NCBI RefSeq assembly: GCF_017939625.1 | Contig: NZ_JAGKTC010000002.1 | Span: 797,592-861,591, forward strand | Direction of reading: 5' to 3' | Source of the DNA: Pseudoxanthomonas helianthi | GTDB lineage: Bacteria > Pseudomonadota > Gammaproteobacteria > Xanthomonadales > Xanthomonadaceae | DNA length: 64,000 nt | Shown: one piece after another, positions 1 to 64,000 of the stretch | Numbering within the stretch: the stretch's first letter is position 1 | Layout of the letters: every line of letters begins with the position of its first letter | Notes under the pieces: generated by a model | Seen by the model: only the letters and a program-made list of their open reading frames with translations | Told to the model about the DNA's origin: nothing | Databases searched by the model: none | Made by a program: the position numbers and the translations under genes

Positions 1-1
1 C

Positions 2-1042
2 GAGGTGATGTTCATCGCGACCTCGAATTCGCTGAACATCCCCGGCCCGCTGCTCGACCGCATGGAAGTGATCCGCATCCCCGGCTACACCGAGGACGAG
101 AAGCTCAACATCGCCCAGCGTTACCTCGTTCCGAAGCAGCTGAAGGCCAACGGCCTGAAGCCCGAGGAGCTGAAGATCGACGAAAGCGCGGTGCGCGACA
201 TCGTGCGCTACTACACGCGCGAATCGGGCGTGCGCAACCTCGAGCGCGAACTGGCCAAGATCTGCCGCAAGGTGGTCAAGGAGATCGCGCTGAAGGGGCC
301 GGCCCCGGCCAAGTCGAAGAAGAAGCCGAAGGCCGTGCATGTCACTTCGGAAAACCTCGACAAGTACCTGGGCGTGCGCCGCTTCGATTTCGGCCGTGCC
401 GAAGAGCAGAACGAAGTCGGCCTGGTCACCGGCCTGGCCTGGACCGAGGTCGGCGGCGACCTGCTGCAGATCGAAGTCGCGCTGGTGCCGGGCAAGGGCG
501 CCCTGACCCTGACCGGCCAGCTCGGCGACGTGATGAAGGAATCCGCGTCCGCGGCGATGTCGGTGGTCCGCGCCCGCGCGCAGGCGCTGGGCATCGACAC
601 CGAATTCCTGCAGAAGCACGACATCCACCTGCACGTCCCCGACGGCGCCACGCCGAAGGACGGGCCCAGCGCCGGCATCGCCATGGTCACCGCGCTGGTG
701 TCGGCGCTGTCCAAGGTGCCGGTGAAGGCCGACGTGGCGATGACCGGCGAGATCACCCTGCGCGGGCGCGTTTCGGCGATCGGCGGACTGAAGGAAAAAC
801 TGCTCGCCGCGCTGCGCGGCGGCATCACCACGGTGATCATCCCGGAAGAGAACCGCAAGGACCTGGCCGACATTCCCGCCAACGTCACCGCGGGCATGAA
901 GATCGTTCCGGTGAAGTGGATCGACGAAGTGCTCGACCTCGCGCTGGAACGTCCGCTGGCGCCGACGCCGGCCGCGGGCGGCGAAGCGATCGCGCCGCGT
1001 GAGCCTTCGCCTGCATCATCGCAGGCGGATGTCAAGCATTGA
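2..1042 (+). CDS. lon: Lon ATP-dependent protease, C-terminal part
   Basis: This is the 3' end of the Lon gene, cut by the window edge. Lon is a cytoplasmic AAA+ serine protease that degrades misfolded and regulatory proteins. The visible part holds the end of the AAA+ module (sensor region ATSNSLNIP, then LLDRMEVI) and the whole proteolytic domain. The catalytic serine is in PKDGPSAG (codon 668-670). The catalytic lysine is the second Lys of GGLKEK (codon 797-799), 43 residues later as in E. coli Lon. The tail beyond the protease domain is short and Pro/Ala-rich. A strong terminator follows and hupB comes next, the usual gammaproteobacterial order. The frame is open from base 2, so no start codon is visible. 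Confidence 0.97.
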
Positions 1043-1073
1043 ACGATAAATCTGCGTTCGTCGCTGAATATGC

Positions 1074-1100
1074 AAAACCGCCTGTTTTCAGGCGGTTTTT
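1074..1100 (+). terminator. Rho-independent terminator after lon
   Basis: A 7-bp GC stem (CCGCCTG/CAGGCGG) with a TTTT loop is preceded by AAAA and followed by TTTTT, about 30 bp after the lon stop. Confidence 0.9.
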
Positions 1101-1102
1101 GC

Positions 1103-1132
1103 TTGCGCCGGCAACGCCGCGGCTGGTATAAA
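1103..1132 (+). promoter_or_regulatory. Probable sigma-70 promoter of hupB
   Basis: TTGCGC (1103-1108) and TATAAA (1127-1132) are separated by 18 bp. They lie directly after the lon terminator and about 125 bp before the hupB start. Assigned from sequence only. Confidence 0.5.
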
Positions 1133-1258
1133 TCCGTCGCTCGAATCGCCTGCCGGGAAGCAAGGCCAGGCCTGTCCGCCGGATTCCGTTGCGCCGCAGC
1201 GCGCCCGACAATCCGATCCACGATCCGCGGCAAAGAAGCCGCACAGGGAGCCAAATAG

Positions 1259-1531
1259 ATGAACAAATCCGAATTGATCGATTACGTCGCCGATGCCGCA
1301 GGCCTCAGCAAGGCCGATGCCGGCCGCGCCGTCGAAGCCGTCGTCGCGGGCGTCACCGGTGCGCTGAAGCAGGGCGATACCGTCGCCGTCGTCGGTTTCG
1401 GTACCTTCCAGGTCCGCGCACGCGCTGCCCGTACCGGCCGCAACCCGAAGACCAAGGAAACCATCCAGATCCCGGCTTCGAAGAATCCGGTGTTCAAGGC
1501 TGGCAAAGCGCTGAAGGATGCCGTAAACTAG
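1259..1531 (+). CDS. hupB: DNA-binding protein HU-beta
   Basis: A 90-residue histone-like protein that dimerises and bends DNA in the nucleoid. It has the family's normal length and layout: an N-terminal helical dimerisation region (MNKSELID to about residue 40), the GFGTF turn, the DNA-gripping arm with RTGRNPKT and the intercalating-proline region IPASK, then the C-terminal helix. AGGGAG lies 8 bases upstream of the ATG. It has its own candidate promoter after the lon terminator. The two tRNA genes begin only 41 bp after its stop, so some cotranscription is possible. Confidence 0.97.
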
Positions 1532-1572
1532 TCAACTCGCCGCCGGGCATCGGCCTGTCGGCAAAAGCACCC

Positions 1573-1647
1573 GGGTGCTTAGCTCAGCGGTAGAGCGTCT
1601 CCCTTACAAGGAGAGGGTCGGGGGTTCGAAACCCTCAGCACCCACCA
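1573..1647 (+). tRNA. tRNA-Val (anticodon TAC)
   Basis: The cloverleaf folds fully: acceptor GGGTGCT/AGCACCC, D-stem GCTC/GAGC, anticodon stem TCTCC/GGAGA with loop CTTACAA (anticodon TAC at 1605-1607), a T-arm with TTCGAAA loop, and an encoded CCA end. Confidence 0.97.
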
Positions 1648-1683
1648 AGTTCGGGCAATCCGGAAGCTTCCAGTTTCAAGCGC

Positions 1684-1760
1684 GGAGTGGTAGTTCAGTC
1701 GGTTAGAATGCTGGCCTGTCACGCCGGAGGTCGCGGGTTCGAGTCCCGTCCACTCCGCCA
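1684..1760 (+). tRNA. tRNA-Asp (anticodon GTC)
   Basis: 77 nt with acceptor GGAGTGG/CCACTCC, discriminator G and encoded CCA. The anticodon GTC is at 1718-1720 in loop CTGTCAC, and the T-loop is TTCGAGT. It lies 36 bp after tRNA-Val and before a shared terminator. Confidence 0.97.
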
Positions 1761-1770
1761 CTTGTCAAAA

Positions 1771-1794
1771 AGCCCCGCTTCGGCGGGGCTTTTT
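1771..1794 (+). terminator. Rho-independent terminator after tRNA-Asp
   Basis: A perfect 8-bp stem AGCCCCGC/GCGGGGCT closed by a TTCG tetraloop, preceded by A's and followed by TTTTT. It closes the hupB/tRNA block. Confidence 0.92.
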
Positions 1795-1849
1795 CTTTGC
1801 CCGCTTTCCGGGCGTAGCATGCTGCGGACCAAAACCGCCGGGGAAGCGC

Positions 1850-2323
1850 ATGCGCAGCATCTTCTTGATCGTCGTTGTGGTTTGCCAGTTCTGGCTGGGC
1901 TGCGCCTGGGCGCAGGAACCGGCCGCGGCTGCGAAGAAGGAGTACGACGCTGCGCTGGCGAAATCGGTCGGCGCCGACGAGCACGGCATGCGCAGCTACG
2001 TGCTGGTGATATTGAAGACCGGGCCGACGCCGGTGCCGAAGGGCGAAAAGCGCGACGCGATGTTCAAGGGCCACTTCGCCAACATGGAGCGCCTGGCGGG
2101 CGAGGGCAGGCTGGCCTATGCCGGTCCGCTGGACGGAGTCGACGGCTGGCGCGGACTCTTCATCCTGTCCGTTGGCGATATCGAAGAGGCGAAGAAACTG
2201 GTGGCTACCGACCCGGTGGTCGTCAACGGCGAAATGGTCGCCGAGTACCACAAGCATTACGGTTCCGCCGCGTTGATGCGAGTCAACGATCTGCACAAGC
2301 AGATCACGAAATCTGATTTCTGA
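1850..2323 (+). CDS. Secreted YciI-domain protein
   Basis: 157 residues. An N-terminal signal peptide (about residues 1-22, hydrophobic IFLIVVVVCQFW, ending AWAQ) points to export. The rest is a YCII-like domain: YVLVILKTG, then HFANMERLAGEGRLAYAGPL, then LFILSVGDIEEAKKL and the VVNGEMVAEYHKHYG end, a ferredoxin-like fold. YciI domains are small and of mostly unknown enzymology, and a periplasmic version is less usual. GGGAAG precedes the ATG. The gene stands alone between the tRNA terminator and a repeat cluster. No function is assigned. Confidence 0.75.
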   Translation: MRSIFLIVVVVCQFWLGCAWAQEPAAAAKKEYDAALAKSVGADEHGMRSYVLVILKTGPTPVPKGEKRDAMFKGHFANMERLAGEGRLAYAGPLDGVDGWRGLFILSVGDIEEAKKLVATDPVVVNGEMVAEYHKHYGSAALMRVNDLHKQITKSDF

Positions 2324-2342
2324 CAGGCGGCCGCCGCTCTTG

Positions 2343-2512
2343 CTTTGTAGAGCCGAGCACGCTCGGCTGCTGTTGTTTTTTTAGGCGCCGGGCTTGTCCC
2401 GGCACGCTTTTGATCTTCATTGCGAACGACAAAAAGTAAGCCGGGACAAGCCCGGCTTCTACAACGACAAAGGCAAGAACAAAAGCAGCCGAGCGTGCTC
2501 GGCTCTACAAAG
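2343..2512. repeat. Nested pair of SMAG-like palindromes (A-B-B'-A')
   Basis: Four GTAG-headed palindromes occur in mirror order. An outer pair (GTAGAGCCGAGC...GCTCGGCTGC at 2347 and its complement ending at 2509) encloses an inner pair based on GCCGGGCTTGTCCCGGC (about 2382-2406) and its complement (2436-2463). The whole block can fold back on itself. It resembles the SMAG repeats described in Stenotrophomonas and lies between convergent genes. Confidence 0.8.
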
Positions 2513-2553
2513 CGAGGGCAGCGGCCGGGTCGGCCGCGGGGCTGGGCGGCCGC

Positions 2554-3957
2554 TTACACCCAGCCGGTCAGATAGAACATCGCGATCACGAAGAACACCG
2601 CCAGGGTCTTGATCGCGGTGATCGCGAACACGTCCTTGTACGACTGCCGATGGGTCAGGCCGGTCACCGCCAGCAAGGTGATCACCGCGCCGTTGTGCGG
2701 CAGGGTGTCCATGCCGCCGGAGGCCATCGCCGCCACGCGATGCAGCACGTCCATCGGGATGCCCGCTGCATGGGCATTGGCGATGAAGCTGTCGGCCATC
2801 GCCGCCAGCGCGATGCTCATGCCGCCGCTGGCCGAGCCGGTGATGCCGGCCAAGGCGGTGACCGACACGGCTTCGTTGACCAGCGGATTCGGGATGGCCT
2901 GCAGCGCATTGGCGACGACCAGGAAGCCGGGCAGGGCGGCGATCACCGCGCCGAAACCGTATTCCGATGCGGTGTTCATCGAAGCGAGCAGCGCGCCGCC
3001 GATGGCGCTCTTGGTGCCTTCGGCGAAACTCGCCAGCACCGGCTTCCAGGCGAAGGCGACCACACTGGCGATGCCGACTAGCAGCGCGCCCTGCACGGCC
3101 CAGATCGCGGCGACTTTCTTCACCTCCTGCACCACCGGATCGGGGTTGCCGATCACCGCCGGCACGAACGATTGCGATTCGCCGTACCAGCCGGGAATCC
3201 AGCGGGTGAACAGGAAATTCGCCACCCCGACCAGCACCAGCGGCAGCACCGCGAGCAAAGGATGGGCCAGTCTGTCGCCGCGGAAGACTTCCGGCTCGTT
3301 GCGCAGTTCGCCGCCGCTGGCGTAGCCCTCGCCGTTGCGCGCTGCGACGCGGCGGCGCCATTCCAGGTAGGCGAGGCCCACGGCCAGGACGAATGCGCCG
3401 CCCAGTGTGCCCAGCACCGGCGCGGCCCAAGCGGTGGTGCCGAAGAACGAGGTCGGGATGATGTTCTGGATCTGCGGCGTGCCCGGCAGCGCATCCATGG
3501 TGAAAGTGAAGGCGCCCAACGCGATGGTGCCGGGCACCAGCCGCTTGGGTATGTCGCTCTGGCGGAACAGTTCGGCGGCGAACGGATACACCGCGAATAC
3601 CACTACGAACAGCGACACCCCGCCATAGGTCAGCAAGGCGCAGACCAGCACGATCGACAGCATCGCCCGCTTCGCGCCGACCAGCCTGATCGTCGCCGTC
3701 ACGATCGATTTGGAGAAGCCGGAGATCTCGATCAGCTTGCCGAACACCGCGCCGAGCAGGAACACCGGGAAATACAGCTTCAGGAAGCCGACCATCTTTT
3801 CCATGAACAGGCCAGTGAACATCGGCGCGACCAGCGCCGGATCGGTCAGCAGCACCGCGCCCAGGGCGGCCACGGGCGCGAACAGGATCACGCTGTAGCC
3901 CCGGTAGGCCACGAACATCAGGAAGCACAGCGCGGCCACCACGATCAGAAACGACAT
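2554..3957 (-). CDS. GntP-family permease (probable 3-hydroxybutyrate or gluconate transporter)
   Basis: A 467-residue inner-membrane protein with about 12 hydrophobic segments and no signal cleavage site. GntP-family members are proton symporters for gluconate and other hydroxy acids, including 3-hydroxybutyrate. Family signatures include LLTYGGVSLFVVVFAVYPF, the TMDALPGTPQIQNIIPT loop, and the C-terminal ASGGMDTLPHNGAVITLLAV. GGAGGAG lies upstream of the ATG. It is divergent from a TonB-dependent receptor and close to a 3-hydroxybutyrate-oligomer hydrolase and the PHA synthase genes. That context favours 3-hydroxybutyrate as substrate; the sequence alone does not settle it. A GTAC-N4-GTAC box is 72 bp upstream, with a GATACT hexamer at 4003-3998. 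Confidence 0.82.
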   Translation of the reverse strand: MSFLIVVAALCFLMFVAYRGYSVILFAPVAALGAVLLTDPALVAPMFTGLFMEKMVGFLKLYFPVFLLGAVFGKLIEISGFSKSIVTATIRLVGAKRAMLSIVLVCALLTYGGVSLFVVVFAVYPFAAELFRQSDIPKRLVPGTIALGAFTFTMDALPGTPQIQNIIPTSFFGTTAWAAPVLGTLGGAFVLAVGLAYLEWRRRVAARNGEGYASGGELRNEPEVFRGDRLAHPLLAVLPLVLVGVANFLFTRWIPGWYGESQSFVPAVIGNPDPVVQEVKKVAAIWAVQGALLVGIASVVAFAWKPVLASFAEGTKSAIGGALLASMNTASEYGFGAVIAALPGFLVVANALQAIPNPLVNEAVSVTALAGITGSASGGMSIALAAMADSFIANAHAAGIPMDVLHRVAAMASGGMDTLPHNGAVITLLAVTGLTHRQSYKDVFAITAIKTLAVFFVIAMFYLTGWV

Positions 3958-4028
3958 GCACGACTCCTCCGGCCATGGCGCCGGTTGCAGTGCGGCGAGT
4001 ATCGGCAGCGTGCCGCCGGCCGTCCCCT

Positions 4029-4040
4029 GTACGAAGGTAC
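4029..4040. promoter_or_regulatory. GTAC-GAAG-GTAC palindrome, candidate activator site
   Basis: The box lies in the 170-bp divergent region between the GntP permease and the TonB receptor. On the plus strand, CTAGTC starts 25 bp downstream (4065). On the minus strand, GATACT begins 26 bp from the box (4003). The same GTAC-N4-GTAC arrangement occurs before the oligomer hydrolase at 12966. The spacing would centre the box near -42 for each start, which is normal for an activator. The regulator is inferred, not shown. Confidence 0.5.
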
Positions 4041-4127
4041 AAGTGAAGCTTTCGTTAGTCCTGCCTAGTCTCTGTACCGAATGGGCGGCAGCGGTCGTCC
4101 GCAGGTCATCCCTTGAGGAGGGGAACG

Positions 4128-6344
4128 ATGAAGCGCAAGTATTTGAGCCTGGCCATCGCCGGCATGCTGGTCTCGCCGGCGGCCTGGGCGCAGGACGCGG
4201 CGGCGACCGACGGCGGGGACAAGGCCAGCGAAGCCAAGACCCTCGATTCGGTCAAGGTCACCGCGCGCAAGCGCGAGGAAACCCTGCAGGAAGTCCCGGT
4301 CGCGGTCACCGCGTTCACGCCCGAGTCGCTGGAGAAGCTCAACGTGCGCGACCTCGGCGACCTCGACGCGCAGGTGCCGAACCTGACCGTGTACGCCGCG
4401 CGCGGTTCCACCAGCACGGTCACCGCCTACATCCGCGGCGTCGGCCAGGCCGATCCGCTGTGGGGCGTCGACCCCGGCGTGGGCATCTACCTGGACGACG
4501 TGTACATCGCCCGCCCACAGGGCGCGCTGCTCGACGTGTTCGACGTGGAGCGCATCGAAGTGCTGCGCGGCCCGCAGGGCACGCTGTACGGCAAGAACAC
4601 CATCGGCGGCGCGATCAAGTACATCTCGCGCGGGCTACCGAAGGAGACCACCGGTTTCGCCTCGGTCACCGTCGGCAACTACAACCAGCTCGACGCCAAG
4701 GCGGCGATCGGCGGTTCCATCGGCGGTCCCGACAGCGGCCTGCGCGCGCGCGTGGCCGTGGCCAGCATGAATCGCGACGGCTTCGGCGAGAACCTCCATA
4801 CGAAGCAGGACGTCAGCGACAAGGAAATCAATGCGGCCCGCGTGCAATTGGGCGCCTATGCCGGCGACGACTTCGACGTGCAGTTCGCCCTGGACTGGAT
4901 GGACGACCAGTCCGGCGTGCGCGGGGCGAAGATGCTGAAGGCCAATCCGCTGGCCCCGGCCTACCCGCCGCTGGACGACCGCTACGACATCCGCAGCGGC
5001 ATGAAGAACATCAACGACACCACCATGAAGGGCGGGTCGATGACGGTGAACTGGCGCCCGAACGAGGACTGGGCGTTCAAGTACGTCATCGCCAAGCGCG
5101 AGTCGGACACCGAGACCAACATCGATTTCGACACTACGCCGCTGACTCTGGTCGACGTGCGCGCCTTCTACCACGACAGCCAGGTCAGCAACGAAATCCA
5201 GGCCAACTACGACGGCGGCGGCCGCGCCCGCGGCGTGATCGGCGTGTACGCATTCAACGGCGATGCCGGCGGCCAGGTGCTAAACCACTTCTACAACCCG
5301 CTGCTGGCCACGGGCCTGACCAACCCGCTGTTCGGCGATACCCAGGGCGTGGTCAATACCAAGAGCGTGGCGGTCTACGCCGACTGGACCTTCGACCTGA
5401 CCGAAAGGCTGAAGCTGGACGTGGGCGCGCGCTACACCGATGAGGACAAGCACGCCATCGCGCTGAATCGCTTCTACACCGGCCTCGACTACACGACTTC
5501 GTGGGGCACGGCGGCGAACTTCGACAAGACCGTCAACTTCAAGAACGTTTCACCGAAGGTGTCGCTGGATTACCAGATCACTCCCGACATCATGGCCTAC
5601 GGACTGGCCTCGCGCGGCTTCAAGTCCGGCGGCTACAACATCCGCGCCAACACCACCGCGGTGCCGCGTTCGGGCGAACCCTTCGACGACGAAAGCGTCG
5701 ACAGCTACGAAATCGGCACCAAGATGGGCCTGTTCGACCAGAAGCTGTTCCTGAACCTGGCCGCGTTCCACAACGTGTACAAGGACATCCAGCTGTCGGT
5801 GTTCACTTCGTACACGCTGCCGAACGGTTCGCAGAGCTTCTTCGGTGACTTCACCAACGCCGGCAAGGGTACGGTCGATGGCCTAGAGGCGGAATACCAG
5901 TGGCTGCCGAGCGAGCACTGGGCGATCAGCGGCAACCTGGCCTGGCTGGACGCGAAATACGACGAGTTCATGGACCGTGGCGTCAACGTCGCCAAGTCGC
6001 AGAAGTTCACCAACGCACCGGAGTTCTCGGGCGCGTTGAACGTGGAATGGCGCACCGCGCTGGCCACCGGCGGCAACCTGTCGGCGCGGGTCGGCTACAG
6101 CTACCAGAGCGAGGTGTGGCCGACCACCGACCTGAGCCCGTTGATCAAGCAGGACGGCTATGGCCTGCTCAACGCCGGCGTGATCTGGAAGTTGGACGAC
6201 GCATGGTCGTTCTCCTTGCAGGGCAGCAACCTGACCGACGAGGAATACCGCACCACCGGCTACAACATCGGGGCTTATGGTGTGCTGACCGGTTTCTACG
6301 GCTCGCCGCGCCAGTTCAGCCTGACCGCGCGCTACGACTTCTGA
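4128..6344 (+). CDS. TonB-dependent outer-membrane receptor
   Basis: 738 residues. The signal peptide is residues 1-22 (ends AWAQ), followed by a TonB-box-like stretch LDSVKVTARKR. The plug domain includes YIRGVGQAD, VDPGVGIYLDDVYIAR and the EVLRGPQGTLYGKNTIGGAIKYI signature. The C-terminal barrel ends in the aromatic SLTARYDF. The start is the ATG behind AGGAGG (4116-4121); an in-frame TTG at 4113 lies inside that ribosome site. The substrate is unknown. Its divergent neighbour is a GntP permease and the shared control region carries a box repeated before a 3-hydroxybutyrate-oligomer hydrolase, so hydroxybutyrate oligomers are a reasonable guess. A weak terminator follows. Confidence 0.92.
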   Translation: MKRKYLSLAIAGMLVSPAAWAQDAAATDGGDKASEAKTLDSVKVTARKREETLQEVPVAVTAFTPESLEKLNVRDLGDLDAQVPNLTVYAARGSTSTVTAYIRGVGQADPLWGVDPGVGIYLDDVYIARPQGALLDVFDVERIEVLRGPQGTLYGKNTIGGAIKYISRGLPKETTGFASVTVGNYNQLDAKAAIGGSIGGPDSGLRARVAVASMNRDGFGENLHTKQDVSDKEINAARVQLGAYAGDDFDVQFALDWMDDQSGVRGAKMLKANPLAPAYPPLDDRYDIRSGMKNINDTTMKGGSMTVNWRPNEDWAFKYVIAKRESDTETNIDFDTTPLTLVDVRAFYHDSQVSNEIQANYDGGGRARGVIGVYAFNGDAGGQVLNHFYNPLLATGLTNPLFGDTQGVVNTKSVAVYADWTFDLTERLKLDVGARYTDEDKHAIALNRFYTGLDYTTSWGTAANFDKTVNFKNVSPKVSLDYQITPDIMAYGLASRGFKSGGYNIRANTTAVPRSGEPFDDESVDSYEIGTKMGLFDQKLFLNLAAFHNVYKDIQLSVFTSYTLPNGSQSFFGDFTNAGKGTVDGLEAEYQWLPSEHWAISGNLAWLDAKYDEFMDRGVNVAKSQKFTNAPEFSGALNVEWRTALATGGNLSARVGYSYQSEVWPTTDLSPLIKQDGYGLLNAGVIWKLDDAWSFSLQGSNLTDEEYRTTGYNIGAYGVLTGFYGSPRQFSLTARYDF

Positions 6345-6365
6345 CGCGGGCACGCACGGGGAACG

Positions 6366-6400
6366 ACGAGGCGGCGGGCGCAGGCCTGCCGCCTCGTTCG
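6366..6400 (+). terminator. Terminator-like hairpin after TonB receptor
   Basis: A 10-bp perfect stem ACGAGGCGGC/GCCGCCTCGT with a 12-nt loop, followed only by TCGTTT, so the T-tract is weak. Confidence 0.55.
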
Positions 6401-6451
6401 TTTATGCTTCGCGGATGGGAAGGGGCCTGCCATTGCTTCGTCGGTGCCGTT

Positions 6452-6487
6452 GCGGGAGCGGTAATGACAAGTCACTACCACTCCCAC
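6452..6487. repeat. Degenerate GTGGGAG-type palindrome
   Basis: Two 17-nt arms (GCGGGAGCGGTAATGAC and GTCACTACCACTCCCAC) pair at 14 of 17 positions around AA. It matches the GTGGGAGCGG class seen at 9837, 11707, 26741 and 60864. It lies just before the sensor kinase start. Confidence 0.6.
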
Positions 6488-6515
6488 GGGCGGGTTTCCT
6501 GGAGGGGATGAGGCC

Positions 6516-9500
6516 ATGCTGAGCGTCGGCGCGGTCGCGCTGGCCGGACTGCTGTGGCTGGCGCTGATGTTCGCCACGGCGCTGTACGGCGAACGCCATC
6601 CGACGCTGTTCGCCCGGCACTGGCGCCATGTCTACGCATTGTCGCTGGCAGTGCATTGCACGTCGTGGACGTTCTACGGCACGGTCACCCAGGCCGCGCG
6701 CTACGGCTGGCCGCTGCCGCCGACCTTCCTCGGCGCGATCCTGTTCTATGCGCTGGCGGTGGCCTTCATGGTCCGGCTGGTGCGGCTGGCGCGCGAAACC
6801 AACGCCACGTCCATTGCCGACCTGATCGCGACGCGGCTGGGCAAGGATGCGTGGCTGGCCGCGACCGTGACCGCGATTGCCGTGCTGGGCTTGATCCCTT
6901 ACATCGCGCTGCAGCTGAAGGCGGTGACGATGAGCTTCGCCACGCTGACCTCCGGCGCCGGCAGCGCGCCGGCTGCGTCGCCGTGGCGCGACAGCGCGCT
7001 GTACGTGGCGCTGGCGATGGCGCTGTTCGCGATGCTGTTCGGCACGCGCCGCGCCAGCGCCGCCGAGCACAACCGCGGCCTGGTGCTGGCGATGGCGTTC
7101 GAATCGCTGTTCAAGCTGGCGGCGATGCTGGCGCTGGGCGTTTTCGTCTGGTTCGGGCTGGAAGCGCTGCCCGAAGCCGACAAGCTCGCAGCGCCGCAAT
7201 CGGTCGGCGGCTTCGCGCCGCTGGTGCTGCTGGGTGCACTGGCGATGTTCATCCTGCCGCACCAGTTCCACGTAGGCGTGGTCGAATGCCGCGACGACCG
7301 CGACGTGGGCACGGCGCGCTGGCTGTTTCCGTTGTACTTGGTGCTGATCGCCTTGCCGGCGTTGCCGCTGGCGCGCGCGGGTACTGCGTTGCTCGGCGAC
7401 GGCGTGCCGTCGGACATGTATGCGCTGGCGCTGCCGTATTCGCAGGGGCGCGACGGCGTGGCCCTGTTCGCCTTTCTCGGCGGGCTCAGCGCGGCGACCG
7501 GCATGGTCGTGGTCAGCACGCTGGCGTTGAGCCTGATGATCGGCAACCACTGGTTCGCGCCGGGCTTGCTGCGCAGTGCGTGGTCGAAGGCGCACGGCGG
7601 GGACCGTCGCGGCGACGTGTTGCTGCTGCGCCGTGCTTGCATCGTCGCGATCATGCTGTCGGCGTGGGCCTACAGCCGCTGGATCGGCGGCAACGATGCG
7701 CTGGCCGATGTCGGCGCGGTCAGCTTCTCGGCACTGGCCACGCTGGCGCCGGCGCTGGGTTTCGCGGTGTGGCGACCGCAGACGCCGCCGCGCGCGGCCA
7801 TCGTCGGCGTGGTCGGCGGCTTCGCGGTATGGGCCTGGGTGATGCTGGTGCCGATGCTGGCCGGGCAGGGCGACGCTGCGCCGGCCTGGTTGCGCGAAGG
7901 GCCGCTGGGACAGGCCTGGCTTTCGCCGACGGGCCTGTTCGGCCTGACCGGCTGGAGTCCGCTGGGCCGTGCGGTCGGCGCCAGTCTGTTCGTCGGCATC
8001 GTGCTGACCGTGCTGTCCGCCGGCTGGCGTCGCGAAGCGCCGCGCTTCGCCGGACGTCGCCTCGGCCGCGAAGCGTTGCGTGCCGCCGGCTTGCGCTTCC
8101 TTGCCCGCGAGCGCGTCGAACAACTGCTCGCCGATGCGCCTGCTGTCGGCCCGGTGCCGGACGCGATGGAAGCGCGGGTCGAACGCGAACTGTCGGCGGT
8201 GCTCGGCGCCGCATCGGCGCGCCTGCTGCTGAACGCGGCGCGCAGCGAGGCCGGCGAACTCGAAACCGTCGCCGCCATCGTCGGCGAGGCTTCGCAGGAC
8301 CTGCGCTTCAACCAGCAGTTGCTCGAAGCTGCGTTGCAGAACATGAGCCAGGGCATCAGCGTGGTCGACCGCGAGCAGCGTCTGGTCGCTTGGAATCGTC
8401 GCTACGCCGAGTTGTTCGGTTTTCCGGAGGAACTGCTGCAGGTCGGTCGTCCCATCGCCGACCTGACCCGCTGGTCATTGCAGCGCATGCCGCATCGCGG
8501 CTCCGACGAGGCCGCGCTGCAGCGCAGGCTGGCCTTCATGCGCGCGGGCACGCCGCACCTGACCGAGCGCGTGTTCCCCGATGGCAGCGTCATCGAGATC
8601 CGCGGCAACCCGATGCCCGGTGGCGGATTCGTGGCCACCTACACCGACGTCAGCGATTCGCGTCGCGCGGAAGCCGAACTGAAGCGCGCCAACGAAACCC
8701 TGGAGCAGCGCGTGGCCGAGCGCACCGCCTTGCTGGAAACGGCCAAGCGCGAGGCCGAGCACGCCAACGACGCGAAGAGCCGCTTCCTCGCCGCGATCGG
8801 CCACGACCTGCTGCAGCCGCTGCATGCCGCGCACCTGTTCACCGACGCGCTGGCCCAGCAATTGCCCGAGAAGCGCGAACCGGTGGAACAATTGCGCGGC
8901 GCCCTGCATTCCACCACCGATTTGCTGACCGGCCTGCTCGACATGTCGCGGCTGGAAGCCGGCGGGCTGGTGCCGGAGCCGCGCGAATTCCCGCTGGCCG
9001 AAGTGCTGGAACCCCTGGCGTCGGAATTCCGCGCGCTGGCGGCCGAACGCGGCCTGCGCTTCGTGCACGTACCGACGCGCGCGTGGACCCGCAGCGACCC
9101 GCAACTGCTGCGGCGGATACTGCAGAACTTCCTCGCCAACGCGGTGCGCTATACGCCGCGCGGCGGCATTCTGCTAGGCGTGCGCCATGCCGCAGGCAAA
9201 TTGCGCGTGGAAGTGCACGACACCGGGCCTGGCATCGCCGAACACGAATCGCAAGCGATCTTCGAGGAATTCCGCCGTGGCGAGGACGCCGCGGGGCAGG
9301 GGCTGGGCCTCGGCCTGTCGATCGCGGACCGCATTTCGCGCCTGCTCGATGCGCCGCTGTCGCTGCGCAGCCGGCTCGGCGCCGGTACTGTATTCGCGGT
9401 CGAGCTGCCGCGCGTGGTTTCGCGCAAGCCAGCATCCCCGGCCCCGATACGCAGCGGTTCGGCCGGGCGCACTTTGTTGCTAGTCGACAACGATCTCGTC

Positions 9501-9851
9501 GCGCTGGAGGCATTGCGGCAGATGCTGGAAGGGTGGGGTTGCCGCGTATTGGTGGCGACAGACGGCGAGGGCGCGGAGATGGCTTTGGACAATGGGCCGG
9601 CCGACGCGTGGTTGTTCGATTTCCACCTCGATCACGGTGATACCGGCGTTGCCTTGTACGAACGTCTTTCGGCGCGCCTTGGCGCGCAACCTTGCCTGAT
9701 CCTCAGCGCCGACCAGACGGGTGCCGTGCGCCACGCCGTGCAACAGGCCGATTTGCCGCTGCTGTCGAAGCCGTTGCGTCCGCTGGCGTTGAAATCGGTA
9801 TTGGACAGATTGCTGGCCGCGCGCGTTGTGGCGGCCGTGGGAGCGACGTAA
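6516..9851 (+). CDS. SLC5-type hybrid sensor histidine kinase/response regulator
   Basis: 1111 residues. Residues 1 to about 510 form a sodium-solute-symporter-like membrane domain (hydrophobic segments throughout, e.g. CTSWTFYGTVTQAARYGW). A PAS domain follows at about 615-720 (LQNMSQGISVVD), then a coiled coil. The HisKA domain has phospho-acceptor His763 in IGHDLLQPL. The HATPase domain has N-box LANAVRYT, DTGPGIAEHE and GLGLGLSIA. A C-terminal receiver has acidic D991 and phospho-acceptor D1035. This layout is that of CrbS/MxtR and CbrA kinases, which link acetate or carbon status to gene expression. A LuxR-type regulator of the matching kind lies at 12244-12909. The last codons and the TAA come from a repeat element (9837-9898). 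Confidence 0.92.
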   Translation: MLSVGAVALAGLLWLALMFATALYGERHPTLFARHWRHVYALSLAVHCTSWTFYGTVTQAARYGWPLPPTFLGAILFYALAVAFMVRLVRLARETNATSIADLIATRLGKDAWLAATVTAIAVLGLIPYIALQLKAVTMSFATLTSGAGSAPAASPWRDSALYVALAMALFAMLFGTRRASAAEHNRGLVLAMAFESLFKLAAMLALGVFVWFGLEALPEADKLAAPQSVGGFAPLVLLGALAMFILPHQFHVGVVECRDDRDVGTARWLFPLYLVLIALPALPLARAGTALLGDGVPSDMYALALPYSQGRDGVALFAFLGGLSAATGMVVVSTLALSLMIGNHWFAPGLLRSAWSKAHGGDRRGDVLLLRRACIVAIMLSAWAYSRWIGGNDALADVGAVSFSALATLAPALGFAVWRPQTPPRAAIVGVVGGFAVWAWVMLVPMLAGQGDAAPAWLREGPLGQAWLSPTGLFGLTGWSPLGRAVGASLFVGIVLTVLSAGWRREAPRFAGRRLGREALRAAGLRFLARERVEQLLADAPAVGPVPDAMEARVERELSAVLGAASARLLLNAARSEAGELETVAAIVGEASQDLRFNQQLLEAALQNMSQGISVVDREQRLVAWNRRYAELFGFPEELLQVGRPIADLTRWSLQRMPHRGSDEAALQRRLAFMRAGTPHLTERVFPDGSVIEIRGNPMPGGGFVATYTDVSDSRRAEAELKRANETLEQRVAERTALLETAKREAEHANDAKSRFLAAIGHDLLQPLHAAHLFTDALAQQLPEKREPVEQLRGALHSTTDLLTGLLDMSRLEAGGLVPEPREFPLAEVLEPLASEFRALAAERGLRFVHVPTRAWTRSDPQLLRRILQNFLANAVRYTPRGGILLGVRHAAGKLRVEVHDTGPGIAEHESQAIFEEFRRGEDAAGQGLGLGLSIADRISRLLDAPLSLRSRLGAGTVFAVELPRVVSRKPASPAPIRSGSAGRTLLLVDNDLVALEALRQMLEGWGCRVLVATDGEGAEMALDNGPADAWLFDFHLDHGDTGVALYERLSARLGAQPCLILSADQTGAVRHAVQQADLPLLSKPLRPLALKSVLDRLLAARVVAAVGAT

Positions 9852-9898
9852 GTCGCGATGCTCTTGCATAAAAGCATCGCGACTTACGTCGCTCCCAC
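9837..9898. repeat. REPIN-like inverted pair (GTGGGAGCGACG class)
   Basis: Two 25-nt arms (head GTGGGAGCGACGTAAGTCGC; tail ending CGTCGCTCCCAC) are fully complementary around a 12-nt spacer. The left arm encodes the last residues (VGAT) and the stop codon of the sensor kinase. Confidence 0.88.
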
Positions 9899-9970
9899 GA
9901 CATGCGGTCGCGGCGCGTGCGACGCGGTTGCACTACGATCCGATTCCGTTCCCGGCAGGCCGTTCGCTTC

Positions 9971-11074
9971 GTGAGCAAGAAATCCCCCGACATCAACCAG
10001 CTGCGCCGTTACGCGATCGCGCGCAGCTTGTTCAAGCCGACCGCCCTGGGTACTGCGATCAAACGGTTGGGATTCGTCCAGGCCGACCCGATGCGCGCTC
10101 CGGCGCGGGCCCAGGACCTGATCCTGCGCCACCGGGTCCGCGATTACCGCGCCGGTGAACTCGAACGGCGTTATCCGCGACTGGGCATCGAGGAAGACTG
10201 CTTCGTCAACTACGGTTTCCTGCCGCGCGAGGCGCTGCCGCTGCTGCATCCGCGCACCGCCCGGCGCGAATGGGATGCGAAAACGCGCCGGCACGCCGCC
10301 GAGCTGCTCGAATTCGTGCGCCAGCACGGGCCGACCCACCCGACGGACGTGCTGGAAGCCTTCAGCCATCATGGCCGCCAACCCGGCTACTGGGGCGGGG
10401 AACTCAACGTCAGTACCCAGTTGCTGGATGGCCTGCATTACCGCGGCCTGTTGCGGGTCAAGCGGCGCGATGGCGGTACCCGCGTCTACGAGGCCGTCGA
10501 ACACCCACCCGCGGACGACAGCCCGGCCGCCCGCCAGGCCCGCGCCGAGGCATTGCTGGACATCGTCGTCGCCCTGTATGCGCCGTTGCCAGCGGCCAGC
10601 CTGGGTTACCTGACGTCGTTGCTGGGTTATGGCGCGCCGCATCTGCGGATGGAGGCACGGCAGGCCTTCAGGCAGGCGAAGGCGCGTTACGCGCATGCAT
10701 CGGTCGACGGCCAGACCTGGTTCTGGCCGGCCGACGAAAACCCGGCTTCGCGACGGCATGCGCCGGACGCAACGCTGCGCCTGCTCGCGCCGTTCGATCC
10801 CATCGTCTGGGATCGGCGCCGGTTCGTGCGGTTCTGGGGCTGGACCTACAAGTTCGAGGCCTATACGCCGGCGGCGAAGCGCACGATGGGCCATTACGCA
10901 TTGCCGCTGTTGTGGGGCGAGCACATGCATGGCTGGGCCAACCTGCGCGTGGAAAAGGGTGTGCTGAAGCACGAGCTCGGCTTCGCGGGCGCTTCGCCGC
11001 GCGGCGCGGCGTTCAAGGCGGCGCTGGAGGAGGAACTGCAGCGGATGCGGGTATTCCTCGGCCTCGAGCGGTAG
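9971..11074 (+). CDS. YcaQ/AlkX-like winged-helix DNA glycosylase family protein
   Basis: A 367-residue protein of the HTH_42/YcaQ family, whose E. coli and Streptomyces members unhook DNA crosslinks. It has the N-terminal winged-helix start (INQLRRYAIARS), the catalytic QxD motif as Q37-A38-D39 in FVQADPMRAPARAQDL, and the C-terminal LLAPFDPIVWDRRRF motif followed by YTPAAKR. The length is typical. GTG at 9971 is preferred because the family begins near this point. An upstream in-frame ATG at 9902 would add 23 unconserved residues. The TAG stop lies inside the GTAG head of the following repeat. Its neighbours do not suggest a pathway. Confidence 0.8.
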   Translation: MSKKSPDINQLRRYAIARSLFKPTALGTAIKRLGFVQADPMRAPARAQDLILRHRVRDYRAGELERRYPRLGIEEDCFVNYGFLPREALPLLHPRTARREWDAKTRRHAAELLEFVRQHGPTHPTDVLEAFSHHGRQPGYWGGELNVSTQLLDGLHYRGLLRVKRRDGGTRVYEAVEHPPADDSPAARQARAEALLDIVVALYAPLPAASLGYLTSLLGYGAPHLRMEARQAFRQAKARYAHASVDGQTWFWPADENPASRRHAPDATLRLLAPFDPIVWDRRRFVRFWGWTYKFEAYTPAAKRTMGHYALPLLWGEHMHGWANLRVEKGVLKHELGFAGASPRGAAFKAALEEELQRMRVFLGLER

Positions 11075-11164
11075 GAACGCACCTGGGCGCGACCGGGAAT
11101 TGTCCGGCTGAGAAATTTTCCGCGTGGTGCCATGTGGCTCGGTCGCGCCCAGGTGCGTTCCTAC
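11071..11164. repeat. Long perfect inverted repeat (GTAGGAACGCACC class)
   Basis: 25-nt arms at 11071-11095 and 11140-11164 are perfectly complementary, begin with GTAG and end with CTAC, and enclose 44 nt. The GTAG provides the stop codon of the YcaQ-like gene. Confidence 0.85.
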
Positions 11165-11200
11165 AATAAAATTCGTGATCGCCGCTTCGGAAATTCCCGC

Positions 11201-11689
11201 ATGCCTTACACCCCCATCGTCGCCACCCTCGGCTACGTGTTTTCGCCGGATCGGAAACAGGTGCTGATGATCCATCGCAACACGCGTCCGGGCGACCTGC
11301 ACCTGGGCAAGTACAACGGCTTGGGCGGCAAGATTGAAGCCGATGAGGACGTGGTGGCCTGCATGCGCCGCGAGATCCGCGAGGAAGCGGGCATCGAATG
11401 CGACGAACTGTCGTTGCGCGGCACGATCAGCTGGCCCGGCTTCGGCAAGCACGGCGAAGACTGGTTGGGCTTCGTCTTCGTGGTGACGCAGTTCTCCGGC
11501 GAGCCCTATGCGAGCAATCCGGAAGGCACCCTGGAATGGGTCGACGTGGACCGGATCATGGACCTGCCGCTGTGGGACGGCGACCGCCAGTTCCTGCCGC
11601 TGGTGTTCGACGACGATCCGCGTGCATTCCATGGGGTCATGCCGTATCGCGACGGCAAGATGGTGTCCTGGGCCTACTCGCGGATTTGA
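11201..11689 (+). CDS. NUDIX hydrolase, 8-oxo-dGTP diphosphatase-like
   Basis: 162 residues. The complete Nudix box GX5EX7REUXEEXGU runs from G43 to I65 (GKIEADE, then REIREEAGI) and places the metal-binding glutamates. The GKYNGLGGKIE context and the WPGFGKHGEDWLGFVFV strand resemble MTH1-type enzymes that cleave 8-oxo-dGTP or related oxidised nucleotides. The ATG at 11201 is chosen because sequence upstream of it belongs to the inverted repeat. No clear ribosome site is seen. The exact substrate is not determined. Confidence 0.85.
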   Translation: MPYTPIVATLGYVFSPDRKQVLMIHRNTRPGDLHLGKYNGLGGKIEADEDVVACMRREIREEAGIECDELSLRGTISWPGFGKHGEDWLGFVFVVTQFSGEPYASNPEGTLEWVDVDRIMDLPLWDGDRQFLPLVFDDDPRAFHGVMPYRDGKMVSWAYSRI

Positions 11690-11706
11690 GCGCCAGAATA
11701 TTCGGC

Positions 11707-11788
11707 GTGGGAGCGACGTAAGTCGCGATGCTTTTGCCCTTTATCCGGCAACAGAGCTGAAAAGCATCGCGACTAACGTCGCTCCCAC
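11707..11788. repeat. REPIN-like inverted pair (GTGGGAGCGACG class)
   Basis: Arms at 11707-11731 and 11764-11788 are the same class as 9837-9898, with one mismatch (TTACG/TAACG) and a longer spacer. It lies between the convergent Nudix and GNAT genes. Confidence 0.85.
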
Positions 11789-11811
11789 ACCAGATATCAG
11801 GAGTGGACGGG

Positions 11812-12189
11812 CTACAGCGGCTTCGAATACACGTGTTGGGTCTTCTTGCGCACGTAGCCATGCTTCTCGTAGAACGGATGCGATTCGACGCGCACCGCGT
11901 TGGAGCGGACGACAAGGCGGTCGTAGCCGAGTTCGCGCGCCCAATCCTCGGCCGCGCCTGTCAGCGCCGCACCCAAGCCAGTGCGTCGGGCCCGTGAATC
12001 CACCACCAGCCCGACGATCTCGGCCTGCTCGCCGCCTTCCAGGCTGAGGCGGCGTTCCACGCCGATCCAGCCGAGCAGGCCGTTTTCGGCGGAGGCGACG
12101 ATCACATGGCGGTTCGGATCGTCGAGCACGATCCGCAACCGCGGCGCCATGGCGTCGGCGTCCACGGGATAGCCCAGCTCGGTCGACAA
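11812..12189 (-). CDS. GNAT-family N-acetyltransferase
   Basis: At least 125 residues. The acetyl-CoA binding motif A is clear (IVGLVVDSRARRTGLGAAL), followed by VRSNAVRVESHPFYEKHGYV, typical of small GNAT enzymes. The given start is TTG at 12189. In-frame sequence continues upstream to 12240 and reads ISPLRPARPEDAAEIARL, which looks like the normal first strand and helix of the GNAT fold. No ATG, GTG or TTG exists there, so translation may begin at ATT 12240 or CTG 12231, coupled to the response-regulator stop at 12244. The substrate is unknown. Confidence 0.75.
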   Translation of the reverse strand: MSTELGYPVDADAMAPRLRIVLDDPNRHVIVASAENGLLGWIGVERRLSLEGGEQAEIVGLVVDSRARRTGLGAALTGAAEDWARELGYDRLVVRSNAVRVESHPFYEKHGYVRKKTQHVYSKPL

Positions 12190-12243
12190 GCGGGCGATTT
12201 CGGCCGCATCTTCCGGGCGCGCGGGGCGCAGGGGCGAAATCCA

Positions 12244-12909
12244 TCAGCCTTCCACCAGCCGCGCGGGATCGGAGAGTTCCAGTTCGCGCAGCACCACGCC
12301 GGCCTGGGTGCGGTTGCGCACGCCGAGGCGGTCGAAGATCGCGGACAGGTGCGCCTTGACCGTGCGTTCCTGCACGTCGAGCTTGTCGGCGATCTGCTTG
12401 TTCAGCAGGCCCTGGGCGACGAAGTTCAGCACGCGGAATTGCTGCGGCGACAGGCTGGCCAGGCGCGAGGCGAGTTCGGCGTCGTGCGCGGACGAAGGCG
12501 CGCGAGCGACCGCTGCGCGCAACGTGGCCGGCAGCCATTGTTCGCAGGCCAGCACGCTGCGGATGGCGTCGCGCAATTCCTCCAGCCCCGAACTCTTCGG
12601 CAGGTAGCCGGCCGCGCCGTGGTCCAGGGCGCGGCGCACCACGCGCGGATCGTCGTTGGCCGAGACCACCACCACCGCCACGGCAGGGAACTGTGCGCGG
12701 ATCGCAGCCAGCCCGGCCAGGCCGTGGTTGCCGGGCATGTGCAGGTCCAGCAGCACCAGGTCGATGTCGGGGTGGGCTTCCAGCGCCTGCAGCACGCCGT
12801 CCAGCGATTCGGCTTCCAGCACCGAAAGCTGGGCCACTGCGTCCGCGGCGGCCCCGCGCAGTGCGGCGCGGAACAGCGGGTGGTCGTCGGCGATCAGCAG
12901 TCTGGGCAT
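12244..12909 (-). CDS. LuxR-type response regulator, CrbR/ErdR-like
   Basis: 221 residues. An N-terminal receiver (acid pocket D8-D9, phospho-acceptor D55 in LVLLDLHMPG, K in YLPKSS) is joined to a C-terminal LuxR helix-turn-helix (LSPQQFRVL, NKQIADKLDVQERTVKAHLSAIF). The sequence style matches CrbR/ErdR regulators that partner SLC5-type kinases; such a kinase is at 6516-9851. The start is the ATG before PRLLIADDH; 41 upstream in-frame residues have no similarity to the family and read through the divergent promoter. It is divergent from the 3-hydroxybutyrate-oligomer hydrolase, with a GTAC-N4-GTAC box between them. Confidence 0.9.
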   Translation of the reverse strand: MPRLLIADDHPLFRAALRGAAADAVAQLSVLEAESLDGVLQALEAHPDIDLVLLDLHMPGNHGLAGLAAIRAQFPAVAVVVVSANDDPRVVRRALDHGAAGYLPKSSGLEELRDAIRSVLACEQWLPATLRAAVARAPSSAHDAELASRLASLSPQQFRVLNFVAQGLLNKQIADKLDVQERTVKAHLSAIFDRLGVRNRTQAGVVLRELELSDPARLVEG

Positions 12910-12965
12910 GGTCGGAATTGTCGCAGGACCCGCCGAAGCTAGCAGCAAAGCCGCTTCGCGTCGTG

Positions 12966-13007
12966 GTACCAAAGTACGATGACGCCACCGCCGGCCCGCG
13001 CTAGCTT
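12966..13007 (+). promoter_or_regulatory. GTAC-CAAA-GTAC box and -10 region of the oligomer hydrolase
   Basis: The box is at 12966-12977 and TAGCTT at 13002-13007. The box-to-CTAG distance is 24 bp, against 25 bp at the TonB receptor promoter (4029-4070). A start site about 7 bp downstream would fall on or next to the ATG at 13014, so the mRNA may be leaderless. The -10 call is by eye. Confidence 0.45.
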
Positions 13008-13013
13008 GCACGC

Positions 13014-14864
13014 ATGAACAAGAATCCGTCATTGCGCGCCGCCACCGTGGCGTTGGCCTGCCTGCTGTCCGCCTGCGCGGGCAATCCCGTCCAATCGCCG
13101 GAGAAGATCGCGATGGTGCAACCGCAGCGCGTCACCGAGCACCGCGGCAGCGATGACCTGCTCACCGCCGGCCTCGGCCTGGACGGCCTGCGCGCGATAG
13201 CGCCGCCCACCTTTGCCGATCCCGCGCATCCGACTGCCGCCGAAACGCGCCGCCGCGCGATCTGGAGCAACTGGCGTGGCATCGCCGACCTGTCGCCGAA
13301 CGGCGGCTACGGCCAGGTCTACGGCAGCGTGGCGGCGGTGCCGGGTCGCGAATTCAGCGCCTTCGCCCGCGTGCCGGGCGCGAAGCAACCGCATCGCGTG
13401 CTGGTGCAGGTGCCGGATGCCTTCGACACGGGCAAGCGTTGCGTGCTGGTTGCGCCGGCCTCGGGTTCGCGCGGCGTGTACGGCGCCATCGCGGTGGCCG
13501 GCGCCTGGGGCCTGCCGAAAGGCTGTGCCGTCGCCTATACCGACAAGGGCGCGGGCACCGACTACTTCGATCTGGAAGCGAAGCAGGGCACGAAGCTCGA
13601 CGGCACGCCAGGCAAGGCCGGCGTGGATGAACTCGCCTTCGTCCCGGACATGCTTGAGGGCAGGCCGGCCGATGCGAAGGGCGTCGCGTTCAAGCACGCG
13701 CATTCGCAGGACAACCCGGAAGCGGATTGGGGCAAGCATGTGAAGCAGGCGGCGGAATTTGCCCTCGTTTCGCTGGACCAGGCATTCCCGAACGCCGCGC
13801 CGTTCACCTTCGAAAACACGCGGGTGATCGCGGTCGGCATTTCCAACGGCGGCGGCGCCGTGCTGCGTGCGGCCGAGGGCGACAGTGATTGGCTGGATGC
13901 GGTCGTCGCCGGAGAACCGAACGTGTACGTCGATAGCCTTGGCGGACGCCCGCTTTACGACGTCGCCACCGAAGCCGCGCTGCTGATGCCGTGCGCGCTG
14001 CTGCACCTGCCGGCCGACTCGCTGCCGCAGCCACCGGTGCATGCGCAGGTCGAGCCGTTGTGGAAAGCGCGTTGCGCGACCTTGAAGGCGGCGGGGCTGG
14101 TCGAGGGCGACAGCGCCGAGACGCAGGCCAGGTCGGCCTACGACAAGCTGCGTGCGAACGGCTGGACCGACGAATCGCTGCATGCTGGCGCATTGAGCGT
14201 CGGCTTCGACCTGTGGCGTTCGGTCGCGGTGACCTATGCCTCGGCCTATGGCCGTTATGCCGTCGGCGCGCATCCGTGCGGTTATGCGTTCTCCGCGCAG
14301 AACCCGGACTTCAGCGCACGCGTCGCGACGGACATCGAGCGCGCGGCCTGGTGGAGCGACAGCGCCGGCATTCCGCCGGGCAACGGCGTCGGCATCGTCG
14401 ACATGAAGCTCGCGCCGCCGGACTTCACTCTGCCGGGCCTGCAATGCCTGCGCGCGCTGTGGGACGGACAAGGCGACGACGCCAAGCGCGTACGCGAAGG
14501 CATCTTGGCGACACGCGCGGGCCTGCCGCGCAAGGGCCTGCCGGTACTGGTCGTGCACGGCACCGACGACGGCCTGGTGCCGCCCGCCTTCACCAGCGCG
14601 CCCTACGTGGCCGCGGCGCAGGCGGCGGGGCGCGACGTGCGTTACTGGCGGGTGCGCAATGGCGAGCATTTCGACGCGTTCCTCGCGTTCCCGGCCTACG
14701 GCGCGCGCTACACGCCGATGCTGCCGCAGTTCTACGCCGCACTGGACCGCATCCAGGCGTACCTGGACGGGAAGGGCGGGCTTCCGGCCGACGCGACGAT
14801 CGCGGCCGAAGGCCGCGGCGCGGGTGCGGTGCGAACGGAACAGTTCGCCATTCCCAGGCCGTAG
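13014..14864 (+). CDS. D-(-)-3-hydroxybutyrate oligomer hydrolase, lipoprotein
   Basis: 616 residues. It belongs to the family that hydrolyses 3-hydroxybutyrate oligomers to monomers during PHB breakdown. The lipobox LLSAC places the lipidated Cys at 21, so the protein is anchored outside the cytoplasm and probably acts on imported or extracellular oligomers. The alpha/beta-hydrolase nucleophile is Ser277 in AVGISNGGG. The LVVHGTDDGLVPP stretch and the late GEHFDAF probably hold the Asp and His. No ribosome site precedes the ATG. It is divergent from the LuxR regulator and upstream of phaE-phaC. Confidence 0.88.
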   Translation: MNKNPSLRAATVALACLLSACAGNPVQSPEKIAMVQPQRVTEHRGSDDLLTAGLGLDGLRAIAPPTFADPAHPTAAETRRRAIWSNWRGIADLSPNGGYGQVYGSVAAVPGREFSAFARVPGAKQPHRVLVQVPDAFDTGKRCVLVAPASGSRGVYGAIAVAGAWGLPKGCAVAYTDKGAGTDYFDLEAKQGTKLDGTPGKAGVDELAFVPDMLEGRPADAKGVAFKHAHSQDNPEADWGKHVKQAAEFALVSLDQAFPNAAPFTFENTRVIAVGISNGGGAVLRAAEGDSDWLDAVVAGEPNVYVDSLGGRPLYDVATEAALLMPCALLHLPADSLPQPPVHAQVEPLWKARCATLKAAGLVEGDSAETQARSAYDKLRANGWTDESLHAGALSVGFDLWRSVAVTYASAYGRYAVGAHPCGYAFSAQNPDFSARVATDIERAAWWSDSAGIPPGNGVGIVDMKLAPPDFTLPGLQCLRALWDGQGDDAKRVREGILATRAGLPRKGLPVLVVHGTDDGLVPPAFTSAPYVAAAQAAGRDVRYWRVRNGEHFDAFLAFPAYGARYTPMLPQFYAALDRIQAYLDGKGGLPADATIAAEGRGAGAVRTEQFAIPRP

Positions 14865-14972
14865 TTGCATACGTAACCACATGTTCGGCGGTGTTGCGCC
14901 GCATGGACCCGAAGCTCAGGGAAAATTCCATTCCGATTGCTATGATCGGAACGGTAGCTGGGAGGGTGGAAG

Positions 14973-16337
14973 ATGTTCGGCAACGGATTCGGAAATTTCG
15001 GCAACGGTGGCCTCGGCGGCAGCGATTTCGAATCGCTGGCGCGTCAGTACTGGAACGCCTGGGGCGAGGCTATGCGCCAGGGCGCGGCAGGGGCGGGCCT
15101 GTCGGGCGCGAACCCGTCGGGCTGGCAACAAGCCACCCAATGGTGGGCGCAATTGCTGCCGGGCATGCAACCCGACGCGATGGGCGCGGTGCATCGCTTC
15201 AACCAGTTGGCCAGCGGCTGGTTCGGACAGATGCAGCAGGTCGCGGCGCAGTTCGCCGGACAGGACGGCAGCGCCGCCGACATCGCCAGGGCTTGGCGTG
15301 AAGCGCTGGGCGCCGACGCCGCGGACGCCAATCCCTTCGCCGACCTGTTCCGCACCATGCAGTCCGGTGGGCAGGAAAGCCTGAACAACTGGCTGGAACA
15401 GGCCGCGCCCTACCTCCAGGCGCTGCAGGCCGTCGCCCAGGGCGACCAGTCGCGCTGGCTGCACGTGCCGACGTTCGGCCTGGCCCGCGAACACCAGGAG
15501 CGCTGGCAGGCGCTGCTGCAGGCGCAGCAGGACTACCAGCAACGCAACAACGACTACAACGCGCTGATGCTGAAGACGCTGCAGCATGCGTTGTCGCTGT
15601 TCGAGGACAAGTTGGCCGAGCACGAGGAACCCGGTCGCCAGTTGACCAGCGCACGCGCGCTGTTCGACCTGTGGATCGACGCGGCCGAGGAAGCCTACGC
15701 GCAGGCTGCCCTGTCGGAGTCGTTCCGCGAGGTCTACGGCGCGCTGACCAACGCGCAGATGCGCCTGCGTTCGTCGGTGCAGGTGGAAATCGAGAAGATC
15801 TGCGGCCTGTTCGGCATGCCGACGCGCACCGAGGTCGATTCGGCGCACCGCAAGATCGTGCAGCTCGAGCGTGCGATGCGCCAGCAGGCACGCGAACCGA
15901 AAGCGAAGACGGCTGCGGCCCGCAGGCAACCCACGACGGCCGCCGAGCCGGTCCCGGCGCCAGCGCCGGCTGCCAAGACGGAGAAAACCAAGGCCCCGGC
16001 GAAAAAGCCTGCGAAGAAGGCCGCGAAAGCGGCAGCGCCGAAGGCGACGAAGAAAAAGACCGTGCGGCGCCGCGCGGCCGCGAAGCGGGACAGCAAGCCT
16101 ACTGCGAGCGCGAAGCCGCGCAGCAAGGCCGCGCCGCGTCGCGCGGTCGCGAGCCGTGCGGTCTCGCCGAGCAAGCGCGCCGCGGCGAAACCTGCGGTCG
16201 CGGCAGCGCCGAAGAAGCCGCCGTCCAAGGGCAACATTGTGTCGATGAAGGACTGGGTCGCGCGTTACGCGCCACCGGCGCCGCTCGGCCCGGAACCATC
16301 CGCCAGGCGCAATGGCAAGAAGGGTGAACGCCAATGA
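14973..16337 (+). CDS. phaE: Class III PHA synthase subunit PhaE with histone-like tail
   Basis: 454 residues. PhaE pairs with PhaC to polymerise 3-hydroxyacyl-CoA into PHB. Residues 1 to about 300 are the helical PhaE body (WNAWGEAMRQG, QATQWWAQLLPG, FGLAREHQERWQ, then LRSSVQVEIEKICGLFGMPTRTEVDS, the conserved PhaE end). Residues about 305-435 form a very basic Ala/Lys/Pro/Arg repeat region (many KKPAKKAAK-like and RRAAAK-like units) like histone H1 or the tail of Ralstonia PhaM. Such a tail is not part of a standard PhaE of about 360 residues. GGGAGGGTGGAAG precedes the ATG. It overlaps phaC by 4 bases. Confidence 0.88.
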   Translation: MFGNGFGNFGNGGLGGSDFESLARQYWNAWGEAMRQGAAGAGLSGANPSGWQQATQWWAQLLPGMQPDAMGAVHRFNQLASGWFGQMQQVAAQFAGQDGSAADIARAWREALGADAADANPFADLFRTMQSGGQESLNNWLEQAAPYLQALQAVAQGDQSRWLHVPTFGLAREHQERWQALLQAQQDYQQRNNDYNALMLKTLQHALSLFEDKLAEHEEPGRQLTSARALFDLWIDAAEEAYAQAALSESFREVYGALTNAQMRLRSSVQVEIEKICGLFGMPTRTEVDSAHRKIVQLERAMRQQAREPKAKTAAARRQPTTAAEPVPAPAPAAKTEKTKAPAKKPAKKAAKAAAPKATKKKTVRRRAAAKRDSKPTASAKPRSKAAPRRAVASRAVSPSKRAAAKPAVAAAPKKPPSKGNIVSMKDWVARYAPPAPLGPEPSARRNGKKGERQ

Positions 16338-17404
16338 ACGGCCCGCTCAATTTCACCGCCGAGGCCCTGGCCAAGGAAGCATTGGGCCTGCAGCAGAAGC
16401 TCGCCGCCGGGTTGAAGATCCTGCCCGAAGTCGACGATGTGCACTACGGTGCGACGCGCAAGGAAGAAGTCTGGCGCGACGGCAAGGTGGCGCTGTACCG
16501 TTTCGTCGGCGAGAACAAGCCGACCGCGAAGCTGCCGCTGCTGATTTCCTATGCGCTGGTCAACCGTCCGTACATGGTCGACCTGCAGGACGACCGTTCG
16601 CTGGTCAGGGGCCTGCTGGCGCAGGGCCAGGACGTCTACATCATCGACTGGGGCTATCCCGACCGCTCCGACCGCTTCCTCGAGCTGGGCGACTACATCA
16701 ACCGCTTCATCGATGGTGCGGTCGACCACCTGCGCGAAGCCCACGGCGTCGATGCGATCAACCTGCTCGGCATCTGCCAGGGCGGCGCGTTTTCGCTGTG
16801 CTATTCGGCGCTGCACGCGGACAAGGTCAAGAACCTGATCACCATGGTCACGCCGGTGGATTTCCACACGCCGGACAACATGCTGTCGAACTGGACCCGG
16901 CAGATGGACGTGGACCTGTTCGTCGACACGCTGGGCAACGTGCCGGCGGACCTGATGAACGCCAGCTACCTGATGTTGAAGCCGTTCCGGCTGAACCTGC
17001 AGAAGTACCTGGGCCTGGTCGACATCCTCGACGACAAGCGCGCGATCGAGGATTTCCTGCGCATGGAGAAATGGATCTTCGACTCGCCCGACCTGGCCGG
17101 CGAAGCCTTCCGCCAGTTCATCAAGCAGTTCTACCAGGGCAACGGCTTCGTCAACGGCGGCATCGTCATCGACGGCGAAGAAGTGGACCTGGGCTTCGTC
17201 GACATGCCGGTGCTGAACATCTACGCCGAGCAGGACCACCTGGTGCCGCCGGACGCTTCGCGCGCGCTGGCGAAACTCGCCGGCAGCACCGATTACAGCG
17301 AATTGAGCTTCAAGGGCGGGCACATCGGCATCTATGTTTCCAGCCGCGCCCAGCGCGAAGTGCCGGCGTCGATCCACGACTGGCTGACCCGGCGTTCGCG
17401 CTGA
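16334..17404 (+). CDS. phaC: Class III poly(3-hydroxyalkanoate) synthase subunit PhaC
   Basis: 356 residues, the length of class III PhaC. The catalytic triad is visible: Cys148 in the lipase-like box GICQGG, Asp301 in YAEQDHLVPP and His330 in GGHIGIYVSS. Conserved stretches VYIIDWGYPD and NWTRQMDVDLF are also present. It forms a complex with PhaE and makes cytoplasmic PHB granules. The ATG overlaps the phaE stop (ATGA), so the two are translationally coupled. No phaA, phaB or phasin gene is nearby. Confidence 0.95.
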   Translation: MNGPLNFTAEALAKEALGLQQKLAAGLKILPEVDDVHYGATRKEEVWRDGKVALYRFVGENKPTAKLPLLISYALVNRPYMVDLQDDRSLVRGLLAQGQDVYIIDWGYPDRSDRFLELGDYINRFIDGAVDHLREAHGVDAINLLGICQGGAFSLCYSALHADKVKNLITMVTPVDFHTPDNMLSNWTRQMDVDLFVDTLGNVPADLMNASYLMLKPFRLNLQKYLGLVDILDDKRAIEDFLRMEKWIFDSPDLAGEAFRQFIKQFYQGNGFVNGGIVIDGEEVDLGFVDMPVLNIYAEQDHLVPPDASRALAKLAGSTDYSELSFKGGHIGIYVSSRAQREVPASIHDWLTRRSR

Positions 17405-17421
17405 GCGGGCCGGACGGCTTT

Positions 17422-17547
17422 GTAGGTGCCGGGCTTGCCCGGCACGCTTTTGACCTTCGCGGCGAATGGCAAAGGCAAACCGGGACGAGCCCGGCTTCTA
17501 CACAGGCAAAGGCAACGACGGGAAGCAGCCGAGCGCGCTCGGCTCCA
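17422..17547. repeat. Three SMAG-like palindromes (B-B'-A')
   Basis: A GTAGGTGCCGGGCTTGCCCGGCACGC palindrome is followed by its diverged complement (ending CTTCTAC near 17501) and a GCAGCCGAGC...GCTCGGCTCCAC half element (17524-17547). This is the arrangement at 2343-2512 without its first member. It lies between phaC and the next gene. Confidence 0.8.
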
Positions 17548-17573
17548 CAAGGCGGAAAGACCGAGACGACACG

Positions 17574-17954
17574 ATGAGGCTGCGTTTTTCCACTGCTGCG
17601 ATCGCGCTTTTGCTGGCATCCGCGCCGGCTTTCGCAGCGCCCTCCGCGAAGGCGCGGCAGGAAATCGCCGGCCTGATGCAGGCGCTGGGCGCCTCGCATT
17701 GCGAATTCAACCGCAACGGCAGTTGGTACGACGCCACGCAGGCTCGAGCGCACCTGCAGCGCAAGTGCGACTACCTGTTGAAGAAGGACCTGGTCGATTC
17801 CGCCGAGCAATTCATCGACCGCGCGGCCAGCCGCAGCAGCTTCAGCGGCAAGGCGTACCGGGTGCGTTGCCCGGGCCGGCCCGAGCAGGATGCGGCAGGC
17901 TGGTTCCGAGACCAGTTGCAGCGCCTGCGCGGTTCAGCCAAGCCCGCGCCGTGA
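17574..17954 (+). CDS. Periplasmic DUF5329-family protein
   Basis: 126 residues. The signal peptide is residues 1-22 (ends FAAP). The mature part is small and helical, with conserved SHCEFNRNGSWYDATQARAHLQRKCDYL and FIDRAASRSSFSGKAYRVRC; the three cysteines (in SHCEF, RKCDY and VRCPG) could form a disulfide. It is recognised as DUF5329/YfeK-like; function unknown. An in-frame extension to 17466 runs through repeat sequence and is rejected. The PspC-domain gene follows 34 bp later. Confidence 0.7.
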   Translation: MRLRFSTAAIALLLASAPAFAAPSAKARQEIAGLMQALGASHCEFNRNGSWYDATQARAHLQRKCDYLLKKDLVDSAEQFIDRAASRSSFSGKAYRVRCPGRPEQDAAGWFRDQLQRLRGSAKPAP

Positions 17955-17988
17955 CGCGCTAGACTCGGCGCAGCCACAGGGGGCCGCC

Positions 17989-18189
17989 ATGACCGAGACC
18001 AAGCCGTTCGCCCGTTCGCTTAACGACCGCATGATCGCGGGGGTGATGGGCGGCATCGCCCACCGCTTCGGCTGGAACGCGACGCTGCTGCGCGCGATCT
18101 TCGTGATCGTGTCGATCGCGTCGGCGGCGTTCCCGGGCATCCTGGTTTACCTGATCCTGTGGCTGTTGATGCCGAACGAGGCCGATTGA
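17989..18189 (+). CDS. PspC-domain small membrane protein
   Basis: 66 residues. It matches the PspC domain: a short amphipathic start (SLNDRMIAGVMGGIAHRFGWN) and one long hydrophobic segment (LRAIFVIVSIASAAFPGILVYLILWLLMP). Stand-alone PspC proteins are inner-membrane proteins often linked to envelope stress, but nothing here shows partners PspA or PspB. AGGGGG precedes the ATG. The next ORF overlaps by 4 bases through ATTGA. Confidence 0.85.
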   Translation: MTETKPFARSLNDRMIAGVMGGIAHRFGWNATLLRAIFVIVSIASAAFPGILVYLILWLLMPNEAD

Positions 18190-18665
18190 GCGAAGCTACG
18201 GACGCCACGGCGATGCGGAAGTCCGCGCTGGTCGCGATGCGCGCGCTCGGTTTCGTGTGGGCCTCGCCGAACAGCTTGCTGGGCCTGCTGCTGGGCGGCG
18301 TCGGCATGCTGTTCGGCTCCAAGCCGCGATTCAATCGCCGCGAGTTTGCCCTGGTCTTCCACTTCTGGCCGTGGGGCCCGGGCGGCGCGATCACCTTCGG
18401 CAACGTGATCCTGCACAGCGGCGACACGCTCGACTCGCCGTGCATCACCTACGAACACCGCGCCGGGCGCCGCGTGCATCCCTACATCGTGCTCGGCGAC
18501 CACGAGCGCGCGCATGTTTTCCAGTACATGGTGCTGGGGCCGCTGTTCCTGCCCGCCTACCTGTTGTGCGGCGGCATCAGCGTGCGCAATCCGTTCGAAC
18601 GCGCCGCCGATCGCTACGCGCTGACCGGCAAGGGCTGGTGGCCGTGGCCTGCCGACGAACGGTGA
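18186..18665 (+). CDS. Uncharacterised protein with HERAH motif
   Basis: About 159 residues from TTG at 18186, which overlaps the stop of the PspC gene; an alternative ATG lies at 18213. It has a hydrophobic segment near the start (SPNSLLGLLLGGVGMLFG), then FHFWPWGPGGAITFGNVIL, a GDHERAHVFQYMVLGPLFLPAYL stretch, and a late NPFERAADRYA. The HERAH sequence followed by a downstream ERAADRYA has the look of a zinc-binding HExxH-plus-Glu arrangement, but the spacing HERAH differs from a strict HExxH only in the middle residues and no activity is known. No family is confidently recognised. Confidence 0.6.
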   Translation: MSEATDATAMRKSALVAMRALGFVWASPNSLLGLLLGGVGMLFGSKPRFNRREFALVFHFWPWGPGGAITFGNVILHSGDTLDSPCITYEHRAGRRVHPYIVLGDHERAHVFQYMVLGPLFLPAYLLCGGISVRNPFERAADRYALTGKGWWPWPADER

Positions 18666-18706
18666 GCGTTTCTTGACGATGGAGTAACGCGCGTGGCGCT
18701 AGCCTG

Positions 18707-18806
18707 CATGCGTCGTAGGAAAGCAAGAAGGCACATGCCCTGAAAGCTCGACGACGACTAGAAGGCCCAGCCGATCCGGGGAGACCCGGAAAGACTGGGC
18801 CTTTGA
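18707..18806 (+). ncRNA. Candidate structured RNA (or bidirectional terminator)
   Basis: Two predicted elements lie between convergent genes. The first has CGTCGT (18711-18716) pairing with ACGACG (from 18750), enclosing a GGCA-CA-TGCC hairpin (18730-18739). The second is a long stem AAGGCCCAG/CTGGGCCTT (18762-18770, 18795-18803) with an inner CCGGG-GAGA-CCCGG hairpin and an internal loop. TTGACG lies upstream at 18673. No Rfam family is recognised. The second stem could instead serve as a terminator for both flanking genes. Confidence 0.35.
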
Positions 18807-18861
18807 TGTTTGGGGAAAAGAATCCGGTTCGCCTGTGTTCGGTGCAGGAGCGGGCCGCGGG

Positions 18862-19527
18862 TCAGCGCGGCAGCGCGCCGTGCAGGAACAGGTCCACCGC
18901 CTGCATCGCATAGGCATGCAGGGCGGGCTGGTCGGTCTCGTGCAGGTTGCCGCAGGAGATGCGCAGGGCCCAGTCGCCGAACAGCATCATGAAGAACTGG
19001 CTGGAGGCGTGCTCGGCCGAGTCGATGCGCAGGCGCCCGGCTGCGGCTTCCTGTTCGAAATAGGTAGCCAGTTTTTCGCGGACCGTGGCGACGGCATGGT
19101 CGAAGAACCAGTCGCGCAGTTGCGGGAACGACTGGCCTTCGCCGACCACGATGCGGTGCAGCACGCGCGAATCGGCCCGGGCCAGGCTTTCGACGAGGCG
19201 CTCCGCGGCCAGGCGCAGCGCCTGTTCCGGCGACTGGCCGGACAGGTCCAGCGCCTGCATGCGCTGGTTCAGGTCGTCGAGGCGGCGCTCGATGATCGCG
19301 TGGGCCAGGCCTTCCTTGTCGCCGAACACGCGGTACAGCGTGGCCATGGAGCCGCCGGCGCGGGCCACGATCTCGCTGAGCTTGGCGTGCTGGTAGCCCT
19401 TTTCGGCGAACACTTCGGTGGCCGCGTCGAGGAACTTCTCGACCCGCACTTCCGCACGTCGGCCCAGCTCCACCTCCGGGCGCGGGCGCAACGAATGCAG
19501 GCTGGCGGACGGGTTCGGTGGATTCAT
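18862..19527 (-). CDS. TetR/AcrR-family transcriptional regulator
   Basis: 221 residues. The N-terminal TetR helix-turn-helix spans about residues 30-75 (FLDAATEVFAEKGY, then VARAGGSMATLYRVFGDKEGL). The C-terminal ligand-binding half is helical and unassigned. It lies downstream of prpF on the same strand with a 90-bp gap that shows no obvious operator. Its target is unknown; autoregulation or control of a distant efflux or lipid gene is common in the family. Confidence 0.88.
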   Translation of the reverse strand: MNPPNPSASLHSLRPRPEVELGRRAEVRVEKFLDAATEVFAEKGYQHAKLSEIVARAGGSMATLYRVFGDKEGLAHAIIERRLDDLNQRMQALDLSGQSPEQALRLAAERLVESLARADSRVLHRIVVGEGQSFPQLRDWFFDHAVATVREKLATYFEQEAAAGRLRIDSAEHASSQFFMMLFGDWALRISCGNLHETDQPALHAYAMQAVDLFLHGALPR

Positions 19528-19617
19528 GCAGGCCTCGGCGGCGGCGGCTGGGCGGGTCAGCCAGATATTACCTTCGGCAGCGGTATTTGTGCGTGAGAGG
19601 GAGTGGCCGCCTGCCGC

Positions 19618-20823
19618 TCAGAATATGCCGTCCGGTACCCGCACCGCGCCTTCCATCAAAACCCGCGCGCTGCGGCTCATGACCGCGCGGGTCACCGTCC
19701 ACTCGCCGTCCACCTGCCTGACCTCCGCGCCGACGCGCAGGGTGCCGGAAGGATGGCCGAAGCGCACCGCGTCGCGGCTGCCGCCACCGGCCGCCGCATT
19801 GACCAGGGTGCCCGGCACCGCCGCGGCGGTGGCGATGGCGACCGAGGCGGTGCCCATCATCGCGTGGTGCAGCTTGCCCATCGAAATGGCGCGCGCCAGC
19901 AAGGCGATCTCGTCGGCCTTTACCGGCTTGCCGCTGGACGAAACATAGTCCTTGGGTGGCGCGACGAACGCGACCTTCGGCGTAAGCGGCCGCCGTGCCG
20001 CGTCCTCGATCCGTTCGACCAGGCCCATGCGCACTGCGCCCGCCGCGCGGATCGCTTCCAGCTTCGCCAGCGCGGCCGGGTCCTCGTTGATCGCGGGTTG
20101 CAGCTCGGTGCCGTCGTAACCCAGCGCCGCCGCTTCGACGAACACCATCGGCACGCCGGCGTTGATCAGCGTGGCCTTGAACGTGCCGACACCCGGCACC
20201 TCGAGCTCGTCGACCGGGTTTCCGGTCGGGAACATCGCGCCGCCGCCGTCGTCGTCCTCGGCCGCCGGGTCGAGGAATTCCAGCTGGATCTCGGCGGCGG
20301 GGAAGGTCACGCCGTCCAGTTCGAAGTCGCCGGTCTCCTGCACTTCGCCGTTGGCGACCGGAACGTGGGCGACGATGGTCTTGTTGATGTTGGCCTGCCA
20401 GATGCGCACGGTGCAGATCCCGTCGCGCGGCACCTTGGCCGGGTCGACCAGTCCGTTGGCGATGGCGAACGGACCGACCGCGGAGGACAGGTTGCCGCAG
20501 TTGCCGCTCCAGTCGATGAACGCATCATTGATCGGCACCTGCCCGTACAGGTAATCGACGTCGTGGTCCGGCACCGACGACCTGGCGATGATCACCACCT
20601 TGCTGGTGCTCGACGTCGCTCCGCCCATGCCGTCGGTGTGCTTGCCGTACGGATCGGGCGAACCGATTACCCGCATCAGCAGCGCATCGCGCGCCGGCCC
20701 CGGCACGCGCGCGGCTTCGGGCAGGTCTTCCAGCCTGAAGAACACGCCCTTCGAGGTGCCGCCGCGCATGTAGGTGGCGGGCACACGCATTTGAGGAGCG
20801 GGGATCTGCGGAAGGTGGTTCAT
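19618..20823 (-). CDS. prpF: 2-methylaconitate cis-trans isomerase PrpF
   Basis: 401 residues. PrpF isomerises the 2-methylaconitate made by AcnD so that aconitase can finish the 2-methylcitrate cycle of propionate breakdown. The N-terminal PATYMRGGTSKGVFF is the family signature, with GGATSSTSKVVII, DWSGNCGNLSSAVGPFA (a Cys in SGNCGN) and late GKLHHAMMGTASVA. The start is the ATG of MNHLPQIP; 51 residues of in-frame upstream sequence are unconserved. It is on the same strand as acnD, but two unrelated ORFs separate them, and prpB, prpC and prpR are not in the window. Confidence 0.93.
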   Translation of the reverse strand: MNHLPQIPAPQMRVPATYMRGGTSKGVFFRLEDLPEAARVPGPARDALLMRVIGSPDPYGKHTDGMGGATSSTSKVVIIARSSVPDHDVDYLYGQVPINDAFIDWSGNCGNLSSAVGPFAIANGLVDPAKVPRDGICTVRIWQANINKTIVAHVPVANGEVQETGDFELDGVTFPAAEIQLEFLDPAAEDDDGGGAMFPTGNPVDELEVPGVGTFKATLINAGVPMVFVEAAALGYDGTELQPAINEDPAALAKLEAIRAAGAVRMGLVERIEDAARRPLTPKVAFVAPPKDYVSSSGKPVKADEIALLARAISMGKLHHAMMGTASVAIATAAAVPGTLVNAAAGGGSRDAVRFGHPSGTLRVGAEVRQVDGEWTVTRAVMSRSARVLMEGAVRVPDGIF

Positions 20824-20855
20824 CGTCGTTCTTGTCGGGGAATGCGTGGACGGAA

Positions 20856-21476
20856 TCAGAACAGGCTGCTCTGCACCAGGCGGGGCGGCTCCGGGGCCAG
20901 CCGCCAGCTGCCCAGCGTTTCGTAGCGATACGGATCGCCGCCGCCGACCACCAGTTCGATTGTATCGATGGACCATTCGATCGGAGCGATGGGCTCATCG
21001 GCAGGCAGGGCCAGTGCGGCGGAGTAACTCAACGTGACATGGGGCAAGTGACCGCCGCCGGGCGGCAATCCTTGCGCGACCAGCGCTGCATTGATCGCGC
21101 GGACCACGGTTTCCAGTGCTTTAGACGATCTCTGTACGGGACGTACCAGCCAGAGATGGCTTCCCGGCTTGCGCGGCCCGCTGCAAAGACGCTCGAAGGC
21201 CAGGGTCAGCCCCTGCGCCCGGACGCCGGCGCCCGCGCGCGCCATCAGTTCGCGGATTTCAGGCGTGTCCACGTAGCGGTCCGACAATGACTGGTGCCGG
21301 TTCGCCCGCGGGACCGCGGCGCGGCCGAGCCGGCTGGCGACGGGATGCGGGGCCAGCAACCCGTCGAGGCCGTCGTTCACGGCCGCGCCCGGACGCGCGA
21401 GGAACAGCAATCGCGGCTCGTTCCTGTTCCGCACCGGATCCCACAGGGCATCGAGCCGGACCGACTCAGCCGCCAT
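20856..21476 (-). CDS. 2'-5' RNA ligase-like (2H phosphoesterase) protein
   Basis: 206 residues. It carries two HxS/T motifs of the 2H phosphoesterase fold: HQSLSD near residue 61 and HVTLSY near residue 145. These enzymes open 2',3'-cyclic phosphodiesters or act on related RNA ends (ThpR/LigT group). It starts inside the last codons of the SRPBCC gene (11-bp overlap) and ends 32 bp before prpF, so all four genes from acnD to prpF could be one transcript. The role is not known. Confidence 0.75.
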   Translation of the reverse strand: MAAESVRLDALWDPVRNRNEPRLLFLARPGAAVNDGLDGLLAPHPVASRLGRAAVPRANRHQSLSDRYVDTPEIRELMARAGAGVRAQGLTLAFERLCSGPRKPGSHLWLVRPVQRSSKALETVVRAINAALVAQGLPPGGGHLPHVTLSYSAALALPADEPIAPIEWSIDTIELVVGGGDPYRYETLGSWRLAPEPPRLVQSSLF

Positions 21477-21930
21477 CGGGGATCTCGGGCTCGACCAACT
21501 GCGCCAGCAGGGTCAGCGATTCCTGCCAGCCGAGGTAGCAGAACTCGACCGGGATCGCGGCGGGGATGCCCGCCTGCACGATGCTCAGCTCGGTGCCGCA
21601 CATCACTTGGCGCAGCACTATTTCGACTTGCATCTCGCCCGGCAGGTTGGGGTCGTCGAAGGTGTCGGTGTGGCGGATGCGTTCGTTCTCGACCAGCTCG
21701 ACGTAGCGGACGGTGAAGGAATGGCCGTTGCCGGTGCCGAAATTGGTGAACGACATCCGGTAACCGCCGCCGACGCGCGCGTCCATCGAATGCATCTTGC
21801 CGGTGAAACCGTGCGGCGGCAGCCATTTGCACAGTGCGTCGGCGTCGAGGAAGGCGCGATAGACGCGCGCCGGCGGTGCTTTCAGCACGCGATGCAGGCG
21901 GACGGTACCGGTGGAGTTGGCGTCGGACAT
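21466..21930 (-). CDS. SRPBCC/AHSA1-domain protein
   Basis: 154 residues forming a START-like ligand-binding fold: VRLHRVLKAPPARVYRAFLDADALCKWLPP at the start, GGGYRMSFTNF in the middle and LGWQESLTLLAQLVEPEIPD at the end, as in the AHSA1 group. AAAGGAG precedes the ATG at a good distance. Members bind small hydrophobic ligands or act as co-chaperone-like proteins; no specific role is known. It overlaps the downstream 2H phosphoesterase gene. Confidence 0.8.
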   Translation of the reverse strand: MSDANSTGTVRLHRVLKAPPARVYRAFLDADALCKWLPPHGFTGKMHSMDARVGGGYRMSFTNFGTGNGHSFTVRYVELVENERIRHTDTFDDPNLPGEMQVEIVLRQVMCGTELSIVQAGIPAAIPVEFCYLGWQESLTLLAQLVEPEIPDGG

Positions 21931-21973
21931 GGTCGATCTCCTTTCAGGTGGGTGTAACCCTACGACGAACGAG

Positions 21974-24586
21974 TCAGGCCGCTTTCGACGACTCCAGGAA
22001 ATCCTGGGCGAAGCGCTGCAGCACGCCGCCGGCCTCGTAGATCGACACTTCCTCGTCCGAATCCAGCCGGCAGGTCACCGGCACCTCGACGCTCCCGCCG
22101 TTGCGGCGGTGGATGACCAGGGTCAGGTCCGCGCGCGGCCTGCGCTCGCCGACCACGTCGAAGGTCTCGGTGCCGTCGATGCCCAGGCTCAGGCGGTTGG
22201 TGCCCGGCTTGAACTCCAGCGGCAGCACGCCCATGCCGATCAGGTTGGTGCGGTGGATGCGCTCGAAACCCTCGGCGACAATCGCTTCGACGCCGGCCAG
22301 GCGCACGCCCTTGGCCGCCCAGTCGCGCGAGCTGCCCTGGCCGTAGTCGGCGCCGGCGATGATGATCAGCGGCTGCTTGCGTTCCATGTAGGTCTCGATC
22401 GCTTCCCACATCCGGGTGACCTTGCCTTCCGGCTCGATCCGCGCCAGCGAACCCTGCTTCACGCTGCCGTCGGGGTTGCGCACCATCTCGTTGAACAGCT
22501 TCGGATTGGCGAACGTCGCGCGCTGCGCGGTCAGGTGGTCGCCGCGATGGGTCGCGTAGGAATTGAAGTCCTCTTCCGGCAGGCCCATCTTCGCCAGGTA
22601 TTCGCCGGCGGCGCTGTCCGGCAGGATCGCGTTGGACGGCGACAGGTGGTCGGTGGTGATGTTGTCGCCGAGCACCGCCAGCGGACGCAGGCCGCGCAGC
22701 GTGCGTTCGCCGGCCAGCGCGCCTTCCCAGTACGGCGGGCGGCGGATGTAGGTGCTCTGCGGGCGCCACGCATACAGCGGATCGGCGCCGCTGCGCGCGC
22801 GCGGTGCGAACATCGGTTCGTAGACCTGGCGGAAATGCTCCGGCTTCACCGAAGCACGGATCGTCGCGTCGATTTCCTCGTCGCTCGGCCAGATGTCCTT
22901 CAGGCGCACCTCGTTGCCGGCGGCATCGACGCCCAGCACGTCCTTCTCGATATCGAAGCGCACCGTACCGGCGATGGCATAGGCCACGACCAGCGGCGGC
23001 GAGGCGAGGAAGGCCTGTTTCGCGTACGGATGGATGCGGCCGTCGAAGTTGCGGTTGCCCGACAGCACGGCGGTCGCGTACAGGTCGCGCTCGACGATTT
23101 CCTGCTGGATCTTCGGATCCAGCGCGCCGCTCATGCCGTTGCAGGTGGTGCAGGCGAAGGCGACCACGCCGAAGCCGAGCTTCTCCAGCTCCGGCAACAG
23201 CTTCGCTTCTTCCAGGTACAGCTGCACCGCCTTCGAGCCCGGCGCCAGCGAGGTCTTCACCCACGGCTTGCGCAGCAGGCCACGCGCGTTGGCGTTGCGC
23301 GCCAGCAGGCCGGCGGCGATCACGTTGCGCGGGTTCGACGTGTTGGTGCACGAGGTGATCGCCGCGATGATCACCGCGCCGTCGGGCATCAGGCCCGCGG
23401 TCTCCTCGGCCTTGCCCGCGGCCAGCTTGGCCTCGTCGGCGACGCCGCGTTCGGCCAGGTCGCTGACCGGCAGGCGCTTGTGCGGGTTGGACGGGCCGGC
23501 GAGGTTGCGCACCACCGTGGACAGGTCGAAGCGCAGCGTGCGCTCGTATTCGGCGCCGGCCAGGTCGTCGGCCCACAGGCCCGCGGCTTTCGCGTAGGTT
23601 TCGACCAGCTTGACCTGCTGTTCGTCGCGACCGGTCAGGCGCAGGTAGTCCAGCGTGTTGCCGTCGATGAAGAACATCGCCGCAGTCGCGCCGTATTCCG
23701 GCGCCATGTTGCTGATCGTCGCGCGGTCGCCCACGGTCAGCGCCGCCGCGCCTTCGCCGCGGAACTCGAGGTAGGCGCCGACGACCTTTTCCTTGCGCAA
23801 GAACTCGGTCAGCGCCAGCACCACGTCGGTCGCAGTGATGCCTGGCTGCGGCCTGCCCGAAAGCTCGACGCCGACGATGTCGGGCGTGCGCATCCACGAG
23901 GCGCGGCCGAGCATCACGTTCTCCGCCTCCAGCCCGCCGACGCCCACCGCGATCACGCCCAGCGCATCGACGTGCGGGGTGTGCGAGTCGGTGCCGACGC
24001 AGGTGTCCGGGAAGGCGACGCCGTCCTGCACGTAGATCACCGGCGACATCTTTTCCAGGTTGATCTGGTGCATGATGCCGTTGCCCGGCGGGATCACCTG
24101 CATGTTGCCGAAGGCGTTGCGGGTCCACTCGATGAAGTGGAAGCGGTCTTCGTTGCGACGGTCCTCGATGGCGCGGTTCCTGGCGAACGCGTCCTTGTCG
24201 AAACCGGGCGCCTCGACCGCCAGCGAGTGGTCGACGATCAGCTGCACCGGCACCACCGGGTTGACCTTGGCCGGGTCGCCGCCCTGTTCGGCGATGGCGT
24301 CGCGCAGGCCGGCCAGGTCGACCAGCGCGGTCTGGCCGAGGATGTCGTGGCAGACCACGCGCGCGGGGAACCACGGGAAATCGAGGTCGCGCCTGCGGTC
24401 GATCAACTGGGCCAGGTAGGCGTCGCGCATCGCCGGATCGGCGCGGCGCACGATGTTCTCGGCATGCACGCGCGCGGTGTAGGGCAGGCCGGCCCAGGCG
24501 CCGGGCCTGATCGCGTCGACCGCGGCGCGCGCGTCGAACCAATCGAGCGAAGTGCCCGGAAGCGGTTTGCGGAACTCGGAATTCAT
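21974..24586 (-). CDS. acnD: Fe/S-dependent 2-methylisocitrate dehydratase AcnD
   Basis: 870 residues, the AcnD length. It dehydrates 2-methylcitrate in the propionate cycle and belongs to the aconitase A family. Iron-sulfur ligands are in AITSCTNTSNP and FACTTCNGMSG. Other aconitase blocks include DSHTPHVDALG, GDNITTDHLSPSNAI, GADYGQGSSRDWAAKG and HRTNLIGMGVLPLEF. AcnD rather than AcnA is inferred from the linked prpF. The start is the ATG of MNSEFRKPLPG, with AAGGG upstream; eight extra in-frame residues upstream are not conserved. tRNA-Leu lies upstream. Confidence 0.9.
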   Translation of the reverse strand: MNSEFRKPLPGTSLDWFDARAAVDAIRPGAWAGLPYTARVHAENIVRRADPAMRDAYLAQLIDRRRDLDFPWFPARVVCHDILGQTALVDLAGLRDAIAEQGGDPAKVNPVVPVQLIVDHSLAVEAPGFDKDAFARNRAIEDRRNEDRFHFIEWTRNAFGNMQVIPPGNGIMHQINLEKMSPVIYVQDGVAFPDTCVGTDSHTPHVDALGVIAVGVGGLEAENVMLGRASWMRTPDIVGVELSGRPQPGITATDVVLALTEFLRKEKVVGAYLEFRGEGAAALTVGDRATISNMAPEYGATAAMFFIDGNTLDYLRLTGRDEQQVKLVETYAKAAGLWADDLAGAEYERTLRFDLSTVVRNLAGPSNPHKRLPVSDLAERGVADEAKLAAGKAEETAGLMPDGAVIIAAITSCTNTSNPRNVIAAGLLARNANARGLLRKPWVKTSLAPGSKAVQLYLEEAKLLPELEKLGFGVVAFACTTCNGMSGALDPKIQQEIVERDLYATAVLSGNRNFDGRIHPYAKQAFLASPPLVVAYAIAGTVRFDIEKDVLGVDAAGNEVRLKDIWPSDEEIDATIRASVKPEHFRQVYEPMFAPRARSGADPLYAWRPQSTYIRRPPYWEGALAGERTLRGLRPLAVLGDNITTDHLSPSNAILPDSAAGEYLAKMGLPEEDFNSYATHRGDHLTAQRATFANPKLFNEMVRNPDGSVKQGSLARIEPEGKVTRMWEAIETYMERKQPLIIIAGADYGQGSSRDWAAKGVRLAGVEAIVAEGFERIHRTNLIGMGVLPLEFKPGTNRLSLGIDGTETFDVVGERRPRADLTLVIHRRNGGSVEVPVTCRLDSDEEVSIYEAGGVLQRFAQDFLESSKAA

Positions 24587-24703
24587 GCTCGGCACCCTTG
24601 GCTGGCGCATCGGCGCCGTTCGCAGGTCCGGAGGTTAGCCGGCCGCGCGGCACTGCCGAATACGACAAAGGGCTTAGCCTCGCGACTAAACCCCCTGTGA
24701 TGT

Positions 24704-24789
24704 TGGTGCCGAAGGTGGGACTCGAACCCACACGCTTTTAAGGGCGGCGGATTTTGAGTCCGCTGCGTCTACCATTCCGCCACTTCGGC
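24704..24789 (-). tRNA. tRNA-Leu (anticodon CAA)
   Basis: On the minus strand the acceptor GCCGAAG pairs with CTTCGGC and an encoded ACCA end follows. The anticodon loop is CTCAAAA with CAA. A long variable arm and a GTTCGAGT T-loop fit a class II tRNA of 86 nt. It lies between the acnD and thiol dioxygenase genes. Confidence 0.96.
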
Positions 24790-24827
24790 GCGGACGAAAA
24801 TTATAGCCTATCGCCGGGGCTGGCCGC

Positions 24828-25418
24828 TCAGTGGGTCACCACCTGGTCGGTGCCGAGCAGGCGTTCGCCGCGGCGCTGCCAGTCGGCCTGGCCTTCCTCC
24901 GGCGAAAACACCCCGCAGCGGACCATGGTGCGCTGGTACACGTGCAGCGACACCGCCACCGAACGATCGCTGGGATTGCGGATGGTGTGGTACTCGTGCG
25001 GCGGGATCAGGCTGCCGGCGGAACCGGTGCCGGCCTCGATGGTGCCGACCGGGGTGAAGCGGTACAGCTGGTCGTTGCGCTCGGCCAGTTCGTACTGGGT
25101 GATTTCCAGCCGGCCGTGCCACACGCCTTCGACGCACCACATGCCGGAATGGTCGTGGATCTTGGTGCCCTGGCCCGGGCCCCAGGTCATCGCGATGACG
25201 CTGTAGCCGTGTTCCGGGCTGGTGTACAGCTCGCGCCGCGCGTAGTGGTCGGCGATGGGCTCGAACACGCATTCGGGCAGTTGCACTTCCTTCTCGCCGA
25301 TCATCGCGCACAGGCGCTTGCGCAGGGCATCGGTGACCGAACGGTCGTCGCCGAGGGCGACGGCGTCGTCGAGCGCGGCGATCAGGGCGTCGCGGCCGGG
25401 GAAATCGAGCGTGTTCAT
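24828..25418 (-). CDS. Cysteine dioxygenase-type thiol dioxygenase
   Basis: 196 residues of the cupin cysteine dioxygenase family, which oxidises cysteine (or related thiols such as 3-mercaptopropionate) to the sulfinate using iron. The three His ligands are visible: H88 and H90 in KIHDHSGMW and H144 in the IPPHEYHTIRNP block. Cys95 lies five residues after H90, the spacing of the Cys that crosslinks to Tyr in mammalian enzymes; most bacterial homologues have Gly there. Substrate preference cannot be decided from sequence. The start is ATG 25418; an upstream extension to 25469 is unconserved. MetX is the next gene. Confidence 0.82.
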   Translation of the reverse strand: MNTLDFPGRDALIAALDDAVALGDDRSVTDALRKRLCAMIGEKEVQLPECVFEPIADHYARRELYTSPEHGYSVIAMTWGPGQGTKIHDHSGMWCVEGVWHGRLEITQYELAERNDQLYRFTPVGTIEAGTGSAGSLIPPHEYHTIRNPSDRSVAVSLHVYQRTMVRCGVFSPEEGQADWQRRGERLLGTDQVVTH

Positions 25419-25458
25419 GCGGCTGCCTGCTACGGGATGCGGGCATTTTATCGCTTTT

Positions 25459-25591
25459 CCTTCTCCCACCGGGAGAAGGTGCCGAAGGCGGATGAGGGCG
25501 GGAGAATGACGGCGATAGGAAGGTTCCGCAGGTTCCGAAGGTTTCCGCCCTCATCCGGCGCTACGCGCCACCTTCTCCCGGTGGGAGAAGG
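25459..25591. repeat. REPIN-like pair (CCTTCTCCC class)
   Basis: CCTTCTCCCACCGGGAGAAGG (25459-25479) and CCTTCTCCCGGTGGGAGAAGG (25571-25591) face each other across a spacer whose ends, GCCGAAGGCGGATGAGGGCGG and CCGCCCTCATCCGGCG, are also complementary. The same class is at 61660-61792. Confidence 0.85.
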
Positions 25592-25594
25592 AGA

Positions 25595-26707
25595 TCACAG
25601 TCCGGCCAGGAAATCCCCGATCGCCGGGCCGAAACGGGCGAAATCGACCAGGAAGGCGTCGTGGCCCTGCGGCGAATCCAGCGGCAGGAAGCGCGCGTCG
25701 GCGCCGCCGGCGCGCAGGCCGTCGGCGATCTGTTGCTGCTGCTGCAGCGGGAACAGGATGTCGGTGGAAACGCCGATGGCCAACGCCTTGTCCACGCGCA
25801 CCTTCGCCAGTCCGGCCATCACGTCACCATTGCCGTATTCAGCCAGGTCGAACCAGTCCATCGACCGGCTCAGGTACAGGTAGCAGTTCGGATCGAAGCG
25901 GCGCACGAAACGGCGCGCATGGCCTTCGAGATAGCTTTCGACCTGGAATTCCAAGCCGAACGGATCCTCGTCGGGGCGATCGGATTCCAGCCGCACGCGA
26001 CCGAAGCGGCCATCCCATTCCAGCGCCGAGCGGTAGGTGATGACGCCGAGCTTGCGCGCCATGCGCATGCCCGATTCGGGGTAGGTGTCGTCGTTGTAGC
26101 GGCCGCCGTTCCAGTTCGGGTCGAGGCGGATCGCCTCGCGCTGCAGCGAGCGGATCGCGATGGAGAACGGCAGGGCCTGCGCACTGCCGGAGATGTTGAT
26201 GTGCGCGCGGGCCGCGCCGGGATGGCGCAACAGCAGCGCCAGCGCGGTCATGCCGCCCATCGAATTGCCGATCACGCAGGCGAGTCTTTCGATGCCGAGC
26301 CCGCGGACCACACCGAATGCGGCTTCGGCGACGTCTTCGATCGAGAGTTCGGGGAAATCGAGCCGGTACAGGTCGCCGGTGGCCGGATCGATCGACGCCG
26401 GCCCACTGGAGCCCTTGCAACTGCCCAGCGAATTGACGCAGACCACGAACCAGCGATTGGTGTCGATCGGCTTGCCGGGTCCGAGCATCGCTTCCCACCA
26501 GCCCGGCTCGGTATCGCCTTCGTTGGCCGCGGCATGCGCGTCGGGCGACAGGCCGGTGACGATCAGGATGGCGTTGTCGCGCGCGGCGTCGAGTTCGCCC
26601 CAGGTCTCGTAGGCGACACGCGCGCCGTGCAGCGCGCCGCCGCGCTTCATCGGGAACGGCAAGGGCAGGACGTGGAAACGCGTGCCGGGCGGGATGAATT
26701 CGGTCAT
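25595..26707 (-). CDS. metX: MetX-family serine O-succinyltransferase
   Basis: A 370-residue alpha/beta-hydrolase acyltransferase. The triad is Ser149 in IGNSMGGM, Asp316 in STDILFP and His349 in PQGHDAF. The sequence follows the xanthomonad MetX group closely (GLSPDAHAAAN, WFVVCVNSLGSCKGSSGPAS, the QQQQQ run). That group has been shown to succinylate L-serine, making O-succinylserine for cysteine synthesis, rather than homoserine; this assignment is by family. Plain homoserine acetyltransferase is the alternative. The neighbouring thiol dioxygenase also fits cysteine metabolism. A terminator-like repeat follows. Confidence 0.85.
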   Translation of the reverse strand: MTEFIPPGTRFHVLPLPFPMKRGGALHGARVAYETWGELDAARDNAILIVTGLSPDAHAAANEGDTEPGWWEAMLGPGKPIDTNRWFVVCVNSLGSCKGSSGPASIDPATGDLYRLDFPELSIEDVAEAAFGVVRGLGIERLACVIGNSMGGMTALALLLRHPGAARAHINISGSAQALPFSIAIRSLQREAIRLDPNWNGGRYNDDTYPESGMRMARKLGVITYRSALEWDGRFGRVRLESDRPDEDPFGLEFQVESYLEGHARRFVRRFDPNCYLYLSRSMDWFDLAEYGNGDVMAGLAKVRVDKALAIGVSTDILFPLQQQQQIADGLRAGGADARFLPLDSPQGHDAFLVDFARFGPAIGDFLAGL

Positions 26708-26740
26708 GCGTGGATTCTAGCGGTTGCAGGAGCGGGCTTT

Positions 26741-26802
26741 GTGGGAGCGGCTATAGCCGCGAGGGGGCATCGCGAAAGCATCGCGGCTATAGCCGCTCCC
26801 AC
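26741..26802. repeat. REPIN-like inverted pair (GTGGGAGCGG class)
   Basis: Outer arms GTGGGAGCGGCTATAGCCGC (26741-26760) and its exact complement (26783-26802) enclose GCATCGCGAAAGCATCGC-type inner sequence. It separates the 3' end of the ccm operon from the start of metX. Confidence 0.88.
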
Positions 26803-26828
26803 GAAGCGGCCGCGAGCAGGAACTGCTG

Positions 26829-27839
26829 CTACGGGCCGCCGATTTCCAGTTCGATTGGCTTGTTCGCCGGAACGGAGACCCGGACCGGCGCCGATTCGAC
26901 GTCGCCTTCCTGGCGCATCGCATTGCCGCTGGCGGAGATGCGCGCGACCAGTTCGACTTCCTTCAGCGCCGACAGCTTCTGCGTCGGCATCGGACTGTCG
27001 GCGTCGTCCAGCGTCACGGTCAGCGGCAATTCGGACAGCGCATGCTTTTCCACCGCGACCGGCATCGGCGGGCCGCCGGGGACGCGCGCGATGACGAACA
27101 CGCTGGCATCGCCGCGCAGGCGTACGCGCGAGGCGAAATCGGGATCAAGCGCAACTTTCACGGTCAGCGCATTGCCGGCGGCAGGCGTCGCCACTTCGGG
27201 CAACGGCGGCAACCCGGCTTCGGCGCGCGCGGCGTCGATCTGCTGGCGCAGACTGGCGGCGGTACCGGCATCGACCTGGGCCAGCAGCGGCTCCCAGGTC
27301 TTCGCCGCTTCGGCGGCCTGGCCGCGCTGGCGCTGGGCGATGCCGAGGAACCAGGTCGCGCGCTGGTGCTGCGGCTGCGCCTGCAGCGCGCGCCTGAGCA
27401 GGTCGAGCGCTTCATCGTCGAAGCGGCGTTGCGGATCGGCCAGGCTGCGCGACTGCGCCGCATCGACCATCAGGTCGGCGTTGTCCGGCTGTAGCGACAG
27501 CGCCTTGGCGAATGCTTCGCGCGAGCCGGCGAAATCGCCCTGCGTGGCCAGCGAACGGCCGAGCAGTTGCCAGCCTTCCGGTTCGTTCGGGTTGCGCTTC
27601 AATTCCGCGCGCAGCGCGGCGATGGCCTCGTCCAGGGTTTGCGGCATGGCGGCGGCGGCCGCCGGCTGCGCCAGCACGCCGGCGGGCGTGCCGACGATGC
27701 GGTACAGCGCCGATGCGGCCAGGCACAGCAGCAGCACCAGGCCGATCATCAGCCCGCGCGAGCCGCGCCACAGCGGCCATAGCGCGGCGCCGAGCACGAC
27801 GAGGGTCAACGCGACCGCAATGGCGACGAAAACGGCCAT
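26829..27839 (-). CDS. ccmI: Cytochrome c biogenesis TPR protein CcmI
   Basis: 336 residues. Two N-terminal membrane helices (AVFVAIAVALTLVVLGAALWPLW and LMIGLVLLLCLAASALYRI) lead into periplasmic TPR repeats (about 75-210: LDEAIAALRAELKRNP, WQLLGRSLATQGDFAGSREAF, ALDLLRRALQAQPQHQRA). The C-terminal beta-rich domain (about 235-336) is of the type that holds apocytochrome c in CcmH/CcmI proteins. The ATG overlaps the ccmH stop as TGATG. It is the last gene of the operon. Confidence 0.9.
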   Translation of the reverse strand: MAVFVAIAVALTLVVLGAALWPLWRGSRGLMIGLVLLLCLAASALYRIVGTPAGVLAQPAAAAAMPQTLDEAIAALRAELKRNPNEPEGWQLLGRSLATQGDFAGSREAFAKALSLQPDNADLMVDAAQSRSLADPQRRFDDEALDLLRRALQAQPQHQRATWFLGIAQRQRGQAAEAAKTWEPLLAQVDAGTAASLRQQIDAARAEAGLPPLPEVATPAAGNALTVKVALDPDFASRVRLRGDASVFVIARVPGGPPMPVAVEKHALSELPLTVTLDDADSPMPTQKLSALKEVELVARISASGNAMRQEGDVESAPVRVSVPANKPIELEIGGP

Positions 27840-28423
27840 CACCACTCCTGTCCGTCGTCGTCGGGCAGCGCCGTGCCGCCGCGGCGCTTCAGTATGCGCG
27901 CCAACACCACGGCGCCAACGAGCAGCAGCAATGCCGGACCGAACCACAGCAACCAGGTGCGGCCTTCGACCTGCGGGCGGTACAGCACGAACTCGCCGTA
28001 ACGTTCGACCAGGTAGCGCTTGATCTCGGCGTCGCTGCGGCCTTCGTGCATCAGTTCCAGCACTTCGCGGCGCAGGTCGTGGGCGATCTGCGCGTTGGAG
28101 TCGGCCAGCGACTGGTTCTGGCATTTGACGCAACGCAGTTCGCTGGTCAGGTCGTGGAAGCGGGTTTCTTCGGCCGCGTCCCGGAATTGCAGCGGGGTGG
28201 GGTCGCTGACCTGGGCGAAGGCAAGGGTCGGCAGGGACAGCAGGGCAAGCAATACAAGTTGCAGAAAACCAGTAAAAACGAAATCGTCATTCCCGCGAAG
28301 GCGGGAATCCAGGGACTTTCGCTTTTCTGCCTTTCGCAAAAAAGAAAAAGCAAAGACCAAGACACTGGATTCCCGCCTTCGCGGGAATGACGATTGGAGT
28401 GGGATGGCGAGGCCGTATTTCAT
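27839..28423 (-). CDS. ccmH: Cytochrome c maturation protein CcmH (CcmH/CycL), with repeat-encoded N-terminal insert
   Basis: 194 residues. CcmH reduces apocytochrome c for heme ligation. The redox motif is LRCVKCQNQSL (C98, C101), with the helical YLVERYGEFVLYRP region and a C-terminal membrane helix (WLLWFGPALLLLVGAVVLARIL) after it. The ATG at 28423 overlaps the dsbE stop as ATGA, so it looks like the native coupled start. Residues about 10-47 are encoded by a REPIN-like repeat (28283-28395) and lie before the signal-peptide core (FLQLVLLALLSLPTLAFAQ, about 53-71). Normal CcmH has no such segment. No ATG exists between the repeat and the signal core; only TTG or CTG codons could give a short start. 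Confidence 0.88.
   Translation of the reverse strand: MKYGLAIPLQSSFPRRRESSVLVFAFSFLRKAEKRKSLDSRLRGNDDFVFTGFLQLVLLALLSLPTLAFAQVSDPTPLQFRDAAEETRFHDLTSELRCVKCQNQSLADSNAQIAHDLRREVLELMHEGRSDAEIKRYLVERYGEFVLYRPQVEGRTWLLWFGPALLLLVGAVVLARILKRRGGTALPDDDGQEW
28283..28395. repeat. REPIN-like pair (CATTCCCGCGAAGGCGGGAAT class) inside ccmH
   Basis: 29-nt arms at 28283-28311 and 28367-28395 are exact complements; each is itself a palindrome (CCCGCgaagGCGGG). The element lies within the coding frame of ccmH about ten codons after its start. The same class is at 35074, 39778 and 54237. Confidence 0.9.
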
Positions 28424-29010
28424 CGGCGATCGAGCTTGTCGAGGAGCGGGATCAATTCGTCCCGGATGATTGCGTCATCCACCGGACCGACATGTTTCCA
28501 GCGCACGATGCCCGCGGCATCGACCAGGAAGGTTTCCGGCGCGCCGTAGATGCCCCAGTCCAGCGCTGCGCGACCGTCGACGTCGACGATCACGTCGGTG
28601 TACGGATTGCCGTAGCGTTCCAGCCACGCCTTCGCGTCGGTCGGCTCGTCCTTGAGGTTGTAGCCGATGAAGCGCACGCGCTTGGTGTAGGCGAAGCGCG
28701 AGATCACCGGGTGCTCGCCCCGGCACTCGGGACACCAACTGCCCCAGACGTTCAACACGAAAGGCTTGCCATGCAGGTCGGCGAGGGCCAGGCGTTGATC
28801 GGGCGTATGCAGCAGCGGCAAATCGAAAGCCGGCGCCGGCTTGCCGATCAGCGCCGACGGCAATGCGTCGCGGTCGGCGTCGCCGGAGCGGCGCACGCCG
28901 TAGAACAGCAGCCCGACCAGGCCGATGAAGAACAGGCCGATGATGACCGCTGCGAACACGAATGCGCCGTGGCCTTTCTTCTGCGGGGCGGGGGAATTGG
29001 AGGTGTTCAT
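28420..29010 (-). CDS. dsbE: Thiol:disulfide interchange protein DsbE/CcmG
   Basis: 196 residues. One N-terminal membrane anchor (FVFAAVIIGLFFIGLVGLLFYGV) is followed by a periplasmic thioredoxin domain with active site WGSWCPECRGEHP (C93, C96). It has the DsbE features PAFDLP and the cis-Pro region YGAPETFLVD. It passes electrons to the CcmH/apocytochrome system. The ATG overlaps the ccmF stop and its own stop overlaps ccmH, each by 4 bases. Confidence 0.95.
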   Translation of the reverse strand: MNTSNSPAPQKKGHGAFVFAAVIIGLFFIGLVGLLFYGVRRSGDADRDALPSALIGKPAPAFDLPLLHTPDQRLALADLHGKPFVLNVWGSWCPECRGEHPVISRFAYTKRVRFIGYNLKDEPTDAKAWLERYGNPYTDVIVDVDGRAALDWGIYGAPETFLVDAAGIVRWKHVGPVDDAIIRDELIPLLDKLDRR

Positions 29011-30950
29011 GGCTTGCTCGGTTCGGGGGCGCGACGGAAGCGCCGGTCGGTGGCGGCGATGAAGCCGCCCAGGGCCATCAGCAGCGCGCCGATCCAGATC
29101 CAGCGCACGAACGGCTTCACGTGCAGGCGCACCGCCCAGGCGTCGCCGCCCAGGGGCTCGCCCAGCGCCACGTACAGGTCGCGCAGCACGCCGCCGCGGA
29201 TGCCCGCTTCGGTCATCACCTGGCCGCCCGCGGCGTAGGCGCGTTTTTCCGGATGCAAGGTCGTCACGCGGTCGGAGCAGGCGCGGTCGAGCACGACGAC
29301 AGTGCCGTGGTCGGCCAGGTAGTTCGGACCTTGGCGACGTTCCACACCGTCGAACTGGGCACAGTACGCGCCCAGCGGCACGCTGTCGCCGGGCTTCATC
29401 GCGATTTCTCGCTGCACGCTCTGCGCCTCGGTCAGCAACGCGCCGACCAGGAACACCGCGATGCCGAAATGGGCGAAGCACATGCCGAGCATTTCCGCGG
29501 TGAACTTTCCGTTTGCCTTCACCCGCGTCCACACGAAGCGTAACGTGCCGAAGCCGACCCACGCGGCGGCGGCAATGCCGACTGCGGTCTTCCACTTGCC
29601 TTGCGGCGCCATGAAATACGCAATGCCCGCCAGCACCACGGCGAAGGCCAGCCAGGGCAGCAACATCGCCGTCGGCTTCGAAACCTGTTCCTTCTGCCAG
29701 CGGGTCAGCGGTCCGAACGGCAACAACGCGATCAGCGGCGCCATCAGCACGAAGAACAGCAGGCCGAAGTAGGGCGGCCCGACCGAGATCTTGCCCAGGT
29801 CCAGCGCGTCGGCCAGCAGCGGGTACAAGGTGCCCAGCAGCACCATCGCGCAGGCCGCGGCCAGCAGCAGGTTGTTGGCCAGCAGCAGGGTCTCGCGGGA
29901 ACTGGCGGCGAAGCGCGAACGCGCGTCTTCGACGTCATCCCCCAGCGTGGACGCGCGCAGGCCGTACAGCAGCAACGAACCGCCGATGACGATGGCGAGG
30001 AACACCAGCACGAACAAGCCGCGTGTCGGGTCTGCCGCGAACGCATGCACGCTGGTCAGCACGCCGGAGCGCACCAGGAAGGTGCCCAGCAGCGACAGCG
30101 AGAACGCAGCGATGGCCAGCAGCAGGGTCCAGCCGCGGAAGCTGCCGCGCTTTTCGGTCACCGCCTGCGAATGCAGCAGCGCCGCGCCGACCAGCCAGGG
30201 CATGAAGCTGGCGTTCTCGACCGGGTCCCAGAACCACCAGCCGCCCCAGCCCAGTTCGTAGTACGCCCACCAGCTGCCCAGTGCGATGCCGAGGGTCAGA
30301 AAGCCCCAGGCCACGTTGGTCCACGGCCGGGTCCAGCGCAACCAGCGCGCATCGACGTTGCCGTCGAGCAGGGCGGCGATGGCGAAGGCGAACGGCACCA
30401 CGAAACCCACGTAGCCGACGTACAGCATCGGCGGATGGATGATCATGCCGGGGTCCTGCAGCAGCGGGTTGAGGTCGCGGCCTTCGGCGACGGCCGGCAG
30501 CAGGCGTTCGAACGGGTTGCTGGTGAAGATCAGGAACGACAGGAAGCCGACGGCCACCACGCCCATCGTGCCCAGCACGCGTGCGATCACCGGGCCGGGC
30601 AGCGCGCGCGAGAAACGCGCTACCGCCGCCGTCCACAGCGCCAGCACCAGCGCCCACAACAGCAGCGAGCCTTCGTGCGAACCCCACACCGCCGTGTAGC
30701 GGTAGACCATCGGCAGCAGCGAGTTGGAATTGTCCGCGACGTACTTCACCGAGAAATCGCCGGTGACGAAGGCGACGGTCAACGCGACGAACGCGCCGAG
30801 TACACACACCAGTTGCGCGTAAGCCGCCGGTCGCGCGATTGCCATCCATGCGACCTTGCCGCGATGTGCGCCGGCCAGCGGGAGCACGGCCTGCAGGCTG
30901 GCGACCAGCAGCGCGAGGATCAGGGCAATCTGGCCAAGTTCAGGCAGCAT
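29007..30950 (-). CDS. ccmF: Heme lyase CcmF
   Basis: A 647-residue multi-pass inner-membrane protein. The tryptophan-rich heme-handling motif is GWGGWWFWDPVENASFMPWL. Conserved histidines are in periplasmic loops (AVWGSHEGSLLLW, DPGMIIHPPMLY). It is about the usual length for CcmF. It joins heme from CcmE to CXXCH apocytochromes. No ribosome site is forced by overlap with ccmE, because a repeat-containing gap of 126 bp lies upstream. Confidence 0.96.
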   Translation of the reverse strand: MLPELGQIALILALLVASLQAVLPLAGAHRGKVAWMAIARPAAYAQLVCVLGAFVALTVAFVTGDFSVKYVADNSNSLLPMVYRYTAVWGSHEGSLLLWALVLALWTAAVARFSRALPGPVIARVLGTMGVVAVGFLSFLIFTSNPFERLLPAVAEGRDLNPLLQDPGMIIHPPMLYVGYVGFVVPFAFAIAALLDGNVDARWLRWTRPWTNVAWGFLTLGIALGSWWAYYELGWGGWWFWDPVENASFMPWLVGAALLHSQAVTEKRGSFRGWTLLLAIAAFSLSLLGTFLVRSGVLTSVHAFAADPTRGLFVLVFLAIVIGGSLLLYGLRASTLGDDVEDARSRFAASSRETLLLANNLLLAAACAMVLLGTLYPLLADALDLGKISVGPPYFGLLFFVLMAPLIALLPFGPLTRWQKEQVSKPTAMLLPWLAFAVVLAGIAYFMAPQGKWKTAVGIAAAAWVGFGTLRFVWTRVKANGKFTAEMLGMCFAHFGIAVFLVGALLTEAQSVQREIAMKPGDSVPLGAYCAQFDGVERRQGPNYLADHGTVVVLDRACSDRVTTLHPEKRAYAAGGQVMTEAGIRGGVLRDLYVALGEPLGGDAWAVRLHVKPFVRWIWIGALLMALGGFIAATDRRFRRAPEPSKP

Positions 30951-30960
30951 GGCTGAAGCA

Positions 30961-31060
30961 AATCCCCCTCAATCCCCCTTTTTCAAAGGGGGAGGAAAAG
31001 CGAAGGGCCACGACGGCGGTGGTTCTTTCCCCCTTTGCAAAAGGGGGGTAGGGGGGATTT
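30961..31060. repeat. REPIN-like pair (CCCCCTTTTTCAAAGGGGG class) between ccmE and ccmF
   Basis: AATCCCCC...CCCCCTTTTTCAAAGGGGG (from 30961) faces CCCCCTTTGCAAAAGGGGGG...GGGGGGATT (to 31060). Both arms form hairpins and the whole folds on itself. It is the only large gap in the ccm operon, so it may process or stabilise the mRNA between ccmE and ccmF. Confidence 0.85.
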
Positions 31061-31076
31061 GCGGCAGGCAAAGACA

Positions 31077-31541
31077 TCAATTCCCCGATCCTGCGGTATC
31101 TGAAGCCACATCGTGTTTCTTGTGCGCGGCCCCCATCTTGTCCGCCACTTCCTTCGGCATGTAGTTCTCGTCGTGTTTGGCCAGCACCTCGGTGGCGACG
31201 AATGTGCCGTCGCGTAGGCTGCCGGTGGCGACCACGGCCTGGTTCTCGCGGAACAGGTCCGGCAGGATTCCGGAATAGACCACCGGTAATTGCGCGTCGC
31301 CGTCGGTCACGCGGAAATGCGCTTCCAGCGAACCGGCCGCGCGCTGGAACGAACCTTTTTCGACCATGCCGCCGAGGCGGAAACGGGCGTGTTCGCCGGC
31401 CTCGCCGCGCAGCACTTCGGCCGGCGTGTACAGATAGGTGGCGTTGCGTTGCAAGGCCAGCGCGACCAGGGTCGCGGCGATGCCGGCCGCGGCCAGCAGC
31501 AACAGCACCCACAGCAGGCGACGGCGGCGAACGGGGTTCAT
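31077..31541 (-). CDS. ccmE: Heme chaperone CcmE
   Basis: 154 residues. One N-terminal membrane anchor ([22 protein letters not shown]) precedes an OB-fold periplasmic domain. The covalent heme-binding His123 is in AKHDENYMP with Tyr127 at the usual distance. [14 protein letters not shown] and [18 protein letters not shown] are standard family blocks. The start is the ATG of [10 protein letters not shown]; it overlaps the ccmD stop. Confidence 0.96.
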
Positions 31542-31702
31542 CGGTTCAACTCCATGGGAACGTCGCGCTTGGCGGTACGCGCGGCGCGCTGGCGCGCGGC
31601 CCGCAGTTGCCGGCGCAGCTGCAGGCGCGGGGCGACGAAGTCCCACAGCAGCACGATGGCGAACACGACGTAGGAAGCCACGACGTAGGACAGGTAACTC
31701 AT
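31538..31702 (-). CDS. ccmD: Heme exporter protein CcmD
   Basis: A 54-residue single-helix membrane protein ([22 protein letters not shown]) with a basic cytoplasmic tail, as expected for CcmD, which helps release holo-CcmE from the CcmABC complex. Its ATG overlaps the ccmC stop and its stop overlaps ccmE. It is short and weakly conserved, so the call rests on position and shape. Confidence 0.85.
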
Positions 31703-32463
31703 GATTGCTGCTCCGGTCCGGCGTGTCCCGCGAGTTTCGCCACCCAGTCCTTGCCGGCTTCGCGGCGCAGGTTGTCGGCGCGCGCGCGCGCCAGCAGCGA
31801 ACCGGCGAACCAGAACTGCACGCCGGCGAACATCACCCAGAACGGCAGCACCATGCTCGGGTCGATCTTCGACTGGCCGAGCAGGCTGATGGTCTGGCCC
31901 TGGTGCAGCGAATTCCACCACACCACCGAATATTTGATCACCGGCAACAGCACCACCCCGACGATGGCGAGGAACCCGGCCGCGCGCGCGGCGGCGCGGC
32001 GGTCGTCGATGGCGCCGTACAGGCCCATCACGCCCAGGTACAGGAACAGCAGGATCAGCTCGGTGGTCAGGCGCGGATCCCAGTCCCACCACGTGCCCCA
32101 CATCGGCTTGCCCCAGATCGAGCCGGTGACCAGGGTGATCAGGGTGAACGCCGCGCCGATCGGCGCGCAGGCCATGGCCAGGATCTCGCACAGCTTGATC
32201 CGCCAGACCAGGGCGATGGCCGCGTACACGGCCATCAACGCGAACACCGCCAGGCTCATCATCGCCGCCGGCACGTGGATGAAGAAGATGCGGAAGCTGT
32301 CGCCCTGCTGGTAGTCGGCCGGCACCACGAACAATCCCTGCCACGCGCCGAAGCCGAACAGCAGCAGCGCTACGAGGTGGCACCACGGAGCCCAGCGCGC
32401 GGCGAAACGGTCGAAGTACGGGGGCGATCCGAGTTGGTGGAACCAGCGGACGACGGGATTCAT
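31699..32463 (-). CDS. ccmC: Heme transporter/handling protein CcmC
   Basis: A 254-residue inner-membrane protein with six helices. The tryptophan-rich motif [16 protein letters not shown] presents heme to CcmE. The conserved HVPAAMMS and the [13 protein letters not shown] loop supply the heme-ligand histidines. The start is the ATG of [12 protein letters not shown], 12 bp after the ccmB stop. Confidence 0.96.
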
Positions 32464-32474
32464 GCGGCGGCTTT

Positions 32475-33158
32475 CTAATTCAGGGCAATGCGGATCGCCG
32501 CCGCGGCGGCCAACGGGGCCAGCACCAGCGCCAGCACCAGGCCGGCGCCGAGCAGCAGCAGCGCGCCGGTCACTTCCAACCCCTGCGCGCTGGCGGCGAC
32601 GCTGCCGGCGCCGAACACCAGCACCGGCACGTACAGCGGCAGCGCCAGCAAGGCCACAAGGATACCAGAGCGGCGCATGCCGACCGTCAGCGCGGCGACC
32701 ACCGCGCCGAGCAGGCTGAGCAGCGGCGTGCCCAGCGCCAGCGAGGCCATCAGCACCGGCAATTGCGCGTGCGGCAGGCGCAACAGTTCGGCCAGCAGCG
32801 GGGTGGCGACGAGCAACGGCAACGCGGTGGTCAGCCAATGGCTGAAGACCCGCACCGCGACCAGCCAGGCCAGCGACACCGGCGCCAGCAGCCATTGCTC
32901 CAGCGAGCCGTCTTCGGCATCGCCGCGGAACAACGTGTCCAGCGCCAGCAATCCGGCCAGCAGCACCGCCAGCCACAGCACGCCGGCGGCGACTTTCGAC
33001 AGCGTCTGCGGTTCGCTGCCCAGCGCCAGCGCGAACAGCACCACCACCAGCAACGCGAACAGCGCCGGTTGGAAGGCATCACCGCGCCGGCGCCACAACA
33101 GGCGCAGGTCGCGGCCGAGCAGGGCGCGGGCGCTGGAGAACAGGGAAGGCGCGCTCAT
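32475..33158 (-). CDS. ccmB: Heme exporter membrane subunit CcmB
   Basis: 227 residues with about six membrane helices. It is the permease partner of CcmA. Typical blocks are [19 protein letters not shown] at the start, [20 protein letters not shown] and [14 protein letters not shown]. The ATG overlaps the ccmA stop by 4 bases, so the start is fixed by coupling. Confidence 0.95.
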
Positions 33159-33796
33159 GCCGAGCCTCCCAGTTCCAGCATTCGCGTGCGCACCGGCGGC
33201 GCGGCGTAGGCGCCGTGGGTGGTGACCAGCGCCGCGCCGCCATCGCGCAGGTGCGCCGAGATCATCCGGTTGACCAGGTTGATGCCTTCCAGGTCGAGGT
33301 TCGCGTAGGGCTCGTCGAGCAGCCACAGCGGCGCCGGCGACAGCCACATCCGCGCCAGCGACAGGCGCTTCTTCTGTCCGGCCGACAGCTGCCGCGCCAG
33401 CGCGTCCTCGTAACCGGCCAGGCCGACGATCGCCATCGCCGTGTCGGGCAATTGCCGCGGCCGGCGACCGTGCAGGCCGCACAGGAAGCGCAGGTTCTCC
33501 AGCGCGGTCAGGTCGGCCTTCAACGCCGGCAGATGGCCGAGATAGGCCATGGCATGGGCGCGGCCGCCGGCATCGGCGGGCCGGCCGTCGATTTCCAGCG
33601 TGCCCGCATCGGCGCGCAACAGCCCGGCCAGCACGCGCAGCAGGGTGGTCTTGCCCACGCCGTTGCCGCCCTGCACCAGCAGCGCCTCGCCGCCGTCGAC
33701 GGCGAAATCCAGCGGCCCGAACACCGGGTCGTCGTTGCGGGTGAAGGTCAGTCCGCGGACGGCCAGCAGCGGAGCGCGGAGGGGCGAATCGGTCAT
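33155..33796 (-). CDS. ccmA: Heme exporter ATP-binding protein CcmA
   Basis: 213 residues. Walker A is GGNGVGKTT (43-51), the ABC signature LSAGQKKRL and Walker [13 protein letters not shown]. It powers the CcmABCD complex. It is the first gene of the ccmABCDEFGHI operon, which runs to 26829 with overlaps at most junctions. The operon promoter should lie in the 113 bp shared with the divergent aminotransferase gene. An ORF extension to 33919 crosses that promoter region and is rejected. Confidence 0.95.
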
Positions 33797-33909
33797 CGGC
33801 CGCATTGTATCGGCAGACCGCCCGCTGGAACGCTGTCTTCCCGCCGCCATGTCGGCCTGTGCCATCGCGTTTGCGTACACTTCGGCCTCCCGCCACGCTG
33901 GAAACCCGG

Positions 33910-35058
33910 ATGTCCCCACAGACCAAGCTGCCCAAGGTAGGCACCACCATCTTCACCGTGATGTCGCAACTGGCGGCCGAGCACGGTGCGGTCAACCTGG
34001 GCCAGGGCTTCCCCGATTTCGCCGTGCCGCAGCGCCTGGTCGACGAACTCGACGCAGCGATGCGCGCCGGCCACAACCAGTACGCGCCGATGACCGGCGT
34101 GCCGGCGCTGCGCCAGGCCATCGCGGAGAAGGCGAAGCGCTGCTACGGCGCGGAGGTGGACGCCGACGCCGAGATCACCGTGACTAGCGGCGCCACCGAG
34201 GCGATCTTCAACGCCATCCACGCGGTGGTGCGCCCCGGCGAGGAAGTGATCGTGCTCGACCCGGCCTACGACTGCTACGAGCCGGCGATCGAACTGGCCG
34301 GCGCGCGTGCGGTGCACGTGCCGCTGGATCCGCAAAGCTTCGCGCCCGATTGGGCCAAGGTGCTGGCGGCGATCACGCCGAAGACCCGGCTGCTGATGAT
34401 CAACAGCCCGCACAACCCGTCAGGCGCGATGTTCGGCGAAGACGACATGCGCACGCTGGCCGACCTGCTGCGCGGCACCGAGATCTTCCTGGTTTCCGAC
34501 GAGGTGTACGAACACATCGTGTTCGACGGTCGCCGCCACGAGTCGGTGTTGCGCTACCCCGAACTGCGCGAACGCGCCTTCGTCGTGTCCAGCTTCGGCA
34601 AGACCTACCACTGCACTGGCTGGAAGATCGGCTACGCCATCGCCCCGCCGGCGCTGAGCACGGAATTCCGCAAGGTGCACCAGTACAACGTGTTCTGCAC
34701 CTTCGCCCCGGCCCAGCACGCCTTCGCCGCGATGATCCGCGCCGAGCCCGAACACTACGACCAGCTCGGCGCGTTCTACCAGGCCAAGCGCGACCGTTTC
34801 CGCGCGCAGCTGCTGGAGACGAAGCTGAAACCGCTGCCGGTGCCGGGCGGGTATTTCCAGCTGGTCGACTATTCGGCGGTCAGCGACCTGCCGGACGCCG
34901 AATTCGTGAAATGGCTGACCGTGGAGAAGGGCGTCGCCGCGATCCCGCTGTCGCCGTTCTACGAAAACCCGCCGGCCGGCCAGCGCCTGGCGCGGCTGTG
35001 CTTCGCCAAGAACGAAGCGACGCTGGATGCGGCGATCGAGCGGTTGAAGAAATTGTAG
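33910..35058 (+). CDS. Methionine/glutamine aminotransferase (YbdL-like, PLP-dependent)
   Basis: A 382-residue class I/II aminotransferase. The PLP lysine is K231 in [16 protein letters not shown]. Substrate-side blocks [15 protein letters not shown] and NSPHNPSG are intact. The N-terminal [17 protein letters not shown] is typical of YbdL and kynurenine/glutamine transaminase K relatives that use methionine or glutamine. The next gene on the strand is a YafV-type omega-amidase, the usual partner: the transaminase makes alpha-ketoglutaramate and the amidase removes it. Together they complete methionine salvage. Confidence 0.9.
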
Positions 35059-35073
35059 TTTCCGCAGTTTTTA

Positions 35074-35176
35074 GCCGTCATTCCAGCGCAAGCTGGAATC
35101 CATTTTGATCTTGCCTTTCCGTGACTCGTGGAGAATGCGACAGCAAAATGGATCCCGGCTTTTGCCGGGGTGACGG
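35074..35176. repeat. REPIN-like pair (CGTCATTCC class)
   Basis: GCCGTCATTCCAGCGCAAGC... at 35074-35101 faces ...CCCGGCTTTTGCCGGGGTGACGGC ending at 35176. The arms are related but diverged. It lies between the aminotransferase and amidase genes. Confidence 0.75.
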
Positions 35177-35201
35177 CAGTGGGTTTCATCGGAGTCGGAC
35201 C

Positions 35202-35999
35202 ATGCAAGACCTTCGCGTTTCCATCATCCAAGGCGAAACCCGCTGGCACGACCCGGCCGGCAATCGCGCTTATTACGGCGACCTGATCGCGCCTCTGGCC
35301 GGCGCCACCGACCTGGTGGTGCTGCCGGAAACCTTCACCAGCGGCTTCAGCAACGATGCCATCGGCCAAGCCGAGGGCATGGACGGACCGACGGTGGCGT
35401 GGGTGCGCGAGCAGGCGAAGGCGCTGGACGCCGTGGTCACCGGCAGCGTGCAGTTGCGCGTCGGCGAAGGCGTGTTCAACCGCCTGCTGTGGGCCACGCC
35501 GGATGGCGAACTCAAGCACTACGACAAGCGCCACCTGTTCCGCTACGCGGGCGAGCATAAGCGCTACGCCGCCGGCAAGGACCGGTTGGTCGTCGAGTTG
35601 AAAGGCTGGCGGGTCAACCCGCTGGTCTGCTACGACCTGCGTTTCCCGGTGTTCGCGCGCAACCGCTACAACGTCGAACGCAAGGACCAGCTCGACTTCG
35701 ACCTGCAGATCTACGTGGCCAACTGGCCGTCGGCGCGCGCCTATCCGTGGAAGACCCTGCTGCGGGCCCGCGCCATCGAGAACCTGTGCTACGTGGTCGG
35801 CGTCAACCGCGTCGGTACCGACGGCAACAACCTGCATTATTCCGGCGACAGCGCGGTGATCGATTTCCTCGGCCATCCGGTCAGCGAGTGCACCGACCAG
35901 GAAGTCGTCGTCACCACCACGCTGCAGGCCGCCGAGCTGGCGGCGCATCGCGAACGCTTCCCGGCGATGCTGGATGCGGACGCGTTCTCCATCGACTGA
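35202..35999 (+). CDS. Omega-amidase YafV-type (carbon-nitrogen hydrolase)
   Basis: A 265-residue nitrilase-fold amidase. The Glu-Lys-Cys triad is E43 (LPETFTSGF), K109 (YDKRHLF) and C143 (LVCYDLRFP). NWPSARAYPWKTLLRARAIEN is a family block. It hydrolyses alpha-ketoglutaramate or ketosuccinamate to the 2-oxo acid and ammonia. The ATG at 35202 is chosen because the 27 residues upstream are encoded by the repeat. A repeat-bearing gap of 143 bp separates it from the transaminase gene, which is probably cotranscribed. Confidence 0.9.
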   Translation: MQDLRVSIIQGETRWHDPAGNRAYYGDLIAPLAGATDLVVLPETFTSGFSNDAIGQAEGMDGPTVAWVREQAKALDAVVTGSVQLRVGEGVFNRLLWATPDGELKHYDKRHLFRYAGEHKRYAAGKDRLVVELKGWRVNPLVCYDLRFPVFARNRYNVERKDQLDFDLQIYVANWPSARAYPWKTLLRARAIENLCYVVGVNRVGTDGNNLHYSGDSAVIDFLGHPVSECTDQEVVVTTTLQAAELAAHRERFPAMLDADAFSID

Positions 36000-36007
36000 T
36001 GCGTCGC

Positions 36008-36064
36008 AGGTCGGGTAGTCCCCGACCCGTGGTGGAACTGGTCGGGGACGTTACCCCGACCTAC
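36008..36064. repeat. Inverted repeat (GTAGGTCGGGGTAAC class)
   Basis: AGGTCGGGTAGTCCCCGACC and GGTCGGGGACGTTACCCCGACCTAC face each other. On the minus strand the GTAG-headed arm encodes the last residues (RRSG) and the TAA of the FAD oxidoreductase. Confidence 0.75.
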
Positions 36065-37175
36065 GGAATCCCGGCCAGGTTCGCCGCCGGTGGAAATAGA
36101 CCTGTTCCGCCGCCCAGCGCAGCGGCGCCGAATGCAGGAGCAGGTCGAACGGCCAGTCGGCCTGGAAACGGTCGTAGGCCCAGCGCAAGGCGCGTTTGGC
36201 GCGGAAGCGCGGCGCGGCCTGTTCCGCGATGGATTCCGGTGCGGGTCCGTCGCCGCGGACATGCAAGGCGATCGCTTCACCGACGGTCCAGCCATGCTGC
36301 CAGGCCGAATGGATGCCGCCCGCGGTGACCGGCGACACGATGCCCGCGGCATCGCCGGTGAGGATTGCGCCTGGCGCGCTCATCGCCGCGACCGGGCCGC
36401 CGCATGGGATCAGTCCGGCCCGTGTTGCGGTCGGCGTGAGGCGGGCCGGCAGGCCCACGAGTTCGCCGATTCGCTGCCGGAAGCCGTCGATGTCGGGGCG
36501 CCGCGGTTTCGCATCCCGGTGCCGCAGCGCGAGGCCCAACTGCACGCCGGTCGGGTTCTGCGCCACCCAGCCGATGTAACCGGGGGCGTAACGCCGGCTG
36601 ATGAAGCAGTGCAGGGCATCGGGCTCTGGCAGTCGCAGGCCGGCGAATTCGTGTTCGATGCCGTAGAGGAAATCGGCGACACGTCCGAGGCCGATGCATT
36701 CGGCCACGCGCGACTTCGCACCGTCGGCCCCGACCAGGCAACGCGTACTGCCGAGGCTGTCGACCTGCCAGCCGTCGCCGATGCGCGAAGCCCGGGTGAA
36801 GGACTGGTGCAGCCGGAGTTCGACGCCATGTGCGCGCAGTTCTTCGGCGAGCCAGCGCATCAGGTTCGGCGTGTCGGTGGTCAGGAAGTAATAGCCGGGC
36901 GCGGCGAGCGACAGGCTGCGCAGGTTCGGCGCATACAGGCGCACGCGTTCGACACGCTGCACCAGCGAGGGCGGAACGCGATTGAGCCAGGTCCGCTCCG
37001 CGGCTTCCTTGACCAGGATGCCGGTGGTATGGAGCTTTACGCCGGGATCGCGCTTTCGTTCGAGCACGCAGACGCGCAATCCGTAATGCACCGCGGCCAG
37101 CGCGCATGCCGCGCCGGCGAAGCTGGCGCCGGCCACCACCAGGTCCCAGTCCCATCCATTCGAACGTTCCGCCAT
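36051..37175 (-). CDS. NAD(P)/FAD-dependent oxidoreductase, geranylgeranyl-reductase-like
   Basis: 374 residues. The N-terminal FAD-binding strand is DLVVAGASFAGAACALAA; the Rossmann motif reads G16-x-S-x-x-G21, with Ser where the second Gly usually is. A second FAD block GDAAGIVSPVTAGGIHSAW is typical of the geranylgeranyl reductase/lycopene-cyclase-like group. LVGADGAKSRVAE is the DG motif. The substrate is unknown. The ATG at 37175 is chosen; the extension to 37259 is not conserved. The C-terminus and stop come from an adjacent repeat. Confidence 0.8.
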   Translation of the reverse strand: MAERSNGWDWDLVVAGASFAGAACALAAVHYGLRVCVLERKRDPGVKLHTTGILVKEAAERTWLNRVPPSLVQRVERVRLYAPNLRSLSLAAPGYYFLTTDTPNLMRWLAEELRAHGVELRLHQSFTRASRIGDGWQVDSLGSTRCLVGADGAKSRVAECIGLGRVADFLYGIEHEFAGLRLPEPDALHCFISRRYAPGYIGWVAQNPTGVQLGLALRHRDAKPRRPDIDGFRQRIGELVGLPARLTPTATRAGLIPCGGPVAAMSAPGAILTGDAAGIVSPVTAGGIHSAWQHGWTVGEAIALHVRGDGPAPESIAEQAAPRFRAKRALRWAYDRFQADWPFDLLLHSAPLRWAAEQVYFHRRRTWPGFRRSG

Positions 37176-37304
37176 CGACACCTTCCATCGCCAGGCATGC
37201 GGGGCAGGGTGGCCGACCCCTGCGTGGCGGGCATGAGGCGTAGGTGAAGTCGAAAACACGAAGGGCGCCCGCAGGCGCCCTTGTGTCGAAAGCGAGGCCG
37301 ATCG

Positions 37305-38948
37305 TCAGCCGCCGCTGTGCCGGCCACCGCCGGGACGTCCACCGCCGCGCGGGCCGCCGGGACGCGGTCCATGGCCAGGGCGCGGACCATTGCCATGCGG
37401 ACGGTTGCCGCCGCCGGGACGGCCGCCCTGCGGACGATTGCCGCGCGGCTGCTGGCCGTACGGCGAATAGCCGGGGGTAGCGTGGTCGGACGGGAAGCTC
37501 GGCGCGTTGCCGGGGTGGCCATAGGGCTTGGCGGCACGCTGCGGCTTGCCGGCTCCCTGGCCGCCTCCGGCGCCACGCGGACCGCGATTGGCGTTGAAAC
37601 CGCCCGGGCCACGCTCGGCACCGAATCCGCCTTCGTTGCCGAAACGGTTGCCACCGCCGCCACCGGCTTCGTTGAAGCGCGAACCGCCGCGACGGCCCTG
37701 TGCGTTGCCGCCGGCCGGCTTGCCACCGGGCCTGCCGCCGAACGGCTTCTTCGGTCCGGCGTTGCGATGGCCGGCCGGGCCGGTGTCGACGCCTTCGGGC
37801 ACGTACCAAGTGCGGAACGCGGCCGGGTTGCCATCCGGCAACGGCTTCGGGCCCTTCATCTTGCGCTGCTTGAACGGCTTCTGCGATTGCTTCGCGGCCG
37901 CTTCGCCACTGACGGTCAGGCCGCCATGCGGCTTGCGGTTGCCGCGGCGATCTTCGCGCACGTGGTCGAAACGACGCAGTTCGCGGCCTTCGTCGGCGGT
38001 GTTGTGGCCGTTGACGTAGGCGTTGCCGTTGCGGCCGCCACCGACATGCACGGCGGTCTTGCTCGCCTTGCGCTGGCCGATCACCGGCTGCAGGGTCAGC
38101 GCCGCCGGCGTGCCGTCTTCCAGGCCCAGCTTCTTGCGCAGCGCTTCGACCTGCACGTCGGGCAGTTCCTGCGACTGGCCGCGCAGCAGCGGCTGTGGCA
38201 GGGTCACGTCGCCGTAGCGCACGCGCTTCAGCCGGCTGACCTGGCAGCCCTGCGACTCCCACAGGCGGCGCACTTCGCGGTTGCGGCCTTCGCTGACCAC
38301 GACGCGGAACCAGTCGTGCGAATCGGTGCCGCCGATGCGTTCGATCTCGTCGAACTTGGCGGGGCCGTCGTCCAGCGCGACGCCGCGGGCGAGGCGGTCG
38401 ACGATGTTGTCCGGCACGCTGTCCTGGCCCTCGGGCGCGCGCACGCGGACGACGTACTCGCGTTCGACTTCGAACGATGGATGCATCATCGCGTTGGCCA
38501 GTTCGCCGTCGGTGGTCAGCAGCAGCAGGCCGGTGGTGTTGATGTCGAGGCGGCCGATGGCGATCCAGCGCGCGCCCTTCAGCACGGGCAGCGAATCGAA
38601 GATGGTCGGGCGGCCTTCGGGGTCTTCGCGGGTAGTGACTTCGCCTTCGGGCTTGTTGTAGATCAGCACGCGCGAAGGTTCGGTCAGCGCGCTGGCGACG
38701 AAGGTCTTGCCGTCGAGTTCGATCTTGTCGCCGGCCTTGACCGACATGCCGGTCTGCGCGGTTTCGCCGTTGACCTTGACCAGGCCGTCGGCGATGCGCT
38801 GTTCCAGCGCGCGGCGCGAGCCGAGGCCGGCCTGGGCCAGCACCTTGTGCAGGCGTTCTTCCAGCTTGCCGGCGTCGGCGCCGGTGGCGGTCGTGTCGCG
38901 CTTCAGCGACAGCTTGGATTTGTTGTTGGGGGTGGGGGCGTTGCTCAT
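37305..38948 (-). CDS. rluB: 23S rRNA pseudouridine2605 synthase RluB with long Gly/Arg/Pro tail
   Basis: 547 residues. The S4 RNA-binding domain spans about residues 30-78 (LHKVLAQAGLGSRRALEQ) and the catalytic domain has Asp135 in GRLDINTTGLLLLT, with EGRNREVRRLWES later. RluB modifies U2605 in 23S rRNA. Residues from about 290 to the end are low complexity: basic, then rich in Gly, Pro, Arg, Asn and His, ending in RPGGGRHSGG. E. coli RluB is about 290 residues, so the tail nearly doubles the protein. It overlaps scpB by 4 bases. Confidence 0.92.
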   Translation of the reverse strand: MSNAPTPNNKSKLSLKRDTTATGADAGKLEERLHKVLAQAGLGSRRALEQRIADGLVKVNGETAQTGMSVKAGDKIELDGKTFVASALTEPSRVLIYNKPEGEVTTREDPEGRPTIFDSLPVLKGARWIAIGRLDINTTGLLLLTTDGELANAMMHPSFEVEREYVVRVRAPEGQDSVPDNIVDRLARGVALDDGPAKFDEIERIGGTDSHDWFRVVVSEGRNREVRRLWESQGCQVSRLKRVRYGDVTLPQPLLRGQSQELPDVQVEALRKKLGLEDGTPAALTLQPVIGQRKASKTAVHVGGGRNGNAYVNGHNTADEGRELRRFDHVREDRRGNRKPHGGLTVSGEAAAKQSQKPFKQRKMKGPKPLPDGNPAAFRTWYVPEGVDTGPAGHRNAGPKKPFGGRPGGKPAGGNAQGRRGGSRFNEAGGGGGNRFGNEGGFGAERGPGGFNANRGPRGAGGGQGAGKPQRAAKPYGHPGNAPSFPSDHATPGYSPYGQQPRGNRPQGGRPGGGNRPHGNGPRPGHGPRPGGPRGGGRPGGGRHSGG

Positions 38949-39724
38949 GCGTTCTGCTCCGACGAGACCTTGGCGGCGTCGTCATCTTCGTTTTCGTCGT
39001 GGGTTTCGTCCGCGGCATCGGCGATGCTTTCAACGGACGTTTCGTGGTCCTGCGCGTCGGCAGGGGTTTCGGGGAAGGTTTCGGAATCGTTCTGCACCGC
39101 CGGCTCTTCCGGCAGCCCGTCTTCGGCCGACTCGTCCTGCGCCACCGCCGCCGTCGCCATCGGGGCGGCGTCGAACGGCAGCTGCGGTTCCAGTTCGCCG
39201 ATGTCCTTCAGTTCGGACAGCGGCGGCAGTTCGTCGAGGCGCTTCAGGCCGAAGTAGTCGAGGAAGGCCTTGGTGGTGCCGAACAGGGCCGGACGGCCGG
39301 GCACGTCGCGGTGGCCGACCACGCGGATCCACTCGCGTTCTTCCAGCGCCTGGATGGTGTTGCTGCTGACCGCGACGCCGCGCACCTGTTCGATCTCGCC
39401 GCGGGTGATCGGCTGGCGGTAGGCGATCAGCGCCAGCGTTTCCAGGGTGGCGCGGGTGTACTTGGTCTTGCGCTCGGTCCACAGCCGCGCGACCCATTCG
39501 TGCACGTCCGCCTGCACCTGGTAGCGGAAGCCGGAGGCGACTTCGACCAGTTCGACGCCGCGGTCGGCGCAGGCCTCGCGCAGTTGTTCCAGCGCCAGTT
39601 CGACGCTGCCGGCGGGCGCGGGCTGTTCCTCGGGGAACAGGCCGTGCAGCTGGGCCAGGGTCAGCGGCTGCGGGGAAGCCAGCAGCGCGGCTTCGACGAT
39701 GCGGGTGATGAGGGTTTGGTCCAT
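38945..39724 (-). CDS. scpB: Segregation and condensation protein ScpB
   Basis: 259 residues. Two winged-helix domains are recognisable (LITRIVEAALLASPQPLTLAQL; then KYTRATLETLALIAYRQPITRGEIEQVRGVAVSSNTI and GRPALFGTTKAFLDYFGL). ScpB pairs with ScpA as the kleisin complex of SMC in chromosome segregation. The last 80 residues are an acidic, disordered tail. It lies between scpA and rluB, the usual order. Confidence 0.95.
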   Translation of the reverse strand: MDQTLITRIVEAALLASPQPLTLAQLHGLFPEEQPAPAGSVELALEQLREACADRGVELVEVASGFRYQVQADVHEWVARLWTERKTKYTRATLETLALIAYRQPITRGEIEQVRGVAVSSNTIQALEEREWIRVVGHRDVPGRPALFGTTKAFLDYFGLKRLDELPPLSELKDIGELEPQLPFDAAPMATAAVAQDESAEDGLPEEPAVQNDSETFPETPADAQDHETSVESIADAADETHDENEDDDAAKVSSEQNA

Positions 39725-39777
39725 CAGGGTTTCAATGTCGTGGTTCGTATTGTTCGGGTTATCGCGATATTTCAGCC

Positions 39778-39873
39778 GTCATTCCCGCGGAGGCGGGAAT
39801 CGCTCTTGCCCTTGTCCACGCTCGACAGCAAAAGCAACGGCAAAGAGCGATTCCCGCCTTCGCGGGAATGACG
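39778..39873. repeat. REPIN-like pair (CGTCATTCCCGC class) between scpA and scpB
   Basis: CGTCATTCCCGCGGAGGCGG... at the left and ...CCGCCTTCGCGGGAATGACG at the right are complementary apart from one base, with further pairing of GCTCTTGCC/CAAAGAGC inside. It is the only gap in scpA-scpB-rluB. Confidence 0.85.
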
Positions 39874-39881
39874 AGCGAAAA

Positions 39882-40790
39882 CTAGGCGCTGGCGTCGTTT
39901 GCGGCATCCGTGTCGTCGAACTCGCTTGAGAACGCCAGCGGCTCGTTGGTGTTGTTCAGGGCCAGCGACTTCAGGTAGATCGGCGCCAGCGGCGCTTCCT
40001 GCACGAAGTCCAGCAACTGCTCCTTGGCCAGTTCCAGCATGGCCAGGAAGGTGACCAGCACGCCCTGGCGGCCTTCTTCCACGGTAAACAGCGATTCGAA
40101 GCGGTGGAACTTGCCGTCGTCCAGCCGGCCGAGCAGGTCGCCCATGCGCTGGCGCACGCTGAGCGCGTCGCGCTTGATCGCGTGCTGGGTGTACAGCTCG
40201 GCGCGCTTGAGCACGTCGTGCAGGGCCAGCAGCATCTCGCGCAGGTCGACCGGCGGGGGCAGGCGCACGGCGGCACGGTCGGGGACGAAGGCCGCGACCG
40301 TGGTGGTGTCGCGTTCCTGCCGGGGCAGGGCGTCCAGGTCCTCGGCGGCTTGCTTGAAGCGTTCGTATTCCTGCAGGCGGCGCACCAGCTCGGCGCGCGG
40401 GTCGCCTTCGTCCTCCGGCGCGCCCTCGGGCCGCGGCAGCAGCATCCGCGACTTGATCTCGGCCAGGATCGCGGCCATCACCAGGTACTCGGCCGCCAGT
40501 TCGAAGCGCAGCTCCTGCATCACGTTGATGTAGTCGACGTACTGGCGGGTGATCTCGGCGACCGGGATGTCGAGGATCTCCAGGTTCTGCCGGCGGATCA
40601 GGTACAGCAGCAGGTCCAGCGGGCCCTCGAACGCGTCGAGGATGACTTCCAGCGCGTCCGGCGGGATGTACAGGTCCTGCGGCATCTGCAACAGGGGCTG
40701 GCCATGCACCAGCGCCAGCGGCATCTCGTGCTGCTGCGGCGCGTTCGATTGGGTTGGCGGATTCGCGTCTGGCGCGAGTTCGGAAGTCAT
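39882..40790 (-). CDS. scpA: Segregation and condensation protein ScpA
   Basis: A 302-residue kleisin. The N-terminal helical SMC-binding part contains FEGPLDLLLYLIRRQNLEILDIPVAEITRQY and LAAEYLVMAAILAEIKSRMLLP, the hallmark of ScpA. The C-terminal winged helix includes FESLFTVEEGRQGVLVTFLAMLELAKEQLL. About 38 residues precede the conserved start and there are in-frame alternatives (MPLALVHG, MPQDLYIP), so the exact start is uncertain. Confidence 0.94.
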   Translation of the reverse strand: MTSELAPDANPPTQSNAPQQHEMPLALVHGQPLLQMPQDLYIPPDALEVILDAFEGPLDLLLYLIRRQNLEILDIPVAEITRQYVDYINVMQELRFELAAEYLVMAAILAEIKSRMLLPRPEGAPEDEGDPRAELVRRLQEYERFKQAAEDLDALPRQERDTTTVAAFVPDRAAVRLPPPVDLREMLLALHDVLKRAELYTQHAIKRDALSVRQRMGDLLGRLDDGKFHRFESLFTVEEGRQGVLVTFLAMLELAKEQLLDFVQEAPLAPIYLKSLALNNTNEPLAFSSEFDDTDAANDASA

Positions 40791-41115
40791 CGGGTCGAAA
40801 GCCGTGTTGCAGACCTAATTGCAGATACGGGGCCGGACGCCGGGCGGCATCGGGCGAAGCTGCGCCATGCCGGCGCATTCCACACAATCAAAACAAGCAA
40901 CGCACGCCACGGGCCGTGGCGCGGACAACGCAAGGTAATCGTCGGGCTCCGGGCGGGAAAGGGCAGCGAATCGCTCGTCGGGGGCGGCCTGCGCGGGCCG
41001 GCGGGGCGACGGGCCGCTGCTTCCGGCCGTGCTGGAGCCAAGATTAAGGGCTGGCGGGGCCGGTGTCCAGCGGGCCGCGGCTTACAATTCAGGCTTCGAA
41101 ACCGTGGAGCAGGGC
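40791..41115. other. 325-bp intergenic region, no gene seen
   Basis: This gap separates the divergent scpA and yciI genes and must hold both promoters. TACAAT at 41083-41088 is a possible -10 for yciI. No ORF with protein-like composition, RNA fold or paired repeat was recognised. Confidence 0.5.
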
Positions 41116-41415
41116 ATGTGGTACGCGATTGAAGGCTATGACGTGGACGGGACGCTGCCGAAGCGGCTGGAAGCACGGGCGGCCCATCTGGCGCGGCTGA
41201 CCGCGTTGCGCGACGAGGGGCGGTTGCTGATCGCGGGTCCATGCCCGGCCATCGACGCGGAAGATCCGGGCCCGGCTGGCTTCAGCGGCAGCATCGTCAT
41301 CGCCGAATTCGAGTCGCTGGAGGCCGCGCAGGCCTGGGCGAAGGCCGATCCGTACGTGGACGCCGGCGTCTACGGCCGGGTCGAGGTGCGTCCGTTCCGC
41401 AAGGTCCTGCCGTGA
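41116..41415 (+). CDS. yciI: YciI family protein
   Basis: A 99-residue cytoplasmic ferredoxin-like fold protein. It has MWYAIEGYD, the conserved [26 protein letters not shown] with its His, [24 protein letters not shown] and the [16 protein letters not shown] end, all family marks. Its biochemical role is unknown. A GGAGC/AGGG site precedes the ATG. It overlaps bolA by GTGA. Confidence 0.9.
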
Positions 41416-41702
41416 GCGAAGCGGCGGCCGCTGGCGATCGCGTGGCACGCATCCGCGCCGCGTTGCAGGCGGCGTTCCAGCCGCAGGCGCTGGAAGTGGT
41501 GGACGACAGCCACAAGCATGCCGGCCATGCCGGTGCGCGCGATGGGCGGGGGCATTTTGCGGTGAAGATCGTCAGTCCCGCGTTCGCCGGCATGGCGCCG
41601 TTGGCGCGCCATCGGGCAGTGTACGCAACGTTGGGCGAGATGATGCAGACCGATATCCACGCGTTGCAGATCGTGGCGAAGACGCCGGAAGAAGTCGGTT
41701 GA
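41412..41702 (+). CDS. bolA: BolA family protein
   Basis: 96 residues starting at GTG, which overlaps the yciI stop. The BolA/IbaG-type fold shows in [33 protein letters not shown] and [31 protein letters not shown]. The conserved His after the beta-turn (HKHAGH) can bind an iron-sulfur cluster with a monothiol glutaredoxin. The yciI-bolA pairing is common in xanthomonads and other Proteobacteria. Confidence 0.9.
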
Positions 41703-41723
41703 GATCTACAGCCAAAAATTCGG

Positions 41724-41800
41724 TGTAGCCCGGATGAAGGCCGCCAGGCCGAAATCCGGGAGCGCGTAGAGCCCCGGATTCCGCTGCGCTGCATCCGGGC
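41724..41800. repeat. GTAGCCCGGATG-type palindrome
   Basis: GTAGCCCGGATGAAGG...GAAATCCGGG and CCCCGGATTCC...GCATCCGGGC are mutually complementary in part. It is a short imperfect extragenic repeat between convergent bolA and marR. Confidence 0.6.
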
Positions 41801-41819
41801 GACGCTTGATGTCAGGGTT

Positions 41820-42326
41820 TCATTTGTCGTGACTGCGCGGCGAAGACAGCTTCCCCACGATCCGATCGAACATCGACTGCCGAGCCAGCGCTTCGTCCAG
41901 CCGGTCGAGGGCGGCGACGACGTCGCCGGCCTCGGCATCGACCTCCATCGCCGCATCGTCCATCGCCTGCCATAACGATTTCAGGCGACGAATTAGCTTC
42001 GATCCCGCGTCGGTCAGCACCAGGTGGCGCTGCCGCGCATCCGAAGGATGGTCTTCGGTATCGACGATGCCGGCGTCTTCGAGCGATTGCCGCGTCTGGC
42101 TAACCGAAGCGCGCGTGATGCGCAGCGCCGCCGCGAGCTCGCTGACCGTCATCGGTCCGTTGCGCGCGAGCTGATTGAGCACACCGAACCAGCGCTGCTC
42201 GAAGCGGACGCCCATTTGCGCGTACGCGCGCGTGGCGTCGCGATCGACCGCTTCCGACAGTCGACGCAAGCGCGCGCCGAGCGCGGCCTTGTTCATTTTC
42301 TTGGAGCGCGAAGACGTCATTGACAT
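41820..42326 (-). CDS. MarR-family transcriptional regulator
   Basis: 168 residues. The winged-helix core is RNGPMTVSELAAALRITRASVSQTRQSLEDAGIVDTEDHPSDARQRHLVLTDAG, split as helix-turn-helix and wing, and is flanked by dimerisation helices. It is divergent from a serine hydrolase gene. A palindrome in the shared promoter (42332-42341) is a likely operator, so it probably represses the hydrolase and itself. Two closely spaced starts (ATGTCAATG) are possible. Confidence 0.88.
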   Translation of the reverse strand: MSMTSSRSKKMNKAALGARLRRLSEAVDRDATRAYAQMGVRFEQRWFGVLNQLARNGPMTVSELAAALRITRASVSQTRQSLEDAGIVDTEDHPSDARQRHLVLTDAGSKLIRRLKSLWQAMDDAAMEVDAEAGDVVAALDRLDEALARQSMFDRIVGKLSSPRSHDK

Positions 42327-42349
42327 AATGGTAGGCGCCTAACTAATAT
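42320..42349 (+). promoter_or_regulatory. Strong sigma-70 promoter with embedded palindrome
   Basis: TTGACA (42320-42325) and TAATAT (42344-42349) are separated by 18 bp. TAGGCGCCTA (42332-42341) with partly symmetric flanks sits between them, as expected of a MarR repressor site. The hydrolase GGAG/ATG lies just downstream. Confidence 0.7.
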
Positions 42350-42372
42350 CTGGCAAGCCAATGGAGAATCCG

Positions 42373-43770
42373 ATGCGAATCACTCGACGCAATTTTGTCG
42401 GCGGGACGCTAGTGCTGGCCAGTCTCCCTTTCTGGGCGCGCGCCGTCGATAGCGCGCCGGCGACCGCCAAACAATGGCTCGATCTATGGCTCGAGGCGTT
42501 CAACAGCCCCCGCGCTTCGGCCTACGCCGAATTCGTGCGCGCGTATCTCCCGGCGCTCCTCCGGTACGTCGACGACGATCTTGCCGTACGCGAAGCGAGC
42601 GGTGGCTTCGTGCTTTTGAGAAGCGAGGAGACCGGGCCGCACGAGATCACGGCCTGGGTCCGCGATCGCAACTGGGATCGGTTCTCGAAAGTCCTGCTGA
42701 CGACCAGAGACGGGCATATCGACGATCTGTCGTTTTCCGGCGCGCCGACACCGGCCGATTTCAAGGTACGGCGGCTCGGCGAGCGGGACGCGCTCGGCGA
42801 GCTTCGCAGCAAGCTTCGCGCCGAAGCGGCGGGCGGCCGCTTTTCCGGTGCCGTGCTCGTCGCGAAGAACGGAACCGTTCTCTTTCGCGAAGCCTATGGT
42901 GCGCGCACCGCGACGTCAGCGCTCGCGACGAAACCGGATACCCGCTTTTGCCTCGGCTCGATGGGCAAGATGTTCACGGCCGTCGCAGTGCTTCAGCTGA
43001 TCCAGAAAGGCGAGTTGCATCTGACGGATACGATCAAGGCGTTGCTGCCGAAATATCCCGATACGCCGCTCGCCCGGCAAGTGACCGTGGAGCATCTCCT
43101 GACGCACAGCGGCGGCACCGGCGATTTCTTCGGACCCGAGTACGACGCGCATCAGGCCGAGCTGCGCACGCCGTCCGACTTCATTCGTCGGTTCGGAAAC
43201 CGCGAGCCCGCGTTCGCGCCGGGATCGCGATGGGGCTACAGCAATTTCGGTTTCATCGTGCTCGGCGCAATCGTCGAGCAGGTTTCCGGAACGACGTGGG
43301 ACGATTATCAGAAGACGCACGTCTTCCGTATCGCGGGCATGACGTCGACGTCGCCGCTCGCGTCCGACGGCGAAACCGCCGAGCCTTGCACGGGCGCAGC
43401 CGGCACCGGCCTCAAGGCGCTGCCATATTACGTCGGCCTCCCGGCGGGCGGCGGTTACTCGACACTGGACGATCTCCACCGTTTCGGCACGGCGCTGCGC
43501 GAGATGAGATTGCTCGACGCGGCGCATCTTGATCTTTTGACGCGCGCGCGCATTGCAGCGGGCAATGCGCAGTGGTCGCTCGGCCTTCGCGTTGCGATGC
43601 GCAACGGCGCATCGTGGTACGGCCATGGCGGAAGCGCGCCGGGGGTCAATGCCGACTACGCGATCTTTCGATCAGGCTACGAGACGATCGTGCTGTCCAA
43701 TCGCGGCCATCCGCATGCAGTCAACGTCGCGGACTTCATCGGCGCGCGGTTGCCGCTTCCTGGGTCGTAG
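42373..43770 (+). CDS. Exported serine hydrolase, class C beta-lactamase-like
   Basis: 465 residues from ATG 42373, which has GGAG six bases upstream; the ATG at 42361 would place GGAG inside the gene. A Tat-type signal MRITRRNFVGGTLVLASLPFW is followed by about 120 residues without a recognised domain, then a beta-lactamase/esterase domain with S196-M-G-K199, Y289-S-N and GHGGSAPG, the three catalytic motifs. It could be an esterase, peptidase or D-amino acid enzyme. Control by the divergent MarR gene is likely. By eye the codon choice of this pair (many CGA, TCG and ACG codons) differs from its neighbours. Confidence 0.85.
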   Translation: MRITRRNFVGGTLVLASLPFWARAVDSAPATAKQWLDLWLEAFNSPRASAYAEFVRAYLPALLRYVDDDLAVREASGGFVLLRSEETGPHEITAWVRDRNWDRFSKVLLTTRDGHIDDLSFSGAPTPADFKVRRLGERDALGELRSKLRAEAAGGRFSGAVLVAKNGTVLFREAYGARTATSALATKPDTRFCLGSMGKMFTAVAVLQLIQKGELHLTDTIKALLPKYPDTPLARQVTVEHLLTHSGGTGDFFGPEYDAHQAELRTPSDFIRRFGNREPAFAPGSRWGYSNFGFIVLGAIVEQVSGTTWDDYQKTHVFRIAGMTSTSPLASDGETAEPCTGAAGTGLKALPYYVGLPAGGGYSTLDDLHRFGTALREMRLLDAAHLDLLTRARIAAGNAQWSLGLRVAMRNGASWYGHGGSAPGVNADYAIFRSGYETIVLSNRGHPHAVNVADFIGARLPLPGS

Positions 43771-43791
43771 GGCGGAACCCGCGAAGCGGAT

Positions 43792-43818
43792 CCCGCCGGA
43801 TTGATCCAATCCGGCGGG
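43792..43818. terminator. Perfect hairpin after the serine hydrolase
   Basis: A 12-bp perfect stem CCCGCCGGATTG/CAATCCGGCGGG with a 3-nt loop, 21 bp after the stop. It lacks a T-tract. It belongs to a common GTAGGGCGGAACCCGC-type repeat and may act as a processing or termination hairpin. Confidence 0.5.
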
Positions 43819-44000
43819 GACCAGCCGGGGTTTCGTTCCAGCTCCAATTTCTGCCCCGGCGGCGGCACGCCGACCGGCCCGGTAACCAACGGCGCGGGCT
43901 AGCAGGAATAGCGGTGCAGCTACGACGGCGAGAACCGGGTGCGGGTGGTGCACGAAAGCGGACCGATGGCCAGATCCAGGTGGCCAACAACGGCGTCAGC
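43819..44000 (+). pseudogene. Decayed coding fragment of unknown gene
   Basis: In the frame beginning at 43819 the translation is protein-like (SSSNFCPGGGTPTGPVTNG, then RCSYDGENRVRVVHES) but has TAG stops at 43900 and 43909. No start is present. It looks like the remnant of a small secreted or repeat-associated protein. The remaining space up to the GH3 gene holds a LacI-type operator and nothing else recognised. Confidence 0.45.
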
Positions 44001-44102
44001 TCCGATATTTGTCCGGCATTTCCACTGTCATAACGGAGATTGGCGGGCAAATACGACTTGGCCCGCCAGCGAGCCGTATCGTCCGCCCTTCCCACGGCGC
44101 CA

Positions 44103-44116
44103 TGAAAACGTTTACA
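44103..44116. promoter_or_regulatory. LacI-type operator before GH3 gene
   Basis: TGAAAACGTTTACA has the centre CG and arms of the operators at 46596, 47709 and 52538. It is 34 bp before the GH3 start. Confidence 0.7.
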
Positions 44117-44149
44117 TTCCCGCCCTGAAGCCAAAACTGCGGAGGGGCA

Positions 44150-46456
44150 GTGAACAACCAGAACCATCCCGCGCACGCGCGGCGCCTGCGTGCGCTTGCC
44201 GTCGCGCTTTCCGCCAGCCTGCTGACTGCCACGGCCGGGCTGGCCGTCGCCGACACGCCCAAGGCCGCATCCAAGGCCGGGGCCCGCGACGAAGCCGCCT
44301 TCATCGAAGCCCTGCTGGGCAAGATGACCCTCGAAGAAAAGCTCGGCCAGCTCAACCAGCCCCCCGGTCCCGACAACCGCACCGGCCCGCAGGCCGAAGC
44401 CGGCGGCCTCGACCAGGTGCGCCGCAGCGAAGTCGGCTCGTTCCTCGGCCTGCACGGCGCCGCGCGTACTTGCCAATACCAGAAGGTCGCGGTCGAGGAA
44501 TCGCGGCTCGGCATCCCGCTGCTGTTCGCCGGCGATGTGATCCACGGCTTCCGCACCATCTTCCCGCAATCGATTGGTGAGGCGGCCACCTTCAACCCGG
44601 CGGCCGTGGAGAAGTCCGCGCGCATCGCAGCGATCGAAGCCACTGCGCACGGTTTCCATTGGACCTTCGCGCCGATGGTCGACATCGCCCGCGATCCGCG
44701 CTGGGGCCGCATGTCGGAAGGCTCCGGCGAAGATGTTTATCTCGGCAACGTGCTGGCGCGCGCACGGGTGCGGGGCTTCCAGGGCGACCTGAAGCGCGAC
44801 GACGAAATGCTGGCCACAGCCAAACACTTCGTCGCCTACGGCGCCGCCGAGGCCGGCCGCGACTACAACGTCGCCGACATGTCCGAACGCACCTTGCGCG
44901 AAGTGTATCTGCCGCCGTTCCAGGCCGCGGTCGATGCCGGCGTGCAGACGGTGATGGCCTCGTTCAACGAAGTCGGCGGCGTGCCGATGCATGCCAACGG
45001 GCCGTTGATCAACGGCGTGTTGCGCAAGGAATGGGGCTTCGACGGCCTGGTGGTCAGCGATTACACCGGCGTATGGGAACTGGAAAAGCACGGCATCGCC
45101 GCGGACGACACCGCCGCCGGCATCCTCGCGCTGGACGCGGGCGTCGACATCGACATGGTCAGCGACATCTATCGCAAGTCGCTGCCGGCGGCGGTGCGTG
45201 CCGGCAAACTGTCGCAGAAGACCGTGGACGAAGCCGTGCGCCGGGTGCTGCGGTTGAAGTACAAGCTGGGCCTGTTCGACGATCCGTATCGCTTCTGCAA
45301 CGTCGAACGCGAGCAGGCGCGCACGCTGACCCCCGAATTCCGCCAGGCCGCGCGCGAGGTCGCGCGCGAGTCGCTGGTGCTGCTGAAGAACGAAGGCAAT
45401 GCGCTGCCGCTGGCCAAGGGCAAGCTGCGCAAGCTGGCGGTGATCGGCCCGCTGGCCGATTCGCATCCCGACATGCTCGGCAACTGGGCCGGCGATGGCC
45501 GCCCGGAAGACACGGTGACGCCGCTGCAGGGCCTGCGCACGGCGCTGGGCTCGGCCACGCAGGTGAGTTATGCGAAGGGCGCCAGCATCGACGGCAAGGA
45601 CACGTCCGGCTTCGCGGATGCCGTGGCCGCAGCGCGCAACGCCGATGCGGTCGTGATGTTCATCGGCGAATCCGCGGCGATGAGCGGCGAGGCCAGCAGT
45701 CGTACCGACATCGGTTTGCCCGGCGTGCAGCAGCAATTGGTCGAAGCGGTTAAAGCCGCCGGCAAGCCGGTCGTCGCGGTGGTGTTCAGCGGTCGCGCGC
45801 TGACCATCGAACCGCTGTCGAAGACCGTGCCGGCGATAGTCGCTGCGTGGTTCCCCGGCGTGGAAGCGGGCAACGCCATCGCCGATGTGTTGCTGGGCGA
45901 CTACAACCCGGCTGGCCGCCTGCCGGTGACCTTCCCGCGCAGCGTCGGGCAGATACCGCTCTACTACGATCACAAGAACACCGGTCGCCCGATCCGGATC
46001 AATCCGGATGGCAAGGAAGAGAAGTACACCTCGCGCTACCTCGATTCGCCGAACACGCCGCTGTATCCGTTCGGCTGGGGCCTCAGCTACACCACGTTCC
46101 GCTACGACGCGCCGAAGCCGAAGCTGGCGAAGATCGGCGCCGGCGACACCCAGCAGGTGGCCGTCACCGTGACCAACACGGGTACGCGCGCCGGCGACGA
46201 AGTGGTGCAGTTGTACGTGCGCGACGACGTGTCCAGCGTGACCCGCCCGCTGCGCCAACTGCGCGGCTTCCAGCGCGTGCACCTGAAGCCAGGCGAATCG
46301 AAGACGCTGGATTTCACGCTCAAGCCGGATGACCTGGCGTTCCTCGGACTGGACATGCGCAAGCGTGTCGAGCCGGGCACGTTCATTGTGTTCGCCGGCG
46401 GCAGTTCCGATGCGAGCCAGCAGGCGCAGTTCGAGGTAGTGGCCCAGGGGCGCTGA
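44150..46456 (+). CDS. GH3 beta-glucosidase, periplasmic (BglX-like)
   Basis: 768 residues beginning at GTG behind GGAGGGG. The signal peptide is about residues 1-35 (ALAVALSASLLTATAGLAVAD). The GH3 catalytic barrel has the nucleophile Asp304 in GLVVSDYTGVW. The second alpha/beta domain includes KLRKLAVIGPLADSHPDMLGNW, and a C-terminal fibronectin-like domain ends the protein. It should remove glucose from beta-linked oligosaccharides, in this locus perhaps sophoro-oligosaccharides. A LacI-type operator is upstream and the lacI gene is the next gene. Confidence 0.92.
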   Translation: MNNQNHPAHARRLRALAVALSASLLTATAGLAVADTPKAASKAGARDEAAFIEALLGKMTLEEKLGQLNQPPGPDNRTGPQAEAGGLDQVRRSEVGSFLGLHGAARTCQYQKVAVEESRLGIPLLFAGDVIHGFRTIFPQSIGEAATFNPAAVEKSARIAAIEATAHGFHWTFAPMVDIARDPRWGRMSEGSGEDVYLGNVLARARVRGFQGDLKRDDEMLATAKHFVAYGAAEAGRDYNVADMSERTLREVYLPPFQAAVDAGVQTVMASFNEVGGVPMHANGPLINGVLRKEWGFDGLVVSDYTGVWELEKHGIAADDTAAGILALDAGVDIDMVSDIYRKSLPAAVRAGKLSQKTVDEAVRRVLRLKYKLGLFDDPYRFCNVEREQARTLTPEFRQAAREVARESLVLLKNEGNALPLAKGKLRKLAVIGPLADSHPDMLGNWAGDGRPEDTVTPLQGLRTALGSATQVSYAKGASIDGKDTSGFADAVAAARNADAVVMFIGESAAMSGEASSRTDIGLPGVQQQLVEAVKAAGKPVVAVVFSGRALTIEPLSKTVPAIVAAWFPGVEAGNAIADVLLGDYNPAGRLPVTFPRSVGQIPLYYDHKNTGRPIRINPDGKEEKYTSRYLDSPNTPLYPFGWGLSYTTFRYDAPKPKLAKIGAGDTQQVAVTVTNTGTRAGDEVVQLYVRDDVSSVTRPLRQLRGFQRVHLKPGESKTLDFTLKPDDLAFLGLDMRKRVEPGTFIVFAGGSSDASQQAQFEVVAQGR

Positions 46457-46595
46457 TCCTCGGCCTTGGGCCGAGGTGTGCGCCGCGAATCGCAAGATGC
46501 TGCGGCGCAACAGTTTTTCATCTTGATTTCATCGCCTAAGTAACTGAAATAACTTATGTTGCTGGTGCACATAACGAGGGCTTTACATCTGGATT

Positions 46596-46609
46596 TGTAA
46601 ACGATTACA
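46596..46609. promoter_or_regulatory. LacI-type operator before lacI gene
   Basis: TGTAAACGATTACA, the most symmetric of the four copies, is 44 bp before the lacI ATG and suggests autoregulation. Confidence 0.75.
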
Positions 46610-46652
46610 GTCCAGTCGGCGAATACGTATGCATCCCGCGGAGGGGCGGTCG

Positions 46653-47666
46653 ATGACACGAAGCAGGACCATCACCATCAAGGATGTCGCACGCGAGGCC
46701 GACGTATCGGTGGCCACCGTGTCGCGCGCGCTGAACGGCCACGACAACGTGGCCGAGCCGGTGCGCAAGCTGGTGCTGGAAACCGCTTCGCGCCTGCGCT
46801 ACCAGCCTCACGCCGCCGCGCGCAGCCTCAGCAGCCGGCGCACCCAGACCGTCGGCGTAGTCCTGCCGGACCTGTACGGCGAATTCTTCTCCGAACTGAT
46901 CCGCGGCATCGACCAGGTGGCGCGTGCGCACCGGCAGCACCTGCTGGTGTCCAGTTACCACGGCCATCCGGAAGAGCAGGGCGCCGCGTTGCGCGCGATG
47001 CGCGGTCGCGTCGACGGCTTGCTGGTGTTGTCGCCGTACGCCGATCGCCCCGGGTTCCTGACCGACAACCTGCCCGATTCATTGCCTGCCGTGCTGATCA
47101 ACACGCAGTTGCCGGAGTCCGGCTACCCCACGCTGAGCATCGACAACTATCGCGGCGCCACCGCGATGGTCGAGCACCTGGTCGAATCCGGGCACAAGCG
47201 CATCGCCTTCATCGGCGGTCCTGCCGACAACTTCGATGCGCGCGAGCGCGCCCGCGGTTACCGCGACGCGCTGGCGCGCCTGCTGCCGAAGCAGTCCCCG
47301 TGGGAACTGCCCGGCGATTTCGACGAGGCTTCGGGTTACGAAGCGGGACGCAAGGTGCTCGAAGCGGAAGTCCGGCCCGATGCCGTGTTCGCCGCCAACG
47401 ACATGATGGCGCTCGGTTGCCTGTACGCCTTCAACCAGGCCGGCGTACGCGTACCGGAAGACATCGCGCTGGCCGGTTTCGACGACATCCCGCTGGCGCG
47501 TTTCGTACACCCGCCGTTGACGACCATGCGGGTCAACATCGCCGAACTCGGCGGCATGGCGATGGGTCGCCTGCTGCAGGCCATCGAATCCGGCCCCGAT
47601 GCCGCCGCTCCGCAGTTGCTCACCCCTGAATTGATTGCACGCGATTCCAGCCTGGGAATTTCCTGA
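46653..47666 (+). CDS. LacI-family transcriptional regulator of the glucan locus
   Basis: 337 residues. The helix-turn-helix is ITIKDVAREADVSVATVSRALNGHDNVAEPVR, followed by the hinge helix PHAAARSLSSRRT and a periplasmic-binding-protein-like effector domain ending GGMAMGRLLQAI and RDSSLGIS. GAGGGG precedes the ATG. Four TGTAARCGATTACA-type sites surround this locus, including one before this gene. The inducer is probably a sugar from the glucan, but this is inference. Confidence 0.92.
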   Translation: MTRSRTITIKDVAREADVSVATVSRALNGHDNVAEPVRKLVLETASRLRYQPHAAARSLSSRRTQTVGVVLPDLYGEFFSELIRGIDQVARAHRQHLLVSSYHGHPEEQGAALRAMRGRVDGLLVLSPYADRPGFLTDNLPDSLPAVLINTQLPESGYPTLSIDNYRGATAMVEHLVESGHKRIAFIGGPADNFDARERARGYRDALARLLPKQSPWELPGDFDEASGYEAGRKVLEAEVRPDAVFAANDMMALGCLYAFNQAGVRVPEDIALAGFDDIPLARFVHPPLTTMRVNIAELGGMAMGRLLQAIESGPDAAAPQLLTPELIARDSSLGIS

Positions 47667-47708
47667 CCCCGCAGGATGCGCCGATTGAAGCCTTTCCACG
47701 CGTTCCGA

Positions 47709-47722
47709 TGTAAACGATTTCA
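47709..47722. promoter_or_regulatory. LacI-type operator before TonB receptor gene
   Basis: TGTAAACGATTTCA differs from the 46596 copy at one position. It is 56 bp before the receptor start. Confidence 0.7.
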
Positions 47723-47777
47723 AACCAAAAACCAGAACGTTTTACCCATTGATCGAAACCCTCGGGAGGGGGAGACC

Positions 47778-50700
47778 ATGAAGCACAAGACATCGCACCG
47801 CCGCCCCACGCGCAAGCTGCTCACCTGCGCGCTGGCCAGTTGCCTGATGCTGAGCGCGCCGGCGTTCGCGCAGTCGTCGAACGCGACGCTGCGTGGCGTA
47901 GTCTCCGGAGCGGGTGCCGGAACCGAGGTGACGGCGACCAACGTGCAGACTGGCTCTACGCGCACCACCCAAACCGCCGCCAACGGTAGTTATTCGCTGG
48001 TCGGCTTGCCGCCCGGCACCTACACCGTCCGGTCCGGCGGCAGCGAACAGACCGTTACCTTGTCGGTAGCCTCGACGTCCACCTTGAATCTGAGTGCCGG
48101 TGGGGCCGCGCCGACGCCAAGAGGCGAGGCGACCAATCTCGACACAGTGGTCGTTACCGCGCCGGTACTGAAGGACGTGAAGACCTCCGAAGTCGGCACC
48201 ACGGTGTCCCTGCGCCAGATCGAGCAGCTTCCGCAGGCGACGCGCAACTTCCTCGAATTCGCCGATACCGTGCCCGGCATGGCCTTCGAGATGGATGCGC
48301 AGGGCCACACCAGCCTGCGCGGCGGCGCCACCAACAGCTCGTCCGGCAACCTTTACATCGATGGCGTCGGGCAGAAGAGCTACGTCAAGAGCGGCGGCAT
48401 CGCCGGCCAGAGCGACACTCAAGGCAACCCCTTTTCGCAGCTGGCGATCGGCGAATACAAGGTCATTACTTCCAACTACAAGGCCGAGTACGGCCAGATC
48501 AGCGGTGCCGCCGTCACCGCCGTGACCCGTTCGGGCACGAACAACTTCGAAGGCGAAGCCTTCTATCGTTTCACCAATCAGAGCATGCGCGAGAAGACCG
48601 CCAGCGAGTCGGCGCCGGGGCGCGACAAGTCCGACTCGCAGACCAAGGAATATGGCGCGGCGTTTGGCGGTCCGATCATCAAGGACAAGATGCACTTCTT
48701 CGTGGCCTACGAGGCCAAGGAAAATGTCGTGCCACGCACGGTGACGCCGGGTTCCGCGGCCGCCAACTGGGTGCAATACCTTCCGAGCAATGTGCAATCG
48801 GTATTCGGTCCCGTCAGTCAGCCGTTCGATGAAGATCTGTACTTCGCCAAGATCGACTGGGATATCGGTGAGAACGATCGAGTCGAACTGAGTGCCCAGG
48901 TGCGCGACGAGACCCAGGTTGATGACATCGGAAATCAGAGAGCGGCCGACCATGGGCGCGACTTCATCAACAAGGACACCCGCTCGACCTTGCGTTGGAT
49001 GCACTACGCCAACGCATGGACCAACGAGCTGATCGCCACGACGGAGAATTCAAAATACAACCCGAACCCGATGAGCATTGGCAACGGTATCAAATACATC
49101 GTTGTCGACCAGGTCAGGCCGGACAGTGAAGAAACCATTGTGGAAACCGGTCCTTCCAGCGGTTTCGATGCGCAGGACAAGAAACAGAAGGGCTGGTCGA
49201 TCTCCGATAATCTGACTTTCAACAGCTTCCGCTGGCATGGCGACCACACGATCAAGGTGGGCGCAAGTTACAAGGCGATCAAGCTGTCGTCGGTGGACGC
49301 TCTGGCCGTCAATCCGCAATTCAGCTACAACGTCACGCCGGATGGCGTCGCCGATGTGCCCTTCAAGGTCAACTTCACTTCTCCGTTCAACGTGCCGGGG
49401 CAAACCGCCAGCGTGGTGTCGCATGCGAAGCAGTACGGATTCTTCATCCAGGACGATTGGGCGGTCAACGACAAGTTGATACTCAATATCGGCGTTCGGT
49501 GGGATTACGAAAAGAACCCCGCCTATACCAATTTCGTCACGTCCCAGGACTTCGTCGCTGCGCTGTACGGCGATGATCCGGATATCGCCGGCGTGCAGCC
49601 TTGGGCAAACAGGTTGGCCGCCAGCGGCATCGATCCGGCCGACTACATCAGCACCGGTCACAACCGCAAGGACTTCAAGGACGCCTGGGCGCCACGGCTC
49701 GGCTTCTCGTACGACCTGAACGCGGACGAGCAGCACGTGATCCATGGTGGCGCGGGGCGCTCGTACGATCGCAACCTGTTCGAGCAGATGTCGCTTGAGG
49801 TAAGCAAGGCTGCGTTGTCGCCGGTCGAGGTGGATTTCATCAATCCTGATACCGGGCAGTGCTATCGCCCCAACAATGGACGCCCCTGCGTCGCTTGGGA
49901 TCCGATCTACTTGAACGGACCGGACGCTTTGGCCGGGATTCCCGTTACCACGGGCAGCAAGGAGCTCTTCATGCTCCGCAACGACTTCAAGACGCCGTAT
50001 AGCGACCAATTCAGCGTTGGTATGTCGAATCAATTGGGTGATTGGCTTACCGACGTCACCGTGCAACACGTCATGAGTCACGACGGCTTGGTGTACACCC
50101 TGATTAATCGGTTTCCGGACGGTTCTTTCTTCCAGAACGGTGGACAACCCTGGGGCGAGCCGGTCCCCGGTTATGCAAATACCATTCTGGGTAGCAATGG
50201 CATCGAAACCCGCAATACGTCGCTGCTCGTTTCAGCTGAGAAGCCCTATACCAAAGCCTCCGGCTGGGGTTTGAGCATCGCCTATACCCAGACCCATGCG
50301 CGCCACAACCGCAGTCTCAACGAGATCTACGCTTTCGACAAGGCCACCATCGAGCAATATCCCTTCATCAAGTCCGATGCCGCCCCTCGGCATCGTCTGG
50401 TTGCCGCGGGCTCGATCGATGGTTTCTGGGGCATTACCTTTGGCGCCAAGATCGTGCTGGAGACTCCGGAGGCGAGAAACAATATCTCCTGCTGGGGCCA
50501 GCAGAATCCCGATGGTTCCACCTGCACGCCGGTTGGCTTCTGGGTGCCCGGAACGGGCAAGTTCCTCATCGGTGGCGACATCTGGGGCTATCGGACGGTC
50601 GACTTCCAGGCGACGAAGGAGTTCAAGTTCGGCGATCGCTTCGCGCTGACCGCTCGCCTCAACCTGCTAAATGCCTTCGATTTCAAGAACTACAGTTCCT

Positions 50701-50819
50701 TCAATTACGACAGTTTCGGCTCGAACGGGGTTTACGATCCGCAAATCTCAGTCAACAAATACGGTGATATCCGATATGTGCCGCGGACCCTGACCTTCGA
50801 GCTTGGCTTGAAGTTCTAA
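47778..50819 (+). CDS. Oar-like TonB-dependent receptor with carboxypeptidase-regulatory-like domain
   Basis: 1013 residues. The signal peptide ends at AFAQ (residue about 33). A CarboxypepD_reg-like domain follows (ATLRGVVSGAG to STLNLSAGG), then a plug with LDTVVVTAPVLKDV, LYIDGVGQKSYVKSGGI and QISGAAVTAVTRSGTNNFEGEAFYRF, and a large barrel ending FELGLKF. This build is typical of Oar/SusC-like receptors of xanthomonads that import oligosaccharides. The start is the ATG behind GGGAGGGGGAG; the ORF's upstream part overlaps the operator. By eye the second half is less GC-rich than its neighbours. Confidence 0.92.
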   Translation: MKHKTSHRRPTRKLLTCALASCLMLSAPAFAQSSNATLRGVVSGAGAGTEVTATNVQTGSTRTTQTAANGSYSLVGLPPGTYTVRSGGSEQTVTLSVASTSTLNLSAGGAAPTPRGEATNLDTVVVTAPVLKDVKTSEVGTTVSLRQIEQLPQATRNFLEFADTVPGMAFEMDAQGHTSLRGGATNSSSGNLYIDGVGQKSYVKSGGIAGQSDTQGNPFSQLAIGEYKVITSNYKAEYGQISGAAVTAVTRSGTNNFEGEAFYRFTNQSMREKTASESAPGRDKSDSQTKEYGAAFGGPIIKDKMHFFVAYEAKENVVPRTVTPGSAAANWVQYLPSNVQSVFGPVSQPFDEDLYFAKIDWDIGENDRVELSAQVRDETQVDDIGNQRAADHGRDFINKDTRSTLRWMHYANAWTNELIATTENSKYNPNPMSIGNGIKYIVVDQVRPDSEETIVETGPSSGFDAQDKKQKGWSISDNLTFNSFRWHGDHTIKVGASYKAIKLSSVDALAVNPQFSYNVTPDGVADVPFKVNFTSPFNVPGQTASVVSHAKQYGFFIQDDWAVNDKLILNIGVRWDYEKNPAYTNFVTSQDFVAALYGDDPDIAGVQPWANRLAASGIDPADYISTGHNRKDFKDAWAPRLGFSYDLNADEQHVIHGGAGRSYDRNLFEQMSLEVSKAALSPVEVDFINPDTGQCYRPNNGRPCVAWDPIYLNGPDALAGIPVTTGSKELFMLRNDFKTPYSDQFSVGMSNQLGDWLTDVTVQHVMSHDGLVYTLINRFPDGSFFQNGGQPWGEPVPGYANTILGSNGIETRNTSLLVSAEKPYTKASGWGLSIAYTQTHARHNRSLNEIYAFDKATIEQYPFIKSDAAPRHRLVAAGSIDGFWGITFGAKIVLETPEARNNISCWGQQNPDGSTCTPVGFWVPGTGKFLIGGDIWGYRTVDFQATKEFKFGDRFALTARLNLLNAFDFKNYSSFNYDSFGSNGVYDPQISVNKYGDIRYVPRTLTFELGLKF

Positions 50820-50860
50820 CCCGCCCGAGGCTCGGCCCTGTCCCTAGCGCCAGCCGTAAA

Positions 50861-50886
50861 CGAACGGGGCCCTCAGGCCCCGTTCG
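50861..50886 (+). terminator. Terminator after the TonB receptor
   Basis: An 11-bp perfect stem CGAACGGGGCC/GGCCCCGTTCG with a CTCA loop and a TATTTGT tail. The halogenase start is 54 bp downstream. Confidence 0.75.
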
Positions 50887-50939
50887 TATTTGTCGGAGAA
50901 TCCTGGATCCGTTGAGCGTTTTACTCGGGCATCGAAGTC

Positions 50940-52475
50940 ATGAATCCATCGCCAATTAAAGACATCGTCATCGTCGGTGGTGGCACCGCCGGGTGGATGG
51001 CCGCGGCAGCGCTCGCGCGTACGCTGGGCAGTCGATACGCGATTCAGCTCATCGAGTCCGATGAAATCGGCATTGTCGGCGTTGGCGAGGCCACTGTTCC
51101 CCACATCAAGGCGTTCAACCAGCTGCTCCGGATAGACGAGGCGGACTTCGTACGCAGCACTCAGGGAACCTTCAAGCTCGGCATCGAGTTCGTGGACTGG
51201 GTGCGCAAGGGCGAGACCTATATCCATGGTTTCGGTACCGAGATCGGGCATCCGCTCGGGCTGCTGCCGTTCCACCAATACTGGATAAAGGCGATGCTTG
51301 CGGGGCACGCCCAGCCCTTGGGCGCCTATACACTGAATACCGTGGCTGCGAAACGCGGGAAGTTCATGGTTTCCGCGACCGACGTCCCGCCAACCTCGCC
51401 GCTCGCGAATATCGCCTATGCCTACCATTTCGATGCTTCGCTGTATGCGCGATACCTGCGGGCCTACTCCGAACGCCTGGGCGTCCGGCGAATCGAAGGG
51501 ATTGTCGAGCAGGTAAACCTGCACCCGGAAAGCGGTTACGTCGAATCCGTTCGCCTTCGGCCGGGTGATGTCGTGTCGGGCGACCTGTTCATAGATTGCT
51601 CCGGGTTCAGAGGGCTGTTGATCGAGCAGACGCTGCATACGGGGTACGACGACTTCACCCATTGGCTGCCTTGCGATCGCGCGCTTGCGGTGCCTTGCGA
51701 GAAGGTCGCCGATCCGACCCCGTATACGCGGTCGACGGCACGCGAAGCTGGTTGGCAGTGGCGGATCCCGCTGCAGCATCGCACCGGCAACGGGTATGTC
51801 TATTCCAGCCGCCACATCAGCGACGACGAAGCGGCAGCCACTCTGCTAGCAAATCTGGACGGCAAGGCGCTCGCCGATCCACGGCCCTTGCGCTTCACCA
51901 CGGGGCGGCGCAAGAAGTGCTGGAACAGGAACGTGGTGGCGTTGGGTTTGTCCAGCGGATTCATGGAGCCGCTGGAATCGACCAGCATCCACTTGATCCA
52001 GTCGGGAATCTCCAAGCTGCTCGAGCTGTTTCCGGATCGGGGTTTCAGCGATGTGCTGGCGCAACGCTACAACGACCAGCTCGCTTTCGAGTTCGATCGC
52101 ATCCGCGACTTCCTGGTTCTGCACTACAACGCCGTGGAACGCGAAGACACCCCTTTCTGGAGGGAATGCAGGCGCATGTCCATACCCGATGAACTTAAAG
52201 CGAACATCGATCTGTTCCGCGATAGCGGGCGCTTCTTCCGCAACGGCAACGAGATGTTCGCGGAAATCAGCTGGATTCAGGTCATGGTAGGACAGGGAAT
52301 CATGCCGCAGCGTTATCACCCCATGGTAGATCGCCTGGCCGAGGAAGAACTACAACGCTTCCTCGCCAGCGTAAACAATACGGTGGTCTCGTGCGTCGAT
52401 GTCATGCCGACCCATCAGCAGTTCATCGATCGTCACTGCAAGGCTGCCGCTGCCGCGACAGCCATAGTCGAATGA
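50940..52475 (+). CDS. FAD-dependent tryptophan halogenase family protein
   Basis: 511 residues. The FAD motif is GGGTAGW (13-19) and the halogenase motif GWQWRIP (271-277). The catalytic Lys79 (GTFKLGIEF) and Glu346 (EPLESTSIH) fall exactly at the positions of the PrnA residues that activate hypochlorous acid. It lacks a signal peptide and is probably cytoplasmic, using FADH2 from a reductase elsewhere. Such genes are often next to TonB receptors in xanthomonads and caulobacters with no known substrate. It sits between a receptor and a glucanase gene. No operator precedes it, so it may depend on readthrough. Confidence 0.88.
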
Positions 52476-52537
52476 TCCGGAGTTCCGTCGCTGACCCGGT
52501 GTCAGCGACGGGAAACAAGAGTTCGCCGCCCGCAATA

Positions 52538-52551
52538 TGTAAGCGATTACA
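52538..52551. promoter_or_regulatory. LacI-type operator before GH144-type gene
   Basis: TGTAAGCGATTACA, with extra symmetric flanks, ends 15 bp before the probable start at 52566 and covers the alternative ATG at 52551. Confidence 0.72.
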
Positions 52552-52565
52552 TGATATCCAGACCA

Positions 52566-54191
52566 ATGACTCGAAGGCTCTGCAAAAATATCTGCGTTAT
52601 GACGTTGGGTTTCACCATGGTGCTGTTGAGCGCCTGCAAGAAACCTGCTGAGCCACAAGCCGCGCCCGTGGCTCCGGCAGCCGGCAAGCCCCCGGTGACC
52701 GCAGCGAAGGCCGAGAAGCCCGCGCTTCCTCCGCTGTTCCGCGACATCGAACGGCGCACGTTCCAGTTCTTCTGGGACACGAGCAACGAGTTGAACGGGC
52801 TGACGCCGGACCGCTATCCGTCTCGGCCGTTCGCCAGCATCGCATCGGTCGGTTTCGCCCTGACGGCGTACCCGATCGGTATCGAGAACGGCTGGGTCAG
52901 CCGTACCCAGGCGGTGGAGCGCACGCTGTTGACGCTGCAGTTCTTCCGCGATCTGCCGCAGGGGCCGCAGCGCGAAGGCAACGCGGGTTACAAGGGTTTC
53001 TATTACCACTTCCTCGACATGCAGACCGGCTTGCGTTATGGCACCTGGGTCGAGCTGTCGTCGGTCGACACCTCGCTGCTGATGATGGGCGTGTTGTTCG
53101 CGCAGAGCTACTACGACCGCGACGATCCGCGCGAGAAGGAGATCCGGGAGATCGCCGAGCAGCTCTACCGTCGCGTCGACTGGAACTGGATGGCCAAGCG
53201 CAAGCCGCTGGTGTCGATGGGCTGGCATCCCGAACAGGGCTTCATCGAGGCGGACTGGAAGGGCTACAACGAGGCGATGTTCCTGTACGTACTCGGTCTG
53301 GGTTCGCCGACCCATCCGCTGAGCGACGACGCCTGGACGGTGTGGACGCGCACCTACGACGAAAGCTGGGGCGTGTACGAAGGGCAGGAATACCTAGCCA
53401 CGGGACCGGCGTTCTGGAACCAGTACAGCGCCGCCTGGATCGACTTCCGCGGTATCCAGGACGAGTACATGCGCAACCGCGGCATCGATTATTTCGAGAA
53501 CAACCGCCGCGCCGCCTACGCGCAGCGCGCCTACGCCATCGAGAACCCGATGAAGTGGAAGGACTACGGCGAGAACGTCTGGGGCCTGACCGCCAGCGAC
53601 GGCCCGCAGAACACCACCCAGGAATACCGCGGCGAGCAGCGCAAGTTCCGCGGCTATTCCGAGCGCGGCGCCGGACTGCATTCCAACTTCGACGACGGCA
53701 CCATCGCGCCGACTGCAGCCATCGCCTCGTTGCCGTTTGCGCCGGAGATCGTCATCCCCGCGACCGAGGAAATGCACGAGCGCTACGGCGAGTATCTGTA
53801 CTCCAGCTATGGCTTCCTGGATGCCTTCAACCGCAGCTTCGAGTACGACATCCCGCTGAAGCGCGGCCGCATCGTGCCGGGCGAAGGCTGGGTGTCCACC
53901 GATTACATCGGCATCGACCAGGGCCCGATCCTGGCGATGATCGCCAACTACCGCAACGGCTTCGTCTGGAACGTGATGAAGAAGAACGCGCACATCCGCA
54001 AGGGCCTGTTGCGCGCAGGCTTCACCGGCGGCTGGCTGGCGGCGAAGGAACCGGAGGCCAGGCCAACGCCTGACGAGGCCGCCGATCCGAAGGAGGCCGA
54101 GGCCCGCGCCATCGGCACCGCCGAGTCGCGCGCAAACAGCGCGACCGTTCCGGAAGCCGTCGATCCGGCTCCGGACACGAAGCCGGAGTAA
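52566..54191 (+). CDS. GH144-type glucanase lipoprotein (glycoamylase-like)
   Basis: About 541 residues. The lipobox LLSAC predicts a lipoprotein. After a short Pro/Ala linker the domain recognised as PF10091/GH144 spans the rest: RRTFQFFWDTSNELNGLTPDR, SIASVGFALTAYPIGIENGW, GYKGFYYHFLDMQTGLR, AYNEAMFLYVLGLGSPTHPL-like block, and YGFLDAFNRSFEYD...GWVSTDYIGIDQGPIL. GH144 enzymes studied so far act on beta-1,2-glucan. The start may be ATG 52551, inside the operator, or ATG 52566; neither has a good ribosome site. A 60-residue acidic/Ala tail follows the domain. Substrate specificity is inferred. Confidence 0.85.
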   Translation: MTRRLCKNICVMTLGFTMVLLSACKKPAEPQAAPVAPAAGKPPVTAAKAEKPALPPLFRDIERRTFQFFWDTSNELNGLTPDRYPSRPFASIASVGFALTAYPIGIENGWVSRTQAVERTLLTLQFFRDLPQGPQREGNAGYKGFYYHFLDMQTGLRYGTWVELSSVDTSLLMMGVLFAQSYYDRDDPREKEIREIAEQLYRRVDWNWMAKRKPLVSMGWHPEQGFIEADWKGYNEAMFLYVLGLGSPTHPLSDDAWTVWTRTYDESWGVYEGQEYLATGPAFWNQYSAAWIDFRGIQDEYMRNRGIDYFENNRRAAYAQRAYAIENPMKWKDYGENVWGLTASDGPQNTTQEYRGEQRKFRGYSERGAGLHSNFDDGTIAPTAAIASLPFAPEIVIPATEEMHERYGEYLYSSYGFLDAFNRSFEYDIPLKRGRIVPGEGWVSTDYIGIDQGPILAMIANYRNGFVWNVMKKNAHIRKGLLRAGFTGGWLAAKEPEARPTPDEAADPKEAEARAIGTAESRANSATVPEAVDPAPDTKPE

Positions 54192-54236
54192 GCTGTCGGC
54201 GAGATGGACAGCCGACAAGCCCGCAGGTCGTTTACG

Positions 54237-54360
54237 TCGTCATCCCGGCGAAAGCCGGGACCCAGCTCTTGCCGTCATTCCAGCGCAAGCCGGAATCCAT
54301 TTTGCTTTTGCTGTTGTTCTTCAACGAAGAGAGCAACGGCAAAGTGGATCCCGGCTTTAC
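54237..54360. repeat. Compound CGTCATYCC-class repeat before the ABC operon
   Basis: Two heads in the same direction (CGTCATCCCGGCGAAAGCC at 54237; CGTCATTCCAGCGCAAGCC at about 54273) are followed by a worn inverted copy ending near 54360. It lies between the glucanase and the ABC transporter genes. Confidence 0.7.
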
Positions 54361-54389
54361 CAGCCATTCGGCTGTCGAGAGCCACCAGG

Positions 54390-55676
54390 ATGACGAGCAA
54401 AAACGGGTTTTTCATTGCACTCGCACTGTTGGCTTTTTTGCTGGCGGCTTGCACTCCAAAAAACGATCAGCGCGAAACCATCACCTTCTGGGCGATGGGC
54501 CGCGAAGCCGAGGTGATCTCCGGCTTCATGCCCGAATTCGAACGCGAGCACCCCGGCATCCGCGTCGATCTTCAGACCGTTCCTTGGACAGCAGCGCACG
54601 AGAAGTTGCTGACTGCGTTCGCCGCCGATGCCTTGCCGGACATCTGCCAGCTGGGCAATACCTGGTTGCCGGAGTTCGCCACGCTCGGCACCTTGCAGCC
54701 GTTGCAGCCATTCATCGATCGCTCGCGCGTGGTCGAACAGGCCGATTATTTTCCGGGAATCTGGGACACCAATGTCGTCGATGGCCAGGTGCTCGGGGTG
54801 CCGTGGTACGTCGATACGCGGCTGCTGTTCTACCGCAAGGACCTGTTGCACGAAGCCGGCGTGGACCGGCCACCGCGTACCTGGGACGAATGGAACGCAG
54901 CGATGGCCGCGATCAAGCGCCACGTCGGTCCGCAGCGCTATGCGATCCTGCTGCCGGTCAACGAATTCGAACAGCAATTGTCGCTGGGCTTGCAGACCGG
55001 CGACCCGCTGCTGCGCGACGGCGGGCGCTACGGCAATTTCCGCAGCCCCGGTTTCCGCAAGGCGCTGGCGTTCTATGCCAACGCCTTCGCACGCGGCTGG
55101 GCGCCGCCGATGTCGGAGACGCAGATTTCCAATGTCTGGGACGAATTCTTCAACGGCAATTATGCGTTCTACCTGTCGGGCCCCTGGAACATCCGGGAAT
55201 TCAGGCGCCGCGAACCCGCGGCCTTGAAAGGGCAGTGGGGCACGATGCCGTTGCCGGGACCGGACGGACCGGGCGCGGGCATCGCCGGCGGCACCAGCCT
55301 GGTGATCTTCAAGTCATCGAAACGCCAGCAGGCGGCGTGGCAACTGGTCGAATTCCTTTCGCGGCCCGACGTGCAGCAACGTTTCCACGCGGCCATCGGC
55401 GACCTGCCGCCGCGACGCAGCGCCTGGGAATCGCCGCAGCTGAAGAACGACGAACTGGCGCGCGCATTCCGCGACCAGCTGGAACGCGTCAAACCAACGC
55501 CGAAGGTGCTGGAGTGGGAACGCGTGGTCCAGGAAATGCGCCTGGCCACCGAACGCGTGGTCCGCGGCGGGCAGAGCCAGGACCAGGCGGTGACCGAACT
55601 CGACGCGCGCATCGACGGCATCCTGGCCAAGCGGCGCTGGGTACTGGACCAGCAGGCGCAGGGAGGCCCGCAATGA
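54390..55676 (+). CDS. ABC sugar-binding lipoprotein
   Basis: 428 residues. The lipobox LLAAC gives a lipid-modified Cys21. The mature protein is a family 1 extracellular solute-binding protein: TITFWAMGREAEVISGFMPEFEREHPGI at the start, NTWLPEFATLGTLQPL, VPWYVDTRLLFYRKDLLHEAGVDRPP and GGTSLVIFKSSKRQQAAWQLVEFL. It should deliver an oligosaccharide to the two permeases downstream. ATG 54390 is chosen; the upstream in-frame 62 codons are repeat sequence. It is the first gene of the operon. No LacI-type operator is visible directly upstream. Confidence 0.9.
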   Translation: MTSKNGFFIALALLAFLLAACTPKNDQRETITFWAMGREAEVISGFMPEFEREHPGIRVDLQTVPWTAAHEKLLTAFAADALPDICQLGNTWLPEFATLGTLQPLQPFIDRSRVVEQADYFPGIWDTNVVDGQVLGVPWYVDTRLLFYRKDLLHEAGVDRPPRTWDEWNAAMAAIKRHVGPQRYAILLPVNEFEQQLSLGLQTGDPLLRDGGRYGNFRSPGFRKALAFYANAFARGWAPPMSETQISNVWDEFFNGNYAFYLSGPWNIREFRRREPAALKGQWGTMPLPGPDGPGAGIAGGTSLVIFKSSKRQQAAWQLVEFLSRPDVQQRFHAAIGDLPPRRSAWESPQLKNDELARAFRDQLERVKPTPKVLEWERVVQEMRLATERVVRGGQSQDQAVTELDARIDGILAKRRWVLDQQAQGGPQ

Positions 55677-55715
55677 ACAAACATCTGGATGCATTGGGCG
55701 CGAACGCTTTTCGCC

Positions 55716-55854
55716 CCCTCCCTTGCGAAGCAGGGGAGGGATGGGGAGGGGTTGCGAGCGCAGCGAGCACGCTTCTGGCATCCCTTGCCGGAACGGAAAA
55801 ATCAAAAGCACCCCTCCTCAATCCTTCCCTTTGCCTTCGGCAGAAGGGAGGAGG
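55716..55854. repeat. Intercistronic repeats between binding protein and permeases
   Basis: CCCTCCCTTGCGAAGCAGGGGAGGG forms a stem at 55716-55740 and a related CCTTCCCTTTGCCTTCGGCAGAAGGGAGG element ends at 55854. The intervening sequence is protein-like in no frame. It parallels the REP between malE and malF of E. coli in position. Confidence 0.75.
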
Positions 55855-55884
55855 CCATTTGTCACGCTCGAGGAGGAGTCGGCG

Positions 55885-56766
55885 ATGACGCGTGTGCCGC
55901 TGGCCGGCTGGATGTTTGCGGGTCCCGCGCTGGCGGTGATCGGCGTGTTCTTCGTGTTGCCGGTGCTGGCGGCGCTGGCGTTGAGCCTGACCGACTTCGA
56001 CCTGTACGCGCTGGCCGATCCGCACAACCTCCGCTTCGTCGCCTTCGACAACTACGTCGACCTGCTGCGCACGCCGATGTTCTGGAAGTCGTTGTGGAAC
56101 ACGACGTACTTCGTGCTGGTCGGCGTGCCCTTGTCGATCGTCGCGTCGCTGGGCGCGGCCTTGCTGCTGAACGCGCCGGTGGCGCGGTTCAAGGCGTTGT
56201 TCCGCACGGCGCTGTTCGCGCCGGTAGTGACCACGCTGGTCGCGGTGGCGGTGATCTGGCGTTACCTGTTCCACAGCAGCTATGGCCTGGTGAACTGGGC
56301 GCTGGGCCATCTCGGCGTCGCGCCGGTCGACTGGCTTGGCGATCCGCGCTGGGCGATGCCGACGATCATGCTGTTCGCGGTGTGGAAGAACTTCGGCTAC
56401 AACATGGTGATCTTCCTGGCCGGTTTGCAGGCTATCCCGCAGGACCTGTACGAAGCCGCGCGCATCGACGGCGCATCGAAGTGGCGGCAGTTCCTGCATA
56501 TCACCCTGCCGATGCTGGGGCCGGTGCTGCTGGTGGTCGGGGTGATCACCGTGTCTGGCTATTTCCAGTTGTTCGCCGAACCCTACGTGATGACCCGCGG
56601 CGACCCGCTGCAGAGCACGGTCAGCGTGCTGTACTTCATGTTCGAGGAAGGCTTCAAGTGGTGGAACCTGGGCCGCGCCTCTGCGGTTGCGTTCCTGCTG
56701 TTCCTGATCATCCTGGCCGCGACCACGCTGATGTTGCGCCTCGGGCGCCGGAAGGAACTGGTATGA
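55885..56766 (+). CDS. ABC sugar permease 1 (MalF/UgpA-like)
   Basis: A 293-residue protein with six membrane helices. The cytoplasmic EAA loop reads EAARIDGASKWRQFLHITLPML, typical of CUT1 permeases. AGGAGGAG lies 7 bases before the ATG, which defines the start. It overlaps the second permease by 4 bases. No ATPase gene is in the window; CUT1 systems often share an MsmX/UgpC-type ATPase encoded elsewhere. Confidence 0.92.
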   Translation: MTRVPLAGWMFAGPALAVIGVFFVLPVLAALALSLTDFDLYALADPHNLRFVAFDNYVDLLRTPMFWKSLWNTTYFVLVGVPLSIVASLGAALLLNAPVARFKALFRTALFAPVVTTLVAVAVIWRYLFHSSYGLVNWALGHLGVAPVDWLGDPRWAMPTIMLFAVWKNFGYNMVIFLAGLQAIPQDLYEAARIDGASKWRQFLHITLPMLGPVLLVVGVITVSGYFQLFAEPYVMTRGDPLQSTVSVLYFMFEEGFKWWNLGRASAVAFLLFLIILAATTLMLRLGRRKELV

Positions 56767-57599
56767 GCCGGGAGATCGGTCAATCGCGCTGGCATGCGTG
56801 GTGGGTCAACGGTGCGCTGGTCGCGCTGGCCGTCTTCGCGCTGCTGCCGTTGCTGTGGATGGTCTCGGTCTCGTTCATGCCGCGCGGCGAGGCCAGCCAC
56901 TTCCCTCCGCCGTTCCTGCCGTCGATGGCGACGCTGGCGAACTACCGCGAGTTGTTCGCGACCACCGGCATGGGTCGGAACTTCGTCAACAGCTTGCTGT
57001 TCTCCGGCGCGATCACGCTGGGTTCGCTGCTGGTCAACGCGATGGCCGGTTACGCCTTCGCCAAGCTGCGTTTCCGCGGACGCGAACGGATATTCCAGGC
57101 CTTGCTGGCCGCGCTGGTGGTGCCGGCACAGGTGGCGATGCTGCCTCTGTTCCTGCTGATGAAGCAACTGGGCCTGGTCAATACCGGCTGGGGCGTGATC
57201 GTGCCGGCGCTGGCCACCGTGTTCGGCATCTTCCTGGTGCGGCAGTACGCGCGCAGCATTCCCGACGAGTTGCTGGAAGCCGCGCGCATCGACGGTGCCG
57301 GCGAGTTGCGCATCTTCTTCCGCATCGTGCTGCCGATGCTGAAGCCGGTGCTGGTGACGCTGGCCATCTTCACCTTCCTCGGGGCATGGAATGATTTCAT
57401 GTGGCCCCTGATCGTGCTGACCGACCAGAAGCAGTACACCCTGCCGGTAGCGCTGGCCTCGCTGTCGCGCGAGCACATCATGGACGTCGAATTGATGATG
57501 GCCGGTGCGGTGGTGACCGTGCTGCCGGTGCTGCTGCTGTTCCTGCTGTTGCAGCGCTACTACATCCAGGGTTTGTTGCTGGGGAGCGTGAAGGGATGA
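56763..57599 (+). CDS. ABC sugar permease 2 (MalG/UgpE-like)
   Basis: 278 residues, six helices, with EAA loop EAARIDGAGELRIFFRIVLPML. The FLGAWNDFMWPLIVL block is a signature of CUT1 permease subunit 2. The start overlaps the permease 1 stop as ATGA, and its own stop overlaps the next ATG at 57596. Confidence 0.93.
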   Translation: MSREIGQSRWHAWWVNGALVALAVFALLPLLWMVSVSFMPRGEASHFPPPFLPSMATLANYRELFATTGMGRNFVNSLLFSGAITLGSLLVNAMAGYAFAKLRFRGRERIFQALLAALVVPAQVAMLPLFLLMKQLGLVNTGWGVIVPALATVFGIFLVRQYARSIPDELLEAARIDGAGELRIFFRIVLPMLKPVLVTLAIFTFLGAWNDFMWPLIVLTDQKQYTLPVALASLSREHIMDVELMMAGAVVTVLPVLLLFLLLQRYYIQGLLLGSVKG

Positions 57600-60500
57600 T
57601 CCTGGAATGCACGATCGGCGCTTTTCGTAGAGTCGAGCTTGCTCGACTGCTTTTTGCCGGAAGCAAAGGGAAACGCCAGAAGCAGTCGAGCAAGCTCGAC
57701 GCTACGAGAGCTTTAGCCATTTCCGTTTCCCTGCTGCTGGCTACGTCGGCGGGCGCACAGGAAACCCGCGCGCTCGACGGATTCGAAGATCCCTCCGCAT
57801 GGCGTGTCGTCACCTCCAACCAGGTCAGCGGTAGTCTGCGCCAGGTCGATGGCACGCGAGGCAAGGCGCTGTGCCTGGACTACGACTTCAACAGCGTATC
57901 CGGCTATGCCGGCATCCAGCGCGACCTGCCGCTCGAGTATCCGGCGAACTATCGTTTCGATTTCCAGCTGCGCGGGGAATCGCCGAAGAACGATCTGCAA
58001 TTCAAGCTGGTCGATGCCAGCGGCGACAACGTGTGGTGGGTCAACAAGCCGAAGTACGATTTCCCGCGCGAATGGACCCCGGTGCGCTACAAGCGCCGGC
58101 ACATCGACAAGGCGTGGGGCCCGGGCGCCGATCCGGTGCTGCGCAACAGCGCGAAGCTGGAATTCACCATCTACAACAACGCCGGCGGCAAGGGCTCGGT
58201 CTGCTTCGACGAGCTGGCTTTCACGCCGTTGCCGCAGGACAGCGATGCGCCACTGGCCGGCACCGCGACCGCGACGACCAGCGCTGCCGGCAGCCAGCCG
58301 TCGTTCGCGACCGACGGCAATCCTGCGACGGCATGGCGTGCCGGCTTCTCAGCCGAAACACCGCCGAGCCTGACCCTGGATTTGGGCCGCCTGCGCGAAT
58401 TCGGCGCGCTGGCGTTGCAATGGGCGGAAGACGGCCCTGCCAGCGACTACCGCATCGAGTTGTCCCACGACGGCGCAAAATGGCGCTTCGCGCGCGAAGT
58501 CGTCGGCGGCAATGGCGGCAGCGATTTCATCGCCTTGCCCGAATCGGAGGCGCGCTACCTGCGGCTGACGCCGCTGCGCGGACCCGGCACGGGATTCGGC
58601 CTGGTCGAGACGACCGTGCAGCCGCTGGGGTTCGCGGCCACGCCCAATGCCTTCGTCGCCTCGGTCGCGGCCAACTCGCCGCGGGGCGACTTTCCGCGCG
58701 GGTTCAGCGGCGAGCAATCGTACTGGACCCTGATCGGCCTCGACGGCGGCCGGGACCAGGCGTTGATCGGCGAAGACGGCGCGGTCGAAGTGGGCAAGGG
58801 CGGTTTCAGCATCGAGCCGTTCGTCGTCGTCGATGGCGAACTGGTGAGCTGGGCCGATGTCGAGAGCAAACAGTCGCTGCAGGACGATTACCTGCCGTTG
58901 CCCAGCGTCGAATGGACGCATCCGGCGTTGCGGCTGGACACGACGGCGTTCGTCGACGGCACGCCGGACAATTCGCAACTGTTCGTGCGCTATCGGCTGA
59001 GCAATCCGGGCCAGCAGGCACGCGAATACCGCCTTGCGCTGGCGGTACGGCCGTTCCAGGTCAATCCGCCCAGCCAGTTCCTCAACACCGTCGGCGGAAT
59101 CAGCCGGATCGAGACGCTGGCGTTCGCGGGCGGCGTGGCCAGGGTCGACGGCAAACCGCGCGTGTTCGCTGCGCAGAAGCCGGACGCGGCATTCGCCAGT
59201 ACTTTCGATGGTGGTATGGCGGTGTCGAAGCTGCGCGACAAGGCGTTGCCGGCGAGGCGCCAGGCCATCGATCCGACCGGGCTGGCTTCGGGTGCGTTCG
59301 TCTATCGCGTTCGCTTGCAGTCGGGCGAGACCCGCGAGTTCGCGTTGCGCGTGCCGATGACCGGCAAGATCGCCTGCCAGGGCGACGCCTGCGATGCCGC
59401 CGCCGCGCAACGGCGCGTGGCGGCGATGTGGCGAAGCAAACTGGACAAGGTGACGCTGCGCGTGCCGGCCCAAGGCAAGGCGCTGGCCGACACCGTGCGT
59501 ACCGCGACCGCGCACATGCTCATTTCGCGCATCGGTCCGCGCCTGCAGCCGGGGACGCGCTCGTACGGGCGCAGCTGGATCCGCGACGGCGCGATGATTT
59601 CCGAAGGCCTGCTGCGCATGGGGCGCGCGCCGGTGGTACGCGAGTACGTCGAGTTCTACGCGCCCTACCAGTTCAAGGACGGCAAGGTGCCGTGTTGCGT
59701 CGACGATCGCGGCAGCGACCCGGTGCCGGAGAACGACAGCCATGGCGAGCTGATCTACAACATCGCCGAGTACTACCGTTACACCGGCGACCGCGCGTTC
59801 CTGCGCCGGATGTGGCCGCATGTGCAGGGTGCGTTCGACTACATGGAGAAGCTGCGGCTGAGCGAGCGCACCGAGGAGAACCGGGCGAAGGATCCTGCGT
59901 TCTACGGAATGATGCCGGTGTCGATCAGCCACGAGGGCTATTCGGCCAAGCCGATGCATTCGTACTGGGACAATTTCTGGGCGCTGCGCGGTTACAAGGA
60001 CGCGGCCGACATCGCGCAATGGCTGGGCGAAGTCGCGGAAGCGAAGCGGATGGCGGCTTCGCGCGACCAGTTCCATGCCGACCTGTACGCCTCGCTGCAG
60101 GCCGCGACGCAGAAGCATCGCATCGACTACCTGCCGGGTGCGGCGGAGCTGGGCGACTTCGATCCGACTTCGACGACCATCGCGCTGGCGCCGGGCGGCG
60201 AGCAGGACAGCCTGCCGCGCAGCGTGCTGGACAACACCTTCGGGCGCTACTGGAATGAATTCGTGCAGCGCCGCGACGGCAAGCGCGAGTGGAAGGACTA
60301 CACGCCGTACGAATGGCGCAACGTTTCCGCCTTCGTGCGCCTGGGTTGGCGCGGACGCGCATGGGAAGCGGTGAAGTTCTTCTTCAAGGACCGCGCGCCG
60401 CAGCCCTGGAACCAGTGGGCCGAAGTGGTCTCGCGCACGCCGCGCAAGCCGTTCTTCGTCGGCGACCTGCCGCATGCATGGGTCGCATCGGATTTCGTGC

Positions 60501-60838
60501 GCTCGGCGCTGGACATGTTCGCGTATTCGCGCGAGTCGGACGATAGCATCGTGCTGGCTGCAGGCGTGCCGGCCGACTGGCTGCAGGGCGAAGGCGTGGC
60601 GATTTCCGGCCTGCGCACGCCGAACGGGCCGCTGGCGTACTCGCTGCACCGCGAAGGCGCGATGCTCAAGCTCGACGTGCCGCGCGGTTTGTCGTTGCCG
60701 GAAGGCGGGCTGGTGCTGCCGTGGCCTTATGCCGGCGAACCGGGCGCGGCGAGGGTCAACGGCAAGGCGGCCGACTGGCGCAACCGCGAGTTGCGGATCG
60801 ATGCGTTGCCGGCGACGGTAGAAATCGCGGTTCCGTAG
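57596..60838 (+). CDS. F5/8C (discoidin) domain protein with six-hairpin glycosidase-like domain
   Basis: 1080 residues from an ATG that overlaps the permease stop. Residues 11-36 are encoded by a 78-bp repeat. They are followed by a signal core (LAISVSLLLATSAGAQ). A jelly-roll-like region (60-220) precedes an F5/8 type C carbohydrate-binding domain (about 225-340: FATDGNPATAW, DLGRLREFGALALQW, YLRLTPLRG). The C-terminal half (about 600-1000) is an alpha/alpha-barrel of the six-hairpin glycosidase type (SYGRSWIRDGAMISEGLLRMG, HGELIYNIAEYYRYTGD, HSYWDNFWALRGYKDAADIA). No GH family is confidently assigned. It shares an operon with a sugar ABC importer and probably acts on the same glucan. Confidence 0.8.
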   Translation: MILECTIGAFRRVELARLLFAGSKGKRQKQSSKLDATRALAISVSLLLATSAGAQETRALDGFEDPSAWRVVTSNQVSGSLRQVDGTRGKALCLDYDFNSVSGYAGIQRDLPLEYPANYRFDFQLRGESPKNDLQFKLVDASGDNVWWVNKPKYDFPREWTPVRYKRRHIDKAWGPGADPVLRNSAKLEFTIYNNAGGKGSVCFDELAFTPLPQDSDAPLAGTATATTSAAGSQPSFATDGNPATAWRAGFSAETPPSLTLDLGRLREFGALALQWAEDGPASDYRIELSHDGAKWRFAREVVGGNGGSDFIALPESEARYLRLTPLRGPGTGFGLVETTVQPLGFAATPNAFVASVAANSPRGDFPRGFSGEQSYWTLIGLDGGRDQALIGEDGAVEVGKGGFSIEPFVVVDGELVSWADVESKQSLQDDYLPLPSVEWTHPALRLDTTAFVDGTPDNSQLFVRYRLSNPGQQAREYRLALAVRPFQVNPPSQFLNTVGGISRIETLAFAGGVARVDGKPRVFAAQKPDAAFASTFDGGMAVSKLRDKALPARRQAIDPTGLASGAFVYRVRLQSGETREFALRVPMTGKIACQGDACDAAAAQRRVAAMWRSKLDKVTLRVPAQGKALADTVRTATAHMLISRIGPRLQPGTRSYGRSWIRDGAMISEGLLRMGRAPVVREYVEFYAPYQFKDGKVPCCVDDRGSDPVPENDSHGELIYNIAEYYRYTGDRAFLRRMWPHVQGAFDYMEKLRLSERTEENRAKDPAFYGMMPVSISHEGYSAKPMHSYWDNFWALRGYKDAADIAQWLGEVAEAKRMAASRDQFHADLYASLQAATQKHRIDYLPGAAELGDFDPTSTTIALAPGGEQDSLPRSVLDNTFGRYWNEFVQRRDGKREWKDYTPYEWRNVSAFVRLGWRGRAWEAVKFFFKDRAPQPWNQWAEVVSRTPRKPFFVGDLPHAWVASDFVRSALDMFAYSRESDDSIVLAAGVPADWLQGEGVAISGLRTPNGPLAYSLHREGAMLKLDVPRGLSLPEGGLVLPWPYAGEPGAARVNGKAADWRNRELRIDALPATVEIAVP
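57627..57704. repeat. SMAG-like REPIN inside the F5/8C gene
   Basis: GTAGAGTCGAGCTTGCTCGA... (57627-57650) and ...GAGCAAGCTCGACGCTAC (57681-57704) are inverted copies with one mismatch region. The length is 78 bp, a multiple of three, and the frame stays open through it. Confidence 0.9.
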
Positions 60839-60863
60839 AAATCCAGTGCCGAGGAAGGTCGGG

Positions 60864-60961
60864 GTGGGAGTGGTGGCATAGCCACCGGTAAGTCGCGAAT
60901 AGATTCCCGCGACGTGAGGGAAAGCTTCGCGACTTACCGGTGGCTATGCCACCACTCCCAC
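60864..60961. repeat. REPIN-like inverted pair (GTGGGAGTGG class)
   Basis: GTGGGAGTGGTGGCATAGCC... at 60864 and its complement ending at 60961 pair over more than 35 bases. It separates the 3' ends of the convergent F5/8C and eda genes. Confidence 0.88.
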
Positions 60962-60976
60962 GGTGTGGATCACGGG

Positions 60977-61636
60977 TTACTGGCCGCGTACCTTGCGCAC
61001 GATCGCCGCGGCCTTGGCCGAGCTCTCCGTGACCTTGTCCCACTGGCCCGCTTCGATCCAGTTCTTCGGCACCATCCACGAACCGCCGATGCAGACCACG
61101 TTCGGTTGCGACAGGTAGTCGGCAGCGGTGTCTTCGCCTATACCGCCGGTCGGGCAGATCTTCAGTTCGGACAACGGCCCGGCCAGGCCCTTCAGCATCG
61201 CGAGACCGCCGACCGCGGTGGCCGGGAACAGCTTGCATACGCGGAAACCGCGCGCCATCAGCGACAACAGTTCGGTCGGCGTAGCCGCACCCGGCACCAC
61301 CGGTACGTCGGCCTTGGCCAGCGCATCGGCCAGCTCCGGCGGCGTACCCGGGGTGACCAGGAAGTCCGCGCCGGCGGCGATGGACTGCGTCATCTGTTCC
61401 GTGGTCAGCACGGTGCCCGCGCCGATCACGATGTCCGGCAGCTCCTTTTTCAGCATCGCCAGCGCTTCCATCGCGACCGGCGTGCGCAGGGTCAGTTCGA
61501 TCGCCGGCAGGCCGCCCTTGAGCAACGCTTCGGAGACCTTGCGCGCTTCGTCCAGCGAGTTGACGGTGACCACCGGCAGGATGCCGGCGGCGCGGAGGAG
61601 TTGTTCGGCTTTCTGCTGGCGTTCGGCGATGGTCAT
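60977..61636 (-). CDS. eda: KDPG/KHG aldolase
   Basis: 219 residues, an Entner-Doudoroff enzyme that splits 2-keto-3-deoxy-6-phosphogluconate to pyruvate and glyceraldehyde 3-phosphate. The Schiff-base Lys135 lies in CKLFPA, with Glu47 and Arg51 in IELTLRT. GAGTVLT and PTGGI are also conserved. It is downstream of edd on the same strand, with a repeat-bearing gap of 166 bp. It should metabolise glucose freed by the upstream glucan enzymes. Confidence 0.96.
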   Translation of the reverse strand: MTIAERQQKAEQLLRAAGILPVVTVNSLDEARKVSEALLKGGLPAIELTLRTPVAMEALAMLKKELPDIVIGAGTVLTTEQMTQSIAAGADFLVTPGTPPELADALAKADVPVVPGAATPTELLSLMARGFRVCKLFPATAVGGLAMLKGLAGPLSELKICPTGGIGEDTAADYLSQPNVVCIGGSWMVPKNWIEAGQWDKVTESSAKAAAIVRKVRGQ

Positions 61637-61659
61637 GGCAAGGGTTCCGATTTGCGTTT

Positions 61660-61792
61660 CCTTCTCCCTTCGGGAGAAGGTGCCCGAAGGGCGGATGAGG
61701 GCGTAGGTCTTCAGGTCGATGGATAGTGTCCGAGGATCGGAATTCTCCCGCCCTCATCCGGCGCTGCGCCACCTTCTCCCGGTGGGAGAAGG
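61660..61792. repeat. REPIN-like pair (CCTTCTCCC class) between eda and edd
   Basis: CCTTCTCCCTTCGGGAGAAGG (61660-61680) and CCTTCTCCCGGTGGGAGAAGG (61772-61792) face inward with complementary GGCGGATGAGGGC/GCCCTCATCCGGC inner parts. Same class as 25459-25591. Confidence 0.88.
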
Positions 61793-61802
61793 ACAAAAGG
61801 CG

Positions 61803-63716
61803 TCACGCATCCACGGCTTCGTGCGGCGCAGCGGCCGCGGCGGCGTCGTGGCCGAGTTCGTATTCGGCGTCGTAATCCCAGTCGCCGCCCTCGGGCGAAG
61901 GCGGGCCGCAGGAGATCGACAGGGCGCCCTGGTCGGCCGGAGACACCTTGGCGCGGCTGAAACCGAACAGGTTGCGGCCCAAATCGTATCCGGCGGGCGC
62001 GGTGTTCGGCGCCGCCGTCCGCGACTTCCACTCCGCGGGATCGACCAGCGCTTCCAGCGTGCCCGCCTCGGCATCGAGGCGGACGATGTCGCCTTCGCGC
62101 AGCTTGGCGATGGCGCCACCCGCGGAGGCTTCCGGAGTCACATGGATCGCCGCGGGAATCTTGCCCGAGGCGCCGGACAGGCGGCCGTCGGTGACCAGTG
62201 CGACGCGCCGGCCCTGGTTCTGCAACAGGCCCAGCAGCGGCGCCAGCGAATGCAGTTCCGGCATGCCGTTGGCCTTCGGACCCTGGTAGCGGACCACGGC
62301 GACGAAGTCCTGCGGCAACGCACCGGCCGCATGCAGCTTGTTCAACGTCTTCGGATCGTCGACGACCACGGCGGGCGCTTCGATGGTGCGGTACTCCGGC
62401 TTCACCGCCGAAGTCTTGATCAGCGCACGACCCAGGTTGCCGCGCAAGAGGCGCAGGCCGCCTTGCGCTTCGAACGCCTCAGCGACGCCGCGCGTCACCT
62501 CGCGGTCGGCGCTTTGCGCCACGCCGGGCGAGTAGGTCAGCTTGCCGGCCTCGATCCGCGGCTCGTCGCAGAACGCGCGCATGCCGCCGGGCACGATGGT
62601 CGGCAGGTCGTGCATCAGGCCGGCATCGAGCAGTTCGCGGAACACGAAGGCGGTGCCGCCGGCCGCGGCGAAGCGGTTCACGTCGGCTTCGCCGTTCGGA
62701 TACACGCGGGCCAGCAGCGGCACGGTCTGCGAAATCTGGTCGATGTCGTCCCAGGTCAGGCCGAGTCCCGCCGCGCGTGCGACCGCGACCCAGTGGATGG
62801 TGTGGTTGGTGGAACCGCCGGTGGCCATCAAAGCGGCCATCGCGTTGACGATGGCGCGTTCGTCGATCAGCTGGCCGATCGGCCGGTAATCGCTGCCGAG
62901 CGCGGTGATGCGCAGCGCGCGTTCCACCGATGCGTCGGTCAGCGCATCGCGCAGCGGGGTGTCGGGATTGACGAACGAAGTGCCCGGTAATTGCAGGCCC
63001 ATCGCTTCCAGCAACACCTGGTTGGAATTGGCGGTGCCGTAGAAGGTGCAGGTACCCGGTGCGTGGTAGCTGTCGGATTCGGCCTGCAACAGTTCTTCGC
63101 GCGTGGCTTCGCCGGCGGCATAGCGTTCGCGCACCGCGGCCTTTTCCTTGTTGGGGATGCCCGGCGTCATCGGTCCGGCTGGCACGAATACCGCGGGCAG
63201 GTGGCCGAAGGCGAGGGCGCCGATCAGCAGGCCCGGCACGATCTTGTCGCACACGCCCAGGTACAGCGCGGCGTCGAACATGTCGTGGCTCAGCGATACC
63301 GCCGTCGCCTGCGCGATCACGTCGCGCGAGAACAGCGAAAGCTCCATGCCGGGACGCCCCTGGGTCACGCCGTCGCACATCGCCGGTACGCCGCCGGCGA
63401 CTTGCGCGGTGCCGCCGAGCTCGCGTGCGAGCCTGCGGACGCGTTCGGGGTAATGCTCGAACGGCTGGTGCGCCGAGAGCATGTCGTTGTACGCGGTGAC
63501 GATGCCGAGGTTGGGCGCGACATCGGCGCGCAGGCGACCCTTGTCGGTCGGACCGCACGCGGCGAAGGCGTGGGCGAGGTTGCCGCAACTCAGGCGCGCG
63601 CGGTGCGGGCCTTGCCGGTTTGCCGCATCGATGCCGTCGAGATAGGCGCGGCGCGATTTCTCGCTGCGCTTGCGGATGCGTTCGGTGACTTGTTCGATGC
63701 GCGGATGCAGGCTCAT
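61803..63716 (-). CDS. edd: 6-phosphogluconate dehydratase
   Basis: A 637-residue iron-sulfur dehydratase of the IlvD/Edd family. Blocks include [44 protein letters not shown] (with a cluster Cys), [20 protein letters not shown] (second Cys), [11 protein letters not shown] and [24 protein letters not shown]. The length fits Edd. It makes KDPG for Eda, the next gene. The ATG is at 63716; the upstream 220 bp hold only a repeat and presumably the promoter. Confidence 0.96.
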
Positions 63717-63903
63717 GGCGGAAGCGGCGTGGCTGCTGGAAACAGGGCAATTATGCGCCGCTTTTCCGCCGATGTTTTTCGTGCACGATTGGTCTGCTTT
63801 TGGCTTGGTGGAATCGTGCTTGCTCGACGGCTTTTCGCTCGATGAAAAGCTTTTGGCAGGTAGGCATGCTTCTTGTGCCCGCTGCTCGCGTAGCGTCCCT
63901 GAT

Positions 63904-63932
63904 GGTGGGCACGAAAAGCGTGCCCACCCTAC
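63904..63932. repeat. GTAGGGTGGGCAC-type palindrome
   Basis: GGTGGGCACGAAAAGCGTGCCCACC, followed by CTAC, forms a long hairpin. On the minus strand it is a GTAG-headed element directly after the partial sugar kinase gene and may work as a terminator. Confidence 0.7.
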
Positions 63933-63938
63933 GGTTTG

Positions 63939-64000
63939 TTACGCCTTGCCGCCGAACGCCTCGACCGCGAACGCCGCCGCGCCGAGCAGCCCCGGTCGCG
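63939..64000 (-). CDS. C-terminal end of a probable ROK/glucokinase-type sugar kinase (partial)
   Basis: Only the last 20 residues are visible (RPGLLGAAAFAVEAFGGKA, then TAA), entering from the window edge. The GLLGAAA ending is typical of ROK kinases, and a glucokinase next to edd-eda would be expected in this group. Too little sequence is present for certainty. Confidence 0.4.
   Translation of the reverse strand, partial: RPGLLGAAAFAVEAFGGKA

Follow-up and report, generated by a model that had tools for sequence, protein, structure and literature searches.

How fragments of PHB, a widespread natural polyester and biodegradable plastic, pass the Gram-negative outer membrane seems to have been little studied. 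A locus of Pseudoxanthomonas helianthi raises the question of whether such fragments have a dedicated route of entry. It lies in a stretch of 64,000 nt (GCF_017939625.1, contig NZ_JAGKTC010000002.1, positions 797,592–861,591), hereafter the window. Most likely, the conserved gene set found there, which many relatives also carry, serves to take up PHB fragments across the outer membrane, break them down and use them as fuel, and has a sensor system of its own. The permease, divergent TonB receptor, SLC5-type hybrid kinase, LuxR-type regulator, hydrolase and phaE-phaC pair named in a first-pass annotation are all open frames, at or near the positions first assigned to them. Kinase and regulator are separated by three further genes (AlkZ-like, NUDIX and GNAT) that were absent from that annotation. 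The features are:

2554..3957, minus strand: inner-membrane permease of the GntP-annotated type, likely importer of (R)-3-hydroxybutyrate (plasmid-borne relatives beside a 3-hydroxybutyrate (3HB) dehydrogenase)
4026..4043, no strand: candidate palindromic operator CCTGTACGAAGGTACAAG in the permease/receptor divergent promoter (pattern also 5' of the receptor in relatives)
4113..6344 (likely start 4128), plus strand: TonB-dependent receptor, candidate 3HB-oligomer importer (PF07715 and PF00593)
6516..9851, plus strand: SLC5-fold hybrid histidine kinase, paralogue of the acs-linked CrbS-like kinase
12244..12909 (listed frame to 13032), minus strand: NarL/LuxR-type response regulator, paralogue of CrbR/ErdR
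12963..12980, no strand: candidate palindromic operator GTGGTACCAAAGTACGAT in the regulator/hydrolase divergent promoter
13014..14864, plus strand: predicted 3HB-oligomer hydrolase, lipoprotein (PF10605, active-site motif, lipobox)
14973..16337, plus strand: phaE, class III PHA synthase subunit, a neighbour probably outside the regulon (TIGR01834 above cut-off)
16334..17404, plus strand: phaC, class III PHA synthase, a neighbour probably outside the regulon (TIGR01836 above cut-off)

For the receptor, an ATG start at 4128 is more likely than the TTG at 4113, and for the regulator a start at 12909 is more likely than one at 13032.

The receptor contains a Plug domain (PF07715, 71.7 bits) and a beta-barrel domain (PF00593, 150.7 bits), both above cut-off, and genes at least 60% identical to it are present in 87 of the 149 family genomes. 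Its relatives of 36–37% identity in three alphaproteobacterial plasmid regions have no module genes nearby at E 1e-8, apart from an acyl-ligase-like match. In one of these regions an annotated alpha/beta hydrolase adjoins the receptor relative.

Assignment of the permease to GntP, made in the first-pass annotation, is borne out by its plasmid-borne relatives (70–75% identity), which are GntP family wherever annotated, and not by the window protein itself, which gave no Pfam or NCBIfam match, PF02447 being absent up to E 10. Two orthologues likewise lack a PF02447 match, and four swapped permeases of relatives do match this family. In four of the five plasmid regions (Azospirillum, Cupriavidus, Klebsiella and Pseudomonas) the permease relative shares a gene run with a 3HB dehydrogenase; the fifth region has none. 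The structure model of the permease is poor (pLDDT 56), and no solved relative was found by sequence.

The hydrolase matches PF10605 over its whole length (455.6 bits vs a cut-off of 27), with GISNG, a GxSxG motif, at residue 275, and is predicted to act on 3HB oligomers; a sequence search for solved relatives gave one weak match (E 0.31). A lipobox, LSAC, was read by eye, and a simple scan found none in 15 of 78 hydrolases. As a predicted lipoprotein the enzyme would therefore lie outside the cytoplasm, in the periplasm or at the outer membrane.

PAS_7, HisKA, HATPase_c and receiver domains of the kinase were recognized by Pfam, and its N-terminal part gave no Pfam match up to E 10, PF00474 included. 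An AlphaFold2 model of residues 1–575 (mean pLDDT 80.8) had 35 PDB matches at E ≤ 0.001, and the 32 highest-ranking of these are of SLC5 type: CHT1, NIS, SGLT1/2, vSGLT, SMCT1, SiaT and plant DUR3, the last presumably a member of the SLC5 transporter family. TM-scores against solved SLC5-family transporters were about 0.5–0.6. On this model the N-terminal part has an SLC5 fold, and the protein an SLC5-PAS-histidine kinase-receiver layout. A STAC domain, which joins the SLC5 part to the kinase in CrbS, was named by none of the scans.

The best model for the regulator is ErdR (217–218 bits vs a cut-off of 390), which the acs-linked regulator of the same genome also matches below cut-off (242 vs 390). 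That second regulator is encoded with a CrbS/CrbR-like kinase near acs, with a canonical ACTU operator, and because this separate pair exists the pair of the module is a paralogue. The two regulators are 51% identical and the regulators fall into two groups with 100/100 support, in a midpoint-rooted tree of 41 of 76 rows (6 of them acs-linked) with two long branches flagged. The module had first been placed under a CrbS/CrbR-like system, a description that holds for domain layout and best model and fails as an identity. The module pair may have been copied from the acetate sensor. An ACTU-like operator was considered for the module and rejected: the ACTU-like pattern scanned for is absent from it, the one match in the window, with one mismatch at 24661, being outside, and GTAC-N4-GTAC is found there instead.

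This GTAC-N4-GTAC palindrome occurs in both divergent promoters of the module. There are 13 such places in the genome, and a refined form is found at two only, both of them the module promoters; the other 11 misfit the refined pattern, which, read backwards as a control, has one match in the genome. A third site in the window, at 59636, is inside a long reading frame and was discounted as an operator. Among relatives, all 71 loci with a linked regulator have the pattern 5' of the hydrolase, as against one of seven without (two of the 80 loci being too short for this count). For the receptor, 36 of 38 loci have it 5' of the gene, among them all nine whose receptor is only 30–33% identical; counts other than that for the hydrolase used loci with 250 bases available ahead of the gene. 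In genomes chosen because the module is split or has swapped genes, it is present in 20 of 20 permease/receptor gaps (two of the 20 hydrolase stretches were uncounted for length). The 400 bases before the five plasmid permeases lack it on both strands. The patterns were drawn after viewing these promoters and some 30 relatives, and shuffle controls give a rough background for the counts. Conservation of the operator and its dependence on the presence of the regulator are thus seen in the sequences themselves, and we infer that the regulator binds the palindrome.

A survey of relatives had been set beforehand as the refuting test for a joint function, and in it the receptor and permease are linked to the hydrolase. 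Hydrolase, receptor, permease and kinase are all present in 71 of the 149 genomes, none of them in 37 and some in 41, with identity limits against paralogues of 60% (receptor), 75% (permease), 50% (kinase) and 54% (regulator), and with smaller pieces of one hydrolase gene left out. A permease lies no more than 3 kb from the receptor in 83 of the 87 receptor-bearing genomes. Among the matches listed, 102 genomes have both regulator and hydrolase, and in 96 of them the two are at most 4 kb apart. Receptor and hydrolase occur together in 84 genomes but are within 20 kb of each other in only 66, the rest being partly draft contigs and partly real splits. Of 87 loci 80 were kept; 39 of these have all five genes in a single order and strand pattern, and the other 41 miss at least one of the five within the 10 kb flank or the contig. 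The conservation counts are not fully independent, since the 149 genomes share members with the 80 loci. That the genes occur together and stay linked across the 149 genomes shows an association beyond chance.

Relatives also add genes to the locus. In 39 of the 80 loci the regulator and hydrolase flank a 3HB dehydrogenase, of one of two distinct types; P. helianthi has none in the module and encodes one elsewhere in its genome. At least 25 of the 149 genomes have an esterase of PHB-depolymerase type next to module genes (30 of the places listed for TIGR01840 were tallied, 25 beside the module and five not). Two lipoprotein-type esterases match PDB 2d80/2d81 (1.4e-46 and 1.1e-40). A lipoprotein depolymerase is found in only three of 80 loci and a secreted one in none of the 80. 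The genome of P. helianthi has no esterase above the TIGR01840 cut-off and three weak matches.

It is quite probable that the module is a polyester-utilisation locus that imports 3HB oligomers under its SLC5-fold kinase and regulator. Other organisms' depolymerases or, in some relatives, esterases encoded in the locus would break external PHB into oligomers, and the TonB receptor would be their way across the outer membrane. The lipoprotein hydrolase would cut them to 3HB, the permease would carry 3HB into the cell, and a 3HB dehydrogenase, whose gene belongs to the module in roughly half of the 80 loci, would oxidise it to acetoacetate. The kinase may sense 3HB or a related short acid and phosphorylate the regulator, which would bind the palindrome in both divergent promoters and switch on, rather than repress, permease, receptor and hydrolase; the pair would thus be a CrbS/CrbR paralogue with a changed operator. 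Capture of 3HB oligomers, as first proposed, is well supported by linkage, 3HB dehydrogenase, esterases, plasmid permease relatives and the shared operator. Gene content, linkage and paralogy are read from sequence; the ligand of the receptor, judged by its neighbour genes, and the inducer are the more conjectural parts.

The first-pass annotation had also tied the system to PHB storage, a claim that was not upheld. A locus that recovers the cell's own PHB fragments, or links uptake to storage with phaE-phaC as functional members, would suit the frequent proximity of these genes: of the 97 genomes that have both phaC and the hydrolase, 60 place them no more than 5 kb apart, and phaE and phaC are found in 59 and 56 of 80 loci. 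Both window proteins are class III (PhaE 208.2 vs a cut-off of 154.95; PhaC 547.1 vs 365.3). However, joint presence of phaC is independent of hydrolase, receptor and kinase (Fisher p 0.77, 0.28 and 0.39) and, among the regulator matches listed, of the regulator (p 0.40); for the permease there is a weak trend (p 0.064). These values assume independent genomes, and shared ancestry inflates them. Sixteen of 149 genomes lack a phaC match at E ≤ 1e-80 in a search for class III only, and among them members of two genera (g10 and g42) carry the module. The palindrome is at background before phaE (3 of 56 loci) and phaC (4 of 56), vs 184 of 3864 random 250-base stretches, and the hydrolase is predicted to lie outside the cytoplasm. 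A storage role is therefore improbable. It is unlikely, too, that the receptor imports another ligand under the same regulator, such as an iron chelate, a vitamin, longer hydroxyalkanoates or plant polyester fragments. A siderophore model is its best subfamily match, at 169 below the cut-off of 223.5, and in one genus (g29) MaoC-type and AMP-ligase genes accompany the module and would fit longer hydroxyacids, but operator, depolymerase-type esterases, oligomer hydrolase and permease linkage all point to 3HB.

Equal domain layout and the ErdR match would also suit the module being the CrbS/CrbR acetate system itself, with the neighbours as an extended regulon. This is very improbable, given the second pair near acs with its canonical ACTU, the separate regulator groups and the different operators. 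Members of a family often share an inherited gene order, and the neighbourhood might be such a frozen order without common function; we give this hardly any credence in view of joint presence and absence across 149 genomes, of an operator that persists where the module is split or the receptor swapped, and of two distinct 3HB dehydrogenase types occupying one slot. Import and breakdown of 3HB oligomers from outside is the reading that we retain in the comparison below.

TonB-based carbohydrate loci (SusCD, CUT) bring together a receptor, a surface or periplasmic hydrolase, an inner-membrane carrier and their own sensor. The module resembles them in this set; its substrate would be a polyester, and no SusD-type protein was found among the genes scanned. 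The extracellular 3HB-oligomer hydrolase of Pseudomonas sp. strain A1 (the subject of a 1997 paper), which we take to belong to PF10605, has in common with the module enzyme the whole-length family match and GxSxG, whereas the latter is a predicted lipoprotein encoded with a receptor, a permease and a sensor. PA2003-PA2004 of P. aeruginosa presumably encode a 3HB dehydrogenase with a GntP-type permease, the combination that its HbcR/bdhA operon for 3HB shares with the module, and we know of no receptor or oligomer hydrolase with that operon. HbcR is a sigma-54 activator, unlike the NarL-type regulator of the module, and is described as responding to (R)-3HB (PMC10482368).

The CrbS/CrbR (MxtR/ErdR) acetate system of Vibrio and Pseudomonas has in common with the module an SLC5-fold hybrid kinase with PAS and receiver domains and a NarL-type regulator. 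The module pair differs in not being beside acs, in having a regulator distinct from the acs-linked one that this genome also encodes, and in its likely targets, namely receptor, permease and hydrolase. As ACTU is described (PMC5715377), both operators are imperfect palindromes with a four-base centre; the module half-sites are TAC/GTA (or GAC, GTC) within GKMC-N4-GTMC, whereas ACTU is KAC-N4-GTC.

Our literature search found no paper joining "3-hydroxybutyrate oligomer" with "TonB-dependent receptor". The earlier statement that no TonB receptor for hydroxybutyrate oligomers had been described needs qualifying, in that a carbon-responsive TonB receptor next to a PHB depolymerase, MASE_06600 of Alteromonas macleodii, was noted in passing by authors who suggest growth on PHB (PMC7190382). 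Its likeness to the module receptor is one of description, in a passage that speaks of no oligomer hydrolase, permease or sensor pair. The present locus supplies genes, an operator and a family-wide pattern for testing the uptake of PHB fragments, and the presence in one genome of two paralogous sensor systems, each with its own operator, makes a clean case in which to study how a two-component system may acquire a new signal and new targets after duplication. We lean towards regarding it as a new class of nutrient locus, in which a dedicated TonB receptor for 3HB oligomers would be joined to a duplicated acetate sensor re-tuned to 3HB, with matched changes in recognition helix and operator half-site, and in which receptors and permeases would have been swapped while the operator stayed.

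The genes named in the first-pass annotation, which had proposed a module for capture and storage of 3-hydroxybutyrate (3HB) oligomers, are genuine open frames and, in Pfam and NCBIfam scans, belong to the claimed families, with two provisos, the permease and the kinase N-terminus.

2554..3957 (-), permease
4113..6344 (+), TonB receptor
6516..9851 (+), kinase
12244..12909 (-), regulator
13014..14864 (+), lipoprotein hydrolase
14973..16337 (+), phaE, class III PHA synthase gene
16334..17404 (+), phaC, class III PHA synthase gene
4026..4043, candidate operator between permease and receptor
12963..12980, candidate operator between regulator and hydrolase

The permease matched no Pfam or NCBIfam model; its plasmid-borne relatives (70-75% identity) are assigned to the GntP family wherever they carry an annotation. 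The kinase N-terminus matched no Pfam model, and its predicted structure resembles the SLC5 family fold. The window belongs to a four-contig genome of 3.59 Mb, and the nearest relatives by hydrolase within the survey of named loci were Pseudoxanthomonas. A phasin gene (PF05597; L180:7902-8450) lies just past the window end. By eye, positions 19618-24610 hold genes resembling the methylcitrate-cycle genes prpF and acnD, and 44150-54191 a cluster of the sugar-utilisation type, with a glycosidase-like gene, a LacI-type regulator, a large TonB receptor and a halogenase-like protein.

We searched 149 genomes of the family (54 genera) for the hydrolase, receptor, permease, kinase, regulator and phaC, with identity limits chosen to exclude paralogues, and compared the gene places. 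The linkage of receptor and permease to the hydrolase extends to other genomes: hydrolase, receptor, permease and kinase were all present in 71 of the 149 (none in 37, some in 41), and receptor and hydrolase lay within 20 kb in 66 of the 84 genomes with both. In 83 of 87 receptor-bearing genomes a permease lay no more than 3 kb from the receptor, and the kinase was within 12 kb of the hydrolase in 86/103. Among the matches listed for the regulator, it was within 4 kb of the hydrolase in 96/102 genomes and nearly inseparable from the kinase (both 105, neither 41, one alone 3). Joint-presence p-values were tiny, but were computed ignoring shared ancestry. A second survey, of 80 named loci with flanks up to 10 kb from genomes overlapping those of the first, contained the regulator in 72, kinase in 55, receptor in 45, permease in 39, phaE in 59 and phaC in 56; gene order and strands were identical in all 39 loci holding permease, receptor, kinase, regulator and hydrolase together.

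The proposed tie to storage did not find support. phaC was present in 133 of the 149 genomes, independently of the hydrolase (p 0.77), receptor (p 0.28) and kinase (p 0.39); for the permease there was a weak trend (p 0.064).

Direct reading of the two divergent promoters revealed that they share a palindrome, GTAC-N4-GTAC, located at 4029 and 12966. The window includes three such sites, 0.15 being expected; the third lies within a gene and was not counted as an operator. A pattern refined with relatives had two matches in the whole genome, both in the module promoters, vs one for the reversed pattern, figures that are partly built in as the pattern derives from these promoters. For the named loci we searched for GKMC-N4-GTMC on either strand, up to 250 bases upstream of each gene. 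It preceded the hydrolase in 71/71 loci with a regulator in reach and in 1/7 without (p 2.7e-8); the form of the pattern was picked after viewing some relatives, the regulator contrast was not. It also preceded the receptor in 36/38 loci (misses, L142 and L143), including all nine with a receptor merely 30-33% identical (L089, L094, L101, L107, L123, L128, L129, L150, L158). Its frequency upstream of the kinase (1/47), phaE (3/56) and phaC (4/56) was similar to that in random stretches of the same loci (184/3864). The 33/72 found upstream of the regulator is as expected for loci in which regulator and hydrolase share a gap. In 20 genomes chosen because the module halves are separated (in some cases on different draft contigs) or a member is swapped, the pattern occurred in the permease/receptor stretch in 20/20 (4.2 expected from shuffles) and on the hydrolase side in 16 of the 18 stretches counted (4.5 expected; misses, G114 and G126). 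Most commonly in the named loci, 33 bases separate the end of the operator from the start of the hydrolase, a spacing that would suit an activator adjoining the -35 box, as for the CrbR operator, ACTU.

Near acs (locus L179, C1:1160000-1179900), the genome encodes another kinase-regulator pair, CrbS-like and CrbR-like, with a canonical ACTU operator. The identity of acs was confirmed by TIGR02188 (1005 vs 724.95 bits). The acs promoter carries TTACGACCAAGGTCTAAGC, with similar sites in two other readable acs promoters, and all agree with the ACTU examples given for CrbR in the excerpts of PMC5715377. By eye, the three acs promoters have a second half-like site about 30 bases upstream of ACTU. 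The module regulator shares 51% identity with its acs-linked counterpart, and module regulators form a group apart from acs-linked regulators (100/100; 35 and 6 rows, respectively). Their recognition helix, which we take from NarL to be the DNA-contacting part, has the consensus VQERTVKAHL vs VSEATIKAHV in acs-linked regulators. The acs-linked pair, the 51% identity, the separate groups and the differing helix thus indicate that the module's sensor pair is a paralogous system with its own candidate operator. The suggested CrbS/CrbR-like control holds as a likeness and needs amending to a distinct paralogue, since a separate acs-linked pair with ACTU exists. Related SLC5 kinases serve acetate use (excerpts of PMC5715377 and PMC8402216) and pyruvate use (excerpt of PMC9100948).

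In the mechanism that we propose, the TonB receptor would import 3HB oligomers, the lipoprotein hydrolase would cleave them, the permease would carry 3HB inward, a 3HB dehydrogenase would convert it to acetoacetate, and the sensor pair would switch on both divergent promoters. A 3HB dehydrogenase gene lies between regulator and hydrolase in 39 of the 80 named loci (one query type being the nearer in 21, a second in 18), elsewhere in three, and is absent from 38. Seven dehydrogenases were scanned, of which five passed TIGR01963 and the other two NF009093, one of these marginally (258.7 vs a cut-off of 258). The P. helianthi module has no 3HB dehydrogenase in this slot; the genome encodes one outside the module. 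Plasmid permease relatives share a gene run with a 3HB dehydrogenase in Azospirillum, Cupriavidus, Klebsiella and Pseudomonas, three of these four runs also including CoA-transferase genes; the fifth region opened, from a Mycetohabitans plasmid, has neither. The Klebsiella pneumoniae plasmid locus (L213) combines permease relative, 3HB dehydrogenase, CoA-transferase and thiolase in one run. Two loci (L108, L165) keep hydrolase, 3HB dehydrogenase and phaE-phaC but lack both a regulator in reach and the operator pattern upstream of the hydrolase.

Esterases matching TIGR01840, the PHB-depolymerase type, were located within about 3.3 kb of the receptor, permease or kinase in at least 25 of the 149 genomes, from ten genera. 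Among the matches listed, five module-adjacent esterases exceed the cut-off and the other 20 are below it; one of the five was scanned individually. Three of the five, from genus g29, are beside the permease or receptor and, by eye, carry a signal peptide; the remaining two, from genus g16, are near a second copy of the receptor (54% identity). A predicted lipoprotein esterase is encoded between receptor and kinase in ten opened loci (L196-L202, L204, L208, L210), and one adjoins the receptor in L203. Two of these proteins, that of L198 (its genome among those listed for TIGR01840) and that of L210 (its genome not among them), give almost full-length matches to the solved PHB depolymerase 2d80/2d81. 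The 80 named loci include a lipoprotein-type esterase in just three and the secreted kind in none, and the P. helianthi genome has no match above the TIGR01840 cut-off. Besides the depolymerase-type esterase adjoining permease or receptor, the g29 modules (L191, L192, L193) hold an additional alpha/beta hydrolase and an AMP-ligase, and L193 also a MaoC-type gene; they are perhaps a version for longer hydroxyacids. In L194 and L195 (genomes G138 and G090) the second, 54% identical receptor copy lies outside the main module with an alpha/beta hydrolase and an acyl-ligase, about 2 kb from a TIGR01840 esterase.

A search of the literature on 3HB oligomers, the permease, TonB receptors and PHB depolymerases, mostly outside subscription papers, retrieved no description of the locus, a weak negative. 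A TonB receptor adjoining a PHB depolymerase is listed for Alteromonas in an excerpt of PMC7190382. The module shares the build of TonB-based carbohydrate loci, but its substrate would be a polyester instead, and its control would fall not to the acetate sensor but to a paralogue of it. On our best reading of the sequences, it is probably a TonB-based locus of the carbohydrate type, for polyester use, under an acetate-sensor paralogue.
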